Shown here one piece after another: positions 1 to 64,000 of a DNA stretch of 64,000 nucleotides. The stretch lies in contig NZ_BJEN01000002.1 of NCBI RefSeq assembly GCF_008326345.1, positions 186,001 to 250,000 of the forward strand. The letters run 5' to 3'. The DNA comes from Cutibacterium modestum (GTDB taxonomy: Bacteria > Actinomycetota > Actinomycetes > Propionibacteriales > Propionibacteriaceae). The position numbers and the translations under genes are program-made. Every line of letters begins with the position of its first letter. Position 1 is the stretch's first letter. The notes beneath the pieces are model-generated. The model searched no databases. It worked only from the letters and a program-made list of their open reading frames with translations, and was not told the DNA's origin.

Positions 1-2
1 TC

Positions 3-1004
3 TATGCCCTGCTTGAGGGATTGAAGCGGGCCGTCGCCGACCTCGCCGACAGTTTCGATGCCAAGGCTAGAGAATTTGCCGACGTGTTGAAGATGGGGCG
101 TACCCAGCTTCAGGACGCCGTTCCCATGACCCTCGGGGAAGAATTCGACGGGTATGCGCACAACATCCGTGCCGAACTGGACCGACTCGACGTGGGTAGT
201 GACCTGCTTGTGGAGGTCAATTTGGGTGGCACGGCCATCGGTACCCGAATCAATACCCCGGACGGGTACGCCGAGCTGGCGGCCGAAAAGTTGGCCGAGG
301 TGACTGGTTACCCGATTCGCCCCTCTACCAACCTCATGGAATCTTCCTACGACAACGGTGCCTACATTGCCGTCCATTCCATTATCAAGCGGTTGGCTGC
401 GAAGGTATCCAAAATCTGTAATGATCTACGATTGCTGTCGTCTGGCCCCAGGGCTGGGCTCAATGAAATTAACCTTCCAGAGATGCAGGCTGGATCTTCC
501 ATTATGCCGGCCAAGGTGAATCCGGTGATTCCTGAAGTTGTCAACCAGATCTGTTTCAAGGTGTTCGGGAATGACGTTACGGTCTGTTTTGCCGCTGAAG
601 CAGGCCAGCTGGAACTTAACGTGATGGAGCCGGCCCTGTCGCAGGCGATGTTCGAGTCCATCCATTTGCTGACAAATGCGTGCGACACTCTGCGCAGTAA
701 GTGCATCGATGGGATTACTGCCAATGCGGAGCGGTGCCGGAGTTACGTCACCAATTCAATTGGCATCGTGACATACCTGAACGATGTGATTGGCCATCAC
801 CAGGGTGACCTCATCGGCGAGGAGGCTGCTCGCACCGGAAAGTCTGTTCGCGAGGTCGTCCTTGAGCGCGGCTTGATCCCAGAGAAAAGGCTGGATGAGA
901 TCATGTCTACCCAAAACTTCCTACATCCTCGGTACTCCGGGCGTACCTATGAGCCCGGGGAGCGCGGTCTTCCAGAGGATCCCAGGACGACAACTGACGC
1001 CTGA
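3..1004 (+). CDS. aspA: Aspartate ammonia-lyase, 3' part (partial)
   Basis: Converts L-aspartate to fumarate and ammonia, feeding fumarate respiration in anaerobic actinobacteria. The frame is open to the left edge (codons readable from base 3, YALLEGLKR), so the TTG at 21 is internal and about 140 N-terminal residues lie outside the window. The fumarase/aspartase superfamily signature [11 protein letters not shown] is encoded near 490-522 and contains the catalytic-loop serine. Other class hallmarks are [15 protein letters not shown] near the start and GTAIGTRIN. The stop codon at 1002-1004 lies two bases before the start of a C4-dicarboxylate carrier, so the two genes form one unit. AspA rather than fumarase is favoured by this neighbour and by overall resemblance; I am fairly sure of the family and less sure of strict substrate specificity. 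Confidence 0.93.
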
Positions 1005-1006
1005 CG

Positions 1007-2302
1007 ATGTTCTTCATTCAACTTGTCGTTGTCCTCCTATTCATCTTCCTGGGAGCACGCAAGGGTGGACTTGGCATTGCCTATGCCGGGGCTGCCGGTG
1101 TCATCGTTCTGGGGGTACTCGGTTGCAAGGTCGACCCAAACACTGGCATTCCGTGGGATGTCATCGGGGTCATCATCGCGGTGATCTCCTGCGTGGCGGC
1201 CATGGAAGTGGCCGGAGGCCTGGAATTGCTGGTGATGCTCAGCGAACGGGTACTGCGTCGCAATCCGAAGAGAATCACCTTCTTGGCGCCCACAGTGACG
1301 TTCTTCATGACTGTTCTGTGTGGTACCGGGCATGTCGCATTCGCCACTCTCCCTGTCATCGCGGAAGTGGCCAAGGAACAGAAGGTGAGACCCTCACGCC
1401 CACTATCCATCGCGGCGGTCGCCTCACAGATCGGCATCTGTGCCTCGCCCATATCGGCTGCAATGGTGGCTATGGCCGCCATCGTTGGTCCGCTGGGCGT
1501 CTCATATCCGAAGCTGGTCCTGGTTTCGATTGTTGGGGGATTCGCGGGATCGATGATCGGTGCCATCGTCTCCTCGAAACTCGGATGTGAGTTGGAACTT
1601 GACCCGGTTTATCTGGAGCGGCTGGAAAAGGGCCAAGTCTTGCATCGGGGAAAAGGCAGCTATGACATCAAGCCCTACGCAAAACGCTCGCTGGTGATCT
1701 TCGTGGCGTCCCTGGTCGTGGTGATGGTCTATGCCGCTAGCATCACTGCCGTAGATAAACCCCCGTTGCCACGTGGCGCCGCCATCATGACCTTCATGAT
1801 GACCGCCGCCCTCATCATTGCTGCCCTGTGCAAGGTGCCTCTTAAGGAGATCACCTCTCAGGCGACCTATAAGAGCGGCACGTCTGCTGCCATCTGCGTG
1901 ATGGGGGTGGCTTGGCTGGGGAACACCTTCGTAAGTTCCAATATCGCCACGATCAAGACTGCTGGATCAGGGGTCATCCACTCGGCACCGTGGCTGTTGT
2001 TCGTCGTGTTGTTCCTGGCGGCGTCGTTGCTCTACTCGCAAGCCGCAACCACGGTTACGTTTATGCCGGTCGCCGCAGCCCTCGGGATCCCGGCATCAGT
2101 GCTAGTCGGATGCTTCGCCGCGGCCTCGGCGCTGTTTCTGCTGCCTATCTATCCCACCGTGGTTGCTGCGGTCGAGATGGACGACACTGGATCGACGAAG
2201 ATTGGCAAGTACATCTTCAACCATTCGTTCCTGGTGCCTGGCATCGTCTCGATATTGGTTGCCTGTCCGGTTTCCTACGGGGTGATGCTCCTCGTCGGGT
2301 GA
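1007..2302 (+). CDS. dcuA: Anaerobic C4-dicarboxylate carrier (Dcu family)
   Basis: An integral membrane protein of 431 residues, the usual length of DcuA/DcuB, made of about ten or more hydrophobic segments. It would exchange or take up aspartate, fumarate and succinate during fumarate respiration. The N-terminus (MFFIQLVVVLLFIFLGARKG) and the segments GTGHVAFATLPVI and SQAATTVTFMPVAAALG are typical of Dcu carriers. The ATG at 1007 follows the aspA stop by two bases, which implies translational coupling and supports an aspartate-in/succinate-out role. DcuA and DcuB cannot be separated confidently from sequence alone. Confidence 0.9.
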   Translation: MFFIQLVVVLLFIFLGARKGGLGIAYAGAAGVIVLGVLGCKVDPNTGIPWDVIGVIIAVISCVAAMEVAGGLELLVMLSERVLRRNPKRITFLAPTVTFFMTVLCGTGHVAFATLPVIAEVAKEQKVRPSRPLSIAAVASQIGICASPISAAMVAMAAIVGPLGVSYPKLVLVSIVGGFAGSMIGAIVSSKLGCELELDPVYLERLEKGQVLHRGKGSYDIKPYAKRSLVIFVASLVVVMVYAASITAVDKPPLPRGAAIMTFMMTAALIIAALCKVPLKEITSQATYKSGTSAAICVMGVAWLGNTFVSSNIATIKTAGSGVIHSAPWLLFVVLFLAASLLYSQAATTVTFMPVAAALGIPASVLVGCFAAASALFLLPIYPTVVAAVEMDDTGSTKIGKYIFNHSFLVPGIVSILVACPVSYGVMLLVG

Positions 2303-2321
2303 CTCTCACCGCGAATGATGC

Positions 2322-2359
2322 CGAATCGGGCCTGGCCTCAATGGGTTGGGCCCGATTCG
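2322..2359 (+). terminator. Hairpin after the aspA-dcu unit
   Basis: An 11-bp perfect inverted repeat (CGAATCGGGCC at 2322-2332 and GGCCCGATTCG at 2349-2359) with a 16-base loop starts 20 bases after the dcu stop. There is no clear T-tract, so it may be a rho-independent-like terminator or a 3' stabiliser. It also separates the convergent gene at 2382. Confidence 0.55.
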
Positions 2360-2381
2360 CGCGTGCGAGGCGAGCAAGGCC

Positions 2382-2657
2382 TTAGACCACCTTCACCGGG
2401 TGGTCGGGATGCTTGTCCAACCAACCCCGGATGAAGGAGCACTCCGGGTGCACTGCCAGATCCTGGGAGGCGATGTCGTCAAGGGCGAAGCGTGCTAGAG
2501 CGCTGCCGACCCCTTTACCACCGAAGGCGTCGAGCACTTCGGTGTGAGGCATGACGATAACGCTCCCCTCGTGTCGAAATTTAGCGAACCCAGCTAGTTC
2601 ACCGTCAATATAAGCCTCGTAGCGTGATTGCTGGTTGTTTTTGGTGACAGTTGTCAT
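2382..2657 (-). CDS. Small GNAT-like N-acetyltransferase (YjdJ/NATD1 type)
   Basis: A 91-residue protein if started at the ATG at 2655-2657; a TTG nine codons upstream is the alternative. The segment GGKGVGSALARFALDD matches the acetyl-CoA binding loop of GNAT enzymes, and the C-terminal CSFIRGWLDKHPDH resembles the conserved end of the short single-domain family found in many bacteria and in human NATD1. The substrate is unknown. GGAGCT stands immediately before the ATG, an unusually close ribosome-binding site. It is convergent with dcu and divergent from the catalase gene. Confidence 0.75.
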   Translation of the reverse strand: MTTVTKNNQQSRYEAYIDGELAGFAKFRHEGSVIVMPHTEVLDAFGGKGVGSALARFALDDIASQDLAVHPECSFIRGWLDKHPDHPVKVV

Positions 2658-2874
2658 AGCTCCATTGTTTCTCGGTAACCCCAATGTTGGTGCAGTTGGT
2701 AGCTGTGGCGATCTGGTTCGGAGCCGGGGTTAGTGCTATCGACAGTAGCGGCGGAGTCATTGCTACACACGTTTGCCATGAGGCCCGTGGGGTCCGCGAG
2801 GATTCGGCTGGATCTGCTTGGAGGTGACCCTGAATAGCGGCAGGCTGGAACGTACCAGAACGAACGGAGGAATC

Positions 2875-4326
2875 ATGCCCATTGATCCCAGTAGAACGTC
2901 AACGAACACCAATGGGTCACCAGCGCCCAGCGACGAATACTCCCTGACCGTCGGCGCTGACGGCCCGGTAGTGCTTCACGACGCGCATCTCGTCGACACC
3001 CTGGCCCACTTCAACCGTGAGAACATCCCCGAGCGCAAGCCCCACGCCAAAGGCTCGGGTGCTTTCGGTCACCTCGAGATCACCGCCGACGTCTCGGAAT
3101 ACACCAAGGCGTCCTTTCTGCAAAAGGGGCGCGACACCCCGATGCTGGCCCGATTCTCCACAGTCGCCGGTGAGCTCGGAAGCCCCGACACCTGGCGTGA
3201 CGTGCGTGGATTCTCGCTAAAGTTCTACACCGACGAGGGCAACTTCGACTTGGTCGGTAATAACACCCCAGTATTCTTTATGCGTGACCCGATGAAGTTC
3301 CCGCACTTTATCCGCTCTCAGAAACGGTTGCCGAGTTCCGGCCTGCGCAGCCCGAACATGATGTACGACTATTGGTCGCTCTCCCCCGAATCGGCCCACC
3401 AGGTCGCGTACCTCATGGGACCGCGCGGTATTCCGCTCAGCTATCGCACCATGAACGGCTACTCCTCGCACACCTACTCCTGGACCAACGCCGACGGTCA
3501 GATCACCTGGGTGAAGTACCATTTCATCAGCGACCAGGGCGTCCACAACATGACTGCTGACCAGGCTAAGGCAATCGTCGGGGACCACCCTGACATTCAT
3601 CGCGAGGACCTCTTCAACCATATCGCTGACGGCGACTACCCGTCCTGGACAGTCAAAGTGCAGCTCATGCCCTACGACGCGGCCAAGGACTACCGGTTCA
3701 ACCCGTTCGACATCACTAAGGTGTGGCCGCACAGAGACTACCCGCTGCACACCATCGGCAAGTTCACTCTGGACCGCAACCCGGAGAACTTCTTCGCTCA
3801 GATTGAGCAGGCGGCCTTCTCGCCGTCCAACACCGTCGGGGGCACGGGGTTGTCCCCCGACCGCATGCTGCTGAGCCGGGCGTTCGCCTACAACGACGCC
3901 GCCCGCAATCGCTTGGGTGTCAACTACGAGCAACTCCCCGTGAACCGTCCGACGACGCCTACGAACCAATACACCTTCGACGGCCAGATGGCCTTCGAAC
4001 ACTCCGGAGCGGCGCCCACCTACGCCCCGAACTCCTACGGTCGCGATTTTGCCACCGGCTATCGAGCCGGGGCAGAGGCAACCTGGGAGACCGACGGCGA
4101 GCTCATCCGCGCTGCCCAAACCCTGCATGCCCAAGATGACGACTTCGGGCAGGCCCACACCCTGGTGCATGACGTTTTCTCCGTCGCCGAGCGCGACGAG
4201 CTCGTCGAGACCCTGGTCGACCTGATGACCAACTTCGACATGGAGGAACCGGTCATCGGCAACACGTTGTCGTATTGGCGCAATATCGACGCCGGTGTCG
4301 CCGAGGCAATCGAGGGCAGAATCTAA
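2875..4326 (+). CDS. katA: Haem catalase (clade 3 type)
   Basis: Dismutates hydrogen peroxide to water and oxygen. With the ATG at 2875 (GGAGG eight bases upstream) the product is 483 residues, the normal size of small-subunit catalases. The active-site histidine is His57 in [13 protein letters not shown], the distal asparagine lies in [12 protein letters not shown] (residues 129-130), and the proximal haem ligand is Tyr339 in [14 protein letters not shown], followed by the conserved VNYEQLPVN. No signal peptide is visible, so it acts in the cytoplasm. It stands alone between divergent and convergent neighbours. An in-frame start 19 codons upstream exists but lacks a comparable ribosome-binding site. 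Confidence 0.97.
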
Positions 4327-4347
4327 CGTGCCTATTCCAGCCTAACG

Positions 4348-4392
4348 TGTCGACCCGGCGCTGGGCTGCCCCACAGTTCAGTGCTGGGTCGA
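4348..4392. terminator. Bidirectional hairpin between katA and the ABC operon end
   Basis: GTCGACCCGGC (4348-4358) pairs with GCTGGGTCGAC (4382-4392) with one G-T wobble. It lies between the convergent ends of katA and the ABC exporter gene and runs slightly into the latter's last codons. It probably serves both transcripts; no clear T-tract was seen. Confidence 0.45.
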
Positions 4393-6123
4393 CCACACTC
4401 GCCACAGTGTGGCGAACGGGCCGCCGTTGTGACGCAACTGCTTCGGCGGTCCTACCTCGACGATCCGACCGTCGTCCATCACCGCTACCTCGTCGGCCAT
4501 CGCCACCTGGGACAAACGGTGTGCCACCACGAGGGCGGTCCGTCCCCTGACAACCTCGGCCGCGGCACGGTCAAGAGCAGCAGCACCGGAGCTGCCGGCC
4601 TCTGCCGTCGCTTCATCGAGGATGATGACAGGAGGGTCCGCCAACAATGCGCGCGCCAGGGCGACCTGTTGCGCTTGGGCAGGTGAGAGACGGGTTCCCA
4701 ACCGTCCCACCACGGTGTCGACGCCGTGGGGGAGGTGCTCGACCCATTCGGCCCCGACCCGTCTCAGTGCGGCGAGGACGGCGTCGCGGACGCGTTCGTC
4801 GGGCCAGTGCTCAGTGTCAGCGGAGAGGCCGAGTGCGACGTCGTCGAGAAGGGTGCCGGAGAAGGTGTGGATTTCCTGGCTGATGAGCACGGTTCGGGCC
4901 TGGCCCGGTGTGATGGCGATGCTTCCCTGCCGGGGTTCTAGTAACCCCGCTACCAAGGACGCCAAGGTTGACTTGCCCGCTCCAGACTCTCCGACGAGGA
5001 CCATGGTGTGTCCCGATGGAATGTCCAGACTCACCTTGTGCAGCACATCGGGTCCGTTCCGATAGCCGAAACTTACTCGATCCACGTGGATCGCCGCCGG
5101 TCCAGGCAGGCTCCGCTCCGCGATGGTCGGCTCCCCGTGGTGTGCCCGGATGACGCCCACTACCCGCTGTAAACACACCCAAGCTGCCTGCAGGTTATTG
5201 AGGAACATCAATAGGAAGCGGACCGGGGAGAACAGCCTTAACAGCACCAGTACTGCCGACGCGGCCGCGCCGACGCTCAGTCTGTCGGTCGTGACAAGCA
5301 GGTATCCCGTCCAGGCGACGCCGATGGTTGCCATCGCCTCGCCCGCTAGCAGCCGCACAACGAGGGTGTTGCCGAGGAATCGTCCGCGTAGGTTCCACCG
5401 GATTGCCTGCCACGATCCGTTGGCCACCGTTCGGATGCGCAGGTTTTCCAGGCCAAAGGCCCGCACGACGTCCAGCCCGTGAATCGTCGAGAGGATGTGT
5501 TGGGACTGGGTCGTCGAGGCTCTTCTCTCCACCCGGTACACCGGTGGGGCGGTGCGCAAGAATTCTCGGATCGCCAACCCGTAGAGCAGCGCGGCGAGGG
5601 TGACCGGGATGAAGAAGAGCGGGTGCAGGCTGGCCAGCGCCCCGACCGACACAACCACCATGATCATGGTGTTGACAAGGCGCGGGAGGGCGCCGTTGGC
5701 GGCATCGCGGACAGCCGTGACATCGTCGGATGCCCGAGAGACGAGATCTGCGGTACCGGCCCGCTCCACCCGTTGCTGGTCCAGGCCCAACCCGGCTGCG
5801 ATCATTGACTCCCGCAACCGGGTGACGATGGTTGTGAAAAAAGACGGCGTGAGGGATTGTGCGGCACCGTTGCAGATCCCCGACCCGATCACAGCGGTCG
5901 CCATTACTAGCGCAGGGGTGAGCAGGGCCGAGGGCGAGCCATGAGCTCGTGCGGTATCGATGATCCACCCAGTCGCCATTGGGGTCGCCAGATCGAGCAG
6001 GGACGCGGCCGTGATCACCACGATTGCCCCGACGAAGTAACCACGCACTCCGCGCGCTGCCTGATGGACTTCCTGGCGGACTTGGGCAGTAGTGGCGAGT
6101 GGCAACCAACGTGGTGTGCTCAT
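4378..6123 (-). CDS. ABC exporter subunit with consensus ATPase site (TMD-NBD)
   Basis: A 581-residue half-transporter with about six membrane segments in residues 30-320 and an ATPase domain in the rest. Walker A (VGESGAGKST), Walker B with its glutamate (VIILDEAT) and the H-loop (VVAHRLSQ) are intact, but the ABC signature reads LSPAQ instead of LSGGQ. This complements the partner upstream, which has an intact signature but degenerate Walker and H-loop motifs, so the two should form an asymmetric heterodimer. Its ATG overlaps the partner's stop by four bases. It is the last gene of the B12-riboswitch operon. Exporter-fold proteins can also import (mycobacterial IrtAB for siderophores, Rv1819c for cobalamin), so the direction of transport and the substrate are open. 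Confidence 0.85.
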   Translation of the reverse strand: MSTPRWLPLATTAQVRQEVHQAARGVRGYFVGAIVVITAASLLDLATPMATGWIIDTARAHGSPSALLTPALVMATAVIGSGICNGAAQSLTPSFFTTIVTRLRESMIAAGLGLDQQRVERAGTADLVSRASDDVTAVRDAANGALPRLVNTMIMVVVSVGALASLHPLFFIPVTLAALLYGLAIREFLRTAPPVYRVERRASTTQSQHILSTIHGLDVVRAFGLENLRIRTVANGSWQAIRWNLRGRFLGNTLVVRLLAGEAMATIGVAWTGYLLVTTDRLSVGAAASAVLVLLRLFSPVRFLLMFLNNLQAAWVCLQRVVGVIRAHHGEPTIAERSLPGPAAIHVDRVSFGYRNGPDVLHKVSLDIPSGHTMVLVGESGAGKSTLASLVAGLLEPRQGSIAITPGQARTVLISQEIHTFSGTLLDDVALGLSADTEHWPDERVRDAVLAALRRVGAEWVEHLPHGVDTVVGRLGTRLSPAQAQQVALARALLADPPVIILDEATAEAGSSGAAALDRAAAEVVRGRTALVVAHRLSQVAMADEVAVMDDGRIVEVGPPKQLRHNGGPFATLWRVWSTQH

Positions 6124-7886
6124 GACAGCATCCCCCGGTAGTCATCGCGACTCAGCAGGTCGCGGTGTGGTGCGCGGGCGACCTCGCGGCCGTCGACGTC
6201 GAATAGCACCACCTCGTCCATCTGGTCCAGTATGGCCGGGGATGTCGTGGCAATGATGGTGGTGCGTCCCTCCCGCAACTTGTGCAGCCGTTCCGCGATG
6301 GTGGCGATCGTGGCAGCGTCAATGCTTGTCGTGGGGTCGACCAGCATCAGGCCGTCGGGGGAATGCAGCAGGGCACGGGCCAGGGCCAGACGCTGACGTT
6401 GGCCTCCGGACACGTAGCGACCACCTTCTCCGACCTCGGTCTCCAATCCACGCGGCAGTACCGCAGCGACGGTGTCTAGGGCAGCTGCGTCAGTGACGGC
6501 ACTCAGCCTGGCGACAGTCGTTTGGCCGTCGAGCACGATGTTGGCGTGTGCCGTGTCATCGAACAACTCCGGTGAACGGGGCGCCACTAGCACCAGACGA
6601 CGCCGTTGGGCAGGGTTGAGATGACTGGCGGGGACCCCATTCAGGACGGTCTCGGAGCCGTGGTCAATCGCCTCGGCCAGGGCGTCACACACCTTTTGCG
6701 GCGCCACAACCCCCAGATGGCTGCCGCCGGGGACGTCAAGCTGGGAATCCCCGACCGGAACGTGCAATTCCACCGGTCCATCCCCCGGCGTGGTGCGGGC
6801 GCCGTCGTCGGGATGGACTGCCCAGGCCACCGGGCTGTCACGCAGCTCACAGAACCGATCCCCGGAGGCGTGGGCGCTGGCTAGCATCGTCGCAGTGTCA
6901 ACGCCCAGCGCCCGCAGTGGTGGACCCAGGGTCTGTGCCAGGCCGACTACCGTGACGAGCTCACCGGCGCTGATATGCCCGCCCAGGGTGAGCCACCCGG
7001 CCAAGACCGTCAGCACCGTGATAAACACCCCCACCGAGGCATTGATGGTGCCGGTGTAGACCCCCTTGACGCGCCGGGTGCGCAAGGTGGCATTGAGGCC
7101 CTCGCGGCTGGCGACCCGGAACCTTGCGGTGGCTCGACGTTGCGCTGATAACCCCTGGATGACCCGAAGCCCACTGGTGAGGTCGGCGGCCGACCCGGCG
7201 ACCGCGGCCTCGGCACGGCGCTCGCGGTGAGTGCTCCGTTTGACGGGCGCCACTCCTTTCACCGACAGCAGGATGAGCAACGGGACAATGCATGTCGTCG
7301 CGAGTACCAGCCAGCCATTGATGAGAGCCATCGAGATGAGGGCACCGAGCAGGGTGACGATGTTGCCGAGGATAGACGTCAGTGCGATGAAGGCTCGCGA
7401 GACCGCCCGCACGTCGGTGACGAGGACTGCGAGCAGGTCGCCGGGGAGCCGTGAGCGCCCACCGACCCCCTCCGGAGCGGTGATCCAGTCGAGGGCCTGC
7501 ACCCGGAGGTCGTGTTCGGCTAGACCAGCGCCGACATTGGTCTGCATCCGCACCGTTTGGGCTACTGCGCGCACCACGTAGGCCAACGCGACCAAAGCCA
7601 GCCACCCGGTCAGTGCCGCGGCATCGGCGGCCACCACCCCGTCGTCGATAGCGCGTCCTAGGGCCATCGGCACCCCAATGTTCACCAGGCTGACAAAGGC
7701 CGAGGCGATCGACCCGGGCAGTAGCCAACGCCGCCCATCGTGGGTCATCTGGCGCACCACTGCCCGCCCGTCGTGGGCTTGGGTGACGTCGATCAGAGGG
7801 GCGTCAACCGGTGGCGGGGTCTGCCGGGGGATGCGTGGCAGCCAGCCCACTCTCGACTGCCAGTCCCGCCGTGGGGCTCGGATCAC
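6120..7886 (-). CDS. ABC exporter subunit with degenerate ATPase site
   Basis: A 588-residue TMD-NBD half-transporter. The membrane part spans roughly residues 50-320. In the ATPase domain the Walker A region reads GVVAPQKVCD, without the GxxGxGKS loop; Walker B reads LMLVDPTTSID, with proline where the catalytic glutamate should be; and the H-loop position is ATTSP, with threonine for histidine. The signature VSGGQRQRLALARALL is intact. This is the classic pattern of the degenerate half of a heterodimeric exporter. It pairs with the downstream gene (four-base overlap) and its start overlaps the stop of the ChlI-like gene (four bases). The substrate is unknown. Confidence 0.85.
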   Translation of the reverse strand: MIRAPRRDWQSRVGWLPRIPRQTPPPVDAPLIDVTQAHDGRAVVRQMTHDGRRWLLPGSIASAFVSLVNIGVPMALGRAIDDGVVAADAAALTGWLALVALAYVVRAVAQTVRMQTNVGAGLAEHDLRVQALDWITAPEGVGGRSRLPGDLLAVLVTDVRAVSRAFIALTSILGNIVTLLGALISMALINGWLVLATTCIVPLLILLSVKGVAPVKRSTHRERRAEAAVAGSAADLTSGLRVIQGLSAQRRATARFRVASREGLNATLRTRRVKGVYTGTINASVGVFITVLTVLAGWLTLGGHISAGELVTVVGLAQTLGPPLRALGVDTATMLASAHASGDRFCELRDSPVAWAVHPDDGARTTPGDGPVELHVPVGDSQLDVPGGSHLGVVAPQKVCDALAEAIDHGSETVLNGVPASHLNPAQRRRLVLVAPRSPELFDDTAHANIVLDGQTTVARLSAVTDAAALDTVAAVLPRGLETEVGEGGRYVSGGQRQRLALARALLHSPDGLMLVDPTTSIDAATIATIAERLHKLREGRTTIIATTSPAILDQMDEVVLFDVDGREVARAPHRDLLSRDDYRGMLS

Positions 7887-8875
7887 GCTACCTCCGGACC
7901 GCCAACGGACTCGAGCGGGTGTCTCCTCATTCGGTGGGGCAGGACGAGTCGGGCGGCTTGGGTGAGATCGTCCGCGGTGATCTCGATGCGACCATCCCAG
8001 GCTGCCAGGGTGCGTGCCGCTCGAACCATCATGATGTCGGCGCGGTGGCCGTCGACGTGGGCGTTAATGCATACGTGAGCCACTCTCGTGAGGGTCTCGT
8101 CGGCAATGGTGACTTGTTTGACGAGCTCGGTGGCACGTTTGATCTTCTCACTGATCTCGTGGCCATTCTGTTCCCATCTCCGCGAGAAGCCAACGGGGTC
8201 GTCTTCAAAGGCTAGCCGACGTCGGATTACCTCGACGCGTCTGTCGGGGCTATCCTCCCCACCGACGGTCACGCACAGCCCGAACCGATCGAGCAGCTGG
8301 GGGCGCAACTCTCCCTCCTCGGGATTCATGGTGCCAACCAGGGTGAATCGGGCCGGATGGGAGACGCTGACTCCTTCCCGCTCGACTGTGTTGACGCCCA
8401 TGGCGGCCGAGTCCAGCAGCAGGTCGACGACGTGATCGTCGAGCAGGTTGACCTCGTCAACGTAGAGGATCGCGCGGTGGGCGGCCGCCAGTAGACCCGG
8501 CTCGAAGCGGCGGCGTCCCTCACGAAGGGCAGTCTCCATGTCGAGGGTGCCGGTAACCCGATCCTCGGTGGCCCCCACCGGCAGCTCGACCACCGGCACC
8601 CGAACGGTATGTGGCTCAGGCATGGTCTCGGGCAGGCCCAGCTGCCCGGAATACTCCGAGTATTCCTTGGGGGAGAGATGATAGGTCCCCGGAACCTCCC
8701 AGTGCTTGGGCAGCAGGGCGGCGAGTCCGCGCACCGCAGTAGACTTGGCAGTGCCCTTTTCGCCGCGGATGAGTACCCCAGACAGGTCGGGGCTGATGGT
8801 GGCGAGGATGAGGGCCAGCTTCATCTCCTCTTGCCCGACGATGGCGCAGAAGGGGTAGACGGGGCGTTGTGCCAT
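7883..8875 (-). CDS. ChlI/BchI-like AAA+ ATPase (chelatase subunit)
   Basis: A 330-residue AAA+ protein of the magnesium-chelatase subunit I family. It shows Walker A GEKGTAKST near residue 37, Walker B ILYVDEVNLLDDH and the conserved TMNPEEGELRPQLLDRFGL. In the family this subunit forms an ATP-driven ring with the ChlD-type VWA protein and powers metal insertion by ChlH/CobN. Here the VWA protein and a CobN-like protein are encoded directly upstream, so the three plausibly form one metallochelatase. The ATG at 8875 lies inside the end of the VWA gene (55-base overlap), and the stop overlaps the next ABC gene. The metal and the tetrapyrrole substrate are not known. Confidence 0.88.
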   Translation of the reverse strand: MAQRPVYPFCAIVGQEEMKLALILATISPDLSGVLIRGEKGTAKSTAVRGLAALLPKHWEVPGTYHLSPKEYSEYSGQLGLPETMPEPHTVRVPVVELPVGATEDRVTGTLDMETALREGRRRFEPGLLAAAHRAILYVDEVNLLDDHVVDLLLDSAAMGVNTVEREGVSVSHPARFTLVGTMNPEEGELRPQLLDRFGLCVTVGGEDSPDRRVEVIRRRLAFEDDPVGFSRRWEQNGHEISEKIKRATELVKQVTIADETLTRVAHVCINAHVDGHRADIMMVRAARTLAAWDGRIEITADDLTQAARLVLPHRMRRHPLESVGGPEVA

Positions 8876-10848
8876 GTCAGCGGTCCTTTCGAGGTGATTG
8901 CTGAGGGATCAAGGTGAGACACGACGTTGACGAGATCGTCGGTCCGCAGGTCGTCGATGCGCAGACAGGGGCCGCCGAGGGCCGTCGCGATGTTGCGGGC
9001 CCGAGATAGTCGGATGCCGCGAGGATCCTCGGTGTCGATGACGACCCAACTGAGACGTGTGTCAGAGCCGATCTCGGTGGCCACTCGGATCGCCTCATCA
9101 GTGGCCCGGGAGTTGGGATGGCCGTTCAGGTCAACGTTGCCGCGTCCGTCGGTGACGAGCACCAATAGGGGTCGCAGACCGGGGTCTTTAAGCAACAAGG
9201 GTCGTACGACCTCGCAGGCCTTGACCAGCCCCGCCGATAGTGGGGTACGTCCGCCGGTGGGCAGTTCTGCCAAACCTCGCTGTGCCACCTCCACCGAGGA
9301 GGTCACCGGCACGAGCACCTCCGCCCGGTCTCGGCGGAAACCGATGAGGCAGACCCGGTCGCGCTTGACGTAGGCGTCAAGTAGGAGGCTGAGGACAGCG
9401 CCCTTTGATGCGGTCATCCGGCCCCGTGACCCCATCGACCCCGAGGCGTCGACGACGAAGATCACGCAAGAAGGCGATCGCCTGGTTCTCACCTTGGCAT
9501 GCCAGTCGCTCGGCTCGATATGAACCACCATCGGGGGACGATTCGGATCGGCCCGGCGTGACTTCTGATGCACCGCGGCGGCACGGAGGGTGACATCGAG
9601 GGCAAGATCGTCGGGGACGGTGGTGGGGCGTGCAGATATGTAACGGCCTCGTCGGTCGCTGCTGCGGGTGCGAAGACGTCTTCCGGTGCTATGACGGGCC
9701 AGATGATCCTGATTGGGTTCTAGGAGGCGGACGGCGAAGGGCTCACCGATGGTGGCTGTTTGTTCTGCGGAATGGGTATCGGACTGGTTGTCGGGATCGC
9801 TGTGGTGATCATGCTTGCTGTGGCCGTCGGTGCCATATGGGGTGGCACGATCTTCGCTCCCCGACCGATTTTCCACAGCTCCGTTGGGGCCTTGGTCGGT
9901 CCGCTGGGGTGGAGCGGGTAGGTCTGGTGGATCCGATTGCTGGGAAGGTTCCTTGAGCTGGTTGTGCTGATCAAGCTGTTGCCTGGGCGACGGGGGAGGG
10001 CCGGAAGGGGTCTCGTCGCGCCGACGATGCCGCAGCGCCATCTCGCTGACCGCCAGCACATCATCCTCGGTGGCGATGCCTCGGCCAGCCAGGGCAGCGT
10101 GAGCTCGGGTGGTCTCGGCCAAGACGATATCGGCACGATGCCCGGCGACATGGTTGTGACGACACAGCGACGATATGAGTTCGGTGGTGACCTCGTCGAG
10201 GCGCACCCCGTCGACCATCCTTTGAGCTCGCGCGATTACTGCCGCCTGGTGGTCCTGGTCCTGTTGCCAATGCTGAAGGAACCGAGTTGGATCTGCGTCG
10301 TGGTCGAGACGACGACGAATGATTTCAGCTCGGACGCTCGGGTCAGTCTCACCATGCACTTCGACGCACAGCCCGAATCGGTCGAGCAGTTGGGGCCGGA
10401 GCGCCCCTTCCTCGGGGTTCATGGTTCCCACCAGCACGAAACGGCTGGCCAGCGAGACTGTCAACCCCTCTCGCTCGACTCGCACCATTCCAGTACAGGC
10501 GTCGATAACGAGATCGACGAGATGGTCGTCGAGGAGGTTGACTTCGTCGACGTAGAGCACGCCGCCGTCGACCTCGCTTAGGAGACCTGGCTGGAGTGCT
10601 GGCCGTCCGGACGCCAACGTAGTCTCAAGATCCAACCCGCCGACGAGACGATCCTCGGTGGTTCCCAGAGCCAGGGTGCGCATCACCTGGTCCGGTAAGA
10701 GTTCGGCCAAGCCACGGACCACCGTCGACTTGGCGGTCCCCTTCTCCCCGCTGAGCAGAACCCCGCTGATGCGCGGGTTGATTGCGCACATTAACAGGGC
10801 GAGTTTTGTCTCTTCCTGGCCGACGATGGCGGCGAAGGGGTAGGTCAT
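8821..10848 (-). CDS. ChlD-like AAA+/VWA protein (chelatase subunit)
   Basis: A 675-residue protein with an N-terminal AAA+ domain (Walker A GEKGTAKST near residue 37; VLYVDEVNLLDDH), a proline/glutamine/aspartate-rich linker at roughly residues 285-400, and a C-terminal von Willebrand A domain. The MIDAS motif DASGSMGS is near residue 468, with TDGRGNVDLNG further on. This is the architecture of the ChlD/BchD subunit that couples the ATPase ring to ChlH/CobN. The start ATG shares one base with the cobN stop (TGATG), which indicates translational coupling. The long overlap with the next gene is unusual but both frames look real. Confidence 0.87.
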   Translation of the reverse strand: MTYPFAAIVGQEETKLALLMCAINPRISGVLLSGEKGTAKSTVVRGLAELLPDQVMRTLALGTTEDRLVGGLDLETTLASGRPALQPGLLSEVDGGVLYVDEVNLLDDHLVDLVIDACTGMVRVEREGLTVSLASRFVLVGTMNPEEGALRPQLLDRFGLCVEVHGETDPSVRAEIIRRRLDHDADPTRFLQHWQQDQDHQAAVIARAQRMVDGVRLDEVTTELISSLCRHNHVAGHRADIVLAETTRAHAALAGRGIATEDDVLAVSEMALRHRRRDETPSGPPPSPRQQLDQHNQLKEPSQQSDPPDLPAPPQRTDQGPNGAVENRSGSEDRATPYGTDGHSKHDHHSDPDNQSDTHSAEQTATIGEPFAVRLLEPNQDHLARHSTGRRLRTRSSDRRGRYISARPTTVPDDLALDVTLRAAAVHQKSRRADPNRPPMVVHIEPSDWHAKVRTRRSPSCVIFVVDASGSMGSRGRMTASKGAVLSLLLDAYVKRDRVCLIGFRRDRAEVLVPVTSSVEVAQRGLAELPTGGRTPLSAGLVKACEVVRPLLLKDPGLRPLLVLVTDGRGNVDLNGHPNSRATDEAIRVATEIGSDTRLSWVVIDTEDPRGIRLSRARNIATALGGPCLRIDDLRTDDLVNVVSHLDPSAITSKGPLTWHNAPSTPSAPSSGKRR

Positions 10849-13800
10849 CAGGTCAACCCCAGCGAGCTAAGATCGAGTCCACCATCAGCGGTGGAGGTAG
10901 GGGTATCCGGCTGCGGGTTGTCGGAGACTTCCTCAATGGTTCCCTCGATGTCGGTGTAGGTGTCCTCCAACTCCTCGACGGTGCCTGGATCAGCATTCCA
11001 CACCTTGCGCTGGGCGGCGTCGAGCAGCTTGTCCACGATATTGTGCGGGTTGACCTCACGGAACCATTCCTGCACGGTGGGATCGAGGGCATAACGGCGC
11101 GCAACACTCTCCCACAGACCGTCATCGACGACGTCCGCGGTGGCGTCCCAGCCAATGAGGATGTCGAGCACCGCGGACAGGTCTCCGGCTCCTTTGTAGC
11201 CGTGACGTTGCAGACCCTCGATCCACGATGGGTTGAGTATCCGGGACCGCAGGATGAGTCGGGCCTCCTCAGTAGTGGTGCGTGTGGCGATCCGGGACGG
11301 ATCCGAGGAGTCACCTACGAACGATTCCGGTGCCTCGCCTCGCACCGTGGTCGCAGCGGCAATGAGACCGCCGTAATAGTTGTAGAAGTCGGTGCAGCTG
11401 AGCATGTCGTACTCGCGGGTGTCCTCGTTTTTGACGGTAACGTCCATTCGCGACAAGGCTGCGGTAAATCGCTCGGGCTCCACGTCTCCGAAAATCCCCT
11501 CGCCGTAGGCGTGGGATGAGGCGGCGATGTAGGCCCGTCCCAGATCGGCCTTGTCCTGCCACGCCTTGGTCTCGATGAGCTCTTCCACCCCGGCGCCGTA
11601 TCCGCCGGGCGGGCAACCGAAGACCCGTAGTGTGGCCTTCCTGCGGGCCTGCTCGATGTCGACCCCGCGGGCGACGAGGTCTGCGGCATCGGCCTCGACG
11701 TGAGTGCGCAGCACGTTGTCGGGCTCGGGTAGGGCGGCGACCATCCGTACCGCACGATCGACCATCTCGACGAGGTTGGGGAAGGCGTCGCGGAACAGGC
11801 CTGAAATGCGCGGGGAGACATCAATGCGGGGGCGTCCCAACTCGACGGGGTCAATGATCTGGAGCCCGCTGATGAGCCCCGATGTCTCCCACAGTGGTCG
11901 CACCCCCATCAGGTACAGGATTTCGGCGATATCGGCTCCGCCGCTGCGCATGTTTGGGGTGCCCCACACCACGACTCCGACAGTGCGTGGGTACGGTTGG
12001 CCGGGGTGTGCCTCGGCATAGCAGGACAGCAGCTGTTCGGCAAGCTGGACACCTTCACGCCAACCTGTCGGGGTGGGCATCGTCTGAGGGTCCAGGGAGA
12101 AGAAGTTCCGGCCGGAGGGCAGGATGTGAGCGTTGCCGCGGCTGGGCGCCCCCGACGGCCCGGGCGGGATGAATCCGCCGTCAAGGGCCCTCAGGATGGC
12201 CTCGATCTCGTCGCTGGTGGAGTCAAGACGCGGCATCAGATCAGTGAGGACCCAGGTGAGGGTTTCAATGACGTCCCCGCGTTCGGCGCCGAGTTGTTCC
12301 TGGCACAGCTGGGTGGCCAGGGCATGAGCTTTTCCGGCGTCTAAACCTCCGCTGCGGTGGCAGGCAACGACCGGGGTCAGTAACTCTAGACAGCGGCGAT
12401 CGGCCTTTTCCATGATCTCACGTCCGGTCAGTCCTTCGGACAGGTCGGTGGTGATAGTCACCGGCTCCCCGGCCTTGGCGCCGACCTCGTCAAGGCTGGT
12501 GCCCCAGGAATTCAGCACGGCCTCACGTAGGGAAGGTATCGACCCGTTGGGTTGACGGGTGAGCTGCGCGACGTACTCGACCTCCGCCGTGTCAGGATCG
12601 TCCTGACCGGCGATGAGCTGCCCAAGCACGTGCAGACCATCCGAGATTTCGCGGTCTTGCAGATCGAGGAGATGGTGGTGGACTTTGTTGAGTATCTCGA
12701 CAGGATCAGTGTTGACGTCATCGACCGTCAGTCCCAGATCGGTGTCCAGGCCGGCCTTGACGACGGTATCCCATACTTTTTCGGCAACGAGTGTGGCACG
12801 TTGGGGGCTCTGCGACGCCGCGCCGGCGTGTTCGCGCAGGATCCGGTCGAGTTCGGCGGTGGAATCGTACAACCCGGCCTGCCGCATCGGCGGGGTGAGG
12901 TGGTCGACGAGGACCGCAGCGCTGCGTCGCTTCGCCTGGGTGCCCTCACCAGGATTGTTGATGATATACGGGTAGATGTTGACCATCCGGTCCAGGGCAA
13001 GTTCCGGGTAGCACTCCTCGGACAGGCCTAATCCCTTGCCCGGAAGCCATTCCAGACTGCCATGGGTGCCGACGTGGATGACGGCGTCCGCTTTGAAGAT
13101 GTCGCGGATCCAACGGTACTGGGCAAGGTAGTGGTGGGGAGGCGGCAGCACTGGATCGTGGATGACGGCGTCCGCTTTGAAGATGTCGCGGATCCAACGG
13201 TACTGGGCAAGGTAGTGGTGGGGAGGCGGCAGCACTGGATCGTGGATGACGGAATCCGTAGTGGCCTCGAAGTTTCCGCGTGGGGGTTGAATCGTCAGCA
13301 GAATATTGCCGTCGATGTGGCCGGCGAAGGAGAACTCGTCGTCGTGGACGAAGAACGTGCCTGGGTGCGGTCCCCAGTTGCGGTCCATGGACTCGCGGAC
13401 CGATTTGGGAAATGCCCAGTACCAAGGTCGTGAGGTTGGCAAGTCGGCGTGGGCCTCAGCGCGGTCGTGCATTTGCTCGGGGGTGAGCCAGCGCTGATCG
13501 CAAGTGAGCATCGACAGCAACAGCTGAGCGCTGTCGTCGCCGGTTTCGAACTGCTCGGGGACGTCGTAGCCCTCTTCAGCCATCCGGATGAGCAGTTGGC
13601 GCACCGACTCAAAGGTGTCAAGCCCCGTGGCGCAGCCGATGCGGTCATTGCGCGGTGGGTGGTGGTGAAAGACGATAGCCACCTTGCGTTGGCCTGCTGG
13701 GGTACGGGACAAGCGGGCCCACGACAGCGCCAGCTCTGCCATGGCCTCGGGCCGTCCTGGAACCGGCACCATCCGCGGCACGATGGCCCCGGTAAGGTTG

Positions 13801-14810
13801 TCGATGGTATCGGCTTCTCGAGTGGCGAGGAGCTTCGTGATGAGGGCGCCGTCGAACTCCGGTTGGGCCGCCTGGGTGGCGATGTCCATCGACCCCATCC
13901 CTTGGGCGGTGGATTTCCAGGCCGCATGTGGTCCGTACGAGGTGAGCGCGTGTAGAACGCTCACCCCCAACTTCGGGTAGGCCTGCTCGTTTTGCGGCAT
14001 ACCGGCGGTCATGGGCATCCCGTGTACGTCGATGAGCGTGTCGATGACGCAGCGGCCATTCTCGTTATGGAGCAGGGTGTCCAGTATCTGGGCCATTCCA
14101 GGGTTGCCCCGCCGGGAGTCTGGGAGCCGCAGGCAGAAGAACGGCAAGGTGTTGGCGTCCAGCGCCTCGATGGCCTTGACGAGGGCCTCGATGTGGGCCG
14201 TGTTGTGCTCCAACCAGTAGCTGCGCGGGAAGGTGATCCCGATGGTGGGGCGGTCCGGATCGAGGTGGTGCCGGTACTCGGCGAGGCTGGTGAACAGGCC
14301 GTGACGTGGGTGCCAGATCCCTTCGGTGGGGGCGGGGACGACGTCGGGGATGGGCGCCGATCCTCCCGCCACTCGGTCGATGAGGATTCGCAGTGCCGCT
14401 TCGACGTTGTCCAGGCCGCCCATCTCCAGCAGCTCGATGAGACCCTTCCAGGTGCCGTCGTCGAGTCCGCTGGCCCAATCCTGGGCGGCGAGCATGCCGT
14501 CGCTGTCGCCGGAGGTGGGTTGGATGTGGATCCAGGGCAGCGGTAGACCGGATTCGCGACGGTCCTTCCACGCCTCGACCAGTGCAGGCCATGCCGGGCA
14601 GGATGTGGTGCCGCCGTGGAAGCTGAGCACGACGGCATCACTTCGGGCGGCAGCCTGGGCGAAAGCGCGGGCCATGTCCGGGTCGGCGACCTGCTCCTTG
14701 GTGCGCCCGGAGAGGGTGACGTCGAGACCGTCGGCGCACAGCCGTGGCAGGGCTTGGCTGACGAGGGTGAGTTCGCCGCCGGTGGATGAGAAGAAGCACA
14801 GGGTGGTCAT
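10848..14810 (-). CDS. cobN: CobN-like metallochelatase large subunit with an internal tandem duplication
   Basis: A 1320-residue protein of the CobN/ChlH family, the large subunit that binds the tetrapyrrole and metal. Conserved CobN segments include VGTHGSLEWLPGKGLGLSEE, GVVVWGTPNMRSGGADIAEIL and CPPGGYGAG. Together with the VWA and ChlI-like genes directly downstream it forms a candidate three-subunit chelatase. Around residues 520-577 a 28-residue block (key motif DPVLPPPHHYLAQYRWIRDIF) occurs twice in tandem, encoded by an exact 84-bp repeat. Family members that I know have it once, just before the VGTHG motif. The frame is kept, but the insertion sits in a conserved region and may impair activity. 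The start overlaps the radical SAM stop by four bases. Confidence 0.88.
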   Translation of the reverse strand: MTTLCFFSSTGGELTLVSQALPRLCADGLDVTLSGRTKEQVADPDMARAFAQAAARSDAVVLSFHGGTTSCPAWPALVEAWKDRRESGLPLPWIHIQPTSGDSDGMLAAQDWASGLDDGTWKGLIELLEMGGLDNVEAALRILIDRVAGGSAPIPDVVPAPTEGIWHPRHGLFTSLAEYRHHLDPDRPTIGITFPRSYWLEHNTAHIEALVKAIEALDANTLPFFCLRLPDSRRGNPGMAQILDTLLHNENGRCVIDTLIDVHGMPMTAGMPQNEQAYPKLGVSVLHALTSYGPHAAWKSTAQGMGSMDIATQAAQPEFDGALITKLLATREADTIDNLTGAIVPRMVPVPGRPEAMAELALSWARLSRTPAGQRKVAIVFHHHPPRNDRIGCATGLDTFESVRQLLIRMAEEGYDVPEQFETGDDSAQLLLSMLTCDQRWLTPEQMHDRAEAHADLPTSRPWYWAFPKSVRESMDRNWGPHPGTFFVHDDEFSFAGHIDGNILLTIQPPRGNFEATTDSVIHDPVLPPPHHYLAQYRWIRDIFKADAVIHDPVLPPPHHYLAQYRWIRDIFKADAVIHVGTHGSLEWLPGKGLGLSEECYPELALDRMVNIYPYIINNPGEGTQAKRRSAAVLVDHLTPPMRQAGLYDSTAELDRILREHAGAASQSPQRATLVAEKVWDTVVKAGLDTDLGLTVDDVNTDPVEILNKVHHHLLDLQDREISDGLHVLGQLIAGQDDPDTAEVEYVAQLTRQPNGSIPSLREAVLNSWGTSLDEVGAKAGEPVTITTDLSEGLTGREIMEKADRRCLELLTPVVACHRSGGLDAGKAHALATQLCQEQLGAERGDVIETLTWVLTDLMPRLDSTSDEIEAILRALDGGFIPPGPSGAPSRGNAHILPSGRNFFSLDPQTMPTPTGWREGVQLAEQLLSCYAEAHPGQPYPRTVGVVVWGTPNMRSGGADIAEILYLMGVRPLWETSGLISGLQIIDPVELGRPRIDVSPRISGLFRDAFPNLVEMVDRAVRMVAALPEPDNVLRTHVEADAADLVARGVDIEQARRKATLRVFGCPPGGYGAGVEELIETKAWQDKADLGRAYIAASSHAYGEGIFGDVEPERFTAALSRMDVTVKNEDTREYDMLSCTDFYNYYGGLIAAATTVRGEAPESFVGDSSDPSRIATRTTTEEARLILRSRILNPSWIEGLQRHGYKGAGDLSAVLDILIGWDATADVVDDGLWESVARRYALDPTVQEWFREVNPHNIVDKLLDAAQRKVWNADPGTVEELEDTYTDIEGTIEEVSDNPQPDTPTSTADGGLDLSSLGLT
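13073..13252 (-). repeat. Exact 84-bp tandem duplication inside cobN
   Basis: Bases 13081-13164 and 13165-13248 are identical. The identity continues at period 84 for eight bases before (CGTGGATG) and four bases after (ACGG), which leaves a 12-bp sequence (CGTGGATGACGG) at each unit boundary. The unit is 28 codons, so the reading frame is preserved. The short boundary repeat suggests slippage or unequal recombination. Confidence 0.97.
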
Positions 14811-15907
14811 GGTGCAGTCTCCAGACGGGCGAGGGTGTCGTCAATGAGGCAGGTGAGTGGAGTCCGGCGTTGTTCTGGGTCGGCAAGGGCGTTGGCTTCT
14901 ACCCGGGATGGGCAGTCGCCGGGGCAGCGTCCGGCCAGGGCACAGCGGTGACAAGGCCCGCGCAGGGTGTGGGCATCCTGTGAGAAACGCCGCCGCAAGG
15001 CCTCCCAGTCGACGTTATGGATGTTTCCGGCCCGAGATGTCGGGTCCCCGACGGCTTGGGAACAGGGGTAGACGCCGCCGTCCGGTGCTACCGCCATCGA
15101 CTCTTCGACCGCCGCATGGCAGTAGGGCCGGTTCGACACTGAGAGTGGCAGGAGGGTGCGATCCGAGGAGTCAACGGCCGGCGCGGCGGGTACGGGGGCC
15201 CGCCGCAGGGCAGCGCGGACGGTCTCTAATTCCCGCCAGCGCAGGGGTGTGGCGCGCAGCGCGTTGATCTGTGGTAGCCGCCGATGGAGTGTGGTGATCC
15301 CGTCGACTACGGCATCCTCGGAGGGCATCAGATCTTTCTGACCTGCTGCGCTCCCAATCGGCACCAAAGGGTCGAGCCCGAATCCGGTGACGTTAGGTAG
15401 CCCAGCTAGGGTGACCGCCAGCTCGTCGAGGTGGTCGACATTACGGGCCGAGAGCACCGTCGTCACCCGCACTGGCACGTCGGCTCGAGCCAGAGCCAGC
15501 AGTCCCCGAAAGGTCTGCGCAGCTGATCCGCGTGATCTCTCCTGCACCTGCGGCGGCCCGTCAACGCTAACTCCGACCTGCACTTGGTGGCGTGCCAGCA
15601 TGGCGATCATGTCCTCGTCGAGGTGCGTCGCATTGGTCTGGATGCCGCAGGTGATCCTTCCACACCGGATTGCCACAACACGTTCGGCGACGTGCTCGAT
15701 GAGGGAAGGCACCAAGGTCGGCTCGCCGCCGGCTAGTTGAACGTGTGCGGGCCGATTTGTGGCATACACGCCCTCAGCAACAAGGTCGACCGCGGCGTCG
15801 GCCACCTTGGTAGGCATCCGGCCGCCTCGGCGGTTGCGGCGGTAGCAGTAGGGGCAGGCGAGATCGCAGGCGGCAGTAGGCCATAACACGAGGTAACGGA
15901 CGCTCAT
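14807..15907 (-). CDS. Radical SAM/SPASM-domain protein
   Basis: A 366-residue protein. The N-terminal CDLACPYCYR gives the CxxxCxxC cluster that binds the SAM-cleaving 4Fe-4S centre. The segment QLAGGEPTLVPS is the GGEP motif that contacts SAM. The C-terminal part holds cysteines in VYPCSQAVGD, GPCHRCALAGRCPGDCPSR, typical of a SPASM domain with auxiliary clusters. SPASM enzymes often modify peptides or mature enzymes, but no precursor-like small gene is evident next to it. Four-base overlaps on both sides (ABC ATPase upstream, cobN downstream) place it firmly in the B12-riboswitch operon. Its substrate is unknown; tetrapyrrole or peptide modification are both possible. Confidence 0.85.
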   Translation of the reverse strand: MSVRYLVLWPTAACDLACPYCYRRNRRGGRMPTKVADAAVDLVAEGVYATNRPAHVQLAGGEPTLVPSLIEHVAERVVAIRCGRITCGIQTNATHLDEDMIAMLARHQVQVGVSVDGPPQVQERSRGSAAQTFRGLLALARADVPVRVTTVLSARNVDHLDELAVTLAGLPNVTGFGLDPLVPIGSAAGQKDLMPSEDAVVDGITTLHRRLPQINALRATPLRWRELETVRAALRRAPVPAAPAVDSSDRTLLPLSVSNRPYCHAAVEESMAVAPDGGVYPCSQAVGDPTSRAGNIHNVDWEALRRRFSQDAHTLRGPCHRCALAGRCPGDCPSRVEANALADPEQRRTPLTCLIDDTLARLETAP

Positions 15908-16884
15908 GCTCGGTGTCCGTCCTGCCCATGGCGGGCAACGAGGTGATCGTGTAACTGGGACAGGGTGGGCAGTACTCGGTCATCGACCGTCCAGCCCCCA
16001 TCAGTGACGCCGATCGACAACACGGCGTCGCCTGGCTCGTCCACTGCCCGGTATCCAGACCGGGTCAAGGTGTGGCGGGCGAGGTCGGCGTCCACTCCTG
16101 CCCCGATGACCGTCGCCGCCGGACGCCCTTCGCCGGACTCCCAAAAGGTGAGGGTGTGCAGGTCGAAGTTGATTCCCTCGGTGAGGAAAGCCTCCTCGAG
16201 GCAACCGTTGCGAGCCAAGTCCTCCGGCGCCCCGATCGTCACGTCAGTGCCACGCCCGGCTACCCACAGGATGTCGGTGTAGCGCATCACTGCCTCGATA
16301 TCGTGGCTGCACACCACCACCGCGATGTCACGTGCCATGCACACCTCGCGCAGCATGCCGAGCAGGGCGATCCGGCCCGGTGGGTCGAGAAAGGACGTCG
16401 GCTCGTCGAGCAGCAGGATGGACGGTTCCTGGGCCAGAGCGCGGGCTACCATGACAGTTCACCGATGAAGGCTTCGGCGAGGCTACCAGCCCCCACCGCG
16501 GCCAGGGACTCGTCGATGACGGCATAGTCGCGGGGCCGCAGCCGCCCGACAATGCCCGAATATGGATGGCGTCCCAGCGAAACGACGTCGCGGCAGGTAA
16601 GACGGGCCACCGCCACCCGGTCGGTGAGGACGGTCGAAAGGATCCGGGCGATTTGGCGACGTGACATCCGCGACGTCGGAGTGCCATGAAGTTCCACCTC
16701 GCCGCCGAGGCTTGGCTGCAGACCAGCGACCGAGCGCAGCAGGGTCGACTTGCCGGCACCATTGGGGCCGACCAGCCCAACTGTGACCGGAGTCCACCGA
16801 TGCCGTCACCCCTGACAGCACGGTGGTGACGTGGCGGCCAAATCGGTACCCGACCGCCAGATTCGACAACGCAAGGCTCGTCAC
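15904..16884 (-). pseudogene. ABC importer ATPase (FecE/BtuD type), disrupted by two frame breaks
   Basis: The start at 16884 opens MTSLALSNLAVGYRFGRHVTT and overlaps the permease stop. Near 16785 the frame slips: the following frame reads VGLVGPNGAGKST (Walker A) and continues to FIGELSW, where it meets a TAG near 16450. The rest (MVARALAQEPSILLLDEPTSFLD, Walker B and H-loop) lies in another frame down to 15904. The whole LSGGQ signature is missing at the second break. The spacing fits loss of 22 bases between GTC repeats. Without Walker A in frame and without the signature the protein cannot be functional. It would have energised the FecCD-type permease encoded upstream. Confidence 0.88.
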
Positions 16885-18026
16885 GTCGCCTCCGCTTCTC
16901 GGTACCAGCGGATCAGGATGGCCATGACGACCGGCGCACCGAACACTGCATTGACGGCGTTGACGGGCAGGACGTCGTCACCGGGTAGCTGTGCCAGGAT
17001 GTCGGCCAGCAAAGCGAGCGAACCGCCCATGAGGATGCATCCGGTCAGCAGGTGACGGTGATCGGTCGTCCCCAGTACGCCACGTGTCAGGTGGGGGATC
17101 GCGATGCCCAGAAAGCTGATCGGTCCGCAGAACGCGGTCGCAGTACCGGCGAGAATAGCGGTGCTCGCCACCAGCAGGGTGCGTACCACTTTGAGGTTCG
17201 TCCCCATCGTCTGGGCGTAGCGCTCCCCCAACAGCAGGGCGTTGAGCGGTTTGGCGAGCAGCAGGCTGGCTAGGATCATGACGACCATGACAGGCACTAT
17301 GACCCGCAAGTTCTCCCATGTCACCCCGTGGTAGCTGCCGAACTGCCAGCGGGTGTACTGGGTGATGAGCTCCGGGCTGGCCCGCGACAGCAGCACGGTG
17401 GCCCCCGACGACACAAAGTACCCGATCATGACGCCGAGCAGCAGCAGGATCGTCGAGGAGTGGATGAACCGTCCGGCCAGCATGACGATGAGCAGTACGA
17501 CGGCCGCTCCCAGCGCCGCAGCGACCATGACCAGCAGATCTGGCCCGAGTCCCAGCCCGGAAGCGAAACTCGCTGCCCCAGCCGATGCCGAGGTCGAAAG
17601 GACCACCAAGGCGACGCCGAGACTGGCACCCGACGAGATGCCTAGCACGTAGGGGTCGGCCAGCGGGTTGCGAAACAGGGTCTGCATCTCCAGCCCGGAC
17701 ATTCCCAGCGCCGCTCCGACGAGTAGGGCGGTAATGGTGCGGGGCTCGCGGACGTCATGGATGATCGTCAAGGACACCGGATCGATGTTGGTGCCCCCGG
17801 TGATGACGGTCATGACGTCACCCAGCGGGACGTTCACCGAGCCTAGTGCTAGGCCCGCCAGGGCGATGGTGACGAAGATCACCCCGAGGATCGTGAAACG
17901 GATCGGCAACGGCATTCTGCGTCGCCTCAGTGTTTCCCGAGATTCTTGCGTCTCCTGTGGGGTTTGATCCGTCGGTTGTCCCTGTTGCGTCCTCTGGGTC
18001 TGCGTGGTGCGCCGGGTTGCGGTCAC
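16881..18026 (-). CDS. FecCD/BtuC-family ABC permease
   Basis: A 381-residue permease of the iron-siderophore/cobalamin uptake class with about nine to ten membrane segments. An unusually long Gln/Thr/Arg-rich cytoplasmic N-terminus of about 40 residues precedes the first segment. Family motifs include RTITALLVGAALGMSGLEMQ, NPLADPYVLGISSGASLG and FLGIAIPHLTR. It is intact, unlike the ATPase downstream and the binding proteins upstream. Its start overlaps the stop of the adjacent binding-protein pseudogene by four bases. Control by a cobalamin riboswitch makes a corrinoid, cobalt-chelate or related tetrapyrrole the best guess for substrate. Confidence 0.88.
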   Translation of the reverse strand: MTATRRTTQTQRTQQGQPTDQTPQETQESRETLRRRRMPLPIRFTILGVIFVTIALAGLALGSVNVPLGDVMTVITGGTNIDPVSLTIIHDVREPRTITALLVGAALGMSGLEMQTLFRNPLADPYVLGISSGASLGVALVVLSTSASAGAASFASGLGLGPDLLVMVAAALGAAVVLLIVMLAGRFIHSSTILLLLGVMIGYFVSSGATVLLSRASPELITQYTRWQFGSYHGVTWENLRVIVPVMVVMILASLLLAKPLNALLLGERYAQTMGTNLKVVRTLLVASTAILAGTATAFCGPISFLGIAIPHLTRGVLGTTDHRHLLTGCILMGGSLALLADILAQLPGDDVLPVNAVNAVFGAPVVMAILIRWYREAEAT

Positions 18027-19267
18027 TGCGCGGCGGCTTTCCGGTAGAAGTAGAACTGGTGGTCAGCGTTGAGCTCAGGGTGCAGGATCGTGGCCAAGTC
18101 CGCCAGTACGAGGTCAGGACGCACGACGCCAGTCTGCCAGTAGTCATTGCCGTGCTTTGGATCGGCGCGCAGGGTGGAGTCCCACACATTGCCATTGTTC
18201 ATGGCCTTAAGTGATTTCAGGCGTGGGTCGGATTTGAGGATTTCCGGGACGGACGATTTCTCCGGCCCATCGATCCAGAACTCGGCGTCATGGCCCTGCT
18301 TGAGAACGGCCTCGGTGTCTAGTTTCTTCGAGGCTACCCCGTGGATGTCCTTGAACACATATTCGCCGCCGGCGTCACGCAGGAACTGGATGGAGTAGTT
18401 CTCGTTAGGTTTGATGTACCAAATGCCCTTGTACTCGGAACCGTAGAGGACGCTCGGCCGCGCCCTCACCTTCGCGGTGCGTTTGGCAGTCATGTGGTGC
18501 TTCTTGGCGATCTCGTCGTACTTCTGGTTCGCGGTCCTCTCAGCGTTGACAAATAGGGAGTCGTACTTGATTCATTCGGCACGCCCTAGTGGGGTACTTT
18601 CGAGGAAGTTGGGTTCGGCGACGATCGGGATGCCCATCTCCTTGATTTTGTCCACCTTGCTGGTGTTGTCGCTACCGCTGACGAGGTTGAAGATGAACAG
18701 GTCCGGATGCAAGGCCGCCAGTTTCTCGGTGTTGATTTCGGTGGTGTTGTCCCCTGCTGCGAAACTGGCGACCTTGTGGTCCGTGAGAGCCCGGCGGATG
18801 TTCGGGTTCCCGACTCTATCTATGTTGACGATGCCAGCCACCGCGTCCAACTTTCCCAGCATCTGGAACTGCATGGGCAGGGTAGATGACCCCAGCGCCA
18901 CCCTGGTAGTGGGAATGGTGATGTGCTGTGCCCTGGCGAGGTCCCCGTCCAGGTGCGGGTCGGGGGCGCCGCACTGCACCAGAACGTACTGGACCGGTTC
19001 CGTGGCGGCGTTCGACGGATGTTTGAGCGTCACCACCTTGTAAGACCTGTGGTACGACACGGTGATGTCGCGGGCGTCACTGAAGGTAGTCTTGTCGGGG
19101 AAGTAATCCTTCGAAGAATCGAAGTTTTTAATGCAGCCCTGTCGGAAGGGCGGGCTGGACGACTTGTCGGTCGAGAAATCGGAGTGCTCGGAGTGTGAGC
19201 ATCCGGTAAGGGTAGCGACGGTCAGGGTGGTGGCGGCCAGACCCGCGATCAGACGAGTGATGGGCAT
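18023..19267 (-). pseudogene. Lipoprotein solute-binding protein, interrupted by an in-frame TGA
   Basis: One continuous 414-codon frame runs from the ATG at 19267 to the stop at 18023 and is interrupted only by TGA at 18572-18574. Next to the stop the sequence reads LGRAE-stop-IKYDSLF; the adjacent paralogue has LARAEWMKTYGVL, so the codon was very likely TGG (Trp). The N-terminus is a lipoprotein signal with lipobox LTGC. The protein resembles class III (BtuF/FecB-type) binding proteins and shares YHRSYKVVTL and VLVQCGAP with its neighbour. GGAG lies nine bases before the ATG. It would deliver ligand to the FecCD permease that overlaps its end. Confidence 0.88.
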
Positions 19268-19287
19268 GTTTTTCTCCAGTGGTATGG

Positions 19288-19312
19288 GGCCGCAGCGATC
19301 ATTGCTGCGGCC
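19288..19312 (-). other. Intercistronic hairpin between the two binding-protein genes
   Basis: A perfect 9-bp stem (GGCCGCAGC / GCTGCGGCC) with a 7-base loop fills the 51-base gap between the two binding-protein genes. Every later junction in this operon has overlapping genes, so the hairpin stands out. Without a T-tract it is more likely a transcript stabiliser or attenuator than a full terminator. Confidence 0.45.
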
Positions 19313-19318
19313 GGAGAG

Positions 19319-20588
19319 TTAGCCGAGCTTCTTGTAGTAGTTACGGGGTGTATCCGGGCATGAGGTTTGGGTGGAAGATGTATGTGAGGTCCGCCAGGAC
19401 GACGTCGGGTTGGACGGCACCGGACTGCCAGAAGTCATTTCCGGTGTCGGGGGCGGTGCGTTTGGTGGGGTTCCAGACCTTGCCGTTCTGGAAGGCTGAT
19501 AGGTTGGCGTATCGCGGATTTTGTTTGAGAGCGTCATTTTTGTTGTGCTACGTCGTCATAGACATATAGTTGCCGTTGAGCCAGAAGTCGGCCTTGGACC
19601 CGTACTTGAAGATCACCTCGGAGTCGGTCGGGGCGGATCCCATGCCCTTGACGGCCTGGTCCATGACATTGGAGGCTCCGGCGTCGGTCATGAACTTGGT
19701 CATATAGGAGTCGGCACCCGGTACGTACCACTGCCCCTTGGTCTCCTGGCCAACGAGAACGCTGGGTTTGTTGATGACGTGCCTAGCCTTCTTCGTAACC
19801 TCGTCGTAGCGCTTGACGATCCTGTTGAAATCCTTCCTGGTGGCGCCCTCCATATTGAGGAGGACCCCATAGGTCTTCATCCACTCTGCTCGGGCGAGCG
19901 GGGTGGGCTCGAGGTAGTCAAGGTCCTTCAGCACAGGGATGCCGGAGGACTGCACCTGCTCGAACTCGCCCACCTCTGAGCTGGCTGCCAGCACGACGTC
20001 GGGCTTGAGAGCGATGATTCTTTCCGGGTCGATTTGCATCCGGCCCGGCCCGTAGCTAGGGACGTGCCGGGCCTCGAGGGCGTCACGAGCAGGGCCGCGG
20101 TAAATTTGATCGAGCTGGTTGACACCGACGATCGTGTTTAAGGACCCCAAGGCGTGAAAGACCGGGATCTGGGTCGTTGATGAGGCGGCGACACGTTTAA
20201 CTGGCACGTTAATGACCTGGGCCTTGGCAAGGTCACCGGTCAGTGTGGGTTTGGGGGCTCCGCACTGCAGCAGCACCAGGGTCTGCGCCGGCTTTCCCTG
20301 CCTGCCGAGGGTCATGATCTTGTAGGACTTGTGGTAGCTGATGTGGACGTTCTTGGCCATGGCGAAGATGGCCTTGTCTGGGAGGTAATCCCTGTGTTTG
20401 TTGAAGGATTCCGAAGGAATGCACCCGGACATGTTGCCGCCGGCTCCTGTTGACACCGTGATGGCCGGCGTGCTCCCGGAGGCGGACGTGTCATTCGAAT
20501 TCGAGCAGCCCGCCAAGGCGATGCTGGGGGTGACGATAAGGGTGATGAGGGCCGAGATCCTCCTCGGCAGCGTCTTCGGAATGCTCAC
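19319..20588 (-). pseudogene. Second lipoprotein solute-binding protein, nonsense codon plus late frameshift
   Basis: First gene after the cobalamin riboswitch. The probable start is GTG at 20588 with AGGGGA upstream; the lipobox is LAGC. The frame is open to TAG at 19548-19550 (NYMSMTT-stop), then continues in the same frame as HNKNDALKQNPRYANLSAF through WQSGAVQPDVVLADLTY to TAA at 19341-19343. The expected end (PRNYYKKLG) follows in another frame to 19319, which suggests loss of one base. It is a paralogue of the next gene (shared YHKSYKIMTL, VLLQCGAP, LARAEWM region). The truncated product would lose about 70 C-terminal residues, one side of the ligand cleft. Confidence 0.87.
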
Positions 20589-20635
20589 GCGGTTTCCCCT
20601 ATCGTCATGTCGCAGGGCTTGCGGGGGCACGCATG

Positions 20636-20815
20636 ATGCGTCCGGCAGACTCCTACGGCGAGAGTCGACAACTGTCACTCCTCAGAGAGTCGACCGGACT
20701 GAGCCTCAAAGGCATCACCGTTGCGCGACAGTGTCGGATTTACACCGACTTCGCTCACTGTGGAGGGCCCCGGATCGAGTCCGATTCGAGGCAATCGCAC
20801 ACTAACACCATGCAC
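20636..20815 (-). promoter_or_regulatory. Cobalamin (B12) riboswitch
   Basis: Read on the minus strand, 20717-20751 gives AAGTCGGTGTAAATCCGACA followed by CTGTCGCGCAACGGT, a close match to the highly conserved core of cobalamin riboswitches. A B12-box-like element (GCCGTAGGAGTCTGCCGG) follows at 20641-20659. The element lies about 50 bases upstream of the GTG start of the first binding-protein gene and downstream of the cblS remnant. It should repress the whole minus-strand operon when adenosylcobalamin is abundant. The outer boundaries are approximate. Confidence 0.87.
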
Positions 20816-20876
20816 ATGGGACTCGTCGCGGGGGTTGGGATGTGGATGTCGCTAAAAAGTGCAAGTGTCCTGTTTC

Positions 20877-21668
20877 TCACACCACCGAACTGAGATGCCC
20901 AATGACCGCCCACGGCCGCTCCGGAGCCACCAAACCACACAATTCCTCAACGTTGCCGGAGGCGCACGCCAGTACGAGGCAGGTCGATGGCCCGCCGGAG
21001 CGGGTCAGGTTGACATCGGTGTGCTGGGATTCGATGCGCAGCCCCGCAGTGGAGGACAGCTATTCGGCCTCCCACGCCACCCCGTGAGACCCGACCGGGA
21101 CGCAGTCATGCACCTTCCCTGAAGCCATGAGCGCTCGCACCTCATCGAGGGTGACAATCTCAGGACGATCAGGGGTGACGTCGTCGTCAGGAGCCGAGAT
21201 CGGGGCGCCGACGCACACTACGATGTCACCGTCTAGGGCCTTCGGCAAATCCCCGTCGGGTATGACGCCGATAATCGTCACTCCGATGCCTGTCTGGGTG
21301 GTGACGACGTTGTCCTCCGTTGACCCTGTCACCGCATCCGGGCTGATCCCGGCGGCGACCGCACAGCGCCGGAACTCGTCGATCATGGGCTGGGCGGAGG
21401 CGCTGTCCTGGCACAGCGTGTCGACAAAGATGAGCGGACGCGCGCCAGCGCACAGCACCTCCAGCAGCGGCACCCGCGCTCCCAGGTGCGCGCACCATAC
21501 CGGGTCGGCCGGGTAGGAATCGCCGGGACGCGGCCCGATCCCGCCGACCGTGTCGCAGGCGACGACCAGACGGGAGGCCGGAACGTCGGCCAGTAGCAGA
21601 TCGCGTAACCGGGTGACGGGCAGGTGTGGGGAGCGGACATGGTTCTGGGCGGTCACGATGCCATTCAA
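20877..21668 (-). pseudogene. cblS: Alpha-ribazole kinase-like (CblS, AIR-synthase fold), interrupted by TAG
   Basis: A 263-codon frame from a TTG (21668; GTG at 21656 is an alternative) to TGA at 20877 is interrupted by TAG at 21060-21062. Before the stop, ACDTVGGIGPRPGD, LLEVLCAGARPLIFVDTLC, TGSTEDNVVTTQTGIGVT and VPVGSHGVAWEAE match the AIR synthase/selenophosphate synthase-like family that includes CblS of Listeria and Geobacillus. The remaining 60 codons (LSSTAGLRIESQ... and ...VEELCGL) continue in frame, so CAG (Gln) to TAG is the likely change. CblS phosphorylates alpha-ribazole for nucleotide-loop assembly in corrinoid salvage, which fits the adjacent B12 riboswitch. The exact function is inferred from resemblance. 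Confidence 0.78.
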
Positions 21669-21701
21669 CCGCGGTTGCCCCCAACGCGCATCGTCAGAAC
21701 G

Positions 21702-22963
21702 TCACGGCAGGATGTCCTGGAAGTAGGTGCTCTTCAATGTCAGCGAGATGCACTACGACGAGTCCTCGGCGGTGACGATACCGCCGGTGACGGTGCGTCC
21801 TGATAGCGGGTCGTTACCCGTCAACTCCTTGATCTTGCGCAGGGTGATCGCGGTCAATGAAGTTGAAGCTGATCGACTGCCACACCGTTTTGTTAGCGTC
21901 GCTGCAGAAGACATCGAGACGTCCAAACGCGGGGGAGCGGCGAACCAGGTTGCGCCACAACTCCCATCCCGCTGGCATGTCCTTGTGGTAAAGAGCGGGG
22001 GTGTTCATGTCGCCGGACCGAGTGCATTCGGTGAGTGAACCGTTGGTTACGAACACCAGGTCCTTGGCGGACATGTCAATGCGATGCTCGCCGCCGTCCC
22101 TGTCGTGGTGGAGGATGCCGCGAGCAATGTTGCAGTGAGCGGTGATCTCCAGGTCGACGTCGTAGACGACAGTGTCGTACTGGAATTTCGCTCCCTTATC
22201 GGTGAGCCACTTCACCAATGGGACCACGAATGAGTCGTGCTGGTTGTAGCGGCTGAACCGCAGGAAGGACAGGTTCGAGAAGCCGGGAAAATATTGCAGG
22301 AAGCGGTGCATGTATTGCTTGAACTCGGTGAGGGACTGCCACTGCTCGAAGGTGGACATTGTCTTCCACAGCGTGTAGAAGGTGGATTGCAGGAAGTCCT
22401 GAACCAGTCCTCGATCAACGTGTAGTAGGTGTTCGACTCCTTGGCCAGCAAGAGCTTCACGACGTCGAGCTGACCCTTCCTGTTGAGCCCCATTTTCGAG
22501 GCGTTGCGCTTGTGACCGCAATTGTTGATGATACGACAGGGGCTGATGTTGGGGTCGTTTTCGTTCACGATCCGGAATTCATCCAAAATGCTGTAGGGCT
22601 TGGGCATCTCCAAGGCTGGGATGTCTTTCATGATGTCCCAGAAACACTCGAAATGCTGTCCCATCTCACGGCCACCTGAATCCCTTTTCCGCATCCCCTG
22701 ATCCATCGAACGCGCCGTCGAGTTCTGACAATTCCTCGAGGACGGTGATGCTCTCCCCAGGCATTCGGGCGTCACGAATCAAGTAGGCAGCGGCAAAGAG
22801 TGAGGCGATCCCCGAGCCGACCAGGTATGCCTTGCGCTCAACGACGTCATCGGGTGGAGCAGGGGTGGTTTTGGGTGTAGCGGCCGAGGTCGTTCTGCAC
22901 GAAAGGTGTGCCATCCGAGCTCACCGGGTAGCTGCGCTGATAATTGTGTTGGAAGTTCGTCAT
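21702..22963 (-). pseudogene. ohyA: Oleate hydratase (MCRA family) remnant
   Basis: The ATG at 22963 has AGGAG upstream and opens MTNFQHNYQRSYPV. A frame change near 22870 leads to KAYLVGSGIASLFAAAYLIRD (FAD-binding GxGxxS region). A second near 22675 leads to GGREMGQHFECFWD, and a third near 22400 leads to FYTLWKTMSTFEQWQSL. The last frame runs into TAG near 21757 (GGIVTAEDSS-stop-CISLTL) and ends at 21702. About 420 of the usual 550-600 or more residues are represented; the C-terminal part is missing altogether and the cblS gene begins there. Oleate hydratase adds water to unsaturated fatty acids, protecting against host lipids. At least three frameshifts, one nonsense codon and a 3' deletion make this an old pseudogene. 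Confidence 0.88.
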
Positions 22964-23147
22964 GATGTGCTCCTCATGCGACTTCGCCGGAAGTTCTCCA
23001 GTGAACTTCGACCGTTTCCCACGATAGCGCGGCGACAACGTGATGAACCGTTGACAACGACTTTTGTAGGAGTTTTACGGGTGCTCCGTCAGTTTTCAGC
23101 GGCAGAGCACAAGTCCTTTGCGGTGGGGTGCCATACTGATCCTTGGA

Positions 23148-23219
23148 CACGGGGTGCGCCTCGATGGCGCTGAGATCACACCCGTGGAACCTGATCTAGT
23201 TCGTACTGGCGAAGGGATG
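23148..23219 (+). promoter_or_regulatory. TPP (thiamine pyrophosphate) riboswitch
   Basis: The run contains GGGGTGCGCC, then GCTGAGATCACACCCGTGGA, ACCTGATCTAGTTCGTACTG and GCGAAGGGA, the near-invariant THI-box sequence in the correct order. It lies immediately upstream of thiD-tenA and its end is only about eight bases from the chosen start codon at 23226, so control of translation initiation is likely. It explains regulation of the whole thiamine operon to 27562. A weak promoter-like CATACTGAT lies about 15 bases upstream. Confidence 0.95.
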
Positions 23220-23225
23220 TCCGGG

Positions 23226-24794
23226 ATGACTACTATTGACGCGCTTGCCGAGCGGGGGTCAATTCCCCGCGTGCTGTCGATCGCAGGAACCGACCCGTCT
23301 GGGGGCGCCGGCACCGCGGCCGACATCAAGTCGATCACCGCAGCAGGTGGATATGCGATGGCTGTCGTCACCTCTTTGGTGGCCCAGAACACCCAGGGGG
23401 TGCGCGCCATCCACACCCCGCCGATTAACTTCCTGGCTCAGCAATTGGCCGCCCTCAGCGACGATGTGACGATCGATGCCGTCAAGACCGGGATGCTTGG
23501 CACTGTTGAGATCGTTGACGCGGTTGCAGCTTTCCTTGACGAGCACCGACCGCCGGTGGTCGTCGTCGATCCGGTCATGGTCGCCACCAGCGGGGACCGC
23601 CTTCTTGCCCCCGACGCGGAGGCTGCTGTGCGCGAGTTCTGTCGACGCGCGACCGTTATAACCCCGAACATTCCGGAGCTTGCGGTGCTGTGCCAAAGCG
23701 ATCCGGCGATGACGCCAAAGCAGGCCGTGGAGCAGGCTCGTCGGTGGGCGTCTGAGACCGGGGTGGCCGTCGTCGTCAAGACCGGGCATTTGGATTCGCA
23801 GCGGGTCGATAACGTGTGGGTGACGCCGGAGGGGACAATGTACACGGCCCCGGCGGCCCGGGTGGAGACGACCAATACTCACGGCACCGGATGCTCACTG
23901 TCCTCGGCCCTGGCGACGCGATTGGGCGCCGGGATTGCCCCGGCGGATGCGTTGGTGTGGGTCACCGACTGGCTGCACGAAGCGATCCAGTACGGGTCGG
24001 CGTTGAACGTCGGTCAGGGGCACGGCCCGGTAGATCACTCTCATCGGGCACGTCGACTAGCTGAGGATGCCTCAGCGGTGGCATGGTTCGCGCCGATCGA
24101 CCCGTTAGAATCGCCAGAAAAGTTGGCTGGCTCGGCTGAGCCTGCACCGGAGGCAGCGGTCGCCCCAGTTGGACCATGGACGACGGCGCTGTGGCGAGCA
24201 AGCGGAGACATCGCGCGTCGCATTGAGAACTCCGATTTCGTTGCCGCCCTCGTTGACGGCACCTTGTCGAAGCCAGCCTTCGACTTCTACTTGGGACAGG
24301 ACGCCCAGTATCTCACTCAGTACTCACGAGCCCTAGCTGTCTTGGCGGCTCGTGCTGTTGATCAAGACGAGTCGGTGTGGTGGGCGCAGTCCTCCCAGGC
24401 GTGTCTCGTTGAGGAGGCAGAGCTGCACCGCTCCTGGCTAGGGGAACGCGTCGACGTGGTTGCAGGGCCGGTGACGTTGGCGTACACCGACTTCCTGCTG
24501 GCGCAGACGTTGGGTGACGACTACGTCGTCGGTACGGCTGCGGTGCTGCCCTGTTTCTGGCTTTACGCACACCTGGGTGCCAAGGTTCCGCACGTTCCCG
24601 AGGTCCACCCGTATGCATCATGGCTGCAGACCTACGGAGATCCAGAGTTCGTTGACGGCGCGTCGCACACCATCGGTTTGGTCGAGAAAGCCTTCGAGAA
24701 TGCCTCCCCGGCCAATCGGGCCCGCGCTGCCCATGCCTACCTGACGGCCTGCCGTCACGAGTTGGAATTCTTCGACCAGGCCCTGCGGGTCTGA
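23226..24794 (+). CDS. thiD: ThiD-TenA fusion (HMP-P kinase / thiaminase II-like)
   Basis: A 522-residue fusion. Residues 1-270 are ThiD, which phosphorylates hydroxymethylpyrimidine and its phosphate: RVLSIAGTDPSGGAGTAADIK at the start, VDPVMVATSG and TNTHGTGCSLSSALA with the catalytic GTGCS loop. A linker of about 40 residues leads to a TenA domain (about residues 315-522) with DFYLGQDAQYLTQYSRALAV and FWLYAHLGAK. TenA releases or salvages the pyrimidine from thiamine breakdown products. The start at 23226 is preferred because upstream ATGs lie inside the TPP riboswitch. The gene heads a four-gene thiamine salvage and coupling operon. Confidence 0.94.
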   Translation: MTTIDALAERGSIPRVLSIAGTDPSGGAGTAADIKSITAAGGYAMAVVTSLVAQNTQGVRAIHTPPINFLAQQLAALSDDVTIDAVKTGMLGTVEIVDAVAAFLDEHRPPVVVVDPVMVATSGDRLLAPDAEAAVREFCRRATVITPNIPELAVLCQSDPAMTPKQAVEQARRWASETGVAVVVKTGHLDSQRVDNVWVTPEGTMYTAPAARVETTNTHGTGCSLSSALATRLGAGIAPADALVWVTDWLHEAIQYGSALNVGQGHGPVDHSHRARRLAEDASAVAWFAPIDPLESPEKLAGSAEPAPEAAVAPVGPWTTALWRASGDIARRIENSDFVAALVDGTLSKPAFDFYLGQDAQYLTQYSRALAVLAARAVDQDESVWWAQSSQACLVEEAELHRSWLGERVDVVAGPVTLAYTDFLLAQTLGDDYVVGTAAVLPCFWLYAHLGAKVPHVPEVHPYASWLQTYGDPEFVDGASHTIGLVEKAFENASPANRARAAHAYLTACRHELEFFDQALRV

Positions 24795-24804
24795 CTAACT
24801 CCAC

Positions 24805-26154
24805 ATGACTGCACCTGTGCCTGCTGTGGCCCGGGCCTCGGCCGGAGCGTCGATGCCGTCCGAAGGGCGCGCTGCCCTGCGTGCCGGTGTCGTCGGGAAC
24901 TGGATCGACAACATCCACGTTTTCCTTCCCCTGACGGCTCTGGTGCCAGCAATGGCGATAGTTGCGGGGCCTTCGGCTGGTGCCAGCGTGGGGGCTCTCG
25001 TCATCATCGCGATGTTGTTGGGACGTCCCCTTGGGGGGATGATCTTCGGGCGCATCTCGGATCGTCTGGGACGCACCCGCACCACCCGGCTGGCAATCGC
25101 CGGTACCGCGACCTGTGCCGGGCTCATTGCCGTTATGCCTACCCACAAACTCATTGGAGGCTGGACGATTGGGCTCATCCTGCTACTGCGCTTCCTGGGT
25201 GGGGTCTTTGTCGCTGGTGAGTACTCGGCCGCCATCCCCCTGGCCATGGAGTGGTCTTCGCCGAGGATACGGGGGCTGGCTTCTGGAGTAATTCTGTCGA
25301 TGGCCCCGTGGGCCCAGGCGTCGATCGCCTTTGCCGTCGCGGTGATGCTCGCCGCCCTCGGTCCGGGCCGCTACGCTGCGTGGGGATGGCGGGTCCTGTT
25401 CATCATCGGCGCCGCAATGAGCATCGGGATGATCGTTTACTACAGCCGCCGGGTCTGTGATGCCCCGCTCTTCCATCGCGTTGGTGCCACGCGTGGGGTG
25501 TGGAGGGCCACGGCACCGGGAGTACGCGAGGTGATCGCTGGGACGTGGGCGCCGGCCTTTCGGCAGGTCTTTACCCTCATGACCGGGTTGTGGCTACTTA
25601 CCGACGCCACAGTGCTGATCCTCACCGCGCGGCTGCGTACCGACGCCGGCTTGACTGCCACCGCGACCTCCTGGGTGATGGGCGTCTCCTCGGTTGGCCA
25701 GGCGATCTTCATGGCTCTGGCGGGGCATTGGTCGACTAAGGTGGGGCGACGTCGCCTGTTGGCCTGGTGGGGTGTGAGCGCGGCGCTGTTGGGTCCACTG
25801 CTGTGGTGGGGTGCGATGAGTTCCTCGTCGGCAGGCAGGGCTGCCCTTTTTGCGGTCGTACTGCAGGTTGCGACGGTATCCGCCTACGATCCTATCTCAG
25901 CCTACCTATCCGAGAGGTTTCCAACAGAGGTGCGGTCAACCGGGTATGGCATGGGGTATAGCTTGTCGCTCATTTTTCCTGCGCTGTACCCGTTCTACCT
26001 GCCGGGTATGGAGGCAGTGTTCGGGCGTCTTGGTGCGGTGTTGGTGCTTGTTATCCTCGGTGGGCTGCTTGTGGTGTTGGGTGCGGCCCTTGGCCCGCGG
26101 TTATCGGCGAGTGACATTGACACTGACATCGACGATGTGGCGAGGGTGACATGA
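24805..26154 (+). CDS. MFS transporter, probable thiamine-precursor carrier
   Basis: A 449-residue major facilitator protein with about twelve membrane segments. The loop motif GRISDRLGRTRTTRL after the second segment and AGEYSAAIPLAMEWSSPRIRG in the fourth to fifth segment region resemble the metabolite-H+ symporter branch. It sits between thiD-tenA and thiM, overlaps thiM by four bases and is under the TPP riboswitch. That context argues for uptake of hydroxymethylpyrimidine, thiazole or thiamine; the substrate assignment is inference from position only. The ATG at 24805 has no strong ribosome-binding site, so reinitiation from thiD (stop 11 bases upstream) is plausible. Confidence 0.82.
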   Translation: MTAPVPAVARASAGASMPSEGRAALRAGVVGNWIDNIHVFLPLTALVPAMAIVAGPSAGASVGALVIIAMLLGRPLGGMIFGRISDRLGRTRTTRLAIAGTATCAGLIAVMPTHKLIGGWTIGLILLLRFLGGVFVAGEYSAAIPLAMEWSSPRIRGLASGVILSMAPWAQASIAFAVAVMLAALGPGRYAAWGWRVLFIIGAAMSIGMIVYYSRRVCDAPLFHRVGATRGVWRATAPGVREVIAGTWAPAFRQVFTLMTGLWLLTDATVLILTARLRTDAGLTATATSWVMGVSSVGQAIFMALAGHWSTKVGRRRLLAWWGVSAALLGPLLWWGAMSSSSAGRAALFAVVLQVATVSAYDPISAYLSERFPTEVRSTGYGMGYSLSLIFPALYPFYLPGMEAVFGRLGAVLVLVILGGLLVVLGAALGPRLSASDIDTDIDDVARVT

Positions 26155-26921
26155 CGGTTAACGAGGTGGTTGCGGCGGTGTGTCGTCGGGCCCCGATGGT
26201 CCATTGCCTCACGGCCACGGTCAGTATGTCGCTTGTGGCCGATGGTTTGTTGGCGGCAGGGTTGCGTCCCATGATGACCGAGACGCTGGAGGAGGCGCCG
26301 GTTGTCGTCACGGCTGCTGACGCGTTGTTGGTGAACCTGGGAACCCTATCGACCGATGGAATGATGGGTATTCCGGCCACTGTTGCTGCGCGACCAGAAG
26401 GGATCCCGTGGGTGCTTGACCCGACGGCTATCGGGCTGGCCCCGGTGCGTACCCGGATGGCTCGGGAGTTTCTCGATGCTGCGCCCGACGTCGTTAAGGG
26501 GAACGCCTCAGAGATCCTCGCCCTTGTTGGCGGACCGGGTGGACGCGGGGCCGATGCTGCTGACGCCCCAGAACACGCCGTCGATGCGGCCATTGAGGTG
26601 GCGTGCCGAACCGGGGGAGTCGTCGTGGTTTCGGGACCGACAGATGTTGTCGTAACTGCTAAGGGGGTTGCCGCGAGGATCGTGCGCGGGTACCCGATGA
26701 TGGTGCGGGTGACGGGGACCGGTTGCCTGCTAGGTGCTTTGACTGCGGGGTGCCTTGTGGCGGCCGACGATTCGGTGGAGGCCGCGGTGGCAGCCGTGAC
26801 GTGGTTCGACGTGGCCGGGGAGGTTGCTGCGGCGCGTGCTGGCGGACCTGGCAGTTTTCGTGTGCAGTTGCTTGACGCCCTCGACGAGGTTTCGAGAACC
26901 GGAATAGAGGAGACGAGATGA
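26151..26921 (+). CDS. thiM: Hydroxyethylthiazole kinase
   Basis: Phosphorylates 4-methyl-5-(2-hydroxyethyl)thiazole, allowing thiazole salvage. The product is 256 residues, the normal ThiM length. Visible landmarks are PMVHCLTATVSMSLVADGLLA near the N-terminus (family consensus has ITNxV here, so this copy is divergent), WVLDPTAIGLAP, VKGNASEILAL and VTGTGCLLGALTAG with the catalytic GTGC loop. The ATG overlaps the MFS stop and its own stop overlaps thiE by four bases, so the three genes are translationally coupled. Confidence 0.93.
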   Translation: MTVNEVVAAVCRRAPMVHCLTATVSMSLVADGLLAAGLRPMMTETLEEAPVVVTAADALLVNLGTLSTDGMMGIPATVAARPEGIPWVLDPTAIGLAPVRTRMAREFLDAAPDVVKGNASEILALVGGPGGRGADAADAPEHAVDAAIEVACRTGGVVVVSGPTDVVVTAKGVAARIVRGYPMMVRVTGTGCLLGALTAGCLVAADDSVEAAVAAVTWFDVAGEVAAARAGGPGSFRVQLLDALDEVSRTGIEETR

Positions 26922-27562
26922 CTTTGGACCTGCGGTGCTATTTGGTGACGTCGGGGACGGATCACCGCACTGTCGAGACGGCCGCCTCGGCCGCGGCAGC
27001 GGGCGCTGGAATGGTGCAGGTGCGGGCGAAGGACGTGTCGACTCGTGACTCGCTTGGACTGGTTTTGCAGGTGGGCGAGGCGGTTCGTCGGGCGAACTCT
27101 GCGACCCGGGTGGTTGTGGATGATCGCGCCGATGTCGCTTGGGCGGCCATGCGGGCGCACGGGAACGTCCACGGGGTGCATGTTGGATCCGCGGATCTGC
27201 CGGTGCGTGATGCGCGGGCGATATTGGGGCCTGACGCGATCGTCGGGTACACGACCGGAACCTTGGACCTGGTGAGATCAGTTGAGCCGTTTGCCGATGC
27301 ACTCGATTATGTGGGGGCTGGGCCCTTTCGGCCTACCCCGACCAAGGATTCGGGTCGCGTCCCGCTCGGCGTTCAGGGGTACCCGGAGTTAGTGGCGGCA
27401 AGCAGTCTGCCGGTTGTCGCCATCGGTGACGTTCAGGTGGCCGATGTCCCTGCTTTAGCGGCTACCGGTGTGGCCGGTGTCGCGATGGTGCGCGCTATCA
27501 TGGCGTCCGATGACCCTGCCGCGGTGGTGCGACAGGTTATACAGGCCTTCGACAGGGTCTAG
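26918..27562 (+). CDS. thiE: Thiamine-phosphate synthase
   Basis: Joins HMP pyrophosphate and thiazole phosphate to thiamine phosphate. The 214-residue TIM-barrel protein shows MVQVRAKDVSTRD, VVVDDRADVAWA, GVHVGSADLPVRDAR, YVGAGPFRPTPTKD and the C-terminal phosphate-binding GVAGVAMVRAIMAS. It is the last gene of the TPP-riboswitch operon and ends in TAG. With ThiD and ThiM it completes a salvage-type pathway; genes for de novo thiazole or pyrimidine synthesis are absent here. Confidence 0.95.
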   Translation: MTLDLRCYLVTSGTDHRTVETAASAAAAGAGMVQVRAKDVSTRDSLGLVLQVGEAVRRANSATRVVVDDRADVAWAAMRAHGNVHGVHVGSADLPVRDARAILGPDAIVGYTTGTLDLVRSVEPFADALDYVGAGPFRPTPTKDSGRVPLGVQGYPELVAASSLPVVAIGDVQVADVPALAATGVAGVAMVRAIMASDDPAAVVRQVIQAFDRV

Positions 27563-27880
27563 ATCAGCTAAGGCTCGTGGTCGGTTTCCTGGACTGACGT
27601 TGTTACCCCTGTCGTAGACCATCGAGGCGGCAGCTCCGCCTTCCTGGGCTATCACTGTGTCTCCAGCGGGAGGTATGTGTCCTACCGGCGGCTGCGCCTC
27701 CTTTTTCAATCTTCGCTTCTTCTGCCCGCTCCGCCTCTGCTCGTTGCCCCCGCCTCCGTGTGGCGATATGGGTCGTGATCATCGGGGATGCTTGGTGGGG
27801 TTGCAGACCGTGGGTTCGTAACCCTGATTTCCACAACCGGGCACGATTACCCGCCGCTTGGTTGGTGAGGTTAGCGAGAT
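27563..27880. other. Intergenic stretch between thiE and the endonuclease-like gene
   Basis: A convergent gap of 318 bases. The minus strand keeps an open frame through it (NLTNQAAGNRARLWKSG and a charged tail), which could be the worn end of a lost gene, but there is no recognisable domain and the frame runs into the adjacent gene in a different phase. No clear terminator was seen. Confidence 0.4.
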
Positions 27881-28840
27881 CTATGCCGGTATGGCGCCAT
27901 TCATGATCTGGCGCAGAGCCTGGTTGGTGAACGTGGTCTTCGGGCGGTGGCGTTTGTGCAGGTGATTGATAATCCAGTCCAACACGAACTTCGGATCGCG
28001 CCGCAGCATCGTCGGGGTAGTGTGCAGGATCCTCCACCCAGCCTGCTCCAGGCGCGCCGAACGCAGCATCATTGCCTCATACCCTTCTAGGGTGCCGTGG
28101 ACCGAGCGGCCCTCCATCTCCACATCCACCATCTCGGCCTGAAACGCTTGGTCCAGGAAATAGTGGTAATTCCCCTCACCAACCCACACTTCATGGTTTG
28201 GCCTGTGACCAGTGATTCCGGCTGCCCGCAAGATCCGCGCCAATTCCAGCTCCGGGATCGACCAGGGGTTGAGGTCGATATCGGCGAGTCCACGGTCGAC
28301 CTCAGCCTTCGAGTACCGGCCCGTGAGGGCTTTGCGGGCGGCCCGACACGAAGTCGGGGTCACCAGGTGTTGGCGAAGAGCTTGGCACACCCAGTCCCAT
28401 TGACCTTGAATTGCTAGGGTGATTACCGATACTTCCGGGATCGCGACTCGTACTCCTGCTTTTTCGATGGTGAAGTGGTGAGGCACATGCCAGCGATGCA
28501 CCCAGATGCGGGGTCGCGTTAGGCGGCGGGTGGGCGAGAACGCCTCGATGGCCTTGATACCGGTGTAGTCCCAGCGTTGCTGAGTGACTGGATTCTCTAA
28601 TCCGAGCAATACCAGGGCGGCCATGCCGACCAGCGTCGCGTCGCGGTGCCACACCTTTAGCGCCTGGATCATCGTGGCGATGCGGTGGGCAACACTGGTG
28701 GCGGCCACCACTCCCGGCAGGATACGTATTGCATCGCCACGGGCGACCGCTCGGTCAGCCTGACCTCGCAGCGGGCTGTCACGGACAATGCGCGCTACCC
28801 CACCGCTGCCACGCAGTTCCAGTTCAAGACTTTCCCTCAT
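27881..28840 (-). CDS. Hypothetical protein, AbiEi-like N-terminus and DUF559/Vsr-type endonuclease-like C-terminus
   Basis: About 320 residues; the ATG at 28840 or a GTG two codons upstream could be the start, and neither has a good ribosome-binding site, so a leaderless transcript is possible. The first 180 residues (ARGDAIRILPGVVAA, RIWVHRWHVPHHFTI, EVSVITLAIQGQWDWVCQAL) resemble the AbiEi-antitoxin-like region common in actinobacterial proteins. The C-terminal part (VWVGEGNYHYFLDQAF, MVDVEMEG, LEQAGWRILHTTPTML) has the spacing of acidic residues expected for a very-short-patch/DUF559 nuclease fold. No partner toxin gene is adjacent. The function is not known. Confidence 0.6.
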   Translation of the reverse strand: MRESLELELRGSGGVARIVRDSPLRGQADRAVARGDAIRILPGVVAATSVAHRIATMIQALKVWHRDATLVGMAALVLLGLENPVTQQRWDYTGIKAIEAFSPTRRLTRPRIWVHRWHVPHHFTIEKAGVRVAIPEVSVITLAIQGQWDWVCQALRQHLVTPTSCRAARKALTGRYSKAEVDRGLADIDLNPWSIPELELARILRAAGITGHRPNHEVWVGEGNYHYFLDQAFQAEMVDVEMEGRSVHGTLEGYEAMMLRSARLEQAGWRILHTTPTMLRRDPKFVLDWIINHLHKRHRPKTTFTNQALRQIMNGAIPA

Positions 28841-28933
28841 GTCCACAGTTATCGGCGCAGGGTTTCAGGTTCGCCATGTTTTTCCAAACCTGTGGACAAC
28901 CCCAGCCAGGTCGCCCGATCCGGCTGTGGAAAA
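28839..28933. promoter_or_regulatory. Cluster of DnaA-box-like sites
   Basis: Three 9-mers related to the actinobacterial DnaA box lie within 95 bases: ATGTCCACA at 28839-28847, TTGTCCACA (exact consensus, minus strand) at 28891-28899 and TTTTCCACA (minus strand) at 28925-28933. They lie over the start of, and just upstream of, the endonuclease-like gene. No dnaA, dnaN or AT-rich unwinding region is nearby, so this is not an obvious origin; a DnaA-titrating or regulatory site is possible. Confidence 0.4.
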
Positions 28934-29371
28934 CTTGCCGTCCATCCTTACCCCAACCATGTGGGATGGCACTACGGGCGGTTATAACCCTGATCGCCAC
29001 CCCCGGGCTGGAGGAGGTGGAGGGGTCGTGGCGACGATGCCGGGGAGCAGGGGTACTGCGGCGAGGAAAGGGCGCCATGGCAAAGGTATTCGGGGGAGGC
29101 ACCGTGACGAGGGGCATGCCGTAAAAGGTGAAGCCTCAACGAGGCCAGGGGGAGGGGGACTTGACACCCGTGTGGTGGGTGGCGGCTCATCGGGGGCTCA
29201 GCTCCCGGAACCGCCTCGGACCGGGGATGTTAGGAAAACGTCAGGATCCTGCGCACCCCCCATATGGGATCCGTAGGGAAGCGCGACAACGGCCTGCTCA
29301 CGCGATTTCGATGGGTGGTGGTGCCACAACCGGCACCCCGGAAATCCCGGGTTATCGTCAAGGAGCCTGTC
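28934..29371. other. Gap before the kdp operon
   Basis: About 440 bases without a convincing gene. Several open frames exist but are typical of GC-rich non-coding DNA and show no domain. The kdp promoter and KdpE operator should lie toward its right end, but I could not identify a clear repeat or box. Confidence 0.4.
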
Positions 29372-29455
29372 ATGCTCGACGTCATCTGGCTGCTCGGTGT
29401 CATCGCCCTATTCATCCTGCTTGCCCTGTGTGTGAAGGGGGTCGATGCGCTATGA
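29372..29455 (+). CDS. 27-residue single-span membrane peptide before kdpF
   Basis: ATG at 29372 with AAGGAG eight bases upstream encodes MLDVIWLLGVIALFILLALC followed by VKGVDAL: one hydrophobic helix with a short charged tail. Its stop (CTATGA) overlaps the kdpF start by four bases. Similar tiny membrane peptides precede kdpF in other actinobacteria as far as I recall. It may stabilise the KdpFABC complex as KdpF does, or it may only couple translation. It is too short for standard gene calling. Confidence 0.7.
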   Translation: MLDVIWLLGVIALFILLALCVKGVDAL

Positions 29456-29541
29456 CCATCCTCAATCTGGTGGCCGTCACTCTCGGTATCGCCGCCGTTG
29501 TGTACCTCGTAATCGCCCTCATCCGCCCGGAGCGTTTCTAA
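29452..29541 (+). CDS. kdpF: KdpF, small subunit of the K+ ATPase
   Basis: A 29-residue single-span peptide (MTILNLVAVTLGIAAVVYLV, ending ALIRPERF). The end (ALIRPERF) matches the KdpF consensus (ALI/LxPExF). In Escherichia coli KdpF stabilises the KdpABC complex. It overlaps the preceding 27-codon gene by four bases, and its GGAGCG near the 3' end could serve as ribosome-binding site for kdpA. Confidence 0.88.
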   Translation: MTILNLVAVTLGIAAVVYLVIALIRPERF

Positions 29542-29567
29542 CGACGTGGCTCTCTTTCCTGGCGAGC

Positions 29568-31214
29568 TTGGCTCTACTTGCCATCGCACTCGGTTTCGTC
29601 CAGCATTATCTGGGCGACTACATAGCCCGTGTCTTCGCCTCTGACCAGGACACCAAAATCGAGTCCTGGTGTTACCGCGTGATAGGTGTCGATCCCCGCG
29701 CTGGTCAGACGTGGAAATCGTATGCCCGTGCAGTGCTTGCCTTTAGCTTGTGCGGGGTCACCCTCCTTTACGCCCTGCAGCGTTGCCAGTCGTGGCTGCC
29801 ATGGTCCTTGGACAAGGGATCGGTAAATCCGGCGGTCTCCTTCAACACTGCTATCTCTTTCGTTACGAACACCAATTGGCAGGCTTACTCACCGGAGGCG
29901 ACCCTCGGGTACTTTGTCCAGCTTGCCGGCCTGTGTGTGCAGAACTTCGTTTCCGCCGCCACTGGAATCGCCGTGGCGGTTGCGCTGGTGCGTGGATTTG
30001 TCGGCCGCGGTGAACACACCATCGGCAACTTCTGGGTGGACCTCACTCGTGGCATCCTGCGCATCCTCATGCCGATCGCAGCTGTGGCAGCCTTTCTGCT
30101 CATCGCAGGCGGAGTGATTCAAAACTTTACCGGGTTCATGCATATCACCGGGGTTGCCGGTGGCAGTCAGGTCCTCCCGGGCGGCCCCGTCGCATCGCAG
30201 GAGGCCATCAAGGAACTTGGCACCAACGGCGGTGGCTTCTTTAATGGCAACTCGTCCCATCCCTTCGAGAATCCGCAGCCGTGGACAAACATGTTAGAGA
30301 TCTTCCTCATCCTGCTCATCCCGTTCTCGTTGCCTCGCGCCTTCGGGAAGATTGTGGAAGATGTGCGGCAAGGCAGGGCGATACTCGCTGCGATGGTCGT
30401 TTTGTTCACCGTCAACCTATTTGCCATGGCTGCTGCTGAGTTCTCTGGTCACGGCTCTGCCGCGCGCCTTGCGGGAGCCGCAATGGAGGGCAAGGAGCAG
30501 CGTTTCGGATTGGCCCAGTCGGTCCTTTTCGCTAACTCGACGACGATGACCTCCACCGGCGCAGTCGACTCGATGCACGATTCCTTCACCGCCATTGGAG
30601 GCATGTTCACCATGCTAAACATGATGCTTGGGGAGATCAGCCCGGGCGGTGTGGGAAGTGGTCTCTACGGCATGCTTGTTATCGCCGTCATCGCGGTCTT
30701 CATCGCTGGCTTGCTGGTCGGTCGTACGCCTGAATACCTCGGCAAGAAGATCGGTCCACGCGAGATGAAACTGTCGGCCTTGTACATCCTTGTCATGCCG
30801 GCCTTAGTGCTGTGCGGCGTGGCTCTGAGCCTGGCCGCTCCGGGCCTACGCAGTAGTGTCGTCAATACCTCGATCGCTAACCTGGGTGAGCACGGGTTGT
30901 CCGAGCTGGTTTACGCCTTCACCTCGGCCGCCAACAACAACGGTTCGGCCTTTGCCGGTTTAGACGCGTCGACGAACTGGCTGTGCGCCGCTCTTGGCGT
31001 GGTAATGCTGCTCGGGCGTTTCGTGCCCATCATCCTGGTCTTGGCCCTCGCCGGAGCCCTGGCCGAACGTCAACCGGTGCCCGTTACCGCAGGGACCCTT
31101 CCCACCCACAACGCTCTGTCCATCACCCTTATCGTGTTCACGGCGGTCCTCGTCACGGCGCTTGTCTTCTTCCCGGTCCTCACGCTGGGACCGTTGGCCG
31201 AAGGATTGATCTGA
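29568..31214 (+). CDS. kdpA: Potassium-transporting ATPase subunit A
   Basis: The channel-like, K+-binding subunit of the high-affinity Kdp pump, about 550-560 residues with ten membrane segments. Selectivity-filter segments are visible: [55 protein letters not shown] and [16 protein letters not shown]. The start is problematic: the similarity extends upstream to [10 protein letters not shown] (from 29541), but no ATG, GTG or TTG is in frame there. The first common start in frame after the kdpF stop is TTG at 29568, while GGAGCG at 29529 is best spaced for the ACG codons at 29541/29544. The stop precedes kdpB by two bases. Confidence 0.93.
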
Positions 31215-31216
31215 TC

Positions 31217-33325
31217 ATGACCATCACCACTACGAATTCGCGATCCCGTGGCCTCACCGGGGCCCAGGTGCGTCAAGCCCTGCCTGGCGCCATCCGCAAG
31301 CTCGACCCGCGTTCCCAATGGCACAACCCGGTCATGTTCCTGGTGTGGGCTGGCGCAGCCTTGACAACCATCGTCGCCGTCTTGGAGCTGCTTACTGGCA
31401 ATGTCGGCGTCTCGACCGGTTTTTCCACGGTCATCGCGGTGTGGCTGTGGCTGACCGTCATCTTCGCCAATCTCGCCGAGTCGATCGCCGAGGGCCGCGG
31501 CAAGGCTCAGGCCGAGACGCTGCGCAAAACCCGCACCGCCACCAGCGCGATTCGCGTCGACGGCTGGGACGAGCGGAACGATCCGTCCGTCGAGCACACT
31601 ACGACAACCGAAGTCGTTTCCTCGGAACTCAAGTATGGCGACGTGGTCGTCGTGGCGGTGGGCCAGACGATCCCGGGCGACGGCGACATCGTTTGGGGCA
31701 TCGCCTCGGTCGACGAATCGGCCATCACCGGCGAGTCAGCCCCCGTGGTACGTGAGTCTGGTGGAGACCGGTCTGCTGTCACCGGTGGCACGACGGTGCT
31801 TTCGGACCGCATCATCGTCAAGATCACCTCGAAGCCCGGGCAAAGTTTCGTCGACCGCATGATTGCCTTGGTTGAAGGGTCCGGGCGTCAGAAGACTCCC
31901 AACGAGATCGCCCTTAATATTTTGCTGGCGAGCCTCTCGATCGTTTTCGTCCTCGTTACCCTGACTCTCAACCCGATCGCATCCCTGGCTGCCACACCGG
32001 TGAGCATCACGGTATTGGTGGCCCTGCTGGTTTGCCTCATACCGACGACGATCGGAGCTCTGCTGTCGGCCATCGGTATTGCGGGTATGGACCGCTTAGT
32101 GCAGCACAACGTGTTGGCGATGTCCGGACGTGCCGTGGAGGCTGCCGGGGACGTCACCACCCTGCTGCTTGATAAGACTGGCACGATCACCTATGGCAAC
32201 CGTCGTGCGAGCGAGTTCATCGCCATGCCGGGTGTGAGCGACGCGGAAATCCGCGACGCGGCCGCTCGGTCTTCTCTAGCCGATCCGACCCCGGAGGGCA
32301 CCTCGATCGTCGATCTGGCTCGCGAGCAGGGTTTCGATCCGGACGCCTTTGGTGAGCAGGGGAAGATTGTCCCCTTCACCGCCCAAACCAGGATGTCGGG
32401 CATCGATCTTCCCGACGGCACCCAGATCCGCAAAGGTGCCGGCTCGGCGGTGAGGGATTGGCTGACGCAGGCCCAGGTCGACATGGACATCGACACCTTG
32501 GCCCGTATGGATCGTCGGGTGGATTCGGTCTCTCAGTCTGGTGGCACTCCGCTCGTCGTGGCGGTGCGCACCCCGGACCACTCGGGAAAGGTGCTCGGCG
32601 TCGTCCACCTCAAGGACATTGTCAAGGAGGGTCTGACCGACCGGTTTGCTGAGCTGCGGCGAATGGGCATTCGTACCGTTATGGTCACTGGCGACAACCC
32701 GCTGACCGCAGCTGCCATCGCCAAGGAAGCCGGTGTCGACGACTTCCTGGCCGAGGCCACCCCGGAGGACAAGCTCGCTTACATTCGCAAGGAGCAGGAG
32801 GGTGGTCGGATGGTTGCGATGACCGGTGACGGCACCAACGACGCCCCGGCCCTGGCGCAAGCAGACGTCGGCGTCGCAATGAACACCGGCACCTCGGCCG
32901 CCAAGGAGGCTGGCAACATGGTCGACCTCGACTCCGACCCGACTAAGCTCATCAGCATTGTCGGAATTGGCAAGCAGTTGCTTATTACGCGCGGTGCCTT
33001 GACGACCTTCTCGATCGCAAACGACATTGCCAAGTACTTCGCGATCATCCCCGCGATCTTCATGACGACCTACCCGGGGTTGTCGGCCCTCAACATCATG
33101 GGTCTGCACTCGCCGGCCTCGGCGGTACTCTCGGCGATCATCTTCAACGCCATCATCATCGTCATCCTGGTGCCGCTGGCCCTCAAGGGTGTGGCCTACA
33201 AGCCCGCCGGGGCGTCGAAGATCCTCGCCCGGAACCTGCGCATCTATGGGCTAGGTGGTGTCGTCGCGCCATTTATCGGCATCTGGCTCATCGACCTTCT
33301 TATCCGTCTCATTCCCGGATTCTGA
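31217..33325 (+). CDS. kdpB: Potassium-transporting ATPase subunit B (P-type ATPase)
   Basis: The 702-residue catalytic subunit that hydrolyses ATP to drive K+ uptake through KdpA. The phosphorylated aspartate is Asp319 in [13 protein letters not shown]. The actuator motif ITGES is present in [10 protein letters not shown], and the hinge reads [24 protein letters not shown]. Membrane segments occur near residues 35-80, 220-275 and 560-700. The ATG at 31217 follows kdpA by two bases. Confidence 0.97.
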
Positions 33326-33337
33326 TCGGAGTTCATC

Positions 33338-33943
33338 GTGATCATTTCCTCCAGGGCTCGTACCCTTCTCGTCGGATTGCGTACGATTCTGCTGTTCACC
33401 GTGATCGTCGGCGTCGGGTACACCGGTGTGGTGACTGGGTTGGGGCAGCTGATGTTTAATCACCAGGCCAACGGCTCGCAATTGGAGGTCAACGGCAGGG
33501 TGGTTGGCTCGACGCTCATCGGCCAGTCCTTCACCGACAAGGATGGAAAGCCGCTGCCGAAGTACTTCCAGCCGCGTCCCTCGGCGGCTGGTGACGACGG
33601 TTACGATGCCGCTTCCTCGGGCGGTTCCAACCTGGGGCCGGAAAACCCAGACCTGGCCAAGGCCATCAAGGAGCGTCGCGGCCAGGTGGCGGCCTTTAAC
33701 CACGTCGATGCTGCCCGGGTACCTGCTGATGCTCTGACGGCGTCGTCGTCGGGTCTGGACCCACATATCAGCCCCGAGTACGCCGGCATCCAGGTGGCAC
33801 GTGTGGCGAAGGCCCGGCATCTCGACGAGCGCGTCGTGCGCAAGATCGTCGACGACAGTACCGAGGGCCGCCAGCTTGGGTTCCTCGGTGAGACTAGGGT
33901 CAATGTCGTGACACTTAATGCCGAACTGGATCGCCAGCATTGA
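33338..33943 (+). CDS. kdpC: Potassium-transporting ATPase subunit C
   Basis: A 201-residue single-span protein with the membrane helix at about residues 12-35 and an extracytoplasmic body. Conserved KdpC stretches include GSTLIGQSFTD, YFQPRPSAAGDDGYDAASSGGSNLGPENP and DPHISPEYAGIQVARVAKARH. The start is GTG at 33338, 12 bases after kdpB. KdpC is needed for assembly and for high ATP affinity of the pump. Confidence 0.96.
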   Translation: MIISSRARTLLVGLRTILLFTVIVGVGYTGVVTGLGQLMFNHQANGSQLEVNGRVVGSTLIGQSFTDKDGKPLPKYFQPRPSAAGDDGYDAASSGGSNLGPENPDLAKAIKERRGQVAAFNHVDAARVPADALTASSSGLDPHISPEYAGIQVARVAKARHLDERVVRKIVDDSTEGRQLGFLGETRVNVVTLNAELDRQH

Positions 33944-33959
33944 CCGTGCTGGCGGCCGG

Positions 33960-36527
33960 ATGATCGAGGAGGACGAGGTGGCTGCCACGGGACGGTTGCG
34001 GGTGCTGCTCGGCGCGGCTCCCGGGGTGGGCAAGACCTACGCCATGCTCGACGAGGGTAAACACCTTCGCGCCAGTGGGTCCGACGTCGTCATCGCCATC
34101 GTCGAAACTCACGGTCGGGCAGCTACCGCAGCCATGGCCAAGGGGTTGGAGGTCATCCCGCGGCACGACGTCGAGCATCGCGGCATTGAACTGCCCGAGA
34201 TGGATCTCGACGGGGTGCTGGGCCGACACCCTGATGTCGCCCTCGTCGACGAACTGGCCCACACCAACGCTTCCGGGTCCCGTAACGAGAAGCGTTGGCA
34301 GGACGTCGAGGAGCTTCTGAGTGCCGGTATCGACGTCATCTCGACGGTCAACATCCAGCACATCGAATCCCTCAATGACGTCGTCGAGCAGATCACCGGT
34401 GTCCCGCAGCGCGAGACCATCCCGGACACCGTGCTGCGCAGGGCTAACCAGGTGGAGGTCGTCGACCTCGCCCCGCAAGCCCTGCGCGACCGGTTGTCGA
34501 GTGGCAAGGTGTACCCGGCTGAACGGATCGATGCGGCCTTGTCAAACTACTTCCGGCTCGGAAACCTCACTGCCTTGCGCGAGCTGGCTCTGCTGTGGGT
34601 GGCTGACGAGGTCGACCATGCCCTAGCTGACTATCGCAGCGAGCATGGCATTGACTCCCGCTGGGAGGCCCGCGAACGAGTGGTCGTGGCGCTGACCGGG
34701 GGTCGTGAAGGCGAAACCCTGCTGCGACGCGGCGCCCGGATAGCGGTTCGAGCCGGTGGCGGAGAGTTGCTGGCGGTGCATGTCACCACCGAGGACGGGC
34801 TGCGCTCCCCGCACCCGGGTGAACTGGCTCGTCAGCGGGCGTTGGTGGACAAGTTAGGAGGGTCCTTTCACCAGCTCGTCGGTGATGACATCCCCGAGAC
34901 CCTCATCGAGTTCGCGAAGTCGGTCAACGCCACCCAGCTCGTCATTGGGGCGAGTCGGCGGGGGAAGCTTTCGCGGCTGCTGACCGGACATGACGTTGAG
35001 GCTGACATCATCTGGGCTTCCGGCGCGATCGACGTCCATATCGTCAGCCATGACGCCCAGGCGAAGGCGCTGCGTCTGCCACGGATGGGTGGGTCGTTGT
35101 CGACGCGGCGTCGGATCGCCGGTTTTGCCGCGCTGGCGGTGTTTGGACCGCTCCTGACGTGGTTGTTGGTGTCGTTGCGCAGCCCGGAGGCGTTGACGAC
35201 AGATGTGCTGGCTTACGAGTTGCTGGCCGTTGTGGTGGCTCTGGTGGGTGGGGCGCTCCCGTCGCTCATTGCGGCCTTGGCTTCGGGTATTGCGCTGGAT
35301 TATTTCTTTACTAAGCCCTTTTACACCGTCACCGTCAATGAACCGTTGCACTTGATGGCACTGCTGTTGTACCTGCTCACCGCCGCCTTAGTGAGTGTCG
35401 TCGTCGATCGCGCCGCTCGCAAGACTCGAGTGGCGCGACGGGCTGCAGCCGAGTCAGGTCTGCTGGAATCGGTGGCCGGGTCGGTACTGCATGGTGAGGA
35501 CGCCGTTGAGTCGCTGTTGTCCAAGGCTACTGAGGCATTCGGGTTGTCTGGGGCGCGATTGATGAGCGACGGAAGGGTTGTGGCAAATTGGGGTACAACG
35601 AGCGATCAGGTTACGGAGCATCGCATTGACGACCACACCGTGCTGGAATTCCACGGCCCGGAGCCGGACGCCTCGGAGCGTCGGCTGATGTTGGTTATTG
35701 CCGCTCAGGTGGGGACGGCCATGGAGCAGCGTCAGCTGGAGGAGACGGCGAAGGCAGTGGAGCCGTTGGCGGCTACTGACCGGGTACGTACGGCGCTGTT
35801 GTCGGCGGTAGGCCACGACCTACGTCAACCCCTGGCAGCTGCCCGAGCTGCGGTGTCCGGGCTACGCAGCGAGGGGTCGAAGTTGTCCGAGGATGATTGG
35901 CGCGAGCTGCTCGCGACGGCGGACGAGTCCCTGGAGACGCTGTCGGTGCTCGTGCGCGACCTCCTCGACGTTTCCCGGTTGCAGTCGGGGGTGCTGGCCG
36001 TTTCGACGATGCCGGTCGACTTGGCCGACGTTATCCTCGAAGCGATCGACGAGCTGGGGTTGGGGCCCGATGCCGTCGAGCTGGACCTAGGACACGACGT
36101 GTCCGATGCACTGGCCGACCCGGTTTTACTACAGCGGGTGGTCGTCAATCTCATGGCCAATGCCCTACGTTTCGAGCCGGCTGGCAGACGGGTGCGGTTG
36201 ACGACGTCGGCCTTCGCTCACCGGGTCGAGATCCGCGTCGTCGACCACGGGCAAGGGGTGCCGCCCGAGCGGTTCGAGGAGATCTTCGTGCCCTTCCAGC
36301 GGCTCGGGGACACTGATCCGACGACCGGGCTCGGGCTGGGCCTGGCGCTGTCGAAGGGGTTCGTTGAGGGTATGGACGGTACCGTGGAGCCTGAGGCCAC
36401 CCCGGGGGGAGGATTGACCATGGTCATCTCACTTCCGCAGGTTGGCGTCGAGCGGTCGCAACCTGCCCCGGCGTCCACTGGGCCCGGGACGGGTGGGCAG
36501 GAACCGAGCGAGGAGGAGCGAGCATGA
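33960..36527 (+). CDS. kdpD: Osmosensitive K+ channel histidine kinase
   Basis: Sensor kinase of about 855 residues controlling kdp expression. Domains in order: KdpD sensor region with a P-loop (GAAPGVGKTYAML, about residues 17-29), a universal-stress-like domain, a four-helix membrane segment (about residues 390-500), a GAF-like part, then HisKA with the phosphoacceptor His619 in VGHDLRQPL and the ATPase (VNLMANALRFEP, DHGQGVPPERFEEIFVPFQR, GLGLGLALSKGFVEGMDG). An upstream start at 33918 would overlap kdpC; ATG at 33960 is preferred. Its stop overlaps kdpE by four bases. Confidence 0.95.
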   Translation: MIEEDEVAATGRLRVLLGAAPGVGKTYAMLDEGKHLRASGSDVVIAIVETHGRAATAAMAKGLEVIPRHDVEHRGIELPEMDLDGVLGRHPDVALVDELAHTNASGSRNEKRWQDVEELLSAGIDVISTVNIQHIESLNDVVEQITGVPQRETIPDTVLRRANQVEVVDLAPQALRDRLSSGKVYPAERIDAALSNYFRLGNLTALRELALLWVADEVDHALADYRSEHGIDSRWEARERVVVALTGGREGETLLRRGARIAVRAGGGELLAVHVTTEDGLRSPHPGELARQRALVDKLGGSFHQLVGDDIPETLIEFAKSVNATQLVIGASRRGKLSRLLTGHDVEADIIWASGAIDVHIVSHDAQAKALRLPRMGGSLSTRRRIAGFAALAVFGPLLTWLLVSLRSPEALTTDVLAYELLAVVVALVGGALPSLIAALASGIALDYFFTKPFYTVTVNEPLHLMALLLYLLTAALVSVVVDRAARKTRVARRAAAESGLLESVAGSVLHGEDAVESLLSKATEAFGLSGARLMSDGRVVANWGTTSDQVTEHRIDDHTVLEFHGPEPDASERRLMLVIAAQVGTAMEQRQLEETAKAVEPLAATDRVRTALLSAVGHDLRQPLAAARAAVSGLRSEGSKLSEDDWRELLATADESLETLSVLVRDLLDVSRLQSGVLAVSTMPVDLADVILEAIDELGLGPDAVELDLGHDVSDALADPVLLQRVVVNLMANALRFEPAGRRVRLTTSAFAHRVEIRVVDHGQGVPPERFEEIFVPFQRLGDTDPTTGLGLGLALSKGFVEGMDGTVEPEATPGGGLTMVISLPQVGVERSQPAPASTGPGTGGQEPSEEERA

Positions 36528-37207
36528 GGATTCTCATCGCCGACGACGACCCGCAGATCCTGCGTGCCTTGCGCATCACTTTGGGGGCACGTGGCTACGA
36601 GATCCTGCTCGCCCGGGACGGTGAGCACGCCTTGGAGATGGCCGTTGACCACAAGCCTGACGTTCTTCTGCTTGATCTGGGCATGCCGCGTCTGGATGGG
36701 GTGCAGGTTATTGAGGCGGTGCGAGGCTGGTCCCAGGCACCGATTCTCGTCATCTCGGGTCGCTCGGGGTCAGCGGAAAAGGTGGAGGCCCTCGATGCCG
36801 GGGCCGACGACTACGTCACCAAGCCGTTCTCGATGGATGAGTTGTTGGCTCGGATCCGTGTGCTGACGAGGAGGATCAGTCACGACAGGTCCGGTGCGGA
36901 GCCGGTGATCGCATTCGGGACGGTGCGAGTCGACCTGACCTCGCACACGGTGACTCGCGATGGGGCCAATGTGAGGTTGACACCGACGGAGTGGCGTGTG
37001 CTTGAGCTGCTTATTCACAACGAGGGTCGGTTAGTGACCCGCCAGACGCTGCTGAATCAGGTATGGGGGTCCGAGCACGTCACCGACACCGGATACTTGA
37101 GGCTGTACATCTCGCAGCTGCGAAAGAAGTTGGAGCCCGAACCGAGCAATCCGCGGTATCTCATCACCGACGCCGGAATGGGGTACCGCTTGGTGCTTGA
37201 CTCCTGA
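36524..37207 (+). CDS. kdpE: KDP operon response regulator
   Basis: A 227-residue OmpR-family regulator. The receiver domain carries the acidic pair in IADDDPQ, the phosphoacceptor Asp51 in LLLDLGMPRLDG and Lys in VTKPFSMDELLARIR. The C-terminal winged helix (about residues 130-225) ends in YLITDAGMGYRL, as KdpE does. It is expected to activate the kdp promoter upstream of 29372 under K+ limitation. It overlaps kdpD by four bases. Confidence 0.96.
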   Translation: MRILIADDDPQILRALRITLGARGYEILLARDGEHALEMAVDHKPDVLLLDLGMPRLDGVQVIEAVRGWSQAPILVISGRSGSAEKVEALDAGADDYVTKPFSMDELLARIRVLTRRISHDRSGAEPVIAFGTVRVDLTSHTVTRDGANVRLTPTEWRVLELLIHNEGRLVTRQTLLNQVWGSEHVTDTGYLRLYISQLRKKLEPEPSNPRYLITDAGMGYRLVLDS

Positions 37208-37314
37208 TATGTGCATGTAATAACGCACGTGCCCACTAGAAACGTGTATGTTTCCGGCGAAGACCAAAGCTGTTCCAAGAAGCAGCCGAGCTTGCAGGAG
37301 GATTTTCGCCTGCA

Positions 37315-37734
37315 GTGAGCGAAGCTCTGCGCGGTTACGTGAAACGCCGCAAGTTGATGAGGGGAGGGGCCGAGCAGGTCGAGGTAGATCTGCGTACTGA
37401 TGGGATCGGCCACCGTGTGTCGTTCATGGGGCGTCGATTGGTCAAGGTGAAATGTGACCACGAACAGGGCTGTCGTATCGATACTGTCTACGCAACTGTC
37501 AGGAAGCAGTTTGCCGTGGCGTCGAAGGTACATCGTGTTCTGCCAAGCTGGGCCGAAGCCAAGGAAGATCTTTGGTCACATCCAGAAACGTGGGACAAGG
37601 AATTCTGGATGGTCGGAGATCGTATGCTTACAGTTTTTGCGATTTTGGGTGAGTTGCGAGCAGCCGATGATGAACTTGCAGAACGGGTCGACTCGGTGCT
37701 GCGCGTCGCACCCTGTGAGGTTCTGGATATTTAG
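37315..37734 (+). CDS. Hypothetical protein
   Basis: A 139-residue protein from GTG at 37315; GGAGG lies about 13 bases upstream, a rather long spacing. It is charged and soluble with no membrane segment or signal peptide. Landmarks are VEVDLRTDGIGHRVSFMGRR, CDHEQGCRIDTVY and WSHPETWDKEFWMVGDR. I do not recognise the family. Base composition appears slightly lower in GC than that of the neighbours. It stands alone between kdpE and the tRNA gene. Confidence 0.6.
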   Translation: MSEALRGYVKRRKLMRGGAEQVEVDLRTDGIGHRVSFMGRRLVKVKCDHEQGCRIDTVYATVRKQFAVASKVHRVLPSWAEAKEDLWSHPETWDKEFWMVGDRMLTVFAILGELRAADDELAERVDSVLRVAPCEVLDI

Positions 37735-37838
37735 CACCTAAGCAGTTAAAGGGGCAGCGTGAGAAATAGTGGATATCTATCTGTCGACTATCACGTCCGG
37801 CTGTTTGCGCTTATCAGAGGGATTTCGTCGCCGATCAG

Positions 37839-37911
37839 TGGAGCATAGGGGACTCGAACCCCTGACCTACTGCTTGCAAAGCAGCCGCGCTACCAACTGC
37901 GCCAATGCCCC
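37839..37911 (-). tRNA. tRNA-Ala(TGC)
   Basis: Read on the minus strand it forms a full cloverleaf: acceptor GGGGCAT/ATGCTCC with discriminator A, D-arm with AGTTGGTA, anticodon stem-loop GCTGC-TTTGCAA-GCAGT with anticodon TGC, and T-arm AGGGG-TTCGAGT-CCCCT. CCA is not encoded. Confidence 0.96.
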
Positions 37912-37972
37912 GTGGACCTTCATAGTGTAGAGGACGTGCGGCGACTTCCGCGAGTTGAATCCCCATAGCGCC

Positions 37973-38045
37973 GTCGGTTCCTGCCAAAAATCGAGATCGT
38001 GACGGTGCCATCGCGTATTCGGGGCAGTTTTTGGCAGGAACCGAC
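37973..38045. repeat. 18-bp perfect inverted repeat with 37-base spacer
   Basis: GTCGGTTCCTGCCAAAAA (37973-37990) is repeated as its exact reverse complement at 38028-38045. It lies between the tRNA-Ala gene and the end of the M16 operon, 12 bases beyond the stop at 38057. It could be a transcription terminator for the peptidase genes (A5/T5 at the inner ends), but the length and the large loop are also compatible with a small mobile or REP-like element. Confidence 0.85.
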
Positions 38046-38056
38046 TGTACTTCCGG

Positions 38057-39430
38057 CTACGACAGCGCCTCGGCGGGGCTGATGATGACGGCCTCGAGCC
38101 CACGCTCAGCCAGTGCGGGAGTCAATTCCTCGGCTCGACCGCAGATCCCGACTCGCCAACTGTCGGGGTTTAGCAGCTCCCGCCAGGCCCGGTTTACCGA
38201 CCATTTCCCTGTATTCGCCCTCGTCGACGCCACCGCGGCGAGGTGATTGTCGACCCAATTCGGTTCCAGGCCGACCCCGACCAGAGCAGCCACTTGATGG
38301 GCTACCGCACCGGCAGTGTCGTACTGCAATGGGGCGATGCCAACTGAGTGGTCGCGGGCGGCATCCACTTCGTCGGCTCGCAGGTCGTCGTTGGAGGTAA
38401 GGATGCGTAGTGTCTCGGCCACAGCGTCGGCTCCGACCTCGGTGCGGAAGGATCCCGCGACGGTCGCTAGGCCGCTATCGGAGAGTGGCCGGGCCGACAT
38501 TCCGACCCCATAAGACCACCCTTTGGCTTCGCGCAACACTTGGTTGAGGCGCGACCCGAACGTTCCGCCGAGAGCGCCGCATGCGACTTTGAGGGCTGGC
38601 CAACCTGGGTGGGCGCGTCCAACAGTGGCTTGCTGGATCTGCACATCGGCCTGCACGGCGTCGGGGCGATCAATAAGGATCACCCGCGGTCCATCGAGGC
38701 GCGGCTGGGATGGAGCTACCTGCGTGGGGGAACCGCTGGCTGTCCACCCCTCGAAGATTGATAGATCGAGGCCCTCGACTCCCTCTCCGGCCACCACCAG
38801 CACGGCGCCGCAGATCGTCCAGTGTGCGGCCCAGAACTCCCGCGCGGCTGTGGCACTCAGGTTTTCTACTGATGGGAGGGTACCGATCGTGGGCAGGGAT
38901 GACCGTGACCCCACCGGCCATAACGCCCGTGCTGCCGCGATCCCGGCCAGGGCTGATCCGTGCTGGCTGGTCTGAGCCAGGGAGGCTCGCGCCACGTCGA
39001 TCTGACGAGCGACGTCTTCCTCAGTGAGGCTGGTGGCCGTTAATAATTCGACGAAGAGTTGGGCGGCAGCGTCGAACCTCGTTACGGGCACATCAACGCC
39101 GACATGACTTCCGGCCAACCCGGCCGAGCCGTCGTAACTGGCCCCGATCGATTCCATGGCCTCAGCGAAGGTTGCACCGGGGTGGGGGCCGGTGGATTCG
39201 TCGGCCGTGCGGACAACGAGTCCAGCAAGACCCTCGAAGCCAGCAGGCTCGGCATCCAGTGGCGCTTGCAACCCGATTTCCATAGTGACAATCCGCTGGC
39301 CGGGCATCGGGACGCGTACCACCGTAAGGCCGGTCGGCAGGGTCTCGACGATGCACTGCGGGAACGACCACGGCGAACCGGGGCGCACGATGGGCCGATC
39401 GGTGAGAGGACGATCTTTGCGAATGTTCAT
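38057..39430 (-). CDS. M16 peptidase-like protein lacking the zinc motif
   Basis: A 457-residue member of the pitrilysin/PqqL M16 family. The ATG at 39430 overlaps the stop of the upstream M16 gene (GTGATGA), which fixes the start. The position of the HxxEH zinc site is replaced (GFEGLAGLVVRTADESTG), so this is the non-catalytic partner. Later family features remain, for example GTFGSRLNQVLREAKGWSYGVG, the R/Y region that contacts substrate. Such pairs form heterodimers in which one chain is catalytic. No signal peptide is seen, so the complex is probably cytoplasmic. Confidence 0.85.
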   Translation of the reverse strand: MNIRKDRPLTDRPIVRPGSPWSFPQCIVETLPTGLTVVRVPMPGQRIVTMEIGLQAPLDAEPAGFEGLAGLVVRTADESTGPHPGATFAEAMESIGASYDGSAGLAGSHVGVDVPVTRFDAAAQLFVELLTATSLTEEDVARQIDVARASLAQTSQHGSALAGIAAARALWPVGSRSSLPTIGTLPSVENLSATAAREFWAAHWTICGAVLVVAGEGVEGLDLSIFEGWTASGSPTQVAPSQPRLDGPRVILIDRPDAVQADVQIQQATVGRAHPGWPALKVACGALGGTFGSRLNQVLREAKGWSYGVGMSARPLSDSGLATVAGSFRTEVGADAVAETLRILTSNDDLRADEVDAARDHSVGIAPLQYDTAGAVAHQVAALVGVGLEPNWVDNHLAAVASTRANTGKWSVNRAWRELLNPDSWRVGICGRAEELTPALAERGLEAVIISPAEALS

Positions 39431-40689
39431 CACGCCTCCTGGTGGACGACGGTCGACGCCTGATGGGGAGATAGCCACCGTCTTGTAGCTTCGGCGATGT
39501 GGTCTGCGGTGATGGCCCGGACCCGGTCGAGGTGAGTATTGACGAGGGTGGCGTCTCCCAACAGCGACTCGTGCATATTAAGTATGTCAGCTCGCTCGTC
39601 AACGACGGACAGTGACTCCAACCAACCCCGTTCCACTTGGGCGCGCACCCGCTCTAACTCCGCTTGGCTCGGACCGTTGGCGGCGAGTTCAGTGATAATC
39701 TCGTCGACGGCCCCGGTCAGCTCCTCCTCAGAGACCCCCGGTTTGAGATGCGCCGACACTAGCGCCGCCGACGTTCCTCGCGCCAGACCGAAGTCGTTCA
39801 TACCCACCCCGTCGACGAGGTGGCGCTCTCGTTCCAAGCTGCGAATAAGTCGGGAGCTCATCCCCGACCCGAGGACGTCGACGGCCATCGCAACGGCGAG
39901 ATTGTCGGGGTCGGTGATGGGCGGGGTGACCCACGCCCGGGTCACTGCGGTCCGCGGGACGGGACGCACCATGACTACCCGAGGATTGTCGTGGCGAACT
40001 GGTCCCTGAATGCGCTCGGGGACGTCTCCGGTGGCAGCGGGAACCGCCCCGAAGTGCTTATTGGCCAGGGTCAACCCTTTGTCGGCCTCGACGCACCCGG
40101 AGATGACGAGAACAGCGTTGTCAGGCCGATACCAGGTGGAATGAAAGGTGGTGACGTCGTCGAGGCGGGCGGCGTCGAGGTCGGGTACTGAACCGATGGT
40201 CGGGTGGCCGTAGGGATGCTCGTCCCCAAACCTTCCGTCAAGGAGTAGGTCGAGCAGATCTCCATAAGGAGTGTTGTCGTAGCGTTGCCGCTTCTCCTCC
40301 TTGACGACCTCGCGCTGGGTCGCGAGGTTCTGATCGGTGACGGCCAAGTGCGCTTGCCGCTCAGCCTCCAACCACAGTGCCAGTTCCAGCGCCCCGGCTG
40401 GCACCGTTTCGAAGTAGTTGGTGCGGTCGAAGCTGGTAGACGCATTCGCTGAACCGCCTACCGACTCGATCGTCGCTAGATGTTCGCTCGATGCGATGCC
40501 GCTCGTCGTGCCTGAGAACATCAGGTGCTCAAAGAGGTGGGCGAACCCAAAATGGCCGACCCCTTCGTCGGCCGACCCCACCCGGTACCACATATTGACG
40601 GCAACTCCGGGGGAGGTGGTGTCGGGGTTGACGACCACGCGCATCCCGTTATCGAGGGTTGCGCGGTGTAACTGGAGGGCTTCGGACAT
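39430..40689 (-). CDS. M16 zinc peptidase, catalytic subunit
   Basis: A 419-residue M16 peptidase started at ATG 40689 (an in-frame TTG four codons earlier is possible). The inverted zinc motif HxxEH is His51-Leu-Phe-Glu54-His55, and the third ligand is probably Glu131 in REVVKEEKRQ, at the family's usual distance. The protein likely degrades or processes peptides. It is coupled to the non-catalytic partner downstream. The intergenic region before it holds a 20-bp direct repeat that could be an operator. Confidence 0.9.
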   Translation of the reverse strand: MSEALQLHRATLDNGMRVVVNPDTTSPGVAVNMWYRVGSADEGVGHFGFAHLFEHLMFSGTTSGIASSEHLATIESVGGSANASTSFDRTNYFETVPAGALELALWLEAERQAHLAVTDQNLATQREVVKEEKRQRYDNTPYGDLLDLLLDGRFGDEHPYGHPTIGSVPDLDAARLDDVTTFHSTWYRPDNAVLVISGCVEADKGLTLANKHFGAVPAATGDVPERIQGPVRHDNPRVVMVRPVPRTAVTRAWVTPPITDPDNLAVAMAVDVLGSGMSSRLIRSLERERHLVDGVGMNDFGLARGTSAALVSAHLKPGVSEEELTGAVDEIITELAANGPSQAELERVRAQVERGWLESLSVVDERADILNMHESLLGDATLVNTHLDRVRAITADHIAEATRRWLSPHQASTVVHQEA

Positions 40690-40722
40690 AGGTCCGAGCA
40701 TAGGGGTAGTGGCTCGGGCTCC

Positions 40723-40777
40723 TCCACGAGACCGGTGTGGTGCACCTCCACGAACCTTCCACGAGACCGGTGTGGTG
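40723..40777. repeat. 20-bp direct repeat upstream of the M16 operon
   Basis: TCCACGAGACCGGTGTGGTG occurs at 40723-40742 and again, exactly, at 40758-40777 (35-base period). Each copy contains a partly palindromic CCAC-GAGACCGGT-GTGG. It lies between the divergent M16 and DUF5318 genes, the expected place for operators, but could also be a simple duplication. Confidence 0.8.
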
Positions 40778-40938
40778 AATGTGCTGAGGACGGGGTTTGG
40801 TGCCAGTAGGGATGGTACCCACCCTTCCCAACCCGATTGCCATACGGGGCTCGAAGCAGGTGCGATGGACTCTTCGAGAACGCGCCGTCGAACACTGGTG
40901 CTGCGGAGTCGTCTGAGCTACGCCGTACTCTAGAAGGC

Positions 40939-41346
40939 ATGCAGACGCAGCGAAACGTGGTCTCTCACGCCCTGCAACGCCGTCACACCCTGGAGGCGTT
41001 GCGCAGCCCCCAGGTCGACCTCAACGCCCCGACGGCGTGCGATGCCGACCCCATGCTGATGCGCACCGCCATGCACCATGGCGAGCCCCTCGACCACAAG
41101 TGCCCGGTCTGCGAGTCCCCCCGGCTAGCCCTGCTCGGCCACCAACTGGGCCAATATTCGGGACGCATCCGCACCCTTGACGAACTAGAGGAGATGGAGC
41201 ACCAGTTCGGCGAATTCCACGTCTACGAGGTCGAGGTCTGCCCCGACTGTCTGTGGAACCACATCCTCGTCGACTACGTCCTGGGTGACGGTCGACGCCG
41301 TCGCCCACCTCGCCATCAGCCGACCGTGGAGGACATTTATGGCTGA
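40939..41346 (+). CDS. DUF5318 family protein
   Basis: A 135-residue actinobacterial protein; ATG at 40939. Two CxxC pairs (HKCPVCESPRL and EVCPDCLWNH) suggest a zinc ribbon. The end of the gene overlaps the start of the penicillin-binding protein gene by eight bases (ATGGCTGA). In Mycobacterium tuberculosis the equivalent order is Rv0049-ponA1-Rv0051, so a role linked to peptidoglycan synthesis is possible, but none is known to me. Confidence 0.82.
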   Translation: MQTQRNVVSHALQRRHTLEALRSPQVDLNAPTACDADPMLMRTAMHHGEPLDHKCPVCESPRLALLGHQLGQYSGRIRTLDELEEMEHQFGEFHVYEVEVCPDCLWNHILVDYVLGDGRRRRPPRHQPTVEDIYG

Positions 41347-43677
41347 GCACAAACCCGCCCGGAGATTACCGAGGCGCCAGGACCCCGCGACTGGAGGCGG
41401 CGCCAGAAGGGCTCGTCGGGCCGCCAGAAAGCCCCGCCGTCACCTAGGCTGGGAAAGTTCCTCCGGGGCCTGCTAATCGCGCTCCTGTCGTTGACGATCA
41501 TCGCCGTCATCGGGATCTTTGTCGCCTATCAGCGCACGGAGCTCCCCGACCCCAACCGCGACTTCCAAACGAACACCTCGTTCATCTACTACCGGGACGG
41601 CAGCCGCCTCGGGTCTTTCTCGGTGCAGAACCGTCAATCGATTCCTTACAAGGCGATGCCGAAGACCCTGCGTGATGCCGTCGTCTCGGCGGAGAATCGC
41701 ACTTTCTGGTCCGATCCGGGTATCTCAGTCAAGGGCATGACGCGCGCCGCGTGGGCGATCGCACGCGGCGGGGAGATGCAGGGCGGTTTGACGATTACCC
41801 AGCAGTACATCAAGGTGTTGTACCTGTCACAAGAACGCACTATGGGCCGCAAGTTCAAGGAACTCCTCCTGGCCATGAAGATGGGCAAGGAGGTCTCTAA
41901 AGAGGACATTCTCGCCGGATACCTCAACACCATTTACTTTGGCCGGGGAGCTTACGGGGTCCAGGCCGCCGCTAAGGCTTTCTTCTACACTGATGCCTCT
42001 AAGCTCACCCTGTCTCAGTCGGCGGTGTTGGCCGCGGTGCTCAACAGCCCATCGAACTTCGATCCTAGTGGTGGTGTGGCCGCTCGATAGAGGTTGCTCC
42101 AGCGGTACCGGTACGTCCTCGACGGCATGCGGGAGGCTGGCAATATCACTCAGGCCCAGCACGATGAGGCTTATCGGCAGCTGCCGAGATTCCCTAAGGT
42201 TCCCGACTACAACCGATGGGCGGGAACCGACGGTTACCTCATGAAGATGGTTCACGACGAGCTCATCGCTAGAGGGTTCTCTGATGAACAGATCAAGGGT
42301 GGTGGCCTCAAGGTGACGACCACCCTGGATCCTAAAGACCAGAAAGCTGCTGTGGCTGCAGGTCAGAAGTACAAGAAGATCGCGGGCCGCAACGCTGGTC
42401 CTAAGGGAGCCAAGAATCTGCACCCTGCGCTCGCCTCAGTCGACGTTAGTTCCGGTGGCATCGTGGCCCTTTACGGTGGCGACGACTATATCTCCAACAC
42501 CCGCAATTGGGCGCGTACTGCGCGTCCGGCGGCGTCCACCTTCAAGACCTATGCGGTCGTAGCAGGAATGCGCCATGGATTCAGCTTGCGCTCTCGGCTG
42601 GACGGCAACGCTTTCACACCTGACGGTGACAGCACTGAGGTTCATAACGATAGCGACGCAAACTACGGCACCGTCAGTTTGCGTCGGGCCATTGCGAAGT
42701 CGATCAACACCGCTTTCGTTGACATGGTGTCGCGGACGAAGAATGGTCCGAAGGCTGTTGTTCAGGCTGCCACTGACGCTGGTTTGCCTAAGGGGAATGG
42801 ATGGGATTTGAACAACCGCATCGCTTTGGGCACTGCTGAGGTGAGTCCACTGGCCCAGGCGGGTGGCTATGCGACGATTGCCAATGACGGCAAATTGGTC
42901 ATCCCACACATTGTGGAGAAGGTTGTTGACCAGTCCGGCAAGGTCGTCTACCACGCTCCTGCGCCGTCGAAGCAAGCCATTGAGGCCGATATCAGCCATG
43001 ACGTCAGTTACGCCTTGCAATCCGTGGTTGATGAGGGCACTGGGCGAATTGTTGCCGATTTCGACCACCAGGTGGCTGGAAAAACGGGTACGTCGGGAGT
43101 CGGCGACGGGGTGACAGCGGCGTGGTTCGTCGCCTACACCAAGCAGATCTCGACGGCTGTCATGTTCGTGGCCGGCGATAGCGGCAATGAGAACCTCGAT
43201 CCCTACGCCCGTGAAGGGGCAACCGGTTTCCACGGTGGTGATTACCCGGCTCTCACCTGGCTTGACTACATGCAGACGGCGATGAGGGGGATGCCCAACG
43301 AGCCCTTCGCCGATCCAGACTGGGTGAATCTGTCAGGCAAACACTATGGCTCCACGAAGCGTCCGCAGGTGTCGGTCGAGGATGATTCCCGTAGCGATTC
43401 GGACCGATCGAGCCAGGACGACCCAGAGTCGTCGGACGAGCCGCCAAAACCGACTTCTACTCGGACTTCTAGTCCAGAGCCATCATCGGCACCTTCTAGG
43501 TCCTCCAAGCCCTCCTCAACGGGGACCGCGCCGGACCGTACGCCCACGCCGACCTCCATACTGACACACAGGCACACTCCCATGCCGACCCATACATCCA
43601 CGCACACCTCTCGTCCCACCTCGGGTGAGACGACGCGCGGTGGGAGCCAACCAAGTGGCCGGGCACACAATAGGTAG
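41339..43677 (+). pseudogene. ponA: Class A penicillin-binding protein with a frameshift and an in-frame TAG
   Basis: ATG at 41339 encodes the expected basic cytoplasmic tail (GGGARRARRAARKPRRHL), but this frame stops at 41476. The membrane anchor and the rest (GKFLRGLLIALLSLTIIAVI) are in another frame, which fits loss of one base near 41437-41446. The GT51 domain is recognisable (VSAENRTFWSDPGIS, QGGLTITQQYIK). A TAG at 42088-42090 then interrupts SGGVAAR-stop-RLLQRYRYVLDGM, probably CAG to TAG. The transpeptidase domain downstream is intact: STFK near 42535, SIN, and KTGTS near 43083. The C-terminus is an 80-residue Ser/Thr/Pro-rich tail. A TTG at 41491 starts inside the membrane helix and is not credible. 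Either a true pseudogene or two sequencing errors. Confidence 0.82.
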
Positions 43678-43686
43678 CCTGACCAC

Positions 43687-45234
43687 GTGACTATCCCCGA
43701 TCCAAACGACGACGCCCTCGCTGCTGGGAGGCGTGTTGACGTATACCCAAATGACGGATCCACGGGTTACGTGGCTCGCCGCGCCCTTGATGCACCGAGA
43801 GGATCCTGGGTGTCTCAACTGGGACTGGACCGTCGTATCGGTGGGCGTATGGGCCGACATGCCTGGCCGCGTGGCATCTTCTTTGATCCGGGGCCCTGGG
43901 CCATCATGAGCGCTATCGTGGTTTGGTTATTGACGATCTATCGCGTTACCCCGTGTGTGCAGTACAACGTAACTAAAATCGTCGATCCGTATCAGCGGCA
44001 GTGCTACTCGGATATCCCGACGATATATCGCTCCTCAGGGATGGGTCACGGCGGGTCGTTGTTCGCGAACCCTGGTATTGCCCAGACCCCCCTTATAACC
44101 GTTTTCATGGCGTTCTGCCGTCGAATGGTGTGGGCTTTTGGTGCAGAAGTCTCCCCGAAGGCCACGGATCAGCAAGTCCTGGACGCCGCCAATGCCTACT
44201 GGGGGGTGGCCCAGGTTGTGCTCTTCGTGGCTTTTCTGGCGGTCGTCATCTCAGTCATGCTGCTGGGGCGCGGATCGGACACGAACCTTCCGGTCGATGA
44301 TAAGGATCATCCGACTCAGGCCCGGCGGCGATCCTGGGACGTTTTCTGGGTGGTGCTGTGCCCGGTGGTGTACCTCGCCGGTCTCATCGACTTCTCCATG
44401 GTCCCGGTTGCCCTAGCGACGACGTCCATGCTGGCCTGGGCTCGTCGTCGCCCGTGGCTGGCTGGAATTCTTATGGGCCTGGCGTGCGCGGGGAGCCTCC
44501 AGGCGGCCGTGGTGGCCTTCGCTGTCTTGGTGTGTTGTTTGCGTGCGACGCGGTTGCCGGAATTGGGTCGGTGCCTTCTGTCAGGGTTTTTGGTGCTGAT
44601 GGTGTGTCACCTCATCGCGGCCTGTCTGAGCCTTACTACCTGGTGGACTTATTTGCGCTCAGCTTTCTGGTCAGGTACTGGTTTGGGAACGATCTGGTAC
44701 GTCATTCAGGACTCTTCCGGTGGCACAATTCCGGGTGTTGGTTGGATTACGGGCACCTTGACGGTCGGCGGTTTGCTCGGCCTGGCGTGGCTGTCGATGA
44801 CGGTGCCGAGGCGCCCACGCATCGCTCAAGTGGCCTGCGTGGCCCTGTTGATTCTGTTCATCACCAACAAGGTCTATTCACCGCAGTGGATACTCCTTCT
44901 TGTCCCGCTGGCGGCCCTGGCCCGCCCCGACCTGCGGGACTGGGCTGTGCTCATGGTGGGGGAGTGCTTCTACTCCTTAGCTGTGTGGGCCCATCTGGGT
45001 GGGCTCTCGCTGCCTGGTGGCTCTGACGCTGACGTCGTGTATTGGGCGTCGATAGTGTTGCGGCTGGCCTGCGAAATGTGGTTCGCGTGGGGTGTTGTGG
45101 ATGATATCCGACGGCCCTGGAATGACGTCGTCAGGGTGAGGTATACCGACGATCCCACCGGTGGTGTCCTCGATCACGCCCCGGATCCGGCTCCTGAACC
45201 TGTTGAGGGTGCCCGCGCGGAGGCTGCTCGATGA
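43687..45234 (+). CDS. GT87-like integral membrane mannosyltransferase (Rv0051-like)
   Basis: A 515-residue protein with an N-terminal cytoplasmic stretch of about 75 residues and roughly ten membrane segments. DIPTIYRSSGMGHGG after the first helix fits the acidic extracytoplasmic loop of GT-C polyprenyl-phosphate-dependent glycosyltransferases. The position directly after ponA mirrors Rv0051 in mycobacteria. It probably adds a sugar to a cell-envelope glycan; donor and acceptor are not known. The GTG start is ten bases after the ponA stop, and its stop overlaps the next gene by four bases. Confidence 0.78.
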   Translation: MTIPDPNDDALAAGRRVDVYPNDGSTGYVARRALDAPRGSWVSQLGLDRRIGGRMGRHAWPRGIFFDPGPWAIMSAIVVWLLTIYRVTPCVQYNVTKIVDPYQRQCYSDIPTIYRSSGMGHGGSLFANPGIAQTPLITVFMAFCRRMVWAFGAEVSPKATDQQVLDAANAYWGVAQVVLFVAFLAVVISVMLLGRGSDTNLPVDDKDHPTQARRRSWDVFWVVLCPVVYLAGLIDFSMVPVALATTSMLAWARRRPWLAGILMGLACAGSLQAAVVAFAVLVCCLRATRLPELGRCLLSGFLVLMVCHLIAACLSLTTWWTYLRSAFWSGTGLGTIWYVIQDSSGGTIPGVGWITGTLTVGGLLGLAWLSMTVPRRPRIAQVACVALLILFITNKVYSPQWILLLVPLAALARPDLRDWAVLMVGECFYSLAVWAHLGGLSLPGGSDADVVYWASIVLRLACEMWFAWGVVDDIRRPWNDVVRVRYTDDPTGGVLDHAPDPAPEPVEGARAEAAR

Positions 45235-46406
45235 CGCGCGCCGGATGCTCGGCGGTTAGGCGGTTCGCTCCTAATGCTGACGGACGCCTGGTGGCCCAGA
45301 CCTGGTTGGGAAGCCGTGCGATCCTGTTGGTTGTCGCCGTGGTCGTTATGGCCGGGTACCACCGCACTTTGTCTCAGGTGACGGGGAACTGGGACGTACA
45401 GCACTACATGTCGATCGCGCGCAACGGGTACGCTGAGCCTCTTGAAATGGCGTTCTTTCCCGGGCTTCCGGCCTTGCTGAAAGGTGGCAACCTTCTTGGT
45501 ATTCCCATGGAGGTCACCGGGGTACTTCTCGGTCTGATTGGTTCGGCCCTGGCCGCCTGGGCTCTCTTCCGGATTGGCGGGATGCTTCCTGCCTGTCTGT
45601 GGCTCATCGCTCCGACAGCCGTATTCACCGTTGTCGGTTACACTGAGGCACCTTTCTGCGCTGCCGCTTTCTGGGCCTGGGAGCGCGCTCGTGCTGGGCG
45701 GTGGTGGCCGGCAGCCTTCCTTGCCGGTGTGGCATGCACGTTCCGAGTTTCTGGCCTCTTTCTAATAGGAGCGCTGGCAGTTTTGGCAGTTGTCGGTGAT
45801 GGGGATAAGCGTCGTCCGACGAGCCGGGCTGCCCGACGGAGTCGCATCACAGATGTCGTCAATCGATTGTCCATTTTGCTGGTGCCCACCGCTGTGTTGG
45901 CGGCGTTCGTGGTGTGGCTACATCGGCTGACAGGGTCGTGGACCGCATGGTCCAGGGCACAGACGAAGGGTTGGGGGCGTGGTTTCACGACTCCGGTAGA
46001 GACTCTGAGACACACCTTGCCGGCTACCCACGCCGAGGCTTGGCAGTCCACCTATGGCGCTGGGGCTATGGGCGTAGCGATCATGTTTCGGCTCGAGTTG
46101 GTTTCGGTGGCGGTGGGCATCCTGGTGTTCCTCTACTGCCTTATCCGATGTCGTTGGGCCTCGGCATCCTGGGTGGGCATTCAAGTAGTGGCCTTTTCGA
46201 TCGGCTACTGGTATATGAGTGTTAATCGTGCCACCTTGTTGTGGTTTCCGCTCTTCGTCGCCCTTGGTGAGGCGAGTCGCGGCCCGTCTAAGCCGCCCGG
46301 TCTGGTGCTGCTGTGGCGGGGAATTATGGGCATCATTGTCGCTGTTGATCTCGCTGTCATGGTGTGGTGGGGCTGGCGATTCTTTACCGGGGGGTGGGCC
46401 AGTTGA
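45231..46406 (+). CDS. PIG-V-like integral membrane mannosyltransferase
   Basis: A 391-residue protein with about nine membrane helices. The loop after the first helix reads NWDVQHYMSIARNGYAEP and is followed by FFPGLPALLKG, a pattern shared with the PIG-V/GT76-like mannosyltransferases of actinobacteria (WD-x-HY and FPxxP). It likely transfers mannose from a polyprenyl donor outside the membrane. It is coupled to the GT87-like gene upstream (ATGA overlap) and to the ligase-like gene downstream. Confidence 0.75.
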   Translation: MTRAGCSAVRRFAPNADGRLVAQTWLGSRAILLVVAVVVMAGYHRTLSQVTGNWDVQHYMSIARNGYAEPLEMAFFPGLPALLKGGNLLGIPMEVTGVLLGLIGSALAAWALFRIGGMLPACLWLIAPTAVFTVVGYTEAPFCAAAFWAWERARAGRWWPAAFLAGVACTFRVSGLFLIGALAVLAVVGDGDKRRPTSRAARRSRITDVVNRLSILLVPTAVLAAFVVWLHRLTGSWTAWSRAQTKGWGRGFTTPVETLRHTLPATHAEAWQSTYGAGAMGVAIMFRLELVSVAVGILVFLYCLIRCRWASASWVGIQVVAFSIGYWYMSVNRATLLWFPLFVALGEASRGPSKPPGLVLLWRGIMGIIVAVDLAVMVWWGWRFFTGGWAS

Positions 46407-47740
46407 GTCATGTGACCTTAATCGGGCTGGAACGCTACCGGCGGGATATCGGTCCGCTGACCTCCTGGGGACTGTCGATACTCGTGGTCGTCGAGGCTTT
46501 CGCTGATTTCCGGCATGGGCTCACTTCGCCGCCATGGATCGTCAGTAGCTACCTCATCGTTGATGTTTTGGTCATCCTGGCTTGTGGACCGGCGTTGTGG
46601 CTGCGTCGTCATGAGCTTGGACCGGCGGGACGGTGGATTCTTGGCGGGGCTTTGGGCCTCATGATGTGGGCTATCGCCTCGGCGTCCATGTGTCCGCTAC
46701 CTCGTCTCGGGATGGAGCCGGTGACCAGGTCCTTACTAGTTATGGCTCCCCTTACTGCGGTTGTGACTCTCCTCGCTGGCCTGTCAGTGGCCGCGGGGCT
46801 GACGATCGGGTCATCCCAACGGGTGGTCATCGAGCGACTGTGGTGGCCTGCCGTGGTCATGACGTGCGCGTCCTATCTGCAGTGGCCTCGTGCCATGAAG
46901 GTGCACGGATCCGCCCGACTCGCGACTGGTATGGGTGGTTCTGCGGTACTCCACGTTGCGTTGTTGCTGGCCTGTGGTGTGTTGGTGGCGGCTGCGCTGG
47001 CCGGTTACCAGCGTGTCGCAAGTGGGGTGCTGGCTGTTGGCGCCCTTGTCGCTGTGATATTGACAGGTTCGCGAGCCGGGCTGGCTTGTGCAACCCTGTT
47101 CGTGCTCGGATGCGCGATCGGCTCGGTGGTATGGCGCCGCTCCTGGGTAGCGAGAGGGGCGGGTCATGGGCGAGTAGTCTGGGGGGGACTCGCAGCACTG
47201 GCTGTAGTCGTCGTCGGCATGGTGGTCTTGGTCCCCGGGCTTCGGCGCATGTTGAATCCGTCCGATCCGATGAGGTCCCGCACGTTGCGAACCGGGATAG
47301 AGGTGTGGTCGAGCGACCTCAACCATGTATTTTTCGGATTCGGGTCGGGGCGTTTGTGGCCATGGTATCTCTACGACTCTCATGCTCGACGCGAGCCTTG
47401 GCGTGGGTTGATGATGACGGAGTGGGGGCCCACCCTCACCAGCGCGCACTCCACCGTGTTGGCGGTCCTCGTGGAGCTTGGTTTGCTGGGGCTTGTCCTG
47501 CTTATCCCGGTTCTGCTAGTTCCCGTGGTGGAGTTGGTTCGCCATCTGCTTGACGGTATTTGCTCTTCTGCGGAGGTCGTATTGCGGTGGGCGGTCGTTG
47601 CTACGCTGCCGGCTTTCCTTCTTGACACCTATCTCATTAAGAACTTTGGCGTGAGCATGTGGTGGTGGGCGGTGGCTTTGTCAGTCGTAGTGTGGAGCGA
47701 TCAGCGTCCGCCCAGCACCTCGCGACAGAATTCGGGGTAG
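46403..47740 (+). CDS. O-antigen ligase/polymerase-like membrane protein
   Basis: About 445 residues and ten to twelve membrane segments. The large extracytoplasmic loop near the C-terminus (GFGSGRLWPWYLYDS, TSAHSTVLAVLVELGLLG) is typical of the Wzy/WaaL family. The start is uncertain: TTG at 46403 overlaps the previous stop (TTGA) behind a G-rich stretch; GTG at 46364 is the longest option. The C-terminal DTYLIKNFGVSMWWW is shared with the homologue at 55.5-56.9 kb. A G7 tract lies at about 47181-47187. The last 40 bases overlap the convergent glycosyltransferase gene. Confidence 0.78.
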   Translation: MSHVTLIGLERYRRDIGPLTSWGLSILVVVEAFADFRHGLTSPPWIVSSYLIVDVLVILACGPALWLRRHELGPAGRWILGGALGLMMWAIASASMCPLPRLGMEPVTRSLLVMAPLTAVVTLLAGLSVAAGLTIGSSQRVVIERLWWPAVVMTCASYLQWPRAMKVHGSARLATGMGGSAVLHVALLLACGVLVAAALAGYQRVASGVLAVGALVAVILTGSRAGLACATLFVLGCAIGSVVWRRSWVARGAGHGRVVWGGLAALAVVVVGMVVLVPGLRRMLNPSDPMRSRTLRTGIEVWSSDLNHVFFGFGSGRLWPWYLYDSHARREPWRGLMMTEWGPTLTSAHSTVLAVLVELGLLGLVLLIPVLLVPVVELVRHLLDGICSSAEVVLRWAVVATLPAFLLDTYLIKNFGVSMWWWAVALSVVVWSDQRPPSTSRQNSG

Positions 47741-48963
47741 ACCACGGAAGCGCGGAACCGGTCCTCCCATACTTGGCGTGATGCCTGACACACCTGTGAA
47801 TATTCGTCGTCGGACAGATGTGCCAGCTGCACCAAGGCGTCGGACGCCTGGGCGTCGGTGAATTCGGCGGGTAGTAGATGACCGTTGTCGGACGAGACGA
47901 TCTCGCCCACCCCACCGACGTCGGTGGCCACGATCGGGATGCCGAGGGAGGCTACTTCCATCATGGAGACGGGTAGCCCCTCGGAGGCTGACAGGTTGAT
48001 GAAGACCGATGGTTTGAGATCACGCTGGGTCGCCATGACCTGGGTGTTGTCGACGTGGCCGAGCAGGGTGACGGCTTCCTTGACGCCGTGAGCGGCGACC
48101 TCCTGGCGCAGGGCGTCCATCTCTGGGCCGTCGCCTAGGTGAGTCCACCTGGCGTCGATGCCAGTTGCCCGCACCCTGGCGAGGATCGCCGGCATTCGGG
48201 TCATCCTCTTGACGGCACTCAGGTGGGCGCAGCTGACGATGGTGAAGGGTGAGCGCCAACATTGGGCTGTCGGACCGGGGTCAGCGGTTCCCAGGTAACG
48301 GGTTTCGATTTTATCGGCGAACTGCGGCCACGTTGTCTGTAGTTCCCGAGTCCCCTGTTCCGAGACCGGGCAGATCTCGTCAAGAGACTGTAGTAGAAGG
48401 CGACGTTCTGGGATGTGATTACGAGGGGCGATGTTGGGGTAAAGATCGTAGCGATGGGCGCGGGAGACCACGCGGTCCACGGTGACTCCTTGAGCGCGCA
48501 ACTGGTCAGCCAACAGGGTTGCGGTGCGGGCCGTAAGGTGGAGCCAGAAGGAGTAGATCGTGACGTGGGTCTCCGGGGTCAGCCTGAGGTTCGGGATTTT
48601 GGCAAGGATGCCGTCAAGAGCTGTTTGGGCGCGACCCTCGAAGTGGGCGTCAGAGATGAGCAGGCGCGGGTGGCGTCGAGTTTCTGCCCAGTCCACTCCG
48701 GTGGGTGGCAGCAGAAACAACCCCTTGGCGGTAGTGAGGGTCCGGTCGAGGCTCCGGGGCGTAGTCCGGGCAATTCGCATTACCTCGGCGTTGCTCGGGA
48801 TGACCCGTGTCTGTGCATCGTCCGGACCGGCCTGGATTGGGATGACCACCACTCGGTCGAAAGCACGTCCCACATGGTCGATCTCATTCTCGAGGAACTC
48901 TTCTCCGCGCGACAGCGGATAGGTATTCGTCAGGAGGATCAACGTCGACTCTCGATGTGCCAT
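47701..48963 (-). CDS. GT4-type glycosyltransferase
   Basis: A 420-residue GT-B glycosyltransferase. The C-terminal Rossmann half contains FTIVSCAHLSAVKRM, THLGDGPEMDALRQEV and FINLSASEGLPVSMMEVASLGIPIVATDVGG, with the E-x7-E nucleotide-sugar motif region (SEGLPVSMMEVAS). No membrane segment; it acts on the cytoplasmic side of envelope-glycan assembly. It is encoded opposite to the rest of the cluster. AACCTG-T-CAGGTT (48975-48987) just upstream of the start may be an operator. Confidence 0.85.
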   Translation of the reverse strand: MAHRESTLILLTNTYPLSRGEEFLENEIDHVGRAFDRVVVIPIQAGPDDAQTRVIPSNAEVMRIARTTPRSLDRTLTTAKGLFLLPPTGVDWAETRRHPRLLISDAHFEGRAQTALDGILAKIPNLRLTPETHVTIYSFWLHLTARTATLLADQLRAQGVTVDRVVSRAHRYDLYPNIAPRNHIPERRLLLQSLDEICPVSEQGTRELQTTWPQFADKIETRYLGTADPGPTAQCWRSPFTIVSCAHLSAVKRMTRMPAILARVRATGIDARWTHLGDGPEMDALRQEVAAHGVKEAVTLLGHVDNTQVMATQRDLKPSVFINLSASEGLPVSMMEVASLGIPIVATDVGGVGEIVSSDNGHLLPAEFTDAQASDALVQLAHLSDDEYSQVCQASRQVWEDRFRASVVYPEFCREVLGGR

Positions 48964-49200
48964 GTGGTGATCCTAACCTGTCAGGTTCGTCGTCCTCGCG
49001 AGGGTGCGGAGTAGTGCCCAGGTCGACCACGTGTGGCAATACGGTTGGCACAGGGGGTCCATGCTATCCAGGATCGCTAGGCGGCGGTTCCCTAACGTGA
49101 TTGCCACAGCGGTTGGGGGATTGCGCTGTTGCACGCCTGAAGCAGTCCTAGGCCTCGGGTACGGTTACGGTGAATAGCTCGGCGAATCGGAGGACAAGCC
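48964..49200. promoter_or_regulatory. Divergent promoter region of two glycosyltransferase genes
   Basis: A 237-base gap between divergent genes. It contains the palindrome AACCTGTCAGGTT at 48975-48987 and a 9-bp inverted pair TGTGGCAAT (49032-49040) / ATTGCCACA (49100-49108). These are candidate operators; no clear -35/-10 pair was identified. Confidence 0.4.
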
Positions 49201-50328
49201 ATGTCACAAACCGGACCAGCCCGCGAGGTCCGACGCTGCATCTACCACGTTCCCTACCCGCTCGACCCGAACACGACGTTCGGAGGGCAGAAGCGAGCAG
49301 TGGCGATGTTCAAGGCCTTAGTCGAGTGGGGAGAAGTATGGTTAGTTGCGGGAAATGCGAACCAGCGACGCCGTCGGATGAAGGTCGTGATGGATGCCGT
49401 CAGGGCTGGTACCCGGTTCGAGTTTTGCTATTCCGAGTCCTCGACGATGCCCACGACTCTTACCGAGCCTCACCACCTGCCGACTCACCCCGTACAAGAC
49501 TTCGCCTTCCTGACCCGTCTGCGTCGGCATGGCATTCCGGTAGGCCTGTTCTATCGTGACGTGTACTGGAAGTTCCCGCTCTACGGTGAAGGCGTCCCGA
49601 AGGCCAAACAGCTTGTGGCCCAGACGATGTACCGTTACGACCTGCTCGCTTACCGGCAGTGCCTCGACGTCTTGTTCTTGCCTTCACTGCGTATGGGAGA
49701 GTGGGTTGACGTCGGTGATCGGGTGAAGAAGGTTGCCCTACCCCCCGGCCACGATATTGACGAGACCCCGACGGCACCCCCGTCATCGCCGCTGTCGATG
49801 TTCTACGTCGGTGGACTGGGTTCCCTCTACGACCTGAGTGACTTCTGCGAGGCAGTGGCCAGTGTCCCCGAGACATCTTTGACGATCTGTACCCGGCCCA
49901 AGGAGTGGGAACAGGCCCGCAAAGACTACGGGCCGCTTATGGGGGACAACATCAAGGTTGTTCACGCCAACGGCAAGAAGGAGTTGGAGCCCTACTTCGC
50001 GGCAGCCAATGTGGCGGTCCTGGCGATGGCCCCGCACGAGTACCGAGGCTTTGCAGCTCCTCTCAAACTCTTCGAGTACATCGGCAACGGTAAGCCGATC
50101 ATCGCCACCGAAGGCACATTCGTCGGGGATGTCGTGACGCACGACAAACTTGGATGGACGGTGAAGGCGTCGGTGGATGAGTTCGCCACTCTCCTTGAGC
50201 AGCTCACCCGGCATCCCGAGCAGGTCGATGCAGCCTTTGACAGGGTCATGGCTGCACGTGACCAGCACACCTGGTCAGCCCGGGTGGAGGAATTGGCCAC
50301 GGCCCTTGCTGCGGTGGATCGACGATGA
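49201..50328 (+). CDS. Glycosyltransferase (GT-B, GT1/GT4-like)
   Basis: A 375-residue protein; ATG at 49201 with GGAGGA nine bases upstream. The C-terminal half holds FYVGGLGSLYDLSDFCEAV and YFAAANVAVLAMAPHEYRGFAAPLKLFEYIGNGKPIIAT, the usual GT-B donor-binding layout. The N-terminal half (YPLDPNTTFGGQKRAVAMF) begins like other surface-polysaccharide transferases. It is soluble or membrane-associated. Its stop overlaps the next polymerase-like gene by four bases. Confidence 0.85.
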   Translation: MSQTGPAREVRRCIYHVPYPLDPNTTFGGQKRAVAMFKALVEWGEVWLVAGNANQRRRRMKVVMDAVRAGTRFEFCYSESSTMPTTLTEPHHLPTHPVQDFAFLTRLRRHGIPVGLFYRDVYWKFPLYGEGVPKAKQLVAQTMYRYDLLAYRQCLDVLFLPSLRMGEWVDVGDRVKKVALPPGHDIDETPTAPPSSPLSMFYVGGLGSLYDLSDFCEAVASVPETSLTICTRPKEWEQARKDYGPLMGDNIKVVHANGKKELEPYFAAANVAVLAMAPHEYRGFAAPLKLFEYIGNGKPIIATEGTFVGDVVTHDKLGWTVKASVDEFATLLEQLTRHPEQVDAAFDRVMAARDQHTWSARVEELATALAAVDRR

Positions 50329-51641
50329 GTGTCGCGGAGGCAGGAACGCCGTTGGACTGTCAAGTGGTGGCGAGCCGGTCCACCGCGGGGGTCTGGCTGG
50401 GGGTGGTTGCCGCGTTGCTGGTAATGCGTCTGCCTATGAGCTTCCTATTCTTGCTCATCGCGCCGTGGATCATCCTGATGGCGCAGACGCGGTTTCCCTC
50501 TCGTCTCAGGGTGACCCCTCTCGTCGCGGTCGAGGCGTGCTGCGTGGTGGCTTCCGGGGTTGCCGTGGTGCTGTTCCACCTCGGGGTGATAGCTGACACT
50601 GGCAACAGCGCCTCCATCATGCTCGCAGTGATCGGTGTGACCCTCGTGGTGTTCCGGTCGGCTAATCCGGGGAGGGTGGCTCGCCAGGTCCTTAACGGCC
50701 TGTATTGGGGTGCGATCCTCGTCTGGCTCATTGGAATGGGGGAGATCGCGACCGGCGTTAAGCTGCTGCCGTTGCTCTATCCGGGGGCCAATACGCTGGG
50801 TGCGGTGTCGAAGAGTCGATGGATTGTCACTGCGACCTACCCGAACTACAACGACTACGGCGTCGTTATGGCGATGCTTTTTACTGCTGTGTTGGCCCGG
50901 TTGTGGTTTAACCCGAAGGGTGGTGCGGTTCGTCTCGGTCGGTTGTTTATCCTGGCGACGTGTCTGGCGATGGTCCTCATTGGCGGGTCTCGAGGTGCCC
51001 TGTTTGGTTGCATCTGTGCCGTCATCCTGTTGTTCGTGCTTAATGTCCGCCGTCTCCACACCGCAGCTATGGGGGTGCGTGCCTTCTTCTGGGGGGGAGC
51101 ACTCGTCCTCGTGCTGGGCGCCGGGCTGTGGATGAGCCCCTATGTGCAAGACCACTCCACCGCGGAGCGTGGCACCATCATGGCCAACGCATTATCAATG
51201 ACGCTGTCCGATCCAGTGGCGCTGTTCCTCGGATACGGCTCGCTGTCGGAGTACCAAGCCCGGGCGTCGGCTCTGTTCGGCAACGTCCTCATGGACCCGC
51301 ACAACCTGTTGTTGGAGATCATCCTGCGCTACGGAGTGATCGCGATGATCCTTTTCGTAGCCTGTTGGCTGTGGATTCTGGTCCGTGGGTTCTTGCCGCG
51401 TCGACCCGTGGCCGATTGGCAGGCAGCCTTTGGACTCACCGTTGTGATGCTCTTCCCTGTGCTCGGGGTCGTTCCGTCATCAACTCTGCGGTATCACGTG
51501 ACCTGGCTCTACCTTGTTGCCGCTAGCTGCATTACTGCAGAAACTGTCGCAGCGAACCGTGTCGGATGTCCCGCAGCGGCATGTGCCCCGTATGCTGCGG
51601 CGCACGTCGAGCGGTCAGTGGGAGGCCATGGAGCGGCGTGA
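50325..51641 (+). CDS. O-antigen ligase/polymerase-like membrane protein (second copy)
   Basis: A 438-residue protein with about ten to twelve membrane segments, Wzy/WaaL-like. Landmarks are RWIVTATYPNYNDYGVVMAM, GGSRGALFGCICAVILL and FLGYGSLSEYQARA followed by DPHNLLLEIILRYGVI, the ligase-type HN-x-LLE-x-RYG motif. It is coupled to the glycosyltransferase upstream. A G7 tract is at about 51091-51097. The end overlaps the convergent Wzz-like gene by 27 bases. It probably polymerises or ligates a surface glycan together with its neighbours. Confidence 0.8.
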   Translation: MSVAEAGTPLDCQVVASRSTAGVWLGVVAALLVMRLPMSFLFLLIAPWIILMAQTRFPSRLRVTPLVAVEACCVVASGVAVVLFHLGVIADTGNSASIMLAVIGVTLVVFRSANPGRVARQVLNGLYWGAILVWLIGMGEIATGVKLLPLLYPGANTLGAVSKSRWIVTATYPNYNDYGVVMAMLFTAVLARLWFNPKGGAVRLGRLFILATCLAMVLIGGSRGALFGCICAVILLFVLNVRRLHTAAMGVRAFFWGGALVLVLGAGLWMSPYVQDHSTAERGTIMANALSMTLSDPVALFLGYGSLSEYQARASALFGNVLMDPHNLLLEIILRYGVIAMILFVACWLWILVRGFLPRRPVADWQAAFGLTVVMLFPVLGVVPSSTLRYHVTWLYLVAASCITAETVAANRVGCPAAACAPYAAAHVERSVGGHGAA

Positions 51642-52391
51642 GGAGCGATACTCCAGGACGCCCATGACAACAAGTCCGAGAACTAGACCGACGAGTACCC
51701 CCACCGCCGGGGACAGGAGCTTGTTGCTGCTCGTGGTAGTGACAGGAGCGTGTGGGTTGGGATCGGAAGGAAAGGCTTGCTGAACGATGGTTAGCTTCGG
51801 CTGTGGAAGACCGTCGAGGGAAGTGGGGACCAGATCGTTCGCCTTTTCGGTGAACGCGCGGGCGTAGGCGTTGGCGCGCTCGGTCGCCTGCTCCTGGTTT
51901 GTTCCCATCGAGTAGACGGCAATGACGGTGCCGCCTCCACCCCAGTACAGCGAGGCGGACGCCTTAAGGTCGTCTGCGGTTGTTCCGTCGTGGAGATACT
52001 TCACGGCGGTGTTGACGATGGGGTCAGGGGTCGTGAGAGCGACGTAGTTGCTCATGATCTGGCCGACGGTAGCCGATTCGACGGTGGCCTGGGCTTCGGT
52101 GCGTGGTTCGGGCAGCGTGACCATTACATGGGCGTGGGCGGCGACCGTTCCGACGGTGTCCTTGGGTGCCATGAGGAGGGAATAGCCGACGAGAAGCCCG
52201 GCGGTGACAATTAAGGTTATGAGGCCAGCGAGCCAGTGGCGCCCCAATCCCTTAAAGAATCCGAGTAGATCGATCGGCTGGCCAGGGTCGTGTGGGCTCG
52301 TTGGCTGGTGAGAGGAATCCGCAGTGGCCCCCCGCTCAATGGCGGAAGACCCAGATTGCGCGACGGTAGATTCGGAGGGAAGGCTGTTCAC
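51615..52391 (-). CDS. Wzz/YveK-like chain-length determinant protein
   Basis: A 258-residue protein with two membrane helices (LAGLITLIVTAGLLVGYSLL near residue 55 and LLSPAVGVLVGLVLGLVVMG near residue 230) around an extracytoplasmic region, the polysaccharide co-polymerase layout. The N-terminal 30 residues are Ser/Pro-rich, and no Tyr-kinase domain is fused. It likely sets the length of the polymer made by the Wzy-like proteins. It is transcribed opposite to the flanking genes. Confidence 0.82.
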   Translation of the reverse strand: MNSLPSESTVAQSGSSAIERGATADSSHQPTSPHDPGQPIDLLGFFKGLGRHWLAGLITLIVTAGLLVGYSLLMAPKDTVGTVAAHAHVMVTLPEPRTEAQATVESATVGQIMSNYVALTTPDPIVNTAVKYLHDGTTADDLKASASLYWGGGGTVIAVYSMGTNQEQATERANAYARAFTEKANDLVPTSLDGLPQPKLTIVQQAFPSDPNPHAPVTTTSSNKLLSPAVGVLVGLVLGLVVMGVLEYRSSRRSMASH

Positions 52392-52565
52392 GTCAGTGCA
52401 TGCTACACAGCGCAGCTAGGTAGACCGGTGATACCCGCGTGTTGAATTGGTTGAAAGGTGCGCGACCGCAGCGGTTTTTTCGCCATTGCCGCGTGGGGGT
52501 GGCGGGCCTTAGGTGTCCGCGCGAGTAGTCTGGCCCTGATGTAACCGGCATGAAAGGCGTCCCAC

Positions 52566-53183
52566 ATGGGTGAACCACGGATCATCGACACCGCCGACCT
52601 AGATGACGGTGTGACCATCGGCGACGGTTCGTCGATCTGGCATCTTTCCCAAGTTCGTAGCGAGGCCGTCCTCGGGCAGAACGTCGTCGTGGGCCGTGGT
52701 GCCTACATCGGCGAGGGTGTTCACGTTGGCGGCAACTGCAAGATCCAGAACTACGCACTGGTCTACGAGCCCGCGAAGCTGGAAGACGGTGTCTTCATCG
52801 GCCCAGCGGTGGTGCTGACCAACGACCATTTCCCACGCGCTATCAATCCTGACGGCTCCCTCAAATCTGTCGACGACTGGGAGCAGGTGGGTGTGACCTG
52901 CAAGCGTGGTTGCTCGGTTGGCGCCCGCTCGGTGTGCATTGCGCCCGTCACAATTGGTGAGTGGGCCACGGTGGCTGCCGGTTCCGTCGTCACTAAGGAT
53001 GTCCCGGCATATGCTCTAGTGGCTGGTGTTCCGGCTCGTCGCATTAAGTGGGTGGGCCGTTCTGGGTTCCCTCTGGATCCCGACGGCGAGAATAAGTGGA
53101 TCGACTCGCGCACCGGAGACCGGTTCGTCGAGGATCCTGCTACCGATACGCTGACCCTGGTTAGCGAGGGCGGGCAGGCCTGA
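52566..53183 (+). CDS. Hexapeptide-repeat N-acetyltransferase (WbpD/WlbB-like)
   Basis: A 205-residue left-handed beta-helix acetyltransferase: [57 protein letters not shown] and [23 protein letters not shown]. In the UDP-diacetamido-uronic acid pathway it would acetylate the 3-amino group of UDP-GlcNAc(3N)A. The next two genes encode the aminotransferase and dehydrogenase of the same route. The C-terminal 40 residues form an extension not typical of the core. The start ATG is at 52566. Confidence 0.85.
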
Positions 53184-53267
53184 GGCCGTCGTCCCCCAAG
53201 TACCCCCTTCGTGGGCGCCGCGGTGCCCACAGACCGGACCCCCGTCCGAACAGTTAGGAGCTTTCAC

Positions 53268-54380
53268 ATGACCGCCCAGTTCATTCCTCCCGCCAAGCCG
53301 ATTCTCGGCGACGACGAGCGCAAGGCCGTCGACGAGGTCATTGCCTCCGGCATGGTTGCCCAAGGCCCCCAGGTCCACGCCTTCGAGGACGAGTTCTCCT
53401 CCCAGGTCGTCGACGGGGTTCACTGCGTCGCCGTCAACTCGGGGACCTCGGCCCTTCATATCGGCCTGCTGGCCTCGGGCATTGGTGAGGGTGACGAGGT
53501 CATCGTCCCTTCCTTCACCTTCGCCGCTACCGGCAACTCGGTGGCCCTCTCCGGCGCCAAACCAGTCTTCGCTGACGTTGACCCGGTCACGTTCACTCTT
53601 GACCCGGCTTCCATTGAGGCTTCCATCACTGACAAGACCGCCGCGATCATGCCGGTGCACCTCTACGGCCTGCCAGCCAATATGTCGGAGATCCGCGCGA
53701 TCGCCGACAGGCACGACCTCAAAATCTTCGAGGACTGCGCTCAGGCCCACGCTGCCAACATCGACGGTAAACACGTTGGCACCTTTGGCACCTTCGGAGC
53801 CTTCTCCTTCTACCCGACCAAGAACATGACTTCGGGTGAAGGCGGCATGATCACCACCTCCGACCCGGAGGTCGCCCGCAAGGCCGCCATGCTCCGCAAC
53901 CAGGGCATGGAGAAGCGTTACGCTAACGAGTACGTCGGTCTTAACAACCGCATGACCGATATCCACGCCGCCATCGGTCGGGTACAGCTGACCAAGCTGG
54001 CCGGCTGGACGAAGACCCGCCAGGAGAACGCGGTATTCCTGTCCCAGAACATTACTGAGGTCGTCACCCCTGCCGTGCCGGAGGGTTACGTGCACGTGTA
54101 TCACCAGTACACGATCCGTCTTGAGGGAGCCACCGGCGAGGAGCGTGACCGCTTCGTCACCGCCCTCAAGGAGGAGCATCAGGTTGGCTCGGGTGTCTAC
54201 TACCCGATTCCGAACCACCGTCTGCCGTCGCTGGCCCCCTACGCCCCGGGCCTGGAGCTGCCGAACACTGAGAAGGTCGCTGCGGAGTGTGTCTCGCTGC
54301 CGGTTCACCCCTCGCTGTCCCAGGCTGACCTCGAGCGCATCATCGCCGGCGTCAACGCCTGTGCGAAGGCAGGTGCCTGA
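53268..54380 (+). CDS. DegT/DnrJ/EryC1 sugar aminotransferase (WbpE/WlbC-like)
   Basis: A 370-residue PLP-dependent enzyme started at ATG 53268 (GGAGCT upstream). The PLP lysine lies in FSFYPTKNMTSGEGGMI; CVAVNSGTSALHIGLLASGI and EDCAQAHAANIDGKHVG are other family hallmarks. In the proposed pathway it transaminates the 3-keto sugar to UDP-GlcNAc(3N)A. It lies between the acetyltransferase and the oxidoreductase genes and shares one base with the latter (TGATG). Confidence 0.92.
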   Translation: MTAQFIPPAKPILGDDERKAVDEVIASGMVAQGPQVHAFEDEFSSQVVDGVHCVAVNSGTSALHIGLLASGIGEGDEVIVPSFTFAATGNSVALSGAKPVFADVDPVTFTLDPASIEASITDKTAAIMPVHLYGLPANMSEIRAIADRHDLKIFEDCAQAHAANIDGKHVGTFGTFGAFSFYPTKNMTSGEGGMITTSDPEVARKAAMLRNQGMEKRYANEYVGLNNRMTDIHAAIGRVQLTKLAGWTKTRQENAVFLSQNITEVVTPAVPEGYVHVYHQYTIRLEGATGEERDRFVTALKEEHQVGSGVYYPIPNHRLPSLAPYAPGLELPNTEKVAAECVSLPVHPSLSQADLERIIAGVNACAKAGA

Positions 54381-55372
54381 TGGCGAATTTGCGCGCCGGC
54401 ATGGTCGGCATCGGATCGATGGGTAAGAATCACGTCCGCAACCTGCGCGCCATTGACGGCGTCGATCTGGTCGCGATCGCGGATGCCTCCGGCAAGGACC
54501 CGTTTGGGGTCTCCGGTGGCCTGCCCGTCCTTCCCGACGTCGATGCAGTCATCGAGGCGGGTGTCGACTACTGCGTCGTTGCCGCCCCGACGAAATTCCA
54601 CGAGGAAATCGGCCTCAAGCTGGCCGAGGCAGGAGTCCACGCCCTCATCGAAAAGCCGCTGGCCTACGACACTGCGGCTGCGACGCGTCTGGCCGAGGCT
54701 TTCGAGAGTAAAGGTCTGGTTGGCGCGGTCGGACACATCGAGCGGTACAACCCAGCTTTGCAGTCGCTGCGCAAGCGTCTGGAGAATGGTGACCTCGGTG
54801 ACCTCTACCAGGTGGCCACCCGCCGCCAGGGACCGTTCCCAGCCCGTATCGCTGATGTCGGTGTCGTCAAGGACCTCGCTAGCCACGACATTGACCTCAC
54901 TGCTTGGGTCACCCAGCGTGAGTTCGAGCTGGTCGCTGCCCGCACCATGTTCAAGGCCGGACGTGATTACGAGGACATGGTTTCGGCGACTTGCCAGCTC
55001 TCCGGTGGGCTCATGAGCAACCACCTCGTCAACTGGCTGACCCCGACCAAGGAGCGTCGCACCTTCGTGACCGGCGAGAAGGGCATGTTCGTCGCGGACA
55101 CCCTAACCGCCGACCTCACCTTCTACTCCAACGCCAAGGTTGCGACGGTTTGGGACGACATCGCCAATTTCCGCGGTGTCGCCGAGGGTGACGTCACCAG
55201 GTTCGCGATCCCGAAGCCCGAGCCGCTGCGTACCGAGCACGAGAACTTCCGTGATGCCGTTCTGGGTAAGGAGTCCGACATCGTGACGATGGCTCAGGGC
55301 GCCAAGGTCGTCCAGGTGTGCGAGGCGATGATCACCTCCGCCGCTACCAGCGAGTTCGTCAAGATCTCCTGA
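54380..55372 (+). CDS. Gfo/Idh/MocA oxidoreductase (WbpB/WlbA-like)
   Basis: A 330-residue NAD(P)-dependent sugar dehydrogenase. The nucleotide-binding start is MVGIGSMGKNHVRNLRAIDG; EKPLA (in ALIEKPLAYD) is the conserved catalytic-lysine motif, and GHIERYNPALQ follows. It would oxidise C3 of UDP-GlcNAcA before transamination by the adjacent enzyme. WbpA-like (6-dehydrogenase) and WbpI-like (epimerase) genes are not in the window and must be elsewhere if the full pathway operates. Confidence 0.9.
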   Translation: MANLRAGMVGIGSMGKNHVRNLRAIDGVDLVAIADASGKDPFGVSGGLPVLPDVDAVIEAGVDYCVVAAPTKFHEEIGLKLAEAGVHALIEKPLAYDTAAATRLAEAFESKGLVGAVGHIERYNPALQSLRKRLENGDLGDLYQVATRRQGPFPARIADVGVVKDLASHDIDLTAWVTQREFELVAARTMFKAGRDYEDMVSATCQLSGGLMSNHLVNWLTPTKERRTFVTGEKGMFVADTLTADLTFYSNAKVATVWDDIANFRGVAEGDVTRFAIPKPEPLRTEHENFRDAVLGKESDIVTMAQGAKVVQVCEAMITSAATSEFVKIS

Positions 55373-55385
55373 TGTAACGGTCATC

Positions 55386-55416
55386 GTCGGGCCGGGCCGC
55401 TAAGGTCCGGCCCGAC
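55386..55416 (+). terminator. Terminator after the sugar-biosynthesis genes
   Basis: A perfect 10-bp stem (GTCGGGCCGG / CCGGCCCGAC) with an 11-base loop begins 14 bases after the oxidoreductase stop. CTCGTGTT follows rather than a clean T-tract. It is well placed to end the three-gene operon. Confidence 0.7.
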
Positions 55417-55477
55417 TCGTGTTCACCTCCGGTCGGTTTCCCTAGGCCCTGGAGTGGCCAGCTGCCCCACAGATAGA

Positions 55478-56857
55478 ATGACGTCCATCTTTCGTTTCCA
55501 CGATTCCCCTGACGGCTCGCCGGCCGTAACGTCATGGCGCTCAGTTGCCCCCGCTCAGTGGTTCAGCGGGGCGGCCGAGGCGGTCGTCGCATGCCTTTTC
55601 ATCACCTGCACTTTCATAACGGTGGCCCAGCCCGTCTTCGACAATGGTGCATGTCAGCTGATGCTCCCGCTCTTTGCTGTAGCGGCCCTGGTGCTCGAAC
55701 TATTGTGCATCCTGCGGGATCTGAGAGGGGTACCAGCGCCGCGCGAGTGGTCCCGATCCCTCACCCTCGTGACATGCAGTTTCCTGGCCCTGTTGGCATG
55801 GGCTGCGGCCTCACTCCCGTTCCACGACCATGTCATCTACGACGATTCCATGGGAATTATCCGGGATCTTCCGCTATATGCCTTAGTGATGCCCTTGGCG
55901 GAGGCGACCGTGACCCTGCTTGTGGCCATTTTCGCGTGCCGGTTGATCGCAGTGGGAAACCTAGGAAGTGCGCTGTGGCGGCTGTCGATGCTGATGGCCA
56001 TCGCCAACCCGATTGATCTCGTTCGCGAGTACGTCGAAGGCAATACCACCGGGTGGCGGGTAGCTACCAGACTCGGTGGCGCCGCGATCGGGCACGTCCT
56101 TCTCATCTTGGCCCTGGCCGTGGTCGTGGATGCTGCGATACGAAACCGCCACCGGATCGTCTCCAGTATGGCTGCCGTCAGTCATCTTGCCTGCTTGGCG
56201 GCATCGGGGTCTCGTGCCGGAATCATCAGTCTGGCGTTATTTATCGTCGGGCTGGTGCTTTTCGGGCGCTCCCATCGGACGCGGAAACAGTGTGCCATCA
56301 TCGCAACGTCGGCAATTGTGGCATCAGGGGTGGCCATATGGTTGGTGTCGACGGTCCGCACAGGGTCTCTCGTTGATCCGGCGCGTGCGCGAACCTGGGC
56401 ATTGGCTGGACACGTCGTTTTGGATTCGCCGAGCCATTTCCTGGTGGGGACCGGCTACGGAACAATTTGGCCATGGTTCGCTGTCGAGTCCACGTTTATG
56501 CCTGAATCATCTCACGGGATGCGCCTGACTCTTTATGGTTACAGCCTTCCACACGCCCACAACCTCGTCGTCCAGGTTGTCGGTGAGCTTGGTGTCATCG
56601 GGCTTGCCCTGCTCTTGGTCTGTCTGGGGACTGTCATCGCGATATGTGTTAGGGGAATTCATGGGGGATATCCCGTCTTGTCCTTGGGCGTGCTGGCGAC
56701 GATGCCGGCGTTCCTCATGGACACCTACCTCATCAAAAACTTCCCTGTGGCGCTGTTCTGGTGGATTTTCACCTTGGCGCTCTGCCGGCTGGTGACAACC
56801 GGTAGGGCGGTCATCGGGGGTGATTCGGGCCACCACGAGGACAAGCGTGCCGGATGA
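55478..56857 (+). CDS. O-antigen ligase/polymerase-like membrane protein (third copy)
   Basis: About 460 residues, ten to twelve membrane helices. GSRAGIISLALFIVGLVLFG, GTGYGTIWPWFAVES and HAHNLVVQVVGELGVIG are Wzy/WaaL-like. The C-terminal PAFLMDTYLIKNFPVALFWW matches the copy at 46.4-47.7 kb, so these two are closer paralogues than the 50.3-kb copy. ATG at 55478 or GTG at 55454 could be the start; neither has a strong ribosome-binding site. Confidence 0.78.
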   Translation: MTSIFRFHDSPDGSPAVTSWRSVAPAQWFSGAAEAVVACLFITCTFITVAQPVFDNGACQLMLPLFAVAALVLELLCILRDLRGVPAPREWSRSLTLVTCSFLALLAWAAASLPFHDHVIYDDSMGIIRDLPLYALVMPLAEATVTLLVAIFACRLIAVGNLGSALWRLSMLMAIANPIDLVREYVEGNTTGWRVATRLGGAAIGHVLLILALAVVVDAAIRNRHRIVSSMAAVSHLACLAASGSRAGIISLALFIVGLVLFGRSHRTRKQCAIIATSAIVASGVAIWLVSTVRTGSLVDPARARTWALAGHVVLDSPSHFLVGTGYGTIWPWFAVESTFMPESSHGMRLTLYGYSLPHAHNLVVQVVGELGVIGLALLLVCLGTVIAICVRGIHGGYPVLSLGVLATMPAFLMDTYLIKNFPVALFWWIFTLALCRLVTTGRAVIGGDSGHHEDKRAG

Positions 56858-57058
56858 TAAATAGCCCCTGGTCGCGCGCGAGTAGTACTCAGTACTAGCC
56901 TATCCCCGTCATTAATTCACACTTGTGACGACGCTGTTGCGATGCGATGAACACAGGTGCGACCACTTGGGCACAGGTTGGGCATTTCCCCAGGGGAGCT
57001 CCGAATCCATTGCCTTGGAGGGCTTCGTAGCGCCTAAACCATCGGAAAGGAAGGGAAA

Positions 57059-58636
57059 ATGTCCCTTGAACCGCTTGATGCCGACGCAGAAGGCGTCGCC
57101 GCCATCACCAAAGCACGAGGCTTTCGGCCTAAGCATCTGGTGACAGGATCGTCGCGTGACGACAAGTCATTCCTGGGCCACCCCGGAGGTTTGCCGTGGA
57201 TGCTCCAGGTCGAAATGTGGGAGCGGTTCTCGTGGTATGGTATGCGGGCTATCCTCGTCTACTTCATTACCGACACCTTGGCCCACGGTGGGCTGGGATT
57301 GCCGATCAACGCCGGCCAGGTTGTAATGGCTTCGTATGGTGCCGCAGTGTTGTTGATGACGATTCCTGGCGGGGTCTTTGCCGACCGCATCCTTGGACCG
57401 TGGATGTCCACCCTGTGCGGTGGCCTCATCATCATGACGGGTCACGTCATCCTGACCATTCCGCAGGTGGTGACGTCGTGGATCGGCCTCATCTGCATCG
57501 CCATTGGCACGGGCTTTATCAAGCCGAATTTATCCACGGTGGTAGGCGGTCTTTACGATGACGGCGACCCCCGCCGTGATCAGGGATTCCTGTACTTCTA
57601 CATGTCGATCAATATTGGATCCCTGTTCGCGCCGGTCGTTACCGGACTGCTCAAGGATCGTTACGGCTACCACGTAGGCTTCATCGCCGCTGCCATCGGC
57701 ATGGCCTTGGGCCTGATCGCATTCTTCCACGGGCGTTCCAAATTGCGTGAGTTCGCCTTCGATATCCCTAATCCGCTGGCCCCCGGCGAAGGCCGCCGGA
57801 TGGTGCTCCGCGCGCTGGGCATTGCCGTCATCGGTGCCGTCCTTGCCATCGGGTTCAAAGCCCTGCTGGGGGAGTGGACCTCGGCCATCGCCTACGCCCT
57901 GTTCGCCTTTGCCTCGGTAACGGCATTGGGTTACTTCGTGACAATGTTTCGCTCCTCGAAGGTCACGAATCGTGAGCGTGGCCATTTGTGGGCATTTGTA
58001 CCGTTGTGGATTGGCCAAGTGCTCTTCACCATGATCTTCGAGCAGGCGGCTGGCAAGATGGCTACCTTTGCCAAGGACAACACCGACGGACGCATCTTCG
58101 GGTCGTGGTCAGTGGAGCCCGAGCAGTACCAGACGATCAACCCGGCCGCAGTCTTGGTCCTGGCCGGCCTGCTAGGCATGTGGTTCCGGCGCAGGGAGGG
58201 GAAGTTCCCCAATACCCCACAGAAGTTCGCCATCTCGGTGTTCATCATCGGTGTAACCGCCCTCATAATGGGGTTCGGTTTCCAGAGTTGGCCAGGCGGG
58301 AACAAGCTCGCACCGTGGTGGTTCCTGGCGGTGGTCTTCGTCATTCAGACCGTTGCCGAGCTGTTCATGAATCCGATCGGTCTGTCGACCGCGACTAAAC
58401 TGGCCCCGAAGAAGTTCGCATCCCAGAACATGACCTTGTGGTTGCTCGCCTCAGCCTGTGGCCAGGGCCTCGCCTCGGTGATGATCGAGCGCACCAAGAA
58501 CCTAGGCGATGTGGTGTTCTACTCCGGTTTAGGAATCGTGACGATTCTCGTAGCGGTGGTGCTTTTCGTGATTGCCCCGTGGACCCAGGCAAAAATGAAG
58601 GATGTCGACTCGGTTGCCGAGGAGGGTGGCGCCTGA
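57059..58636 (+). CDS. dtpT: POT family proton-dependent oligopeptide transporter
   Basis: A 525-residue transporter with about fourteen membrane segments that imports di- and tripeptides with protons. The signature near the N-terminus is visible: MWERFSWYGMRAILVYFITD (ExxERFxYY-like), followed by GGVFADRILGPW. The central GFLYFYMSINIGSLFAPVV is the PTR2 signature 2 region, and NPIGLSTATKLAPKK the C-terminal motif. A strong AAGGAAGGG lies just before the ATG at 57059. The gene is monocistronic, with a hairpin downstream. The 200 bases upstream contain no gene. Confidence 0.95.
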   Translation: MSLEPLDADAEGVAAITKARGFRPKHLVTGSSRDDKSFLGHPGGLPWMLQVEMWERFSWYGMRAILVYFITDTLAHGGLGLPINAGQVVMASYGAAVLLMTIPGGVFADRILGPWMSTLCGGLIIMTGHVILTIPQVVTSWIGLICIAIGTGFIKPNLSTVVGGLYDDGDPRRDQGFLYFYMSINIGSLFAPVVTGLLKDRYGYHVGFIAAAIGMALGLIAFFHGRSKLREFAFDIPNPLAPGEGRRMVLRALGIAVIGAVLAIGFKALLGEWTSAIAYALFAFASVTALGYFVTMFRSSKVTNRERGHLWAFVPLWIGQVLFTMIFEQAAGKMATFAKDNTDGRIFGSWSVEPEQYQTINPAAVLVLAGLLGMWFRRREGKFPNTPQKFAISVFIIGVTALIMGFGFQSWPGGNKLAPWWFLAVVFVIQTVAELFMNPIGLSTATKLAPKKFASQNMTLWLLASACGQGLASVMIERTKNLGDVVFYSGLGIVTILVAVVLFVIAPWTQAKMKDVDSVAEEGGA

Positions 58637-58655
58637 CCCACCTCTCACCCTATTG

Positions 58656-58681
58656 CGAGGTCCGTCCGCGGGCGGGCCTCG
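58656..58681 (+). terminator. Terminator after the peptide transporter
   Basis: CGAGGTCCGTCC and GGCGGGCCTCG form a GC-rich stem with wobble pairs and a short loop 20 bases after the stop, followed by TGTCTTGTC. Good position and stability; moderate T content. Confidence 0.65.
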
Positions 58682-58892
58682 TGTCTTGTCAGGGGCTTTC
58701 CCGGCGGTGTGGTAATCGGGTTTCTGGTGTCGACGGGTGCCACCCACGTGGCATGGCGTGCCGTTGTACGCCGATATGCCACAACTTGGCCCAGTGCGAA
58801 AGCTCGCCGGAACTCTCGAAGAATCGGGATTGGCTGGTTACCGTGGTTTGTGTCGCATCATTTCGGCGATAAACCCCACCTTGGGAGCACAT

Positions 58893-60053
58893 ATGACGAC
58901 GTACCAGTACCTTATCGTCGGTGGCGGGATGGCCGCTGATGCTGCCGCCCGCGGTATCCGTGACATCGACAAGGAAGGGTCGATCGCCATTTTCAGCGCC
59001 GACGTCGACGCTCCATATCCTCGGCCAGCGCTGAGTAAGAAGCTGTGGACCGACCCTGAGTTCACCTGGGACCAGACCGACCTCGGCACCGTTACTGACA
59101 CCGGAGCAGAACTGCGGCTTGGCACCGAGGTGCTTAGCATCGACCGCGACGCCAAGACCGTCCTGGCTACCTCCGGCCAAGTATTCGGCTACCAAAAGCT
59201 ATTGCTCGTTACCGGCCTTACCCCCTCGCGCATTGATGATGACGGCGATGCCGTCCTTTACTTCCGATCCGCTCGCGACTACCAGAAACTGCGTGCCCTG
59301 GCTCAGCCCGGTCACCGGTTCGTGGTGGTCGGAGGCGGGTACATCGGTGCCGAGCTTGCCGCAGGTCTCGTCCAGCAGGGTTGCAAGGTTAGCCTCGTGA
59401 CGCCTGATCCGACGCTGGGTGGTTCACAGTTCCCGGCCCAGGTAGCGTCTGAGTATCAGAAGCTTTTCGCCGATGCTGGGGTGCACTTAGTCACTGGGAA
59501 ACACGTGTCCTCGGTGAGCAAGCATGAGGTCGCCGAGGTCACCCTCGATGACGGCACCATCCTCCAGGCTGACGATGTCATCGCGGGCCTGGGGGCGTCC
59601 CCGGTCACCAACCTGGCTGAGGAAGCCGGTCTTACCGTTGATGACGGGGTCGTCGTTGATGAGCAGTTGCGTACCAGCGATCCGGCCATCTGGGCCGCGG
59701 GGGACATCGCCAACTACCCGGACTCGGTGCTGGGCCGCATCCGCGTCGAGCATGTGGACAACGCCATCACGATGGGCAAGGTGGCCGGCCGCTCTATGGC
59801 GGGATCAGAAGAGCCCTACACCCATACCCCGATGATGTATTCACAAGTTTTCGGAGTGCGTTGGGAAGCCGTCGGCACCCTCGACTCCAGTCTCGAGACC
59901 ACCTCGGTGAAAGTCGGTGATGGGCAGGTTGTTTACTACCTGTCCGATGGCAAGCCGGTCGGCATATTGCTGTGGAACCTTCCCGGCCGCACTGACGAGG
60001 CCGTCACAGTGTTAGCCGATCCGCCCGAAGATCTCTCAACCGCCATCAACTAA
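58893..60053 (+). CDS. FAD-dependent NAD(P)H oxidoreductase (ferredoxin/rubredoxin reductase type)
   Basis: A 386-residue flavoprotein; ATG at 58893 with GGGAG upstream. FAD-binding motif IVGGGMAADAAARGIRD near residue 7, NAD(P)-binding VVVGGGYIGAELAAGLVQQG near residue 150, and the FAD-contacting WAAGDIANYPDS near residue 270. The C-terminal domain (YTHTPMMYSQVFGVRWEAVG) fits the reductase of electron-transfer chains or AIF-like enzymes. It would pass electrons from NAD(P)H to a small redox protein. An SDR gene follows after 16 bases, so they are probably co-transcribed. Confidence 0.85.
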   Translation: MTTYQYLIVGGGMAADAAARGIRDIDKEGSIAIFSADVDAPYPRPALSKKLWTDPEFTWDQTDLGTVTDTGAELRLGTEVLSIDRDAKTVLATSGQVFGYQKLLLVTGLTPSRIDDDGDAVLYFRSARDYQKLRALAQPGHRFVVVGGGYIGAELAAGLVQQGCKVSLVTPDPTLGGSQFPAQVASEYQKLFADAGVHLVTGKHVSSVSKHEVAEVTLDDGTILQADDVIAGLGASPVTNLAEEAGLTVDDGVVVDEQLRTSDPAIWAAGDIANYPDSVLGRIRVEHVDNAITMGKVAGRSMAGSEEPYTHTPMMYSQVFGVRWEAVGTLDSSLETTSVKVGDGQVVYYLSDGKPVGILLWNLPGRTDEAVTVLADPPEDLSTAIN

Positions 60054-60069
60054 CCACTAGGAGCAACCC

Positions 60070-60870
60070 ATGGATCTCGGACTCAACGGGCGCATCGCGC
60101 TCATCACCGGCGCCGATTCAGGTATCGGCTGGCACACCGCGAAACTCCTTCTCGCCGAGGGGGCCAAAGTCGCCATCACCGACCTCGACCGTGACGAGCT
60201 CACTCAGGCTGCACGGTCTCTCGAGGCCCCCGACGGCCGTCTCATCGCCTTCCCAGCCGACGTTACCGACGCCGATTCCCTAGCGAAGCTGCACCAACAG
60301 GTGAAGGACGCGCTCGGACCGATCGACATTCTCGTCCAGTCGGCCGGTGTAACCGGGGCCCAGGGCAAGTTCCACGAGATCGATGAGGAGGGCTGGCGTT
60401 CCACCCTCGACATTGACCTCATGGGCCCGGTGCGAGTATTGCTCGAGTTCCTCGACGAGTTGCGCAGGGGCGGCTGGGGTCGCGTCGTGCTGCTGGCCTC
60501 AGAGGATGGCGTCCAGCCTTACGATGACGAGATCCCCTACTGTGCCGCCAAGGCTGGAGTATTGGCCCTAGCCAAGGGGCTGTCGCGGACCTACGCCCGC
60601 GAGGGGCTACTCGTCAACGCCGTCTCTCCGGCCTTTATCCATACTCCGATGACTGACGCCATGATGAATAAACGGTCTAAGGAGTTTGGCGTCAGCTTTG
60701 ACGAGGCCATCGAGTCCTTCCTTGACGAGGAGCGCCCTTATATGGAGCTTAAGCGTCGTGGCGAGCCTGAGGAGGTGGCTGCCGTCATCGCCTTCCTCTG
60801 CTCGGACAAGGCCTCCTTCGTTAATGGATCGAACTACCGCGTCGACTCTGGGTCGGTGGCGACCTTCTGA
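60070..60870 (+). CDS. Short-chain dehydrogenase/reductase (SDR)
   Basis: A 266-residue classical SDR. Cofactor motif TGADSGIGWHTAK near residue 14, NAG-equivalent SAGVTG, and catalytic YCAAK with Tyr and Lys. ASEDGVQ supplies the active-site serine region. The acidic residue in TDLDRDE after the second strand favours NAD(H). Substrate unknown. It follows the flavoprotein gene with a GGAG ribosome-binding site and precedes a bidirectional hairpin. Confidence 0.88.
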   Translation: MDLGLNGRIALITGADSGIGWHTAKLLLAEGAKVAITDLDRDELTQAARSLEAPDGRLIAFPADVTDADSLAKLHQQVKDALGPIDILVQSAGVTGAQGKFHEIDEEGWRSTLDIDLMGPVRVLLEFLDELRRGGWGRVVLLASEDGVQPYDDEIPYCAAKAGVLALAKGLSRTYAREGLLVNAVSPAFIHTPMTDAMMNKRSKEFGVSFDEAIESFLDEERPYMELKRRGEPEEVAAVIAFLCSDKASFVNGSNYRVDSGSVATF

Positions 60871-60885
60871 GGTTGGTCAAGATCA

Positions 60886-60918
60886 ATGGGGGCGTTGTCG
60901 TGATGACAGCGGCCCCAT
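60886..60918. terminator. Bidirectional terminator between the SDR and HPr genes
   Basis: GGGGGCGTTGTC and GACAGCGGCCCC form a stem with one bulge and a small loop between the convergent SDR and ptsH genes. It could serve both transcripts. Confidence 0.55.
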
Positions 60919-60931
60919 CGCGGAAGTTTGG

Positions 60932-61189
60932 CTAGGCGTCGAGGTCAGAAGCGACCAAGTCGGCAATCGTGTTGACGTCGACCTCGTTATCGCCGGTGAC
61001 CGTCACCAGGTCACCGGCGCTGGCGCCGAGGGTCATGATGAGCAGCACGGACTTGGCATCGATTGGCTCGCCTCCCTCGATAGCGAGGGTGACGGTTGAG
61101 CCGAGCGTGGCAGCCTCCTGCGAGATGACAGCGGCGGGACGGGCATGGAGTCCGACGGAGGATCCGACCTTGACGGTTCTGCTAGTCAT
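60932..61189 (-). CDS. ptsH: Phosphocarrier protein HPr
   Basis: An 85-residue PTS phosphocarrier. The active-site histidine is in GLHARPAA, phosphorylated by enzyme I. The serine of DAKSVLLIM is the regulatory site region. It passes phosphate to the EIIA domain of the fructose permease encoded just upstream on the same strand (33-base gap), so they form one operon. Enzyme I is not in the window. Confidence 0.95.
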   Translation of the reverse strand: MTSRTVKVGSSVGLHARPAAVISQEAATLGSTVTLAIEGGEPIDAKSVLLIMTLGASAGDLVTVTGDNEVDVNTIADLVASDLDA

Positions 61190-61222
61190 GATGGCGTGCC
61201 TTTCGGGGTGGTGGTGTGGATT

Positions 61223-63238
61223 TCAGGCGGCAGATGCGGCTTTACGCCGGGCTGAGGCCTTAAGAGCGGTTACAAGCAAGGCTGCCACAAGGGTGCCGAC
61301 GACAATAGCCAGAATGAAGGCCCAAACTCGGTCAATGGCAAAGAAGATGAAGATTCCGCCGTGGGGAGCCTTAGAAGCGGCACCCAGAGCCATTGATAGA
61401 GCACCCGTGGTCGCACCTCCGACCATCATTGAGGGGATCACTCGTAGTGGATCCGCAGCCGCAAACGGGATGGCCCCCTCGGAGATGAAGGAGGCTCCCA
61501 GCAGCCAGGCAGCAGTGCCGTTCTCACGCTCGGCAGGCTGGTAGAGCTTTGGACGCAGGGTCGTCGATAGTGCCATGGCCAGCGGGGGAACCATCCCGGC
61601 AGCCATGACGGCGGCCATCACTTTGAGGGATCCGACGTTGGTGACGGCGAGGTTCGTCGTCGCGAAAAGGTAAGCCGCCTTGTTGATGGGGCCACCAAGG
61701 TCAGAGCACATCATGAGTCCCAGGATGATTCCGAGGATGACGGCCGAGGCTCCGCTCATGCCGCCGAGCCAGTTGTTGAGGGCGTTCGTCAGGGCTGCCA
61801 GCGGACGTCCTAGCACGACGTACATCAATCCACCGGCGACCAAGGACCCGATGAGCGGGATGATGACGACCGGCATGAGGCCACGCAGCCAGCGTGGCGG
61901 GTTGAGGCGGGTGAACCAGTAGGCGACGAGTCCGCCGAGCAGACCACCGACGATGGCGCCGATAAAGCCCGCCCCGGTTATCCCGGCGACAGCACCCGCT
62001 ACGAAACCGGGGGCGATGCCGGGTCGGTCCGCCAGGCCGAAACCGATGTACCCAGCGAGGGCAGGTAGCAGGAAGCCGAAGGCGGCCTGCCCGACGGCGA
62101 AAAGGACCGCGCCGATGTAGGTCATGGTGGCTGATCCACCTAGAGCGTGGGCGGTTGGTGACGGCAGGTTGCTGAAGGTGTTGTGCAGGGCGATGTCCAT
62201 GCCGTTCTTGGCGATCTCATAGCCGCCGAAGAGGAATCCTAGGGCGATGAGCAGACCACCTGCGGCGACGAACGGGATCATGTAGGACACGCCCGTCATA
62301 AGGGCCTGTTGGATGCGCTTACCCCAACCAAGGTGAGATTCGGCCTGCTCGGGCTCCTGCTGTTCACTGTGGCCAGCGGGGACCCGATGAGCGTGCGGGT
62401 CCTTCGAGGCCGCGACGGCCTCAGAGACCATCTTCTCGGGCTCGTTGACGGCCCGCTTAACCCCGGATTCAATGAGCGGCTTGCCGGTGAAACGCTCCCG
62501 GCCCTTGACGCCGACGTCGGTGGCAAAGATAACAGCGTCGGCAGTCTCGATGTCGGCGGCGCTGAGGGGTTCGGTGGTGGTGGATCCTTGGGCCTCGACT
62601 TTGACGTCAATACCCATCTTCTTTCCAGCGGCTGTCAGATAGTCAGCTGCCATGTAGGTGTGGGCGATGCCGGTGGGACAGGCCGTGATGGCGACGATGT
62701 GGGTCGTGTCGGTGGCAGCGTTGGTCACCCCGGTATGCGGCGGAGCAGGGGCGGTGGTTGCAGACGCGGTCGAGGTAGCCTTTTTCTCTGACTCGACGAC
62801 CCCGCTGATGAGGTCGACGACGGTCTGAGCGTCGGGGGCTTGACGCAACTGCTCGACGAATTCAGGCTTGACGAGGGCGCGAGCCAGCTTGGTAAGAAGC
62901 TTCATATGGTCGGCGCCCCCATCTTCGGAGGCTGCAATCATAAAGACCAGGTCAGCTGGGCCGTCAGGTCCATTGAAGTCGACGGCGGGGGATAGCCGAG
63001 CGAATCCCAGCGAGGGCTGGGACACTGCGGCTGAGCGGCAATGGGGGATAGCGAACCCTCCAGGCATACCGGTTGGGCTCTTGGACTCGCGGTCCAGCGC
63101 GTCATGGGTGAGGCCGTCAGCGTCGGCGCGTCCAGCGGCGGCAATGATTCTGGCGACCGAGGAGATGACCTCGGCCTTGGTCGAGCCGAGGTTGGCGTCA
63201 AGTGATACCAGTTCTGGGGTGATGAGAGGGGCGTTCAT
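61223..63238 (-). CDS. fruA: Fructose PTS permease EIIABC
   Basis: A 671-residue fusion that imports and phosphorylates fructose to fructose 1-phosphate. Order: EIIA (residues 1-150) with the phosphohistidine in AIPHCRSAAV, EIIB (about 175-275) with the active cysteine in ITACPTGIAHTYMAADYL, and membrane EIIC (about 305-660) with roughly nine to ten helices. A Thr/Ala-rich linker joins EIIA and EIIB. The gene lies between fruK and ptsH, the usual fru operon content. Confidence 0.96.
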   Translation of the reverse strand: MNAPLITPELVSLDANLGSTKAEVISSVARIIAAAGRADADGLTHDALDRESKSPTGMPGGFAIPHCRSAAVSQPSLGFARLSPAVDFNGPDGPADLVFMIAASEDGGADHMKLLTKLARALVKPEFVEQLRQAPDAQTVVDLISGVVESEKKATSTASATTAPAPPHTGVTNAATDTTHIVAITACPTGIAHTYMAADYLTAAGKKMGIDVKVEAQGSTTTEPLSAADIETADAVIFATDVGVKGRERFTGKPLIESGVKRAVNEPEKMVSEAVAASKDPHAHRVPAGHSEQQEPEQAESHLGWGKRIQQALMTGVSYMIPFVAAGGLLIALGFLFGGYEIAKNGMDIALHNTFSNLPSPTAHALGGSATMTYIGAVLFAVGQAAFGFLLPALAGYIGFGLADRPGIAPGFVAGAVAGITGAGFIGAIVGGLLGGLVAYWFTRLNPPRWLRGLMPVVIIPLIGSLVAGGLMYVVLGRPLAALTNALNNWLGGMSGASAVILGIILGLMMCSDLGGPINKAAYLFATTNLAVTNVGSLKVMAAVMAAGMVPPLAMALSTTLRPKLYQPAERENGTAAWLLGASFISEGAIPFAAADPLRVIPSMMVGGATTGALSMALGAASKAPHGGIFIFFAIDRVWAFILAIVVGTLVAALLVTALKASARRKAASAA

Positions 63239-63247
63239 CGGTTCTCC

Positions 63248-64000
63248 TTATAGGTGGGTGAGGCTGACGCGGATGGCGTCGGCCTGAGACGGGACTGGCA
63301 TAGTTGATCCTGGAAGGGCTGCGGCTGCTGTGCCCCAGGCAACGGCGGCGCGCAGACAGTTCTTGGGCTGGTCGCCGCGAGTGCGCGCCAGCAGGAATCC
63401 CGCGAGGGAGGAGTCTCCGGCGCCGACAGTCGATTTCACTTCGACCGGTTCTGGCCACGCGTGCCAGGCGTCGTGTTCGGTGATGAGCAGAGCGCCAGCC
63501 CCGCCCAAAGTGACGATCACCTCGCCGATGCCGTGCAGACCCCGGGCGGCGGCGACAATATCGTCGAATTGTCCCTGCTTGGCGGCAGACTCGAGGGAGT
63601 CGCCGTCGGCTCCGCAGAGCTGGCCGAGCTCGACGGAGTTCGGCTTGACGAGGTCGGGGGCAAGGTCGGGGAGGCGAGCTGCCAGTTCCTTGAGGGGCTG
63701 ATCGGAGGTGTCGACGGCGACCTTGCGGCCGGCGTCATGGAGACGGCCGGTCATGGTGGCATACCAATGTGTGGGTACGCCCGGGGGCAGAGATCCTGAC
63801 AGGACGACCCACTGCGCGCCGGATGACCTCTCGATGGCGGCCTTCTCGACGGCATTCAGCTCCTCGGGGTTGAGGTAGGCCCCGGGCTGGTTGATCTTGG
63901 TTGTGGTGCCGTCGGGCTCGGTGATGGTGAGGTTGGCCCTTACCGCCGCTGCAATGGGCACAGCTAGGTGCGGGATATCGTCGTGGTTTAGGCCGAGAGT
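63248..64000 (-). CDS. fruK: 1-phosphofructokinase, partial (N-terminus beyond the right edge)
   Basis: The frame is open to the right edge (LGLNHDDIPHLAVPIAAAVRAN at the border), so the GTG at 63961 is internal and the first 60 or so residues lie outside. PfkB-family features are LTITEPDGTTTKINQPG, VVLSGSLPPGVPTHWYA and the catalytic GAGDSSLAGF near the C-terminus. The enzyme phosphorylates fructose 1-phosphate made by FruA to fructose 1,6-bisphosphate. The stop is nine bases before fruA. Confidence 0.95.
   Translation of the reverse strand, partial: TLGLNHDDIPHLAVPIAAAVRANLTITEPDGTTTKINQPGAYLNPEELNAVEKAAIERSSGAQWVVLSGSLPPGVPTHWYATMTGRLHDAGRKVAVDTSDQPLKELAARLPDLAPDLVKPNSVELGQLCGADGDSLESAAKQGQFDDIVAAARGLHGIGEVIVTLGGAGALLITEHDAWHAWPEPVEVKSTVGAGDSSLAGFLLARTRGDQPKNCLRAAVAWGTAAAALPGSTMPVPSQADAIRVSLTHL

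Follow-up and report, generated by a model that had tools for sequence, protein, structure and literature searches.

The operon and its riboswitch

The window, a stretch of 64,000 nucleotides from Cutibacterium modestum, holds on its minus strand an almost gapless operon of ten genes, recognised by their open reading frames and by Pfam and NCBIfam matches, which lies behind a riboswitch of the adenosylcobalamin (AdoCbl) type (Table 1). Two binding lipoproteins (SBP1 and SBP2) are followed by a FecCD permease, an ATPase, a radical SAM/SPASM protein (rSAM), the chelatase subunits CobN, ChlD and ChlI, and the two halves of an exporter-fold ABC pair (ABC1 and ABC2), a composition and order that had been described in the original prediction and that the domain matches and junction lengths bear out. 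The junctions measure −4 bases at SBP2–FecCD, ATPase–rSAM, rSAM–CobN, ChlI–ABC1 and ABC1–ABC2, and −1 base at CobN–ChlD; ChlD and ChlI overlap by up to 55 bases, the start codon being uncertain, and SBP1 and SBP2 stand about 70 bases apart.

Table 1. Features of the operon, with positions in the window
Feature	Position	Strand	Basis and remarks
AdoCbl (cobalamin) riboswitch aptamer	20642..20780	-	RF01482, 46.6 bits, E 1.6e-6
SBP1 lipoprotein, Peripla_BP_2 family	19341..20588	-	ORF and homology; open relatives 432-452 aa
SBP2, second binding lipoprotein	18023..19267	-	ORF and homology; open relatives 407-414 aa
FecCD/BtuC-type permease	16881..18026	-	PF01032, 240 bits; best NCBIfam match BtuC, under cut-off
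FecE/BtuD-type ATPase	15904..16880	-	split among several reading frames in this strain
Radical SAM/SPASM protein, 366 aa	14807..15907	-	CX3CX2C and SPASM-type cysteines; tree
CobN-A, large chelatase subunit	10848..14810	-	PF02514, 1193 bits; TIGR02257, 902.0 bits
Exact 84-bp tandem duplication (28 aa) within CobN	13073..13252	-	sequence and alignment
ChlD-type AAA+/VWA chelatase subunit	8821..10848	-	Pfam and NCBIfam
ChlI-type AAA+ chelatase subunit	7883..8875	-	Pfam and NCBIfam
ABC1, exporter-fold half	6120..7886	-	without Walker A motif; VSGGQ signature intact
ABC2, exporter-fold half	4378..6123	-	Walker A (GESGAGKS) and LDEAT; LSPAQ replaces signature

The cobalamin riboswitch predicted at the head of the operon was recovered as well, through the RF01482 match in the window and RF00174 matches in relatives. 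The former falls just short of the gathering score of its family (50), which is why a default scan lists no riboswitch entry; RF00174 also matches the site in G000 and the corresponding place in G001–G006, exceeding its cut-off only in G002, and the match in C. namnetense is marginal (19.1 bits, E 0.018). Across the 12 genomes with the module, a cobalamin riboswitch match heads it in ten, is marginal in the eleventh and meets a contig edge in the twelfth, the family cut-off being exceeded in four (G002, G136, G555 and G556). The assignment follows from this covariance-model match, placed before the operon and conserved in relatives; the folding energy of the leader (z −0.28) lends it no support by itself. 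Riboswitches of this class usually allow expression when adenosylcobalamin is low, and the operon would be switched on in that state.

Several of the genes are damaged in this strain. The frame of SBP1 ends early at an in-frame stop at 19548, with homology continuing to about 19341, SBP2 is broken by an in-frame stop at 18572, and the ATPase gene is open in relatives (333 aa in G003, for example). The duplication within CobN is missing from seven other CobN-A proteins that were aligned, and rSAM, ChlD, ChlI, FecCD, ABC1 and ABC2 are uninterrupted.

Distribution of the module

Conservation of rSAM with the chelatase and the exporter in other genomes had been put forward as a check, and the outcome was for the most part favourable: rSAM occurs together with a CobN in all 12 genomes, which belong to three actinobacterial lineages, but the exporter-fold pair was seen within the operon only in Cutibacterium. 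The gene set was found in six further Cutibacterium genomes. In a distant actinobacterium (G171) the operon runs riboswitch, SBP, FecCD, ATPase, rSAM, CobN, ChlD and ChlI, with no exporter gene. The third lineage, a class represented by four MAGs, combines CobN and rSAM with an ABC-2-type exporter that is unrelated to the Cutibacterium pair. In three of these MAGs (G136, G363 and G555) a NifH–NifD fusion adjoins rSAM, followed in G136 and G363 by a second nitrogenase-component-1 protein, and CobO, the corrinoid adenosyltransferase, precedes CobN in G363 and G555; among the operon genes scanned in Cutibacterium and G171 no nitrogenase-like gene was present. The core module thus reaches beyond Cutibacterium to a distant actinobacterium and a third class. 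Since the survey covered partial genome samples, with at most five candidates scored per genome among the matches listed, its apparent rarity may be overstated. A scan of genome contigs, in which coverage outside Actinomycetota is limited, returned four loci, only those of C. avidum and C. namnetense being close, and at 1e-15 rSAM was without a match among plasmids.

The importer and its ligand

The head of the operon is built like a BtuFCD-type corrinoid importer, with which it shares the order of riboswitch, SBP, FecCD and ATPase as well as the SBP clade; it differs from these importers in that its gene order links import to a chelatase, an rSAM and an exporter. The SBPs of Cutibacterium and G171 group, with a support of 100/100, with proteins from uptake operons that have a B12 riboswitch; two of these operons continue into CobO and CobU, and the clade is separate from the heme-side SBP and from other Cutibacterium SBPs. 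Of the “tetrapyrrole or cobalt chelate” that had been suggested as ligand, the clade leaves a corrinoid as the likeliest candidate, and we hold this identification, made from sequence, to be fairly firm. The plasmid records used for comparison were read in context for 6 of 17 SBP matches and 6 of 84 CobN matches, a Spirosoma plasmid being counted in both.

The SBP clade also bears on the idea that a modified metallotetrapyrrole, for instance a cobalt-scavenging one, is made, secreted and then re-imported, the ring being tailored by rSAM and, in the third lineage, by the nitrogenase-like reductase, and the metal loaded or unloaded by the chelatase. Two unrelated exporter families within the module, in two lineages, and the nitrogenase-like proteins beside rSAM would suit such a scheme. 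However, the G171 operon has no exporter, neither it nor those of Cutibacterium carry a nitrogenase-like gene, and the SBPs of both belong with those of B12 uptake, all of which makes secretion an unlikely explanation.

The CobN-A subunit

The TIGR02257 score of CobN-A lies above the cut-off of the CobN equivalog (902.0 against 822.05 bits). In the CobN tree, on the other hand, the protein groups neither with the CobN of the G171 cob operon nor with those from other genera of the family: the Cutibacterium proteins and that of the G171 module (G171_A) group together at 100/100, and the biosynthetic CobNs form a clade of their own at 100/100. The ten CobNs of other genera in this tree were taken as biosynthetic from their sequences, genomic context being scanned for G171 only, and the tree was built without the CobN of G555, which is in two pieces, and without haloarchaeal, Spirosoma and Deinococcus CobNs. 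CobN-A joins the third lineage at 85/70, a moderate support flagged for long branches.

The motifs divide in the same manner. HVGTHG and SCTD are found in all eight CobN-A sequences and HxGKHG and DSDD in all 11 biosynthetic CobNs, so that CobN-A lacks the biosynthetic pair. HVGTHG was considered as a mark of dechelation and dropped, because haloarchaeal CobNs of corrin clusters (HxGTHG, with a DSSD loop) and ChlH have the same letters, and the motif therefore cannot fix the direction of metal transfer. Judged by tree and motifs, CobN-A is a clade apart from the sampled biosynthetic CobNs, with a changed active-site loop. The genus Cutibacterium possesses a parallel operon B, beside HtaA genes. 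In both of the operon B copies that were aligned, G003 and G090, the loop is HmuS-like; it reads TDLDHYFE there and LSCTDFYN in CobN-A.

Two observations on the third lineage speak against a recovery of cobalt: its CobN still has the Lys, with DGDD as an acidic loop, and its SBPs do not group with the corrinoid clade.

Corrin synthesis in the hosts

No corrin-ring genes had been seen at the locus, and this holds within the operon; genome-wide it does not, as an early-cobalt (CbiX/CbiG) corrin cluster lies elsewhere. CbiX was found in all seven Cutibacterium genomes searched, and G171 has, besides CbiX, a second and biosynthetic CobN in its cob operon, for which reason the idea that CobN-A serves the usual synthesis of B12 was rejected. 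CbiD was dropped as a marker of ring synthesis after no match was obtained in any Cutibacterium genome; G171 has none either, and its absence from G136 is accordingly of little weight. The operon contains no CobW-like gene, and this was not used as an argument against cobalt insertion, the G171 biosynthetic cob operon showing none either among the genes scanned. In G136 (a MAG, 98% complete) the module is present with no CbiC match, so this organism may have no use for cobalt in making the ring, an observation that goes against cobalt recovery.

G136 would fit better with a chelatase that works forward, i.e., cobalt-free or wrongly metallated corrins would be salvaged from outside, trimmed or activated by rSAM, supplied with cobalt and finished by the late B12 pathway. 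Cobalt-free corrinoids do exist, being made by some purple sulfur bacteria according to a passage in PMC6771967. On Deinococcus and Spirosoma plasmids CobN stands together with a binding protein and late cob genes, and the stretch that was read contains no genes for building the ring. CobN-A, moreover, scores above the NCBIfam cut-off for CobN. CobO ahead of CobN in G363 and G555 counts against cobalt recovery and suits insertion or plain salvage equally. Forward chelation would, however, leave the exporter without a role, it does not account for an active-site loop that differs from biosynthetic CobN, and G171 already owns a biosynthetic CobN; we consider it rather unlikely.

The radical SAM protein and the ABC pair

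The cysteine motifs CX3CX2C and CX2CX5CX3C, those of a radical SAM/SPASM protein, are present in all 12 rSAM sequences, and the Pfam SPASM score is just short of its cut-off (21.1 against 21.5). In a tree from which one of 14 SPASM paralogs (L018) was dropped because no ORF met the filter, the proteins of the Cutibacterium/G171 module join the third lineage at 89/85, again moderate and flagged for long branches. An assignment to the AhbD/NirJ-type tetrapyrrole enzymes was tried and set aside, the matches being weak and not decisive (TIGR04053, 53 bits; in G171, AhbD 58 and NirJ2 55 bits).

ABC1 has no Walker A motif yet keeps VSGGQ in 8/8 sequences, and ABC2 has Walker A and B without a canonical signature in 6/6, so that by sequence the two different halves make up a predicted heterodimeric exporter with one composite ATP site. 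The exporter fold and one degenerate site are shared with heterodimeric ABC exporters such as TmrAB, BmrCD and TM287/288; ABC1 differs from these in showing no Walker A motif whatever. An import function like that of IrtAB, YbtPQ or Rv1819c found no support, none of them being among the best 60 of 245 and the best 60 of 194 solved structures matched by the two halves.

A SPASM enzyme next to an ABC pair could also belong to a RiPP system, in which rSAM would mature a peptide, the pair would export it and the chelatase would be a mere neighbour. ABC pairs often export peptides, and in NCBIfam the partial matches that score best for rSAM include peptide maturases, for example PapB. Yet those shown are far below their cut-offs, and rSAM sits with chelatase genes in three lineages. 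This reading was set aside as very improbable because the overlapping genes leave little space for a precursor gene and no PqqD-like recognition domain was matched by Pfam in the operon.

A possible route for cobalt recovery

The most likely role of rSAM and the chelatase is to act on an imported ring and its metal, with recovery of cobalt as the likeliest purpose. In the working model, which we put forward tentatively, the operon is a B12-repressed corrinoid-processing module in which a corrinoid is imported, ring and cobalt are attacked, the cobalt is recovered and the spent ring is exported. The lipoprotein or lipoproteins, with FecCD and the ATPase, would bring in the corrinoid, as the binding-protein clade suggests; the SPASM enzyme would then attack the corrin ring, and ATP-driven CobN-A/ChlD/ChlI, with its reworked active site, would remove cobalt from the opened or altered ring. 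The released cobalt could feed the cell's own CbiX-dependent B12 synthesis, and the gene context would have the spent ring leave through the heterodimeric ABC pair or, in the third lineage, through the ABC-2-type exporter.

Cobalt recovery is made plausible, still short of probable, by the constant association of rSAM with CobN, the riboswitch at the head and the corrinoid SBP clade; the hosts' own chelatases, the CobN-A loop and the HmuS-like parallel operon beside HtaA lean the same way, with a comparable degree of caution. A passage in PMC6771967 has cobalt leaving a corrin only with destruction of the ring, and this would account for an enzyme that attacks the ring. It counts against cobalt recovery that the literature searched contained no enzyme capable of taking cobalt out of a corrin. 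The G171 operon, which has no exporter, and G001, where behind the leader the exporter pair alone remains whole, are likewise difficult to accommodate. It is a somewhat more doubtful proposition that the module is the first biological route for extracting corrin cobalt, induced by B12 shortage, in which a SPASM enzyme opens the ring, a CobN-family dechelatase strips the cobalt and the ring is exported.

Relation to known systems

The original prediction knew of no described system of this composition, and the literature searched contained none. Among the closest is the heme dechelatase HmuS of the hmu operon of Bacteroidota (PDB 9D26; PMC12583661), likewise a large subunit of the CobN/ChlH superfamily tied to tetrapyrrole import, just as CobN-A shares an operon with SBP, FecCD and ATPase. 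HmuS serves to recover metal from an imported tetrapyrrole, the role proposed here for the CobN-A module. In contrast, CobN-A is nearer to CobN than to HmuS (707 against 339 bits) and is without the DHxxE loop (of the LSLDHxxEFMGG type), a pattern found instead in parallel operon B, and its module adds AAA+ partners, a SPASM enzyme, an exporter and a B12 riboswitch. The CobN–ChlI/ChlD complex (CobNST) of late-cobalt B12 synthesis has the same three subunit types, its CobN being about 35–47% identical; CobN-A differs in its separate clade, its altered loop, an operon without corrin-ring genes and a host with other chelatases.

B12 is regarded as a molecule that cells make, import or remodel, and recovery of its metal is not described in the literature found. 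A conserved, B12-controlled set of chelatase, rSAM and exporter makes corrinoid breakdown, or the salvage of cobalt-free corrins, directly testable, and it sets a CobN clade that NCBIfam scores simply as cobaltochelatase apart from B12 synthesis. The HmuS authors note, in a section of PMC12583661, an unassigned part of the chelatase superfamily, and CobN-A suggests a candidate function for some of it: in Cutibacterium, a genus of skin-type bacteria, and in a small number of distant relatives the module may recover cobalt from B12-like rings.

The operon and its leader

The window genome is assigned to the genus Cutibacterium (contig C2 of G000), and its radical SAM/SPASM protein (rSAM) shares 81% identity with that of C. 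avidum and 76% with that of C. namnetense. At most junctions the genes of the module overlap by 1 or 4 bases, and in the predicted fold of the leader a C run pairs with a G run upstream of the first start codon, with no extra stability relative to shuffled sequence (z -0.28). Both binding lipoproteins (SBP1 and SBP2) of the window strain carry in-frame stops, the ATPase gene is spread over several frames, and CobN contains an exact 84-bp tandem duplication that is absent from all seven other aligned CobN proteins of the module; uninterrupted copies of the genes broken here are found in other species. The original prediction knew of no described system of this composition, and none was found in a search of titles and abstract openings, mostly of papers outside subscription. 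Cobalamin riboswitches of C. acnes are described as preceding ABC transport and other genes (PMC9600381); the word chelatase is absent from the passages of that paper on these riboswitches, and likewise from passages of PMC3848588.

Positions and gene arrangements of the loci discussed
Source	Feature	Position
Window	Module, minus strand: AdoCbl riboswitch RF01482 at the head (46.6 bits, E 1.6e-6, a little below the gathering score), two Peripla_BP_2-type lipoproteins, FecCD, ATPase, rSAM, CobN, ChlD, ChlI, two exporter-fold ABC halves	4378-20830
Window	TPP riboswitch, plus strand (74.8 bits), overlapping the start of ORF 23118-24794	23140-23234
G001:C1, L053	Remnant of the module	6359-10430
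G002, L025	rSAM with ~55 extra in-frame residues between core and SPASM region	11164-12432
G002, L025	ABC2 with an additional stretch of ~60 residues	239-2200
G000:C1:639501-659500, L052	Operon B	4915-14965
G003, L054	Operon B	5560-15607
G136, one contig	Riboswitch, CobN, ABC ATPase, ABC-2 permease	
G136, another contig	ChlD, rSAM, NifH-NifD fusion, second nitrogenase-component-1 protein	Nitrogenase-like locus: L070 4290-8046
G363, one contig	CobO, CobN, ABC ATPase, cut ORF	
G363, another contig	ChlD, rSAM, NifH-NifD fusion, second nitrogenase-component-1 protein	Nitrogenase-like locus: L076 2120-3743
G555, one contig	Riboswitch, CobO, CobN	
G555, another contig	ABC-2 permease, rSAM, NifH-NifD fusion	Nitrogenase-like locus: L078 2417-6179
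G556, one piece	Riboswitch, CobN, ferredoxin, ABC ATPase, ABC-2 permease, ChlD, rSAM	
Rhodococcus plasmid NZ_CP142144.1, L101	Cobalamin riboswitch and SBP-FecCD-ATPase operon, directly adjoining a Tn7-like set (TnsA-like, TniQ)	4883-12998

Conservation and distribution

Six of eight further Cutibacterium genomes (G002-G007) hold rSAM and CobN at 76-87% identity across the matched pieces; the full ten-gene set is present in identical order in G002, G003, G005 and G007, and G004 and G006 keep this order with a single binding protein instead of two. In G001 the operon survives as a deletion derivative: the riboswitch match is weak, SBP1 is reduced to a piece and CobN to ~95 residues, and both ABC genes are open. 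The search among Cutibacterium genomes gave no rSAM or CobN match in G008. For rSAM, CobN, ChlD and the two ABC genes, the set for which dN/dS was calculated, every pairwise comparison gives a value in the range 0.085-0.202.

Beyond the genus, an rSAM profile searched against 396 genomes from the phylum matched three with E no higher than 1e-15 (the window genome itself, the distant actinobacterium G171 and the MAG G136), two of 394 in the class at 1e-25, both Cutibacterium, one of 66 in the class of G171, and four of 40 in the class of G136 at 1e-20, the last forming a third lineage (G136, G363, G555 and G556). In G171, a riboswitch match of 30.5 bits, barely below 31.5, is followed by SBP, FecCD, ATPase, rSAM, CobN, ChlD, ChlI and a convergent CbiZ gene, with identities to the module of 52% (rSAM), 52% (CobN), 44% (ChlD) and 63% (ChlI) and no exporter in the operon. 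We infer that the separate contig pieces within each third-lineage genome belong to one operon; in G136 and G556, FecCD, ATPase and SBP genes served by a separate riboswitch lie next to the end that holds rSAM, and the NifH-NifD set adjoining the chelatase is a putative nitrogenase-like reductase. A CobN accompanies rSAM in all 12 genomes (seven Cutibacterium, G171 and the four MAGs), and ten of them have a riboswitch match at the front of the module, which scores above the cut-off of its family in four cases (G002, G136, G555 and G556); the match is marginal in C. namnetense, and the G363 contig begins at the module head, so that the riboswitch region lies outside the sequence.

Relation to B12 synthesis

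The corrin cluster of G000 is of the early-cobalt type and includes CbiX and CbiG as well as tetrapyrrole methylases, and CbiX and CbiC were matched in 7/7 and 9/9 of the Cutibacterium genomes searched. The second CobN of G171 belongs to a cob operon that starts with a riboswitch and also encodes CbiG, CbiC, CbiX, a CbiA/CobQ-type protein and methylase; in a tree of 24 CobN sequences it groups with CobNs of the family's other genera (branch supports 100/100), and the module copy of G171 groups with Cutibacterium (100/100). The three sequences of the third lineage branch with those of the module at moderate support (85/70), and the rSAM tree is consistent with this (89/85). Judged from these sequences, the module is apparently not part of B12 synthesis. 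CbiC gave no match in G136 (98% complete) or G555 (73%) and was matched in G363 and G556; since some carriers gave no match, the module is not strictly tied to ring synthesis. CbiD was matched in G363 and G556 only, and its absence tells little, because no Cutibacterium matches it. An argument on direction from missing CobW was dropped and the one from CbiD weakened; the two point in opposite ways, and the odds for cobalt removal stay the same.

In HmuS two loops are reported to face each other (PMC12583661), and the corresponding loops were compared across 23 CobNs. Biosynthetic-type proteins have HxGKHG and DSDD (n=11), the module CobNs of Cutibacterium and G171 have a changed pair, HVGTHG and SCTD (n=8), and the third lineage has HxGKHG and DGDD (n=2, plus G556). 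At the same loop position K is found in the solved CobNs and T in ChlH; haloarchaeal CobNs of corrin clusters combine T with DSSD, and those of Spirosoma, Deinococcus and Tsukamurella K with DSDD. T is thus not diagnostic, being shared with haloarchaeal CobN and ChlH; SCTD with its conserved cysteine occurs, among the CobNs compared, in the module only.

Ligand and exporter

The SBPs of Cutibacterium and G171 fall in a 100/100 clade with plasmid proteins of Bacteroidota, Cyanobacteria and Rhodococcus. Third-lineage SBPs do not belong to this clade, nor do the operon-B SBP and four further ones from Cutibacterium. Seventeen plasmid records were matched and six stretches read in context; all six have a cobalamin riboswitch, immediately before the SBP in four and heading its gene run in two, and in Spirosoma and Hymenobacter CobO and CobU follow in this run, CbiB lying close to it. 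Because the clade is shared with SBPs of cobalamin-riboswitch gene runs, a corrinoid would be the most probable ligand of the Cutibacterium and G171 proteins. Plasmids of Spirosoma (L100) and Deinococcus (L110) also carry CobN, accompanied by a VWA-type subunit or putative cobaltochelatase subunit, by late cob genes and by a binding protein, with no ring-building genes within the stretch read; these sets may salvage metal-free corrins.

ABC1 has no Walker A motif in any of eight sequences and retains VSGGQ. In ABC2 both Walker motifs, A and B, are present in 6/6 and a canonical signature is absent, so that one composite ATP site is expected of the pair. Judged by sequence, the solved structures that come closest among the matches listed are those of exporters or exporter relatives.

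Proposed mechanism and a parallel operon

The operon would be turned on by low B12, a corrinoid would be taken up, its ring would be acted on by rSAM, the metal would be moved by the chelatase, and a product would be released from the cell. That the chelatase removes cobalt is our preferred, still tentative, reading, because the hosts already own chelatases for synthesis, an exporter recurs in two lineages from unrelated families, and an enzyme that attacks the ring would get round the difficulty, reported in PMC6771967, that cobalt corrins resist losing their cobalt. Counting against it are G136 without a CbiC match, two MAGs in which CobO stands ahead of CobN, the G171 operon with no exporter, the acidic loop and outlying SBPs of the third lineage, and the absence of a precedent in the literature searched; the converse, insertion of cobalt into salvaged cobalt-free corrins, is less likely, and a secreted metallotetrapyrrole is less likely again.

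Cobalt removal is also preferred because Cutibacterium has a parallel in operon B (SBP-FecCD-ATPase-CobN-(190 aa)-ChlD-ChlI), which lies near an HtaA-domain (heme-binding) gene in G000 and G003 and has no rSAM or exporter pair in its gene run; the reading frames of its CobN and ChlD are open in G003 and split in G000. The operon-B CobNs of G003 and of another genus (G090) have HVGTHG together with a loop, DHYFE, matching the pattern of HmuS (n=2), and since the G003 copy resembles HmuS in this active-site loop, operon B looks like a candidate heme dechelation system. This suggests that the combination of import with a class I chelatase has been used twice in Cutibacterium.
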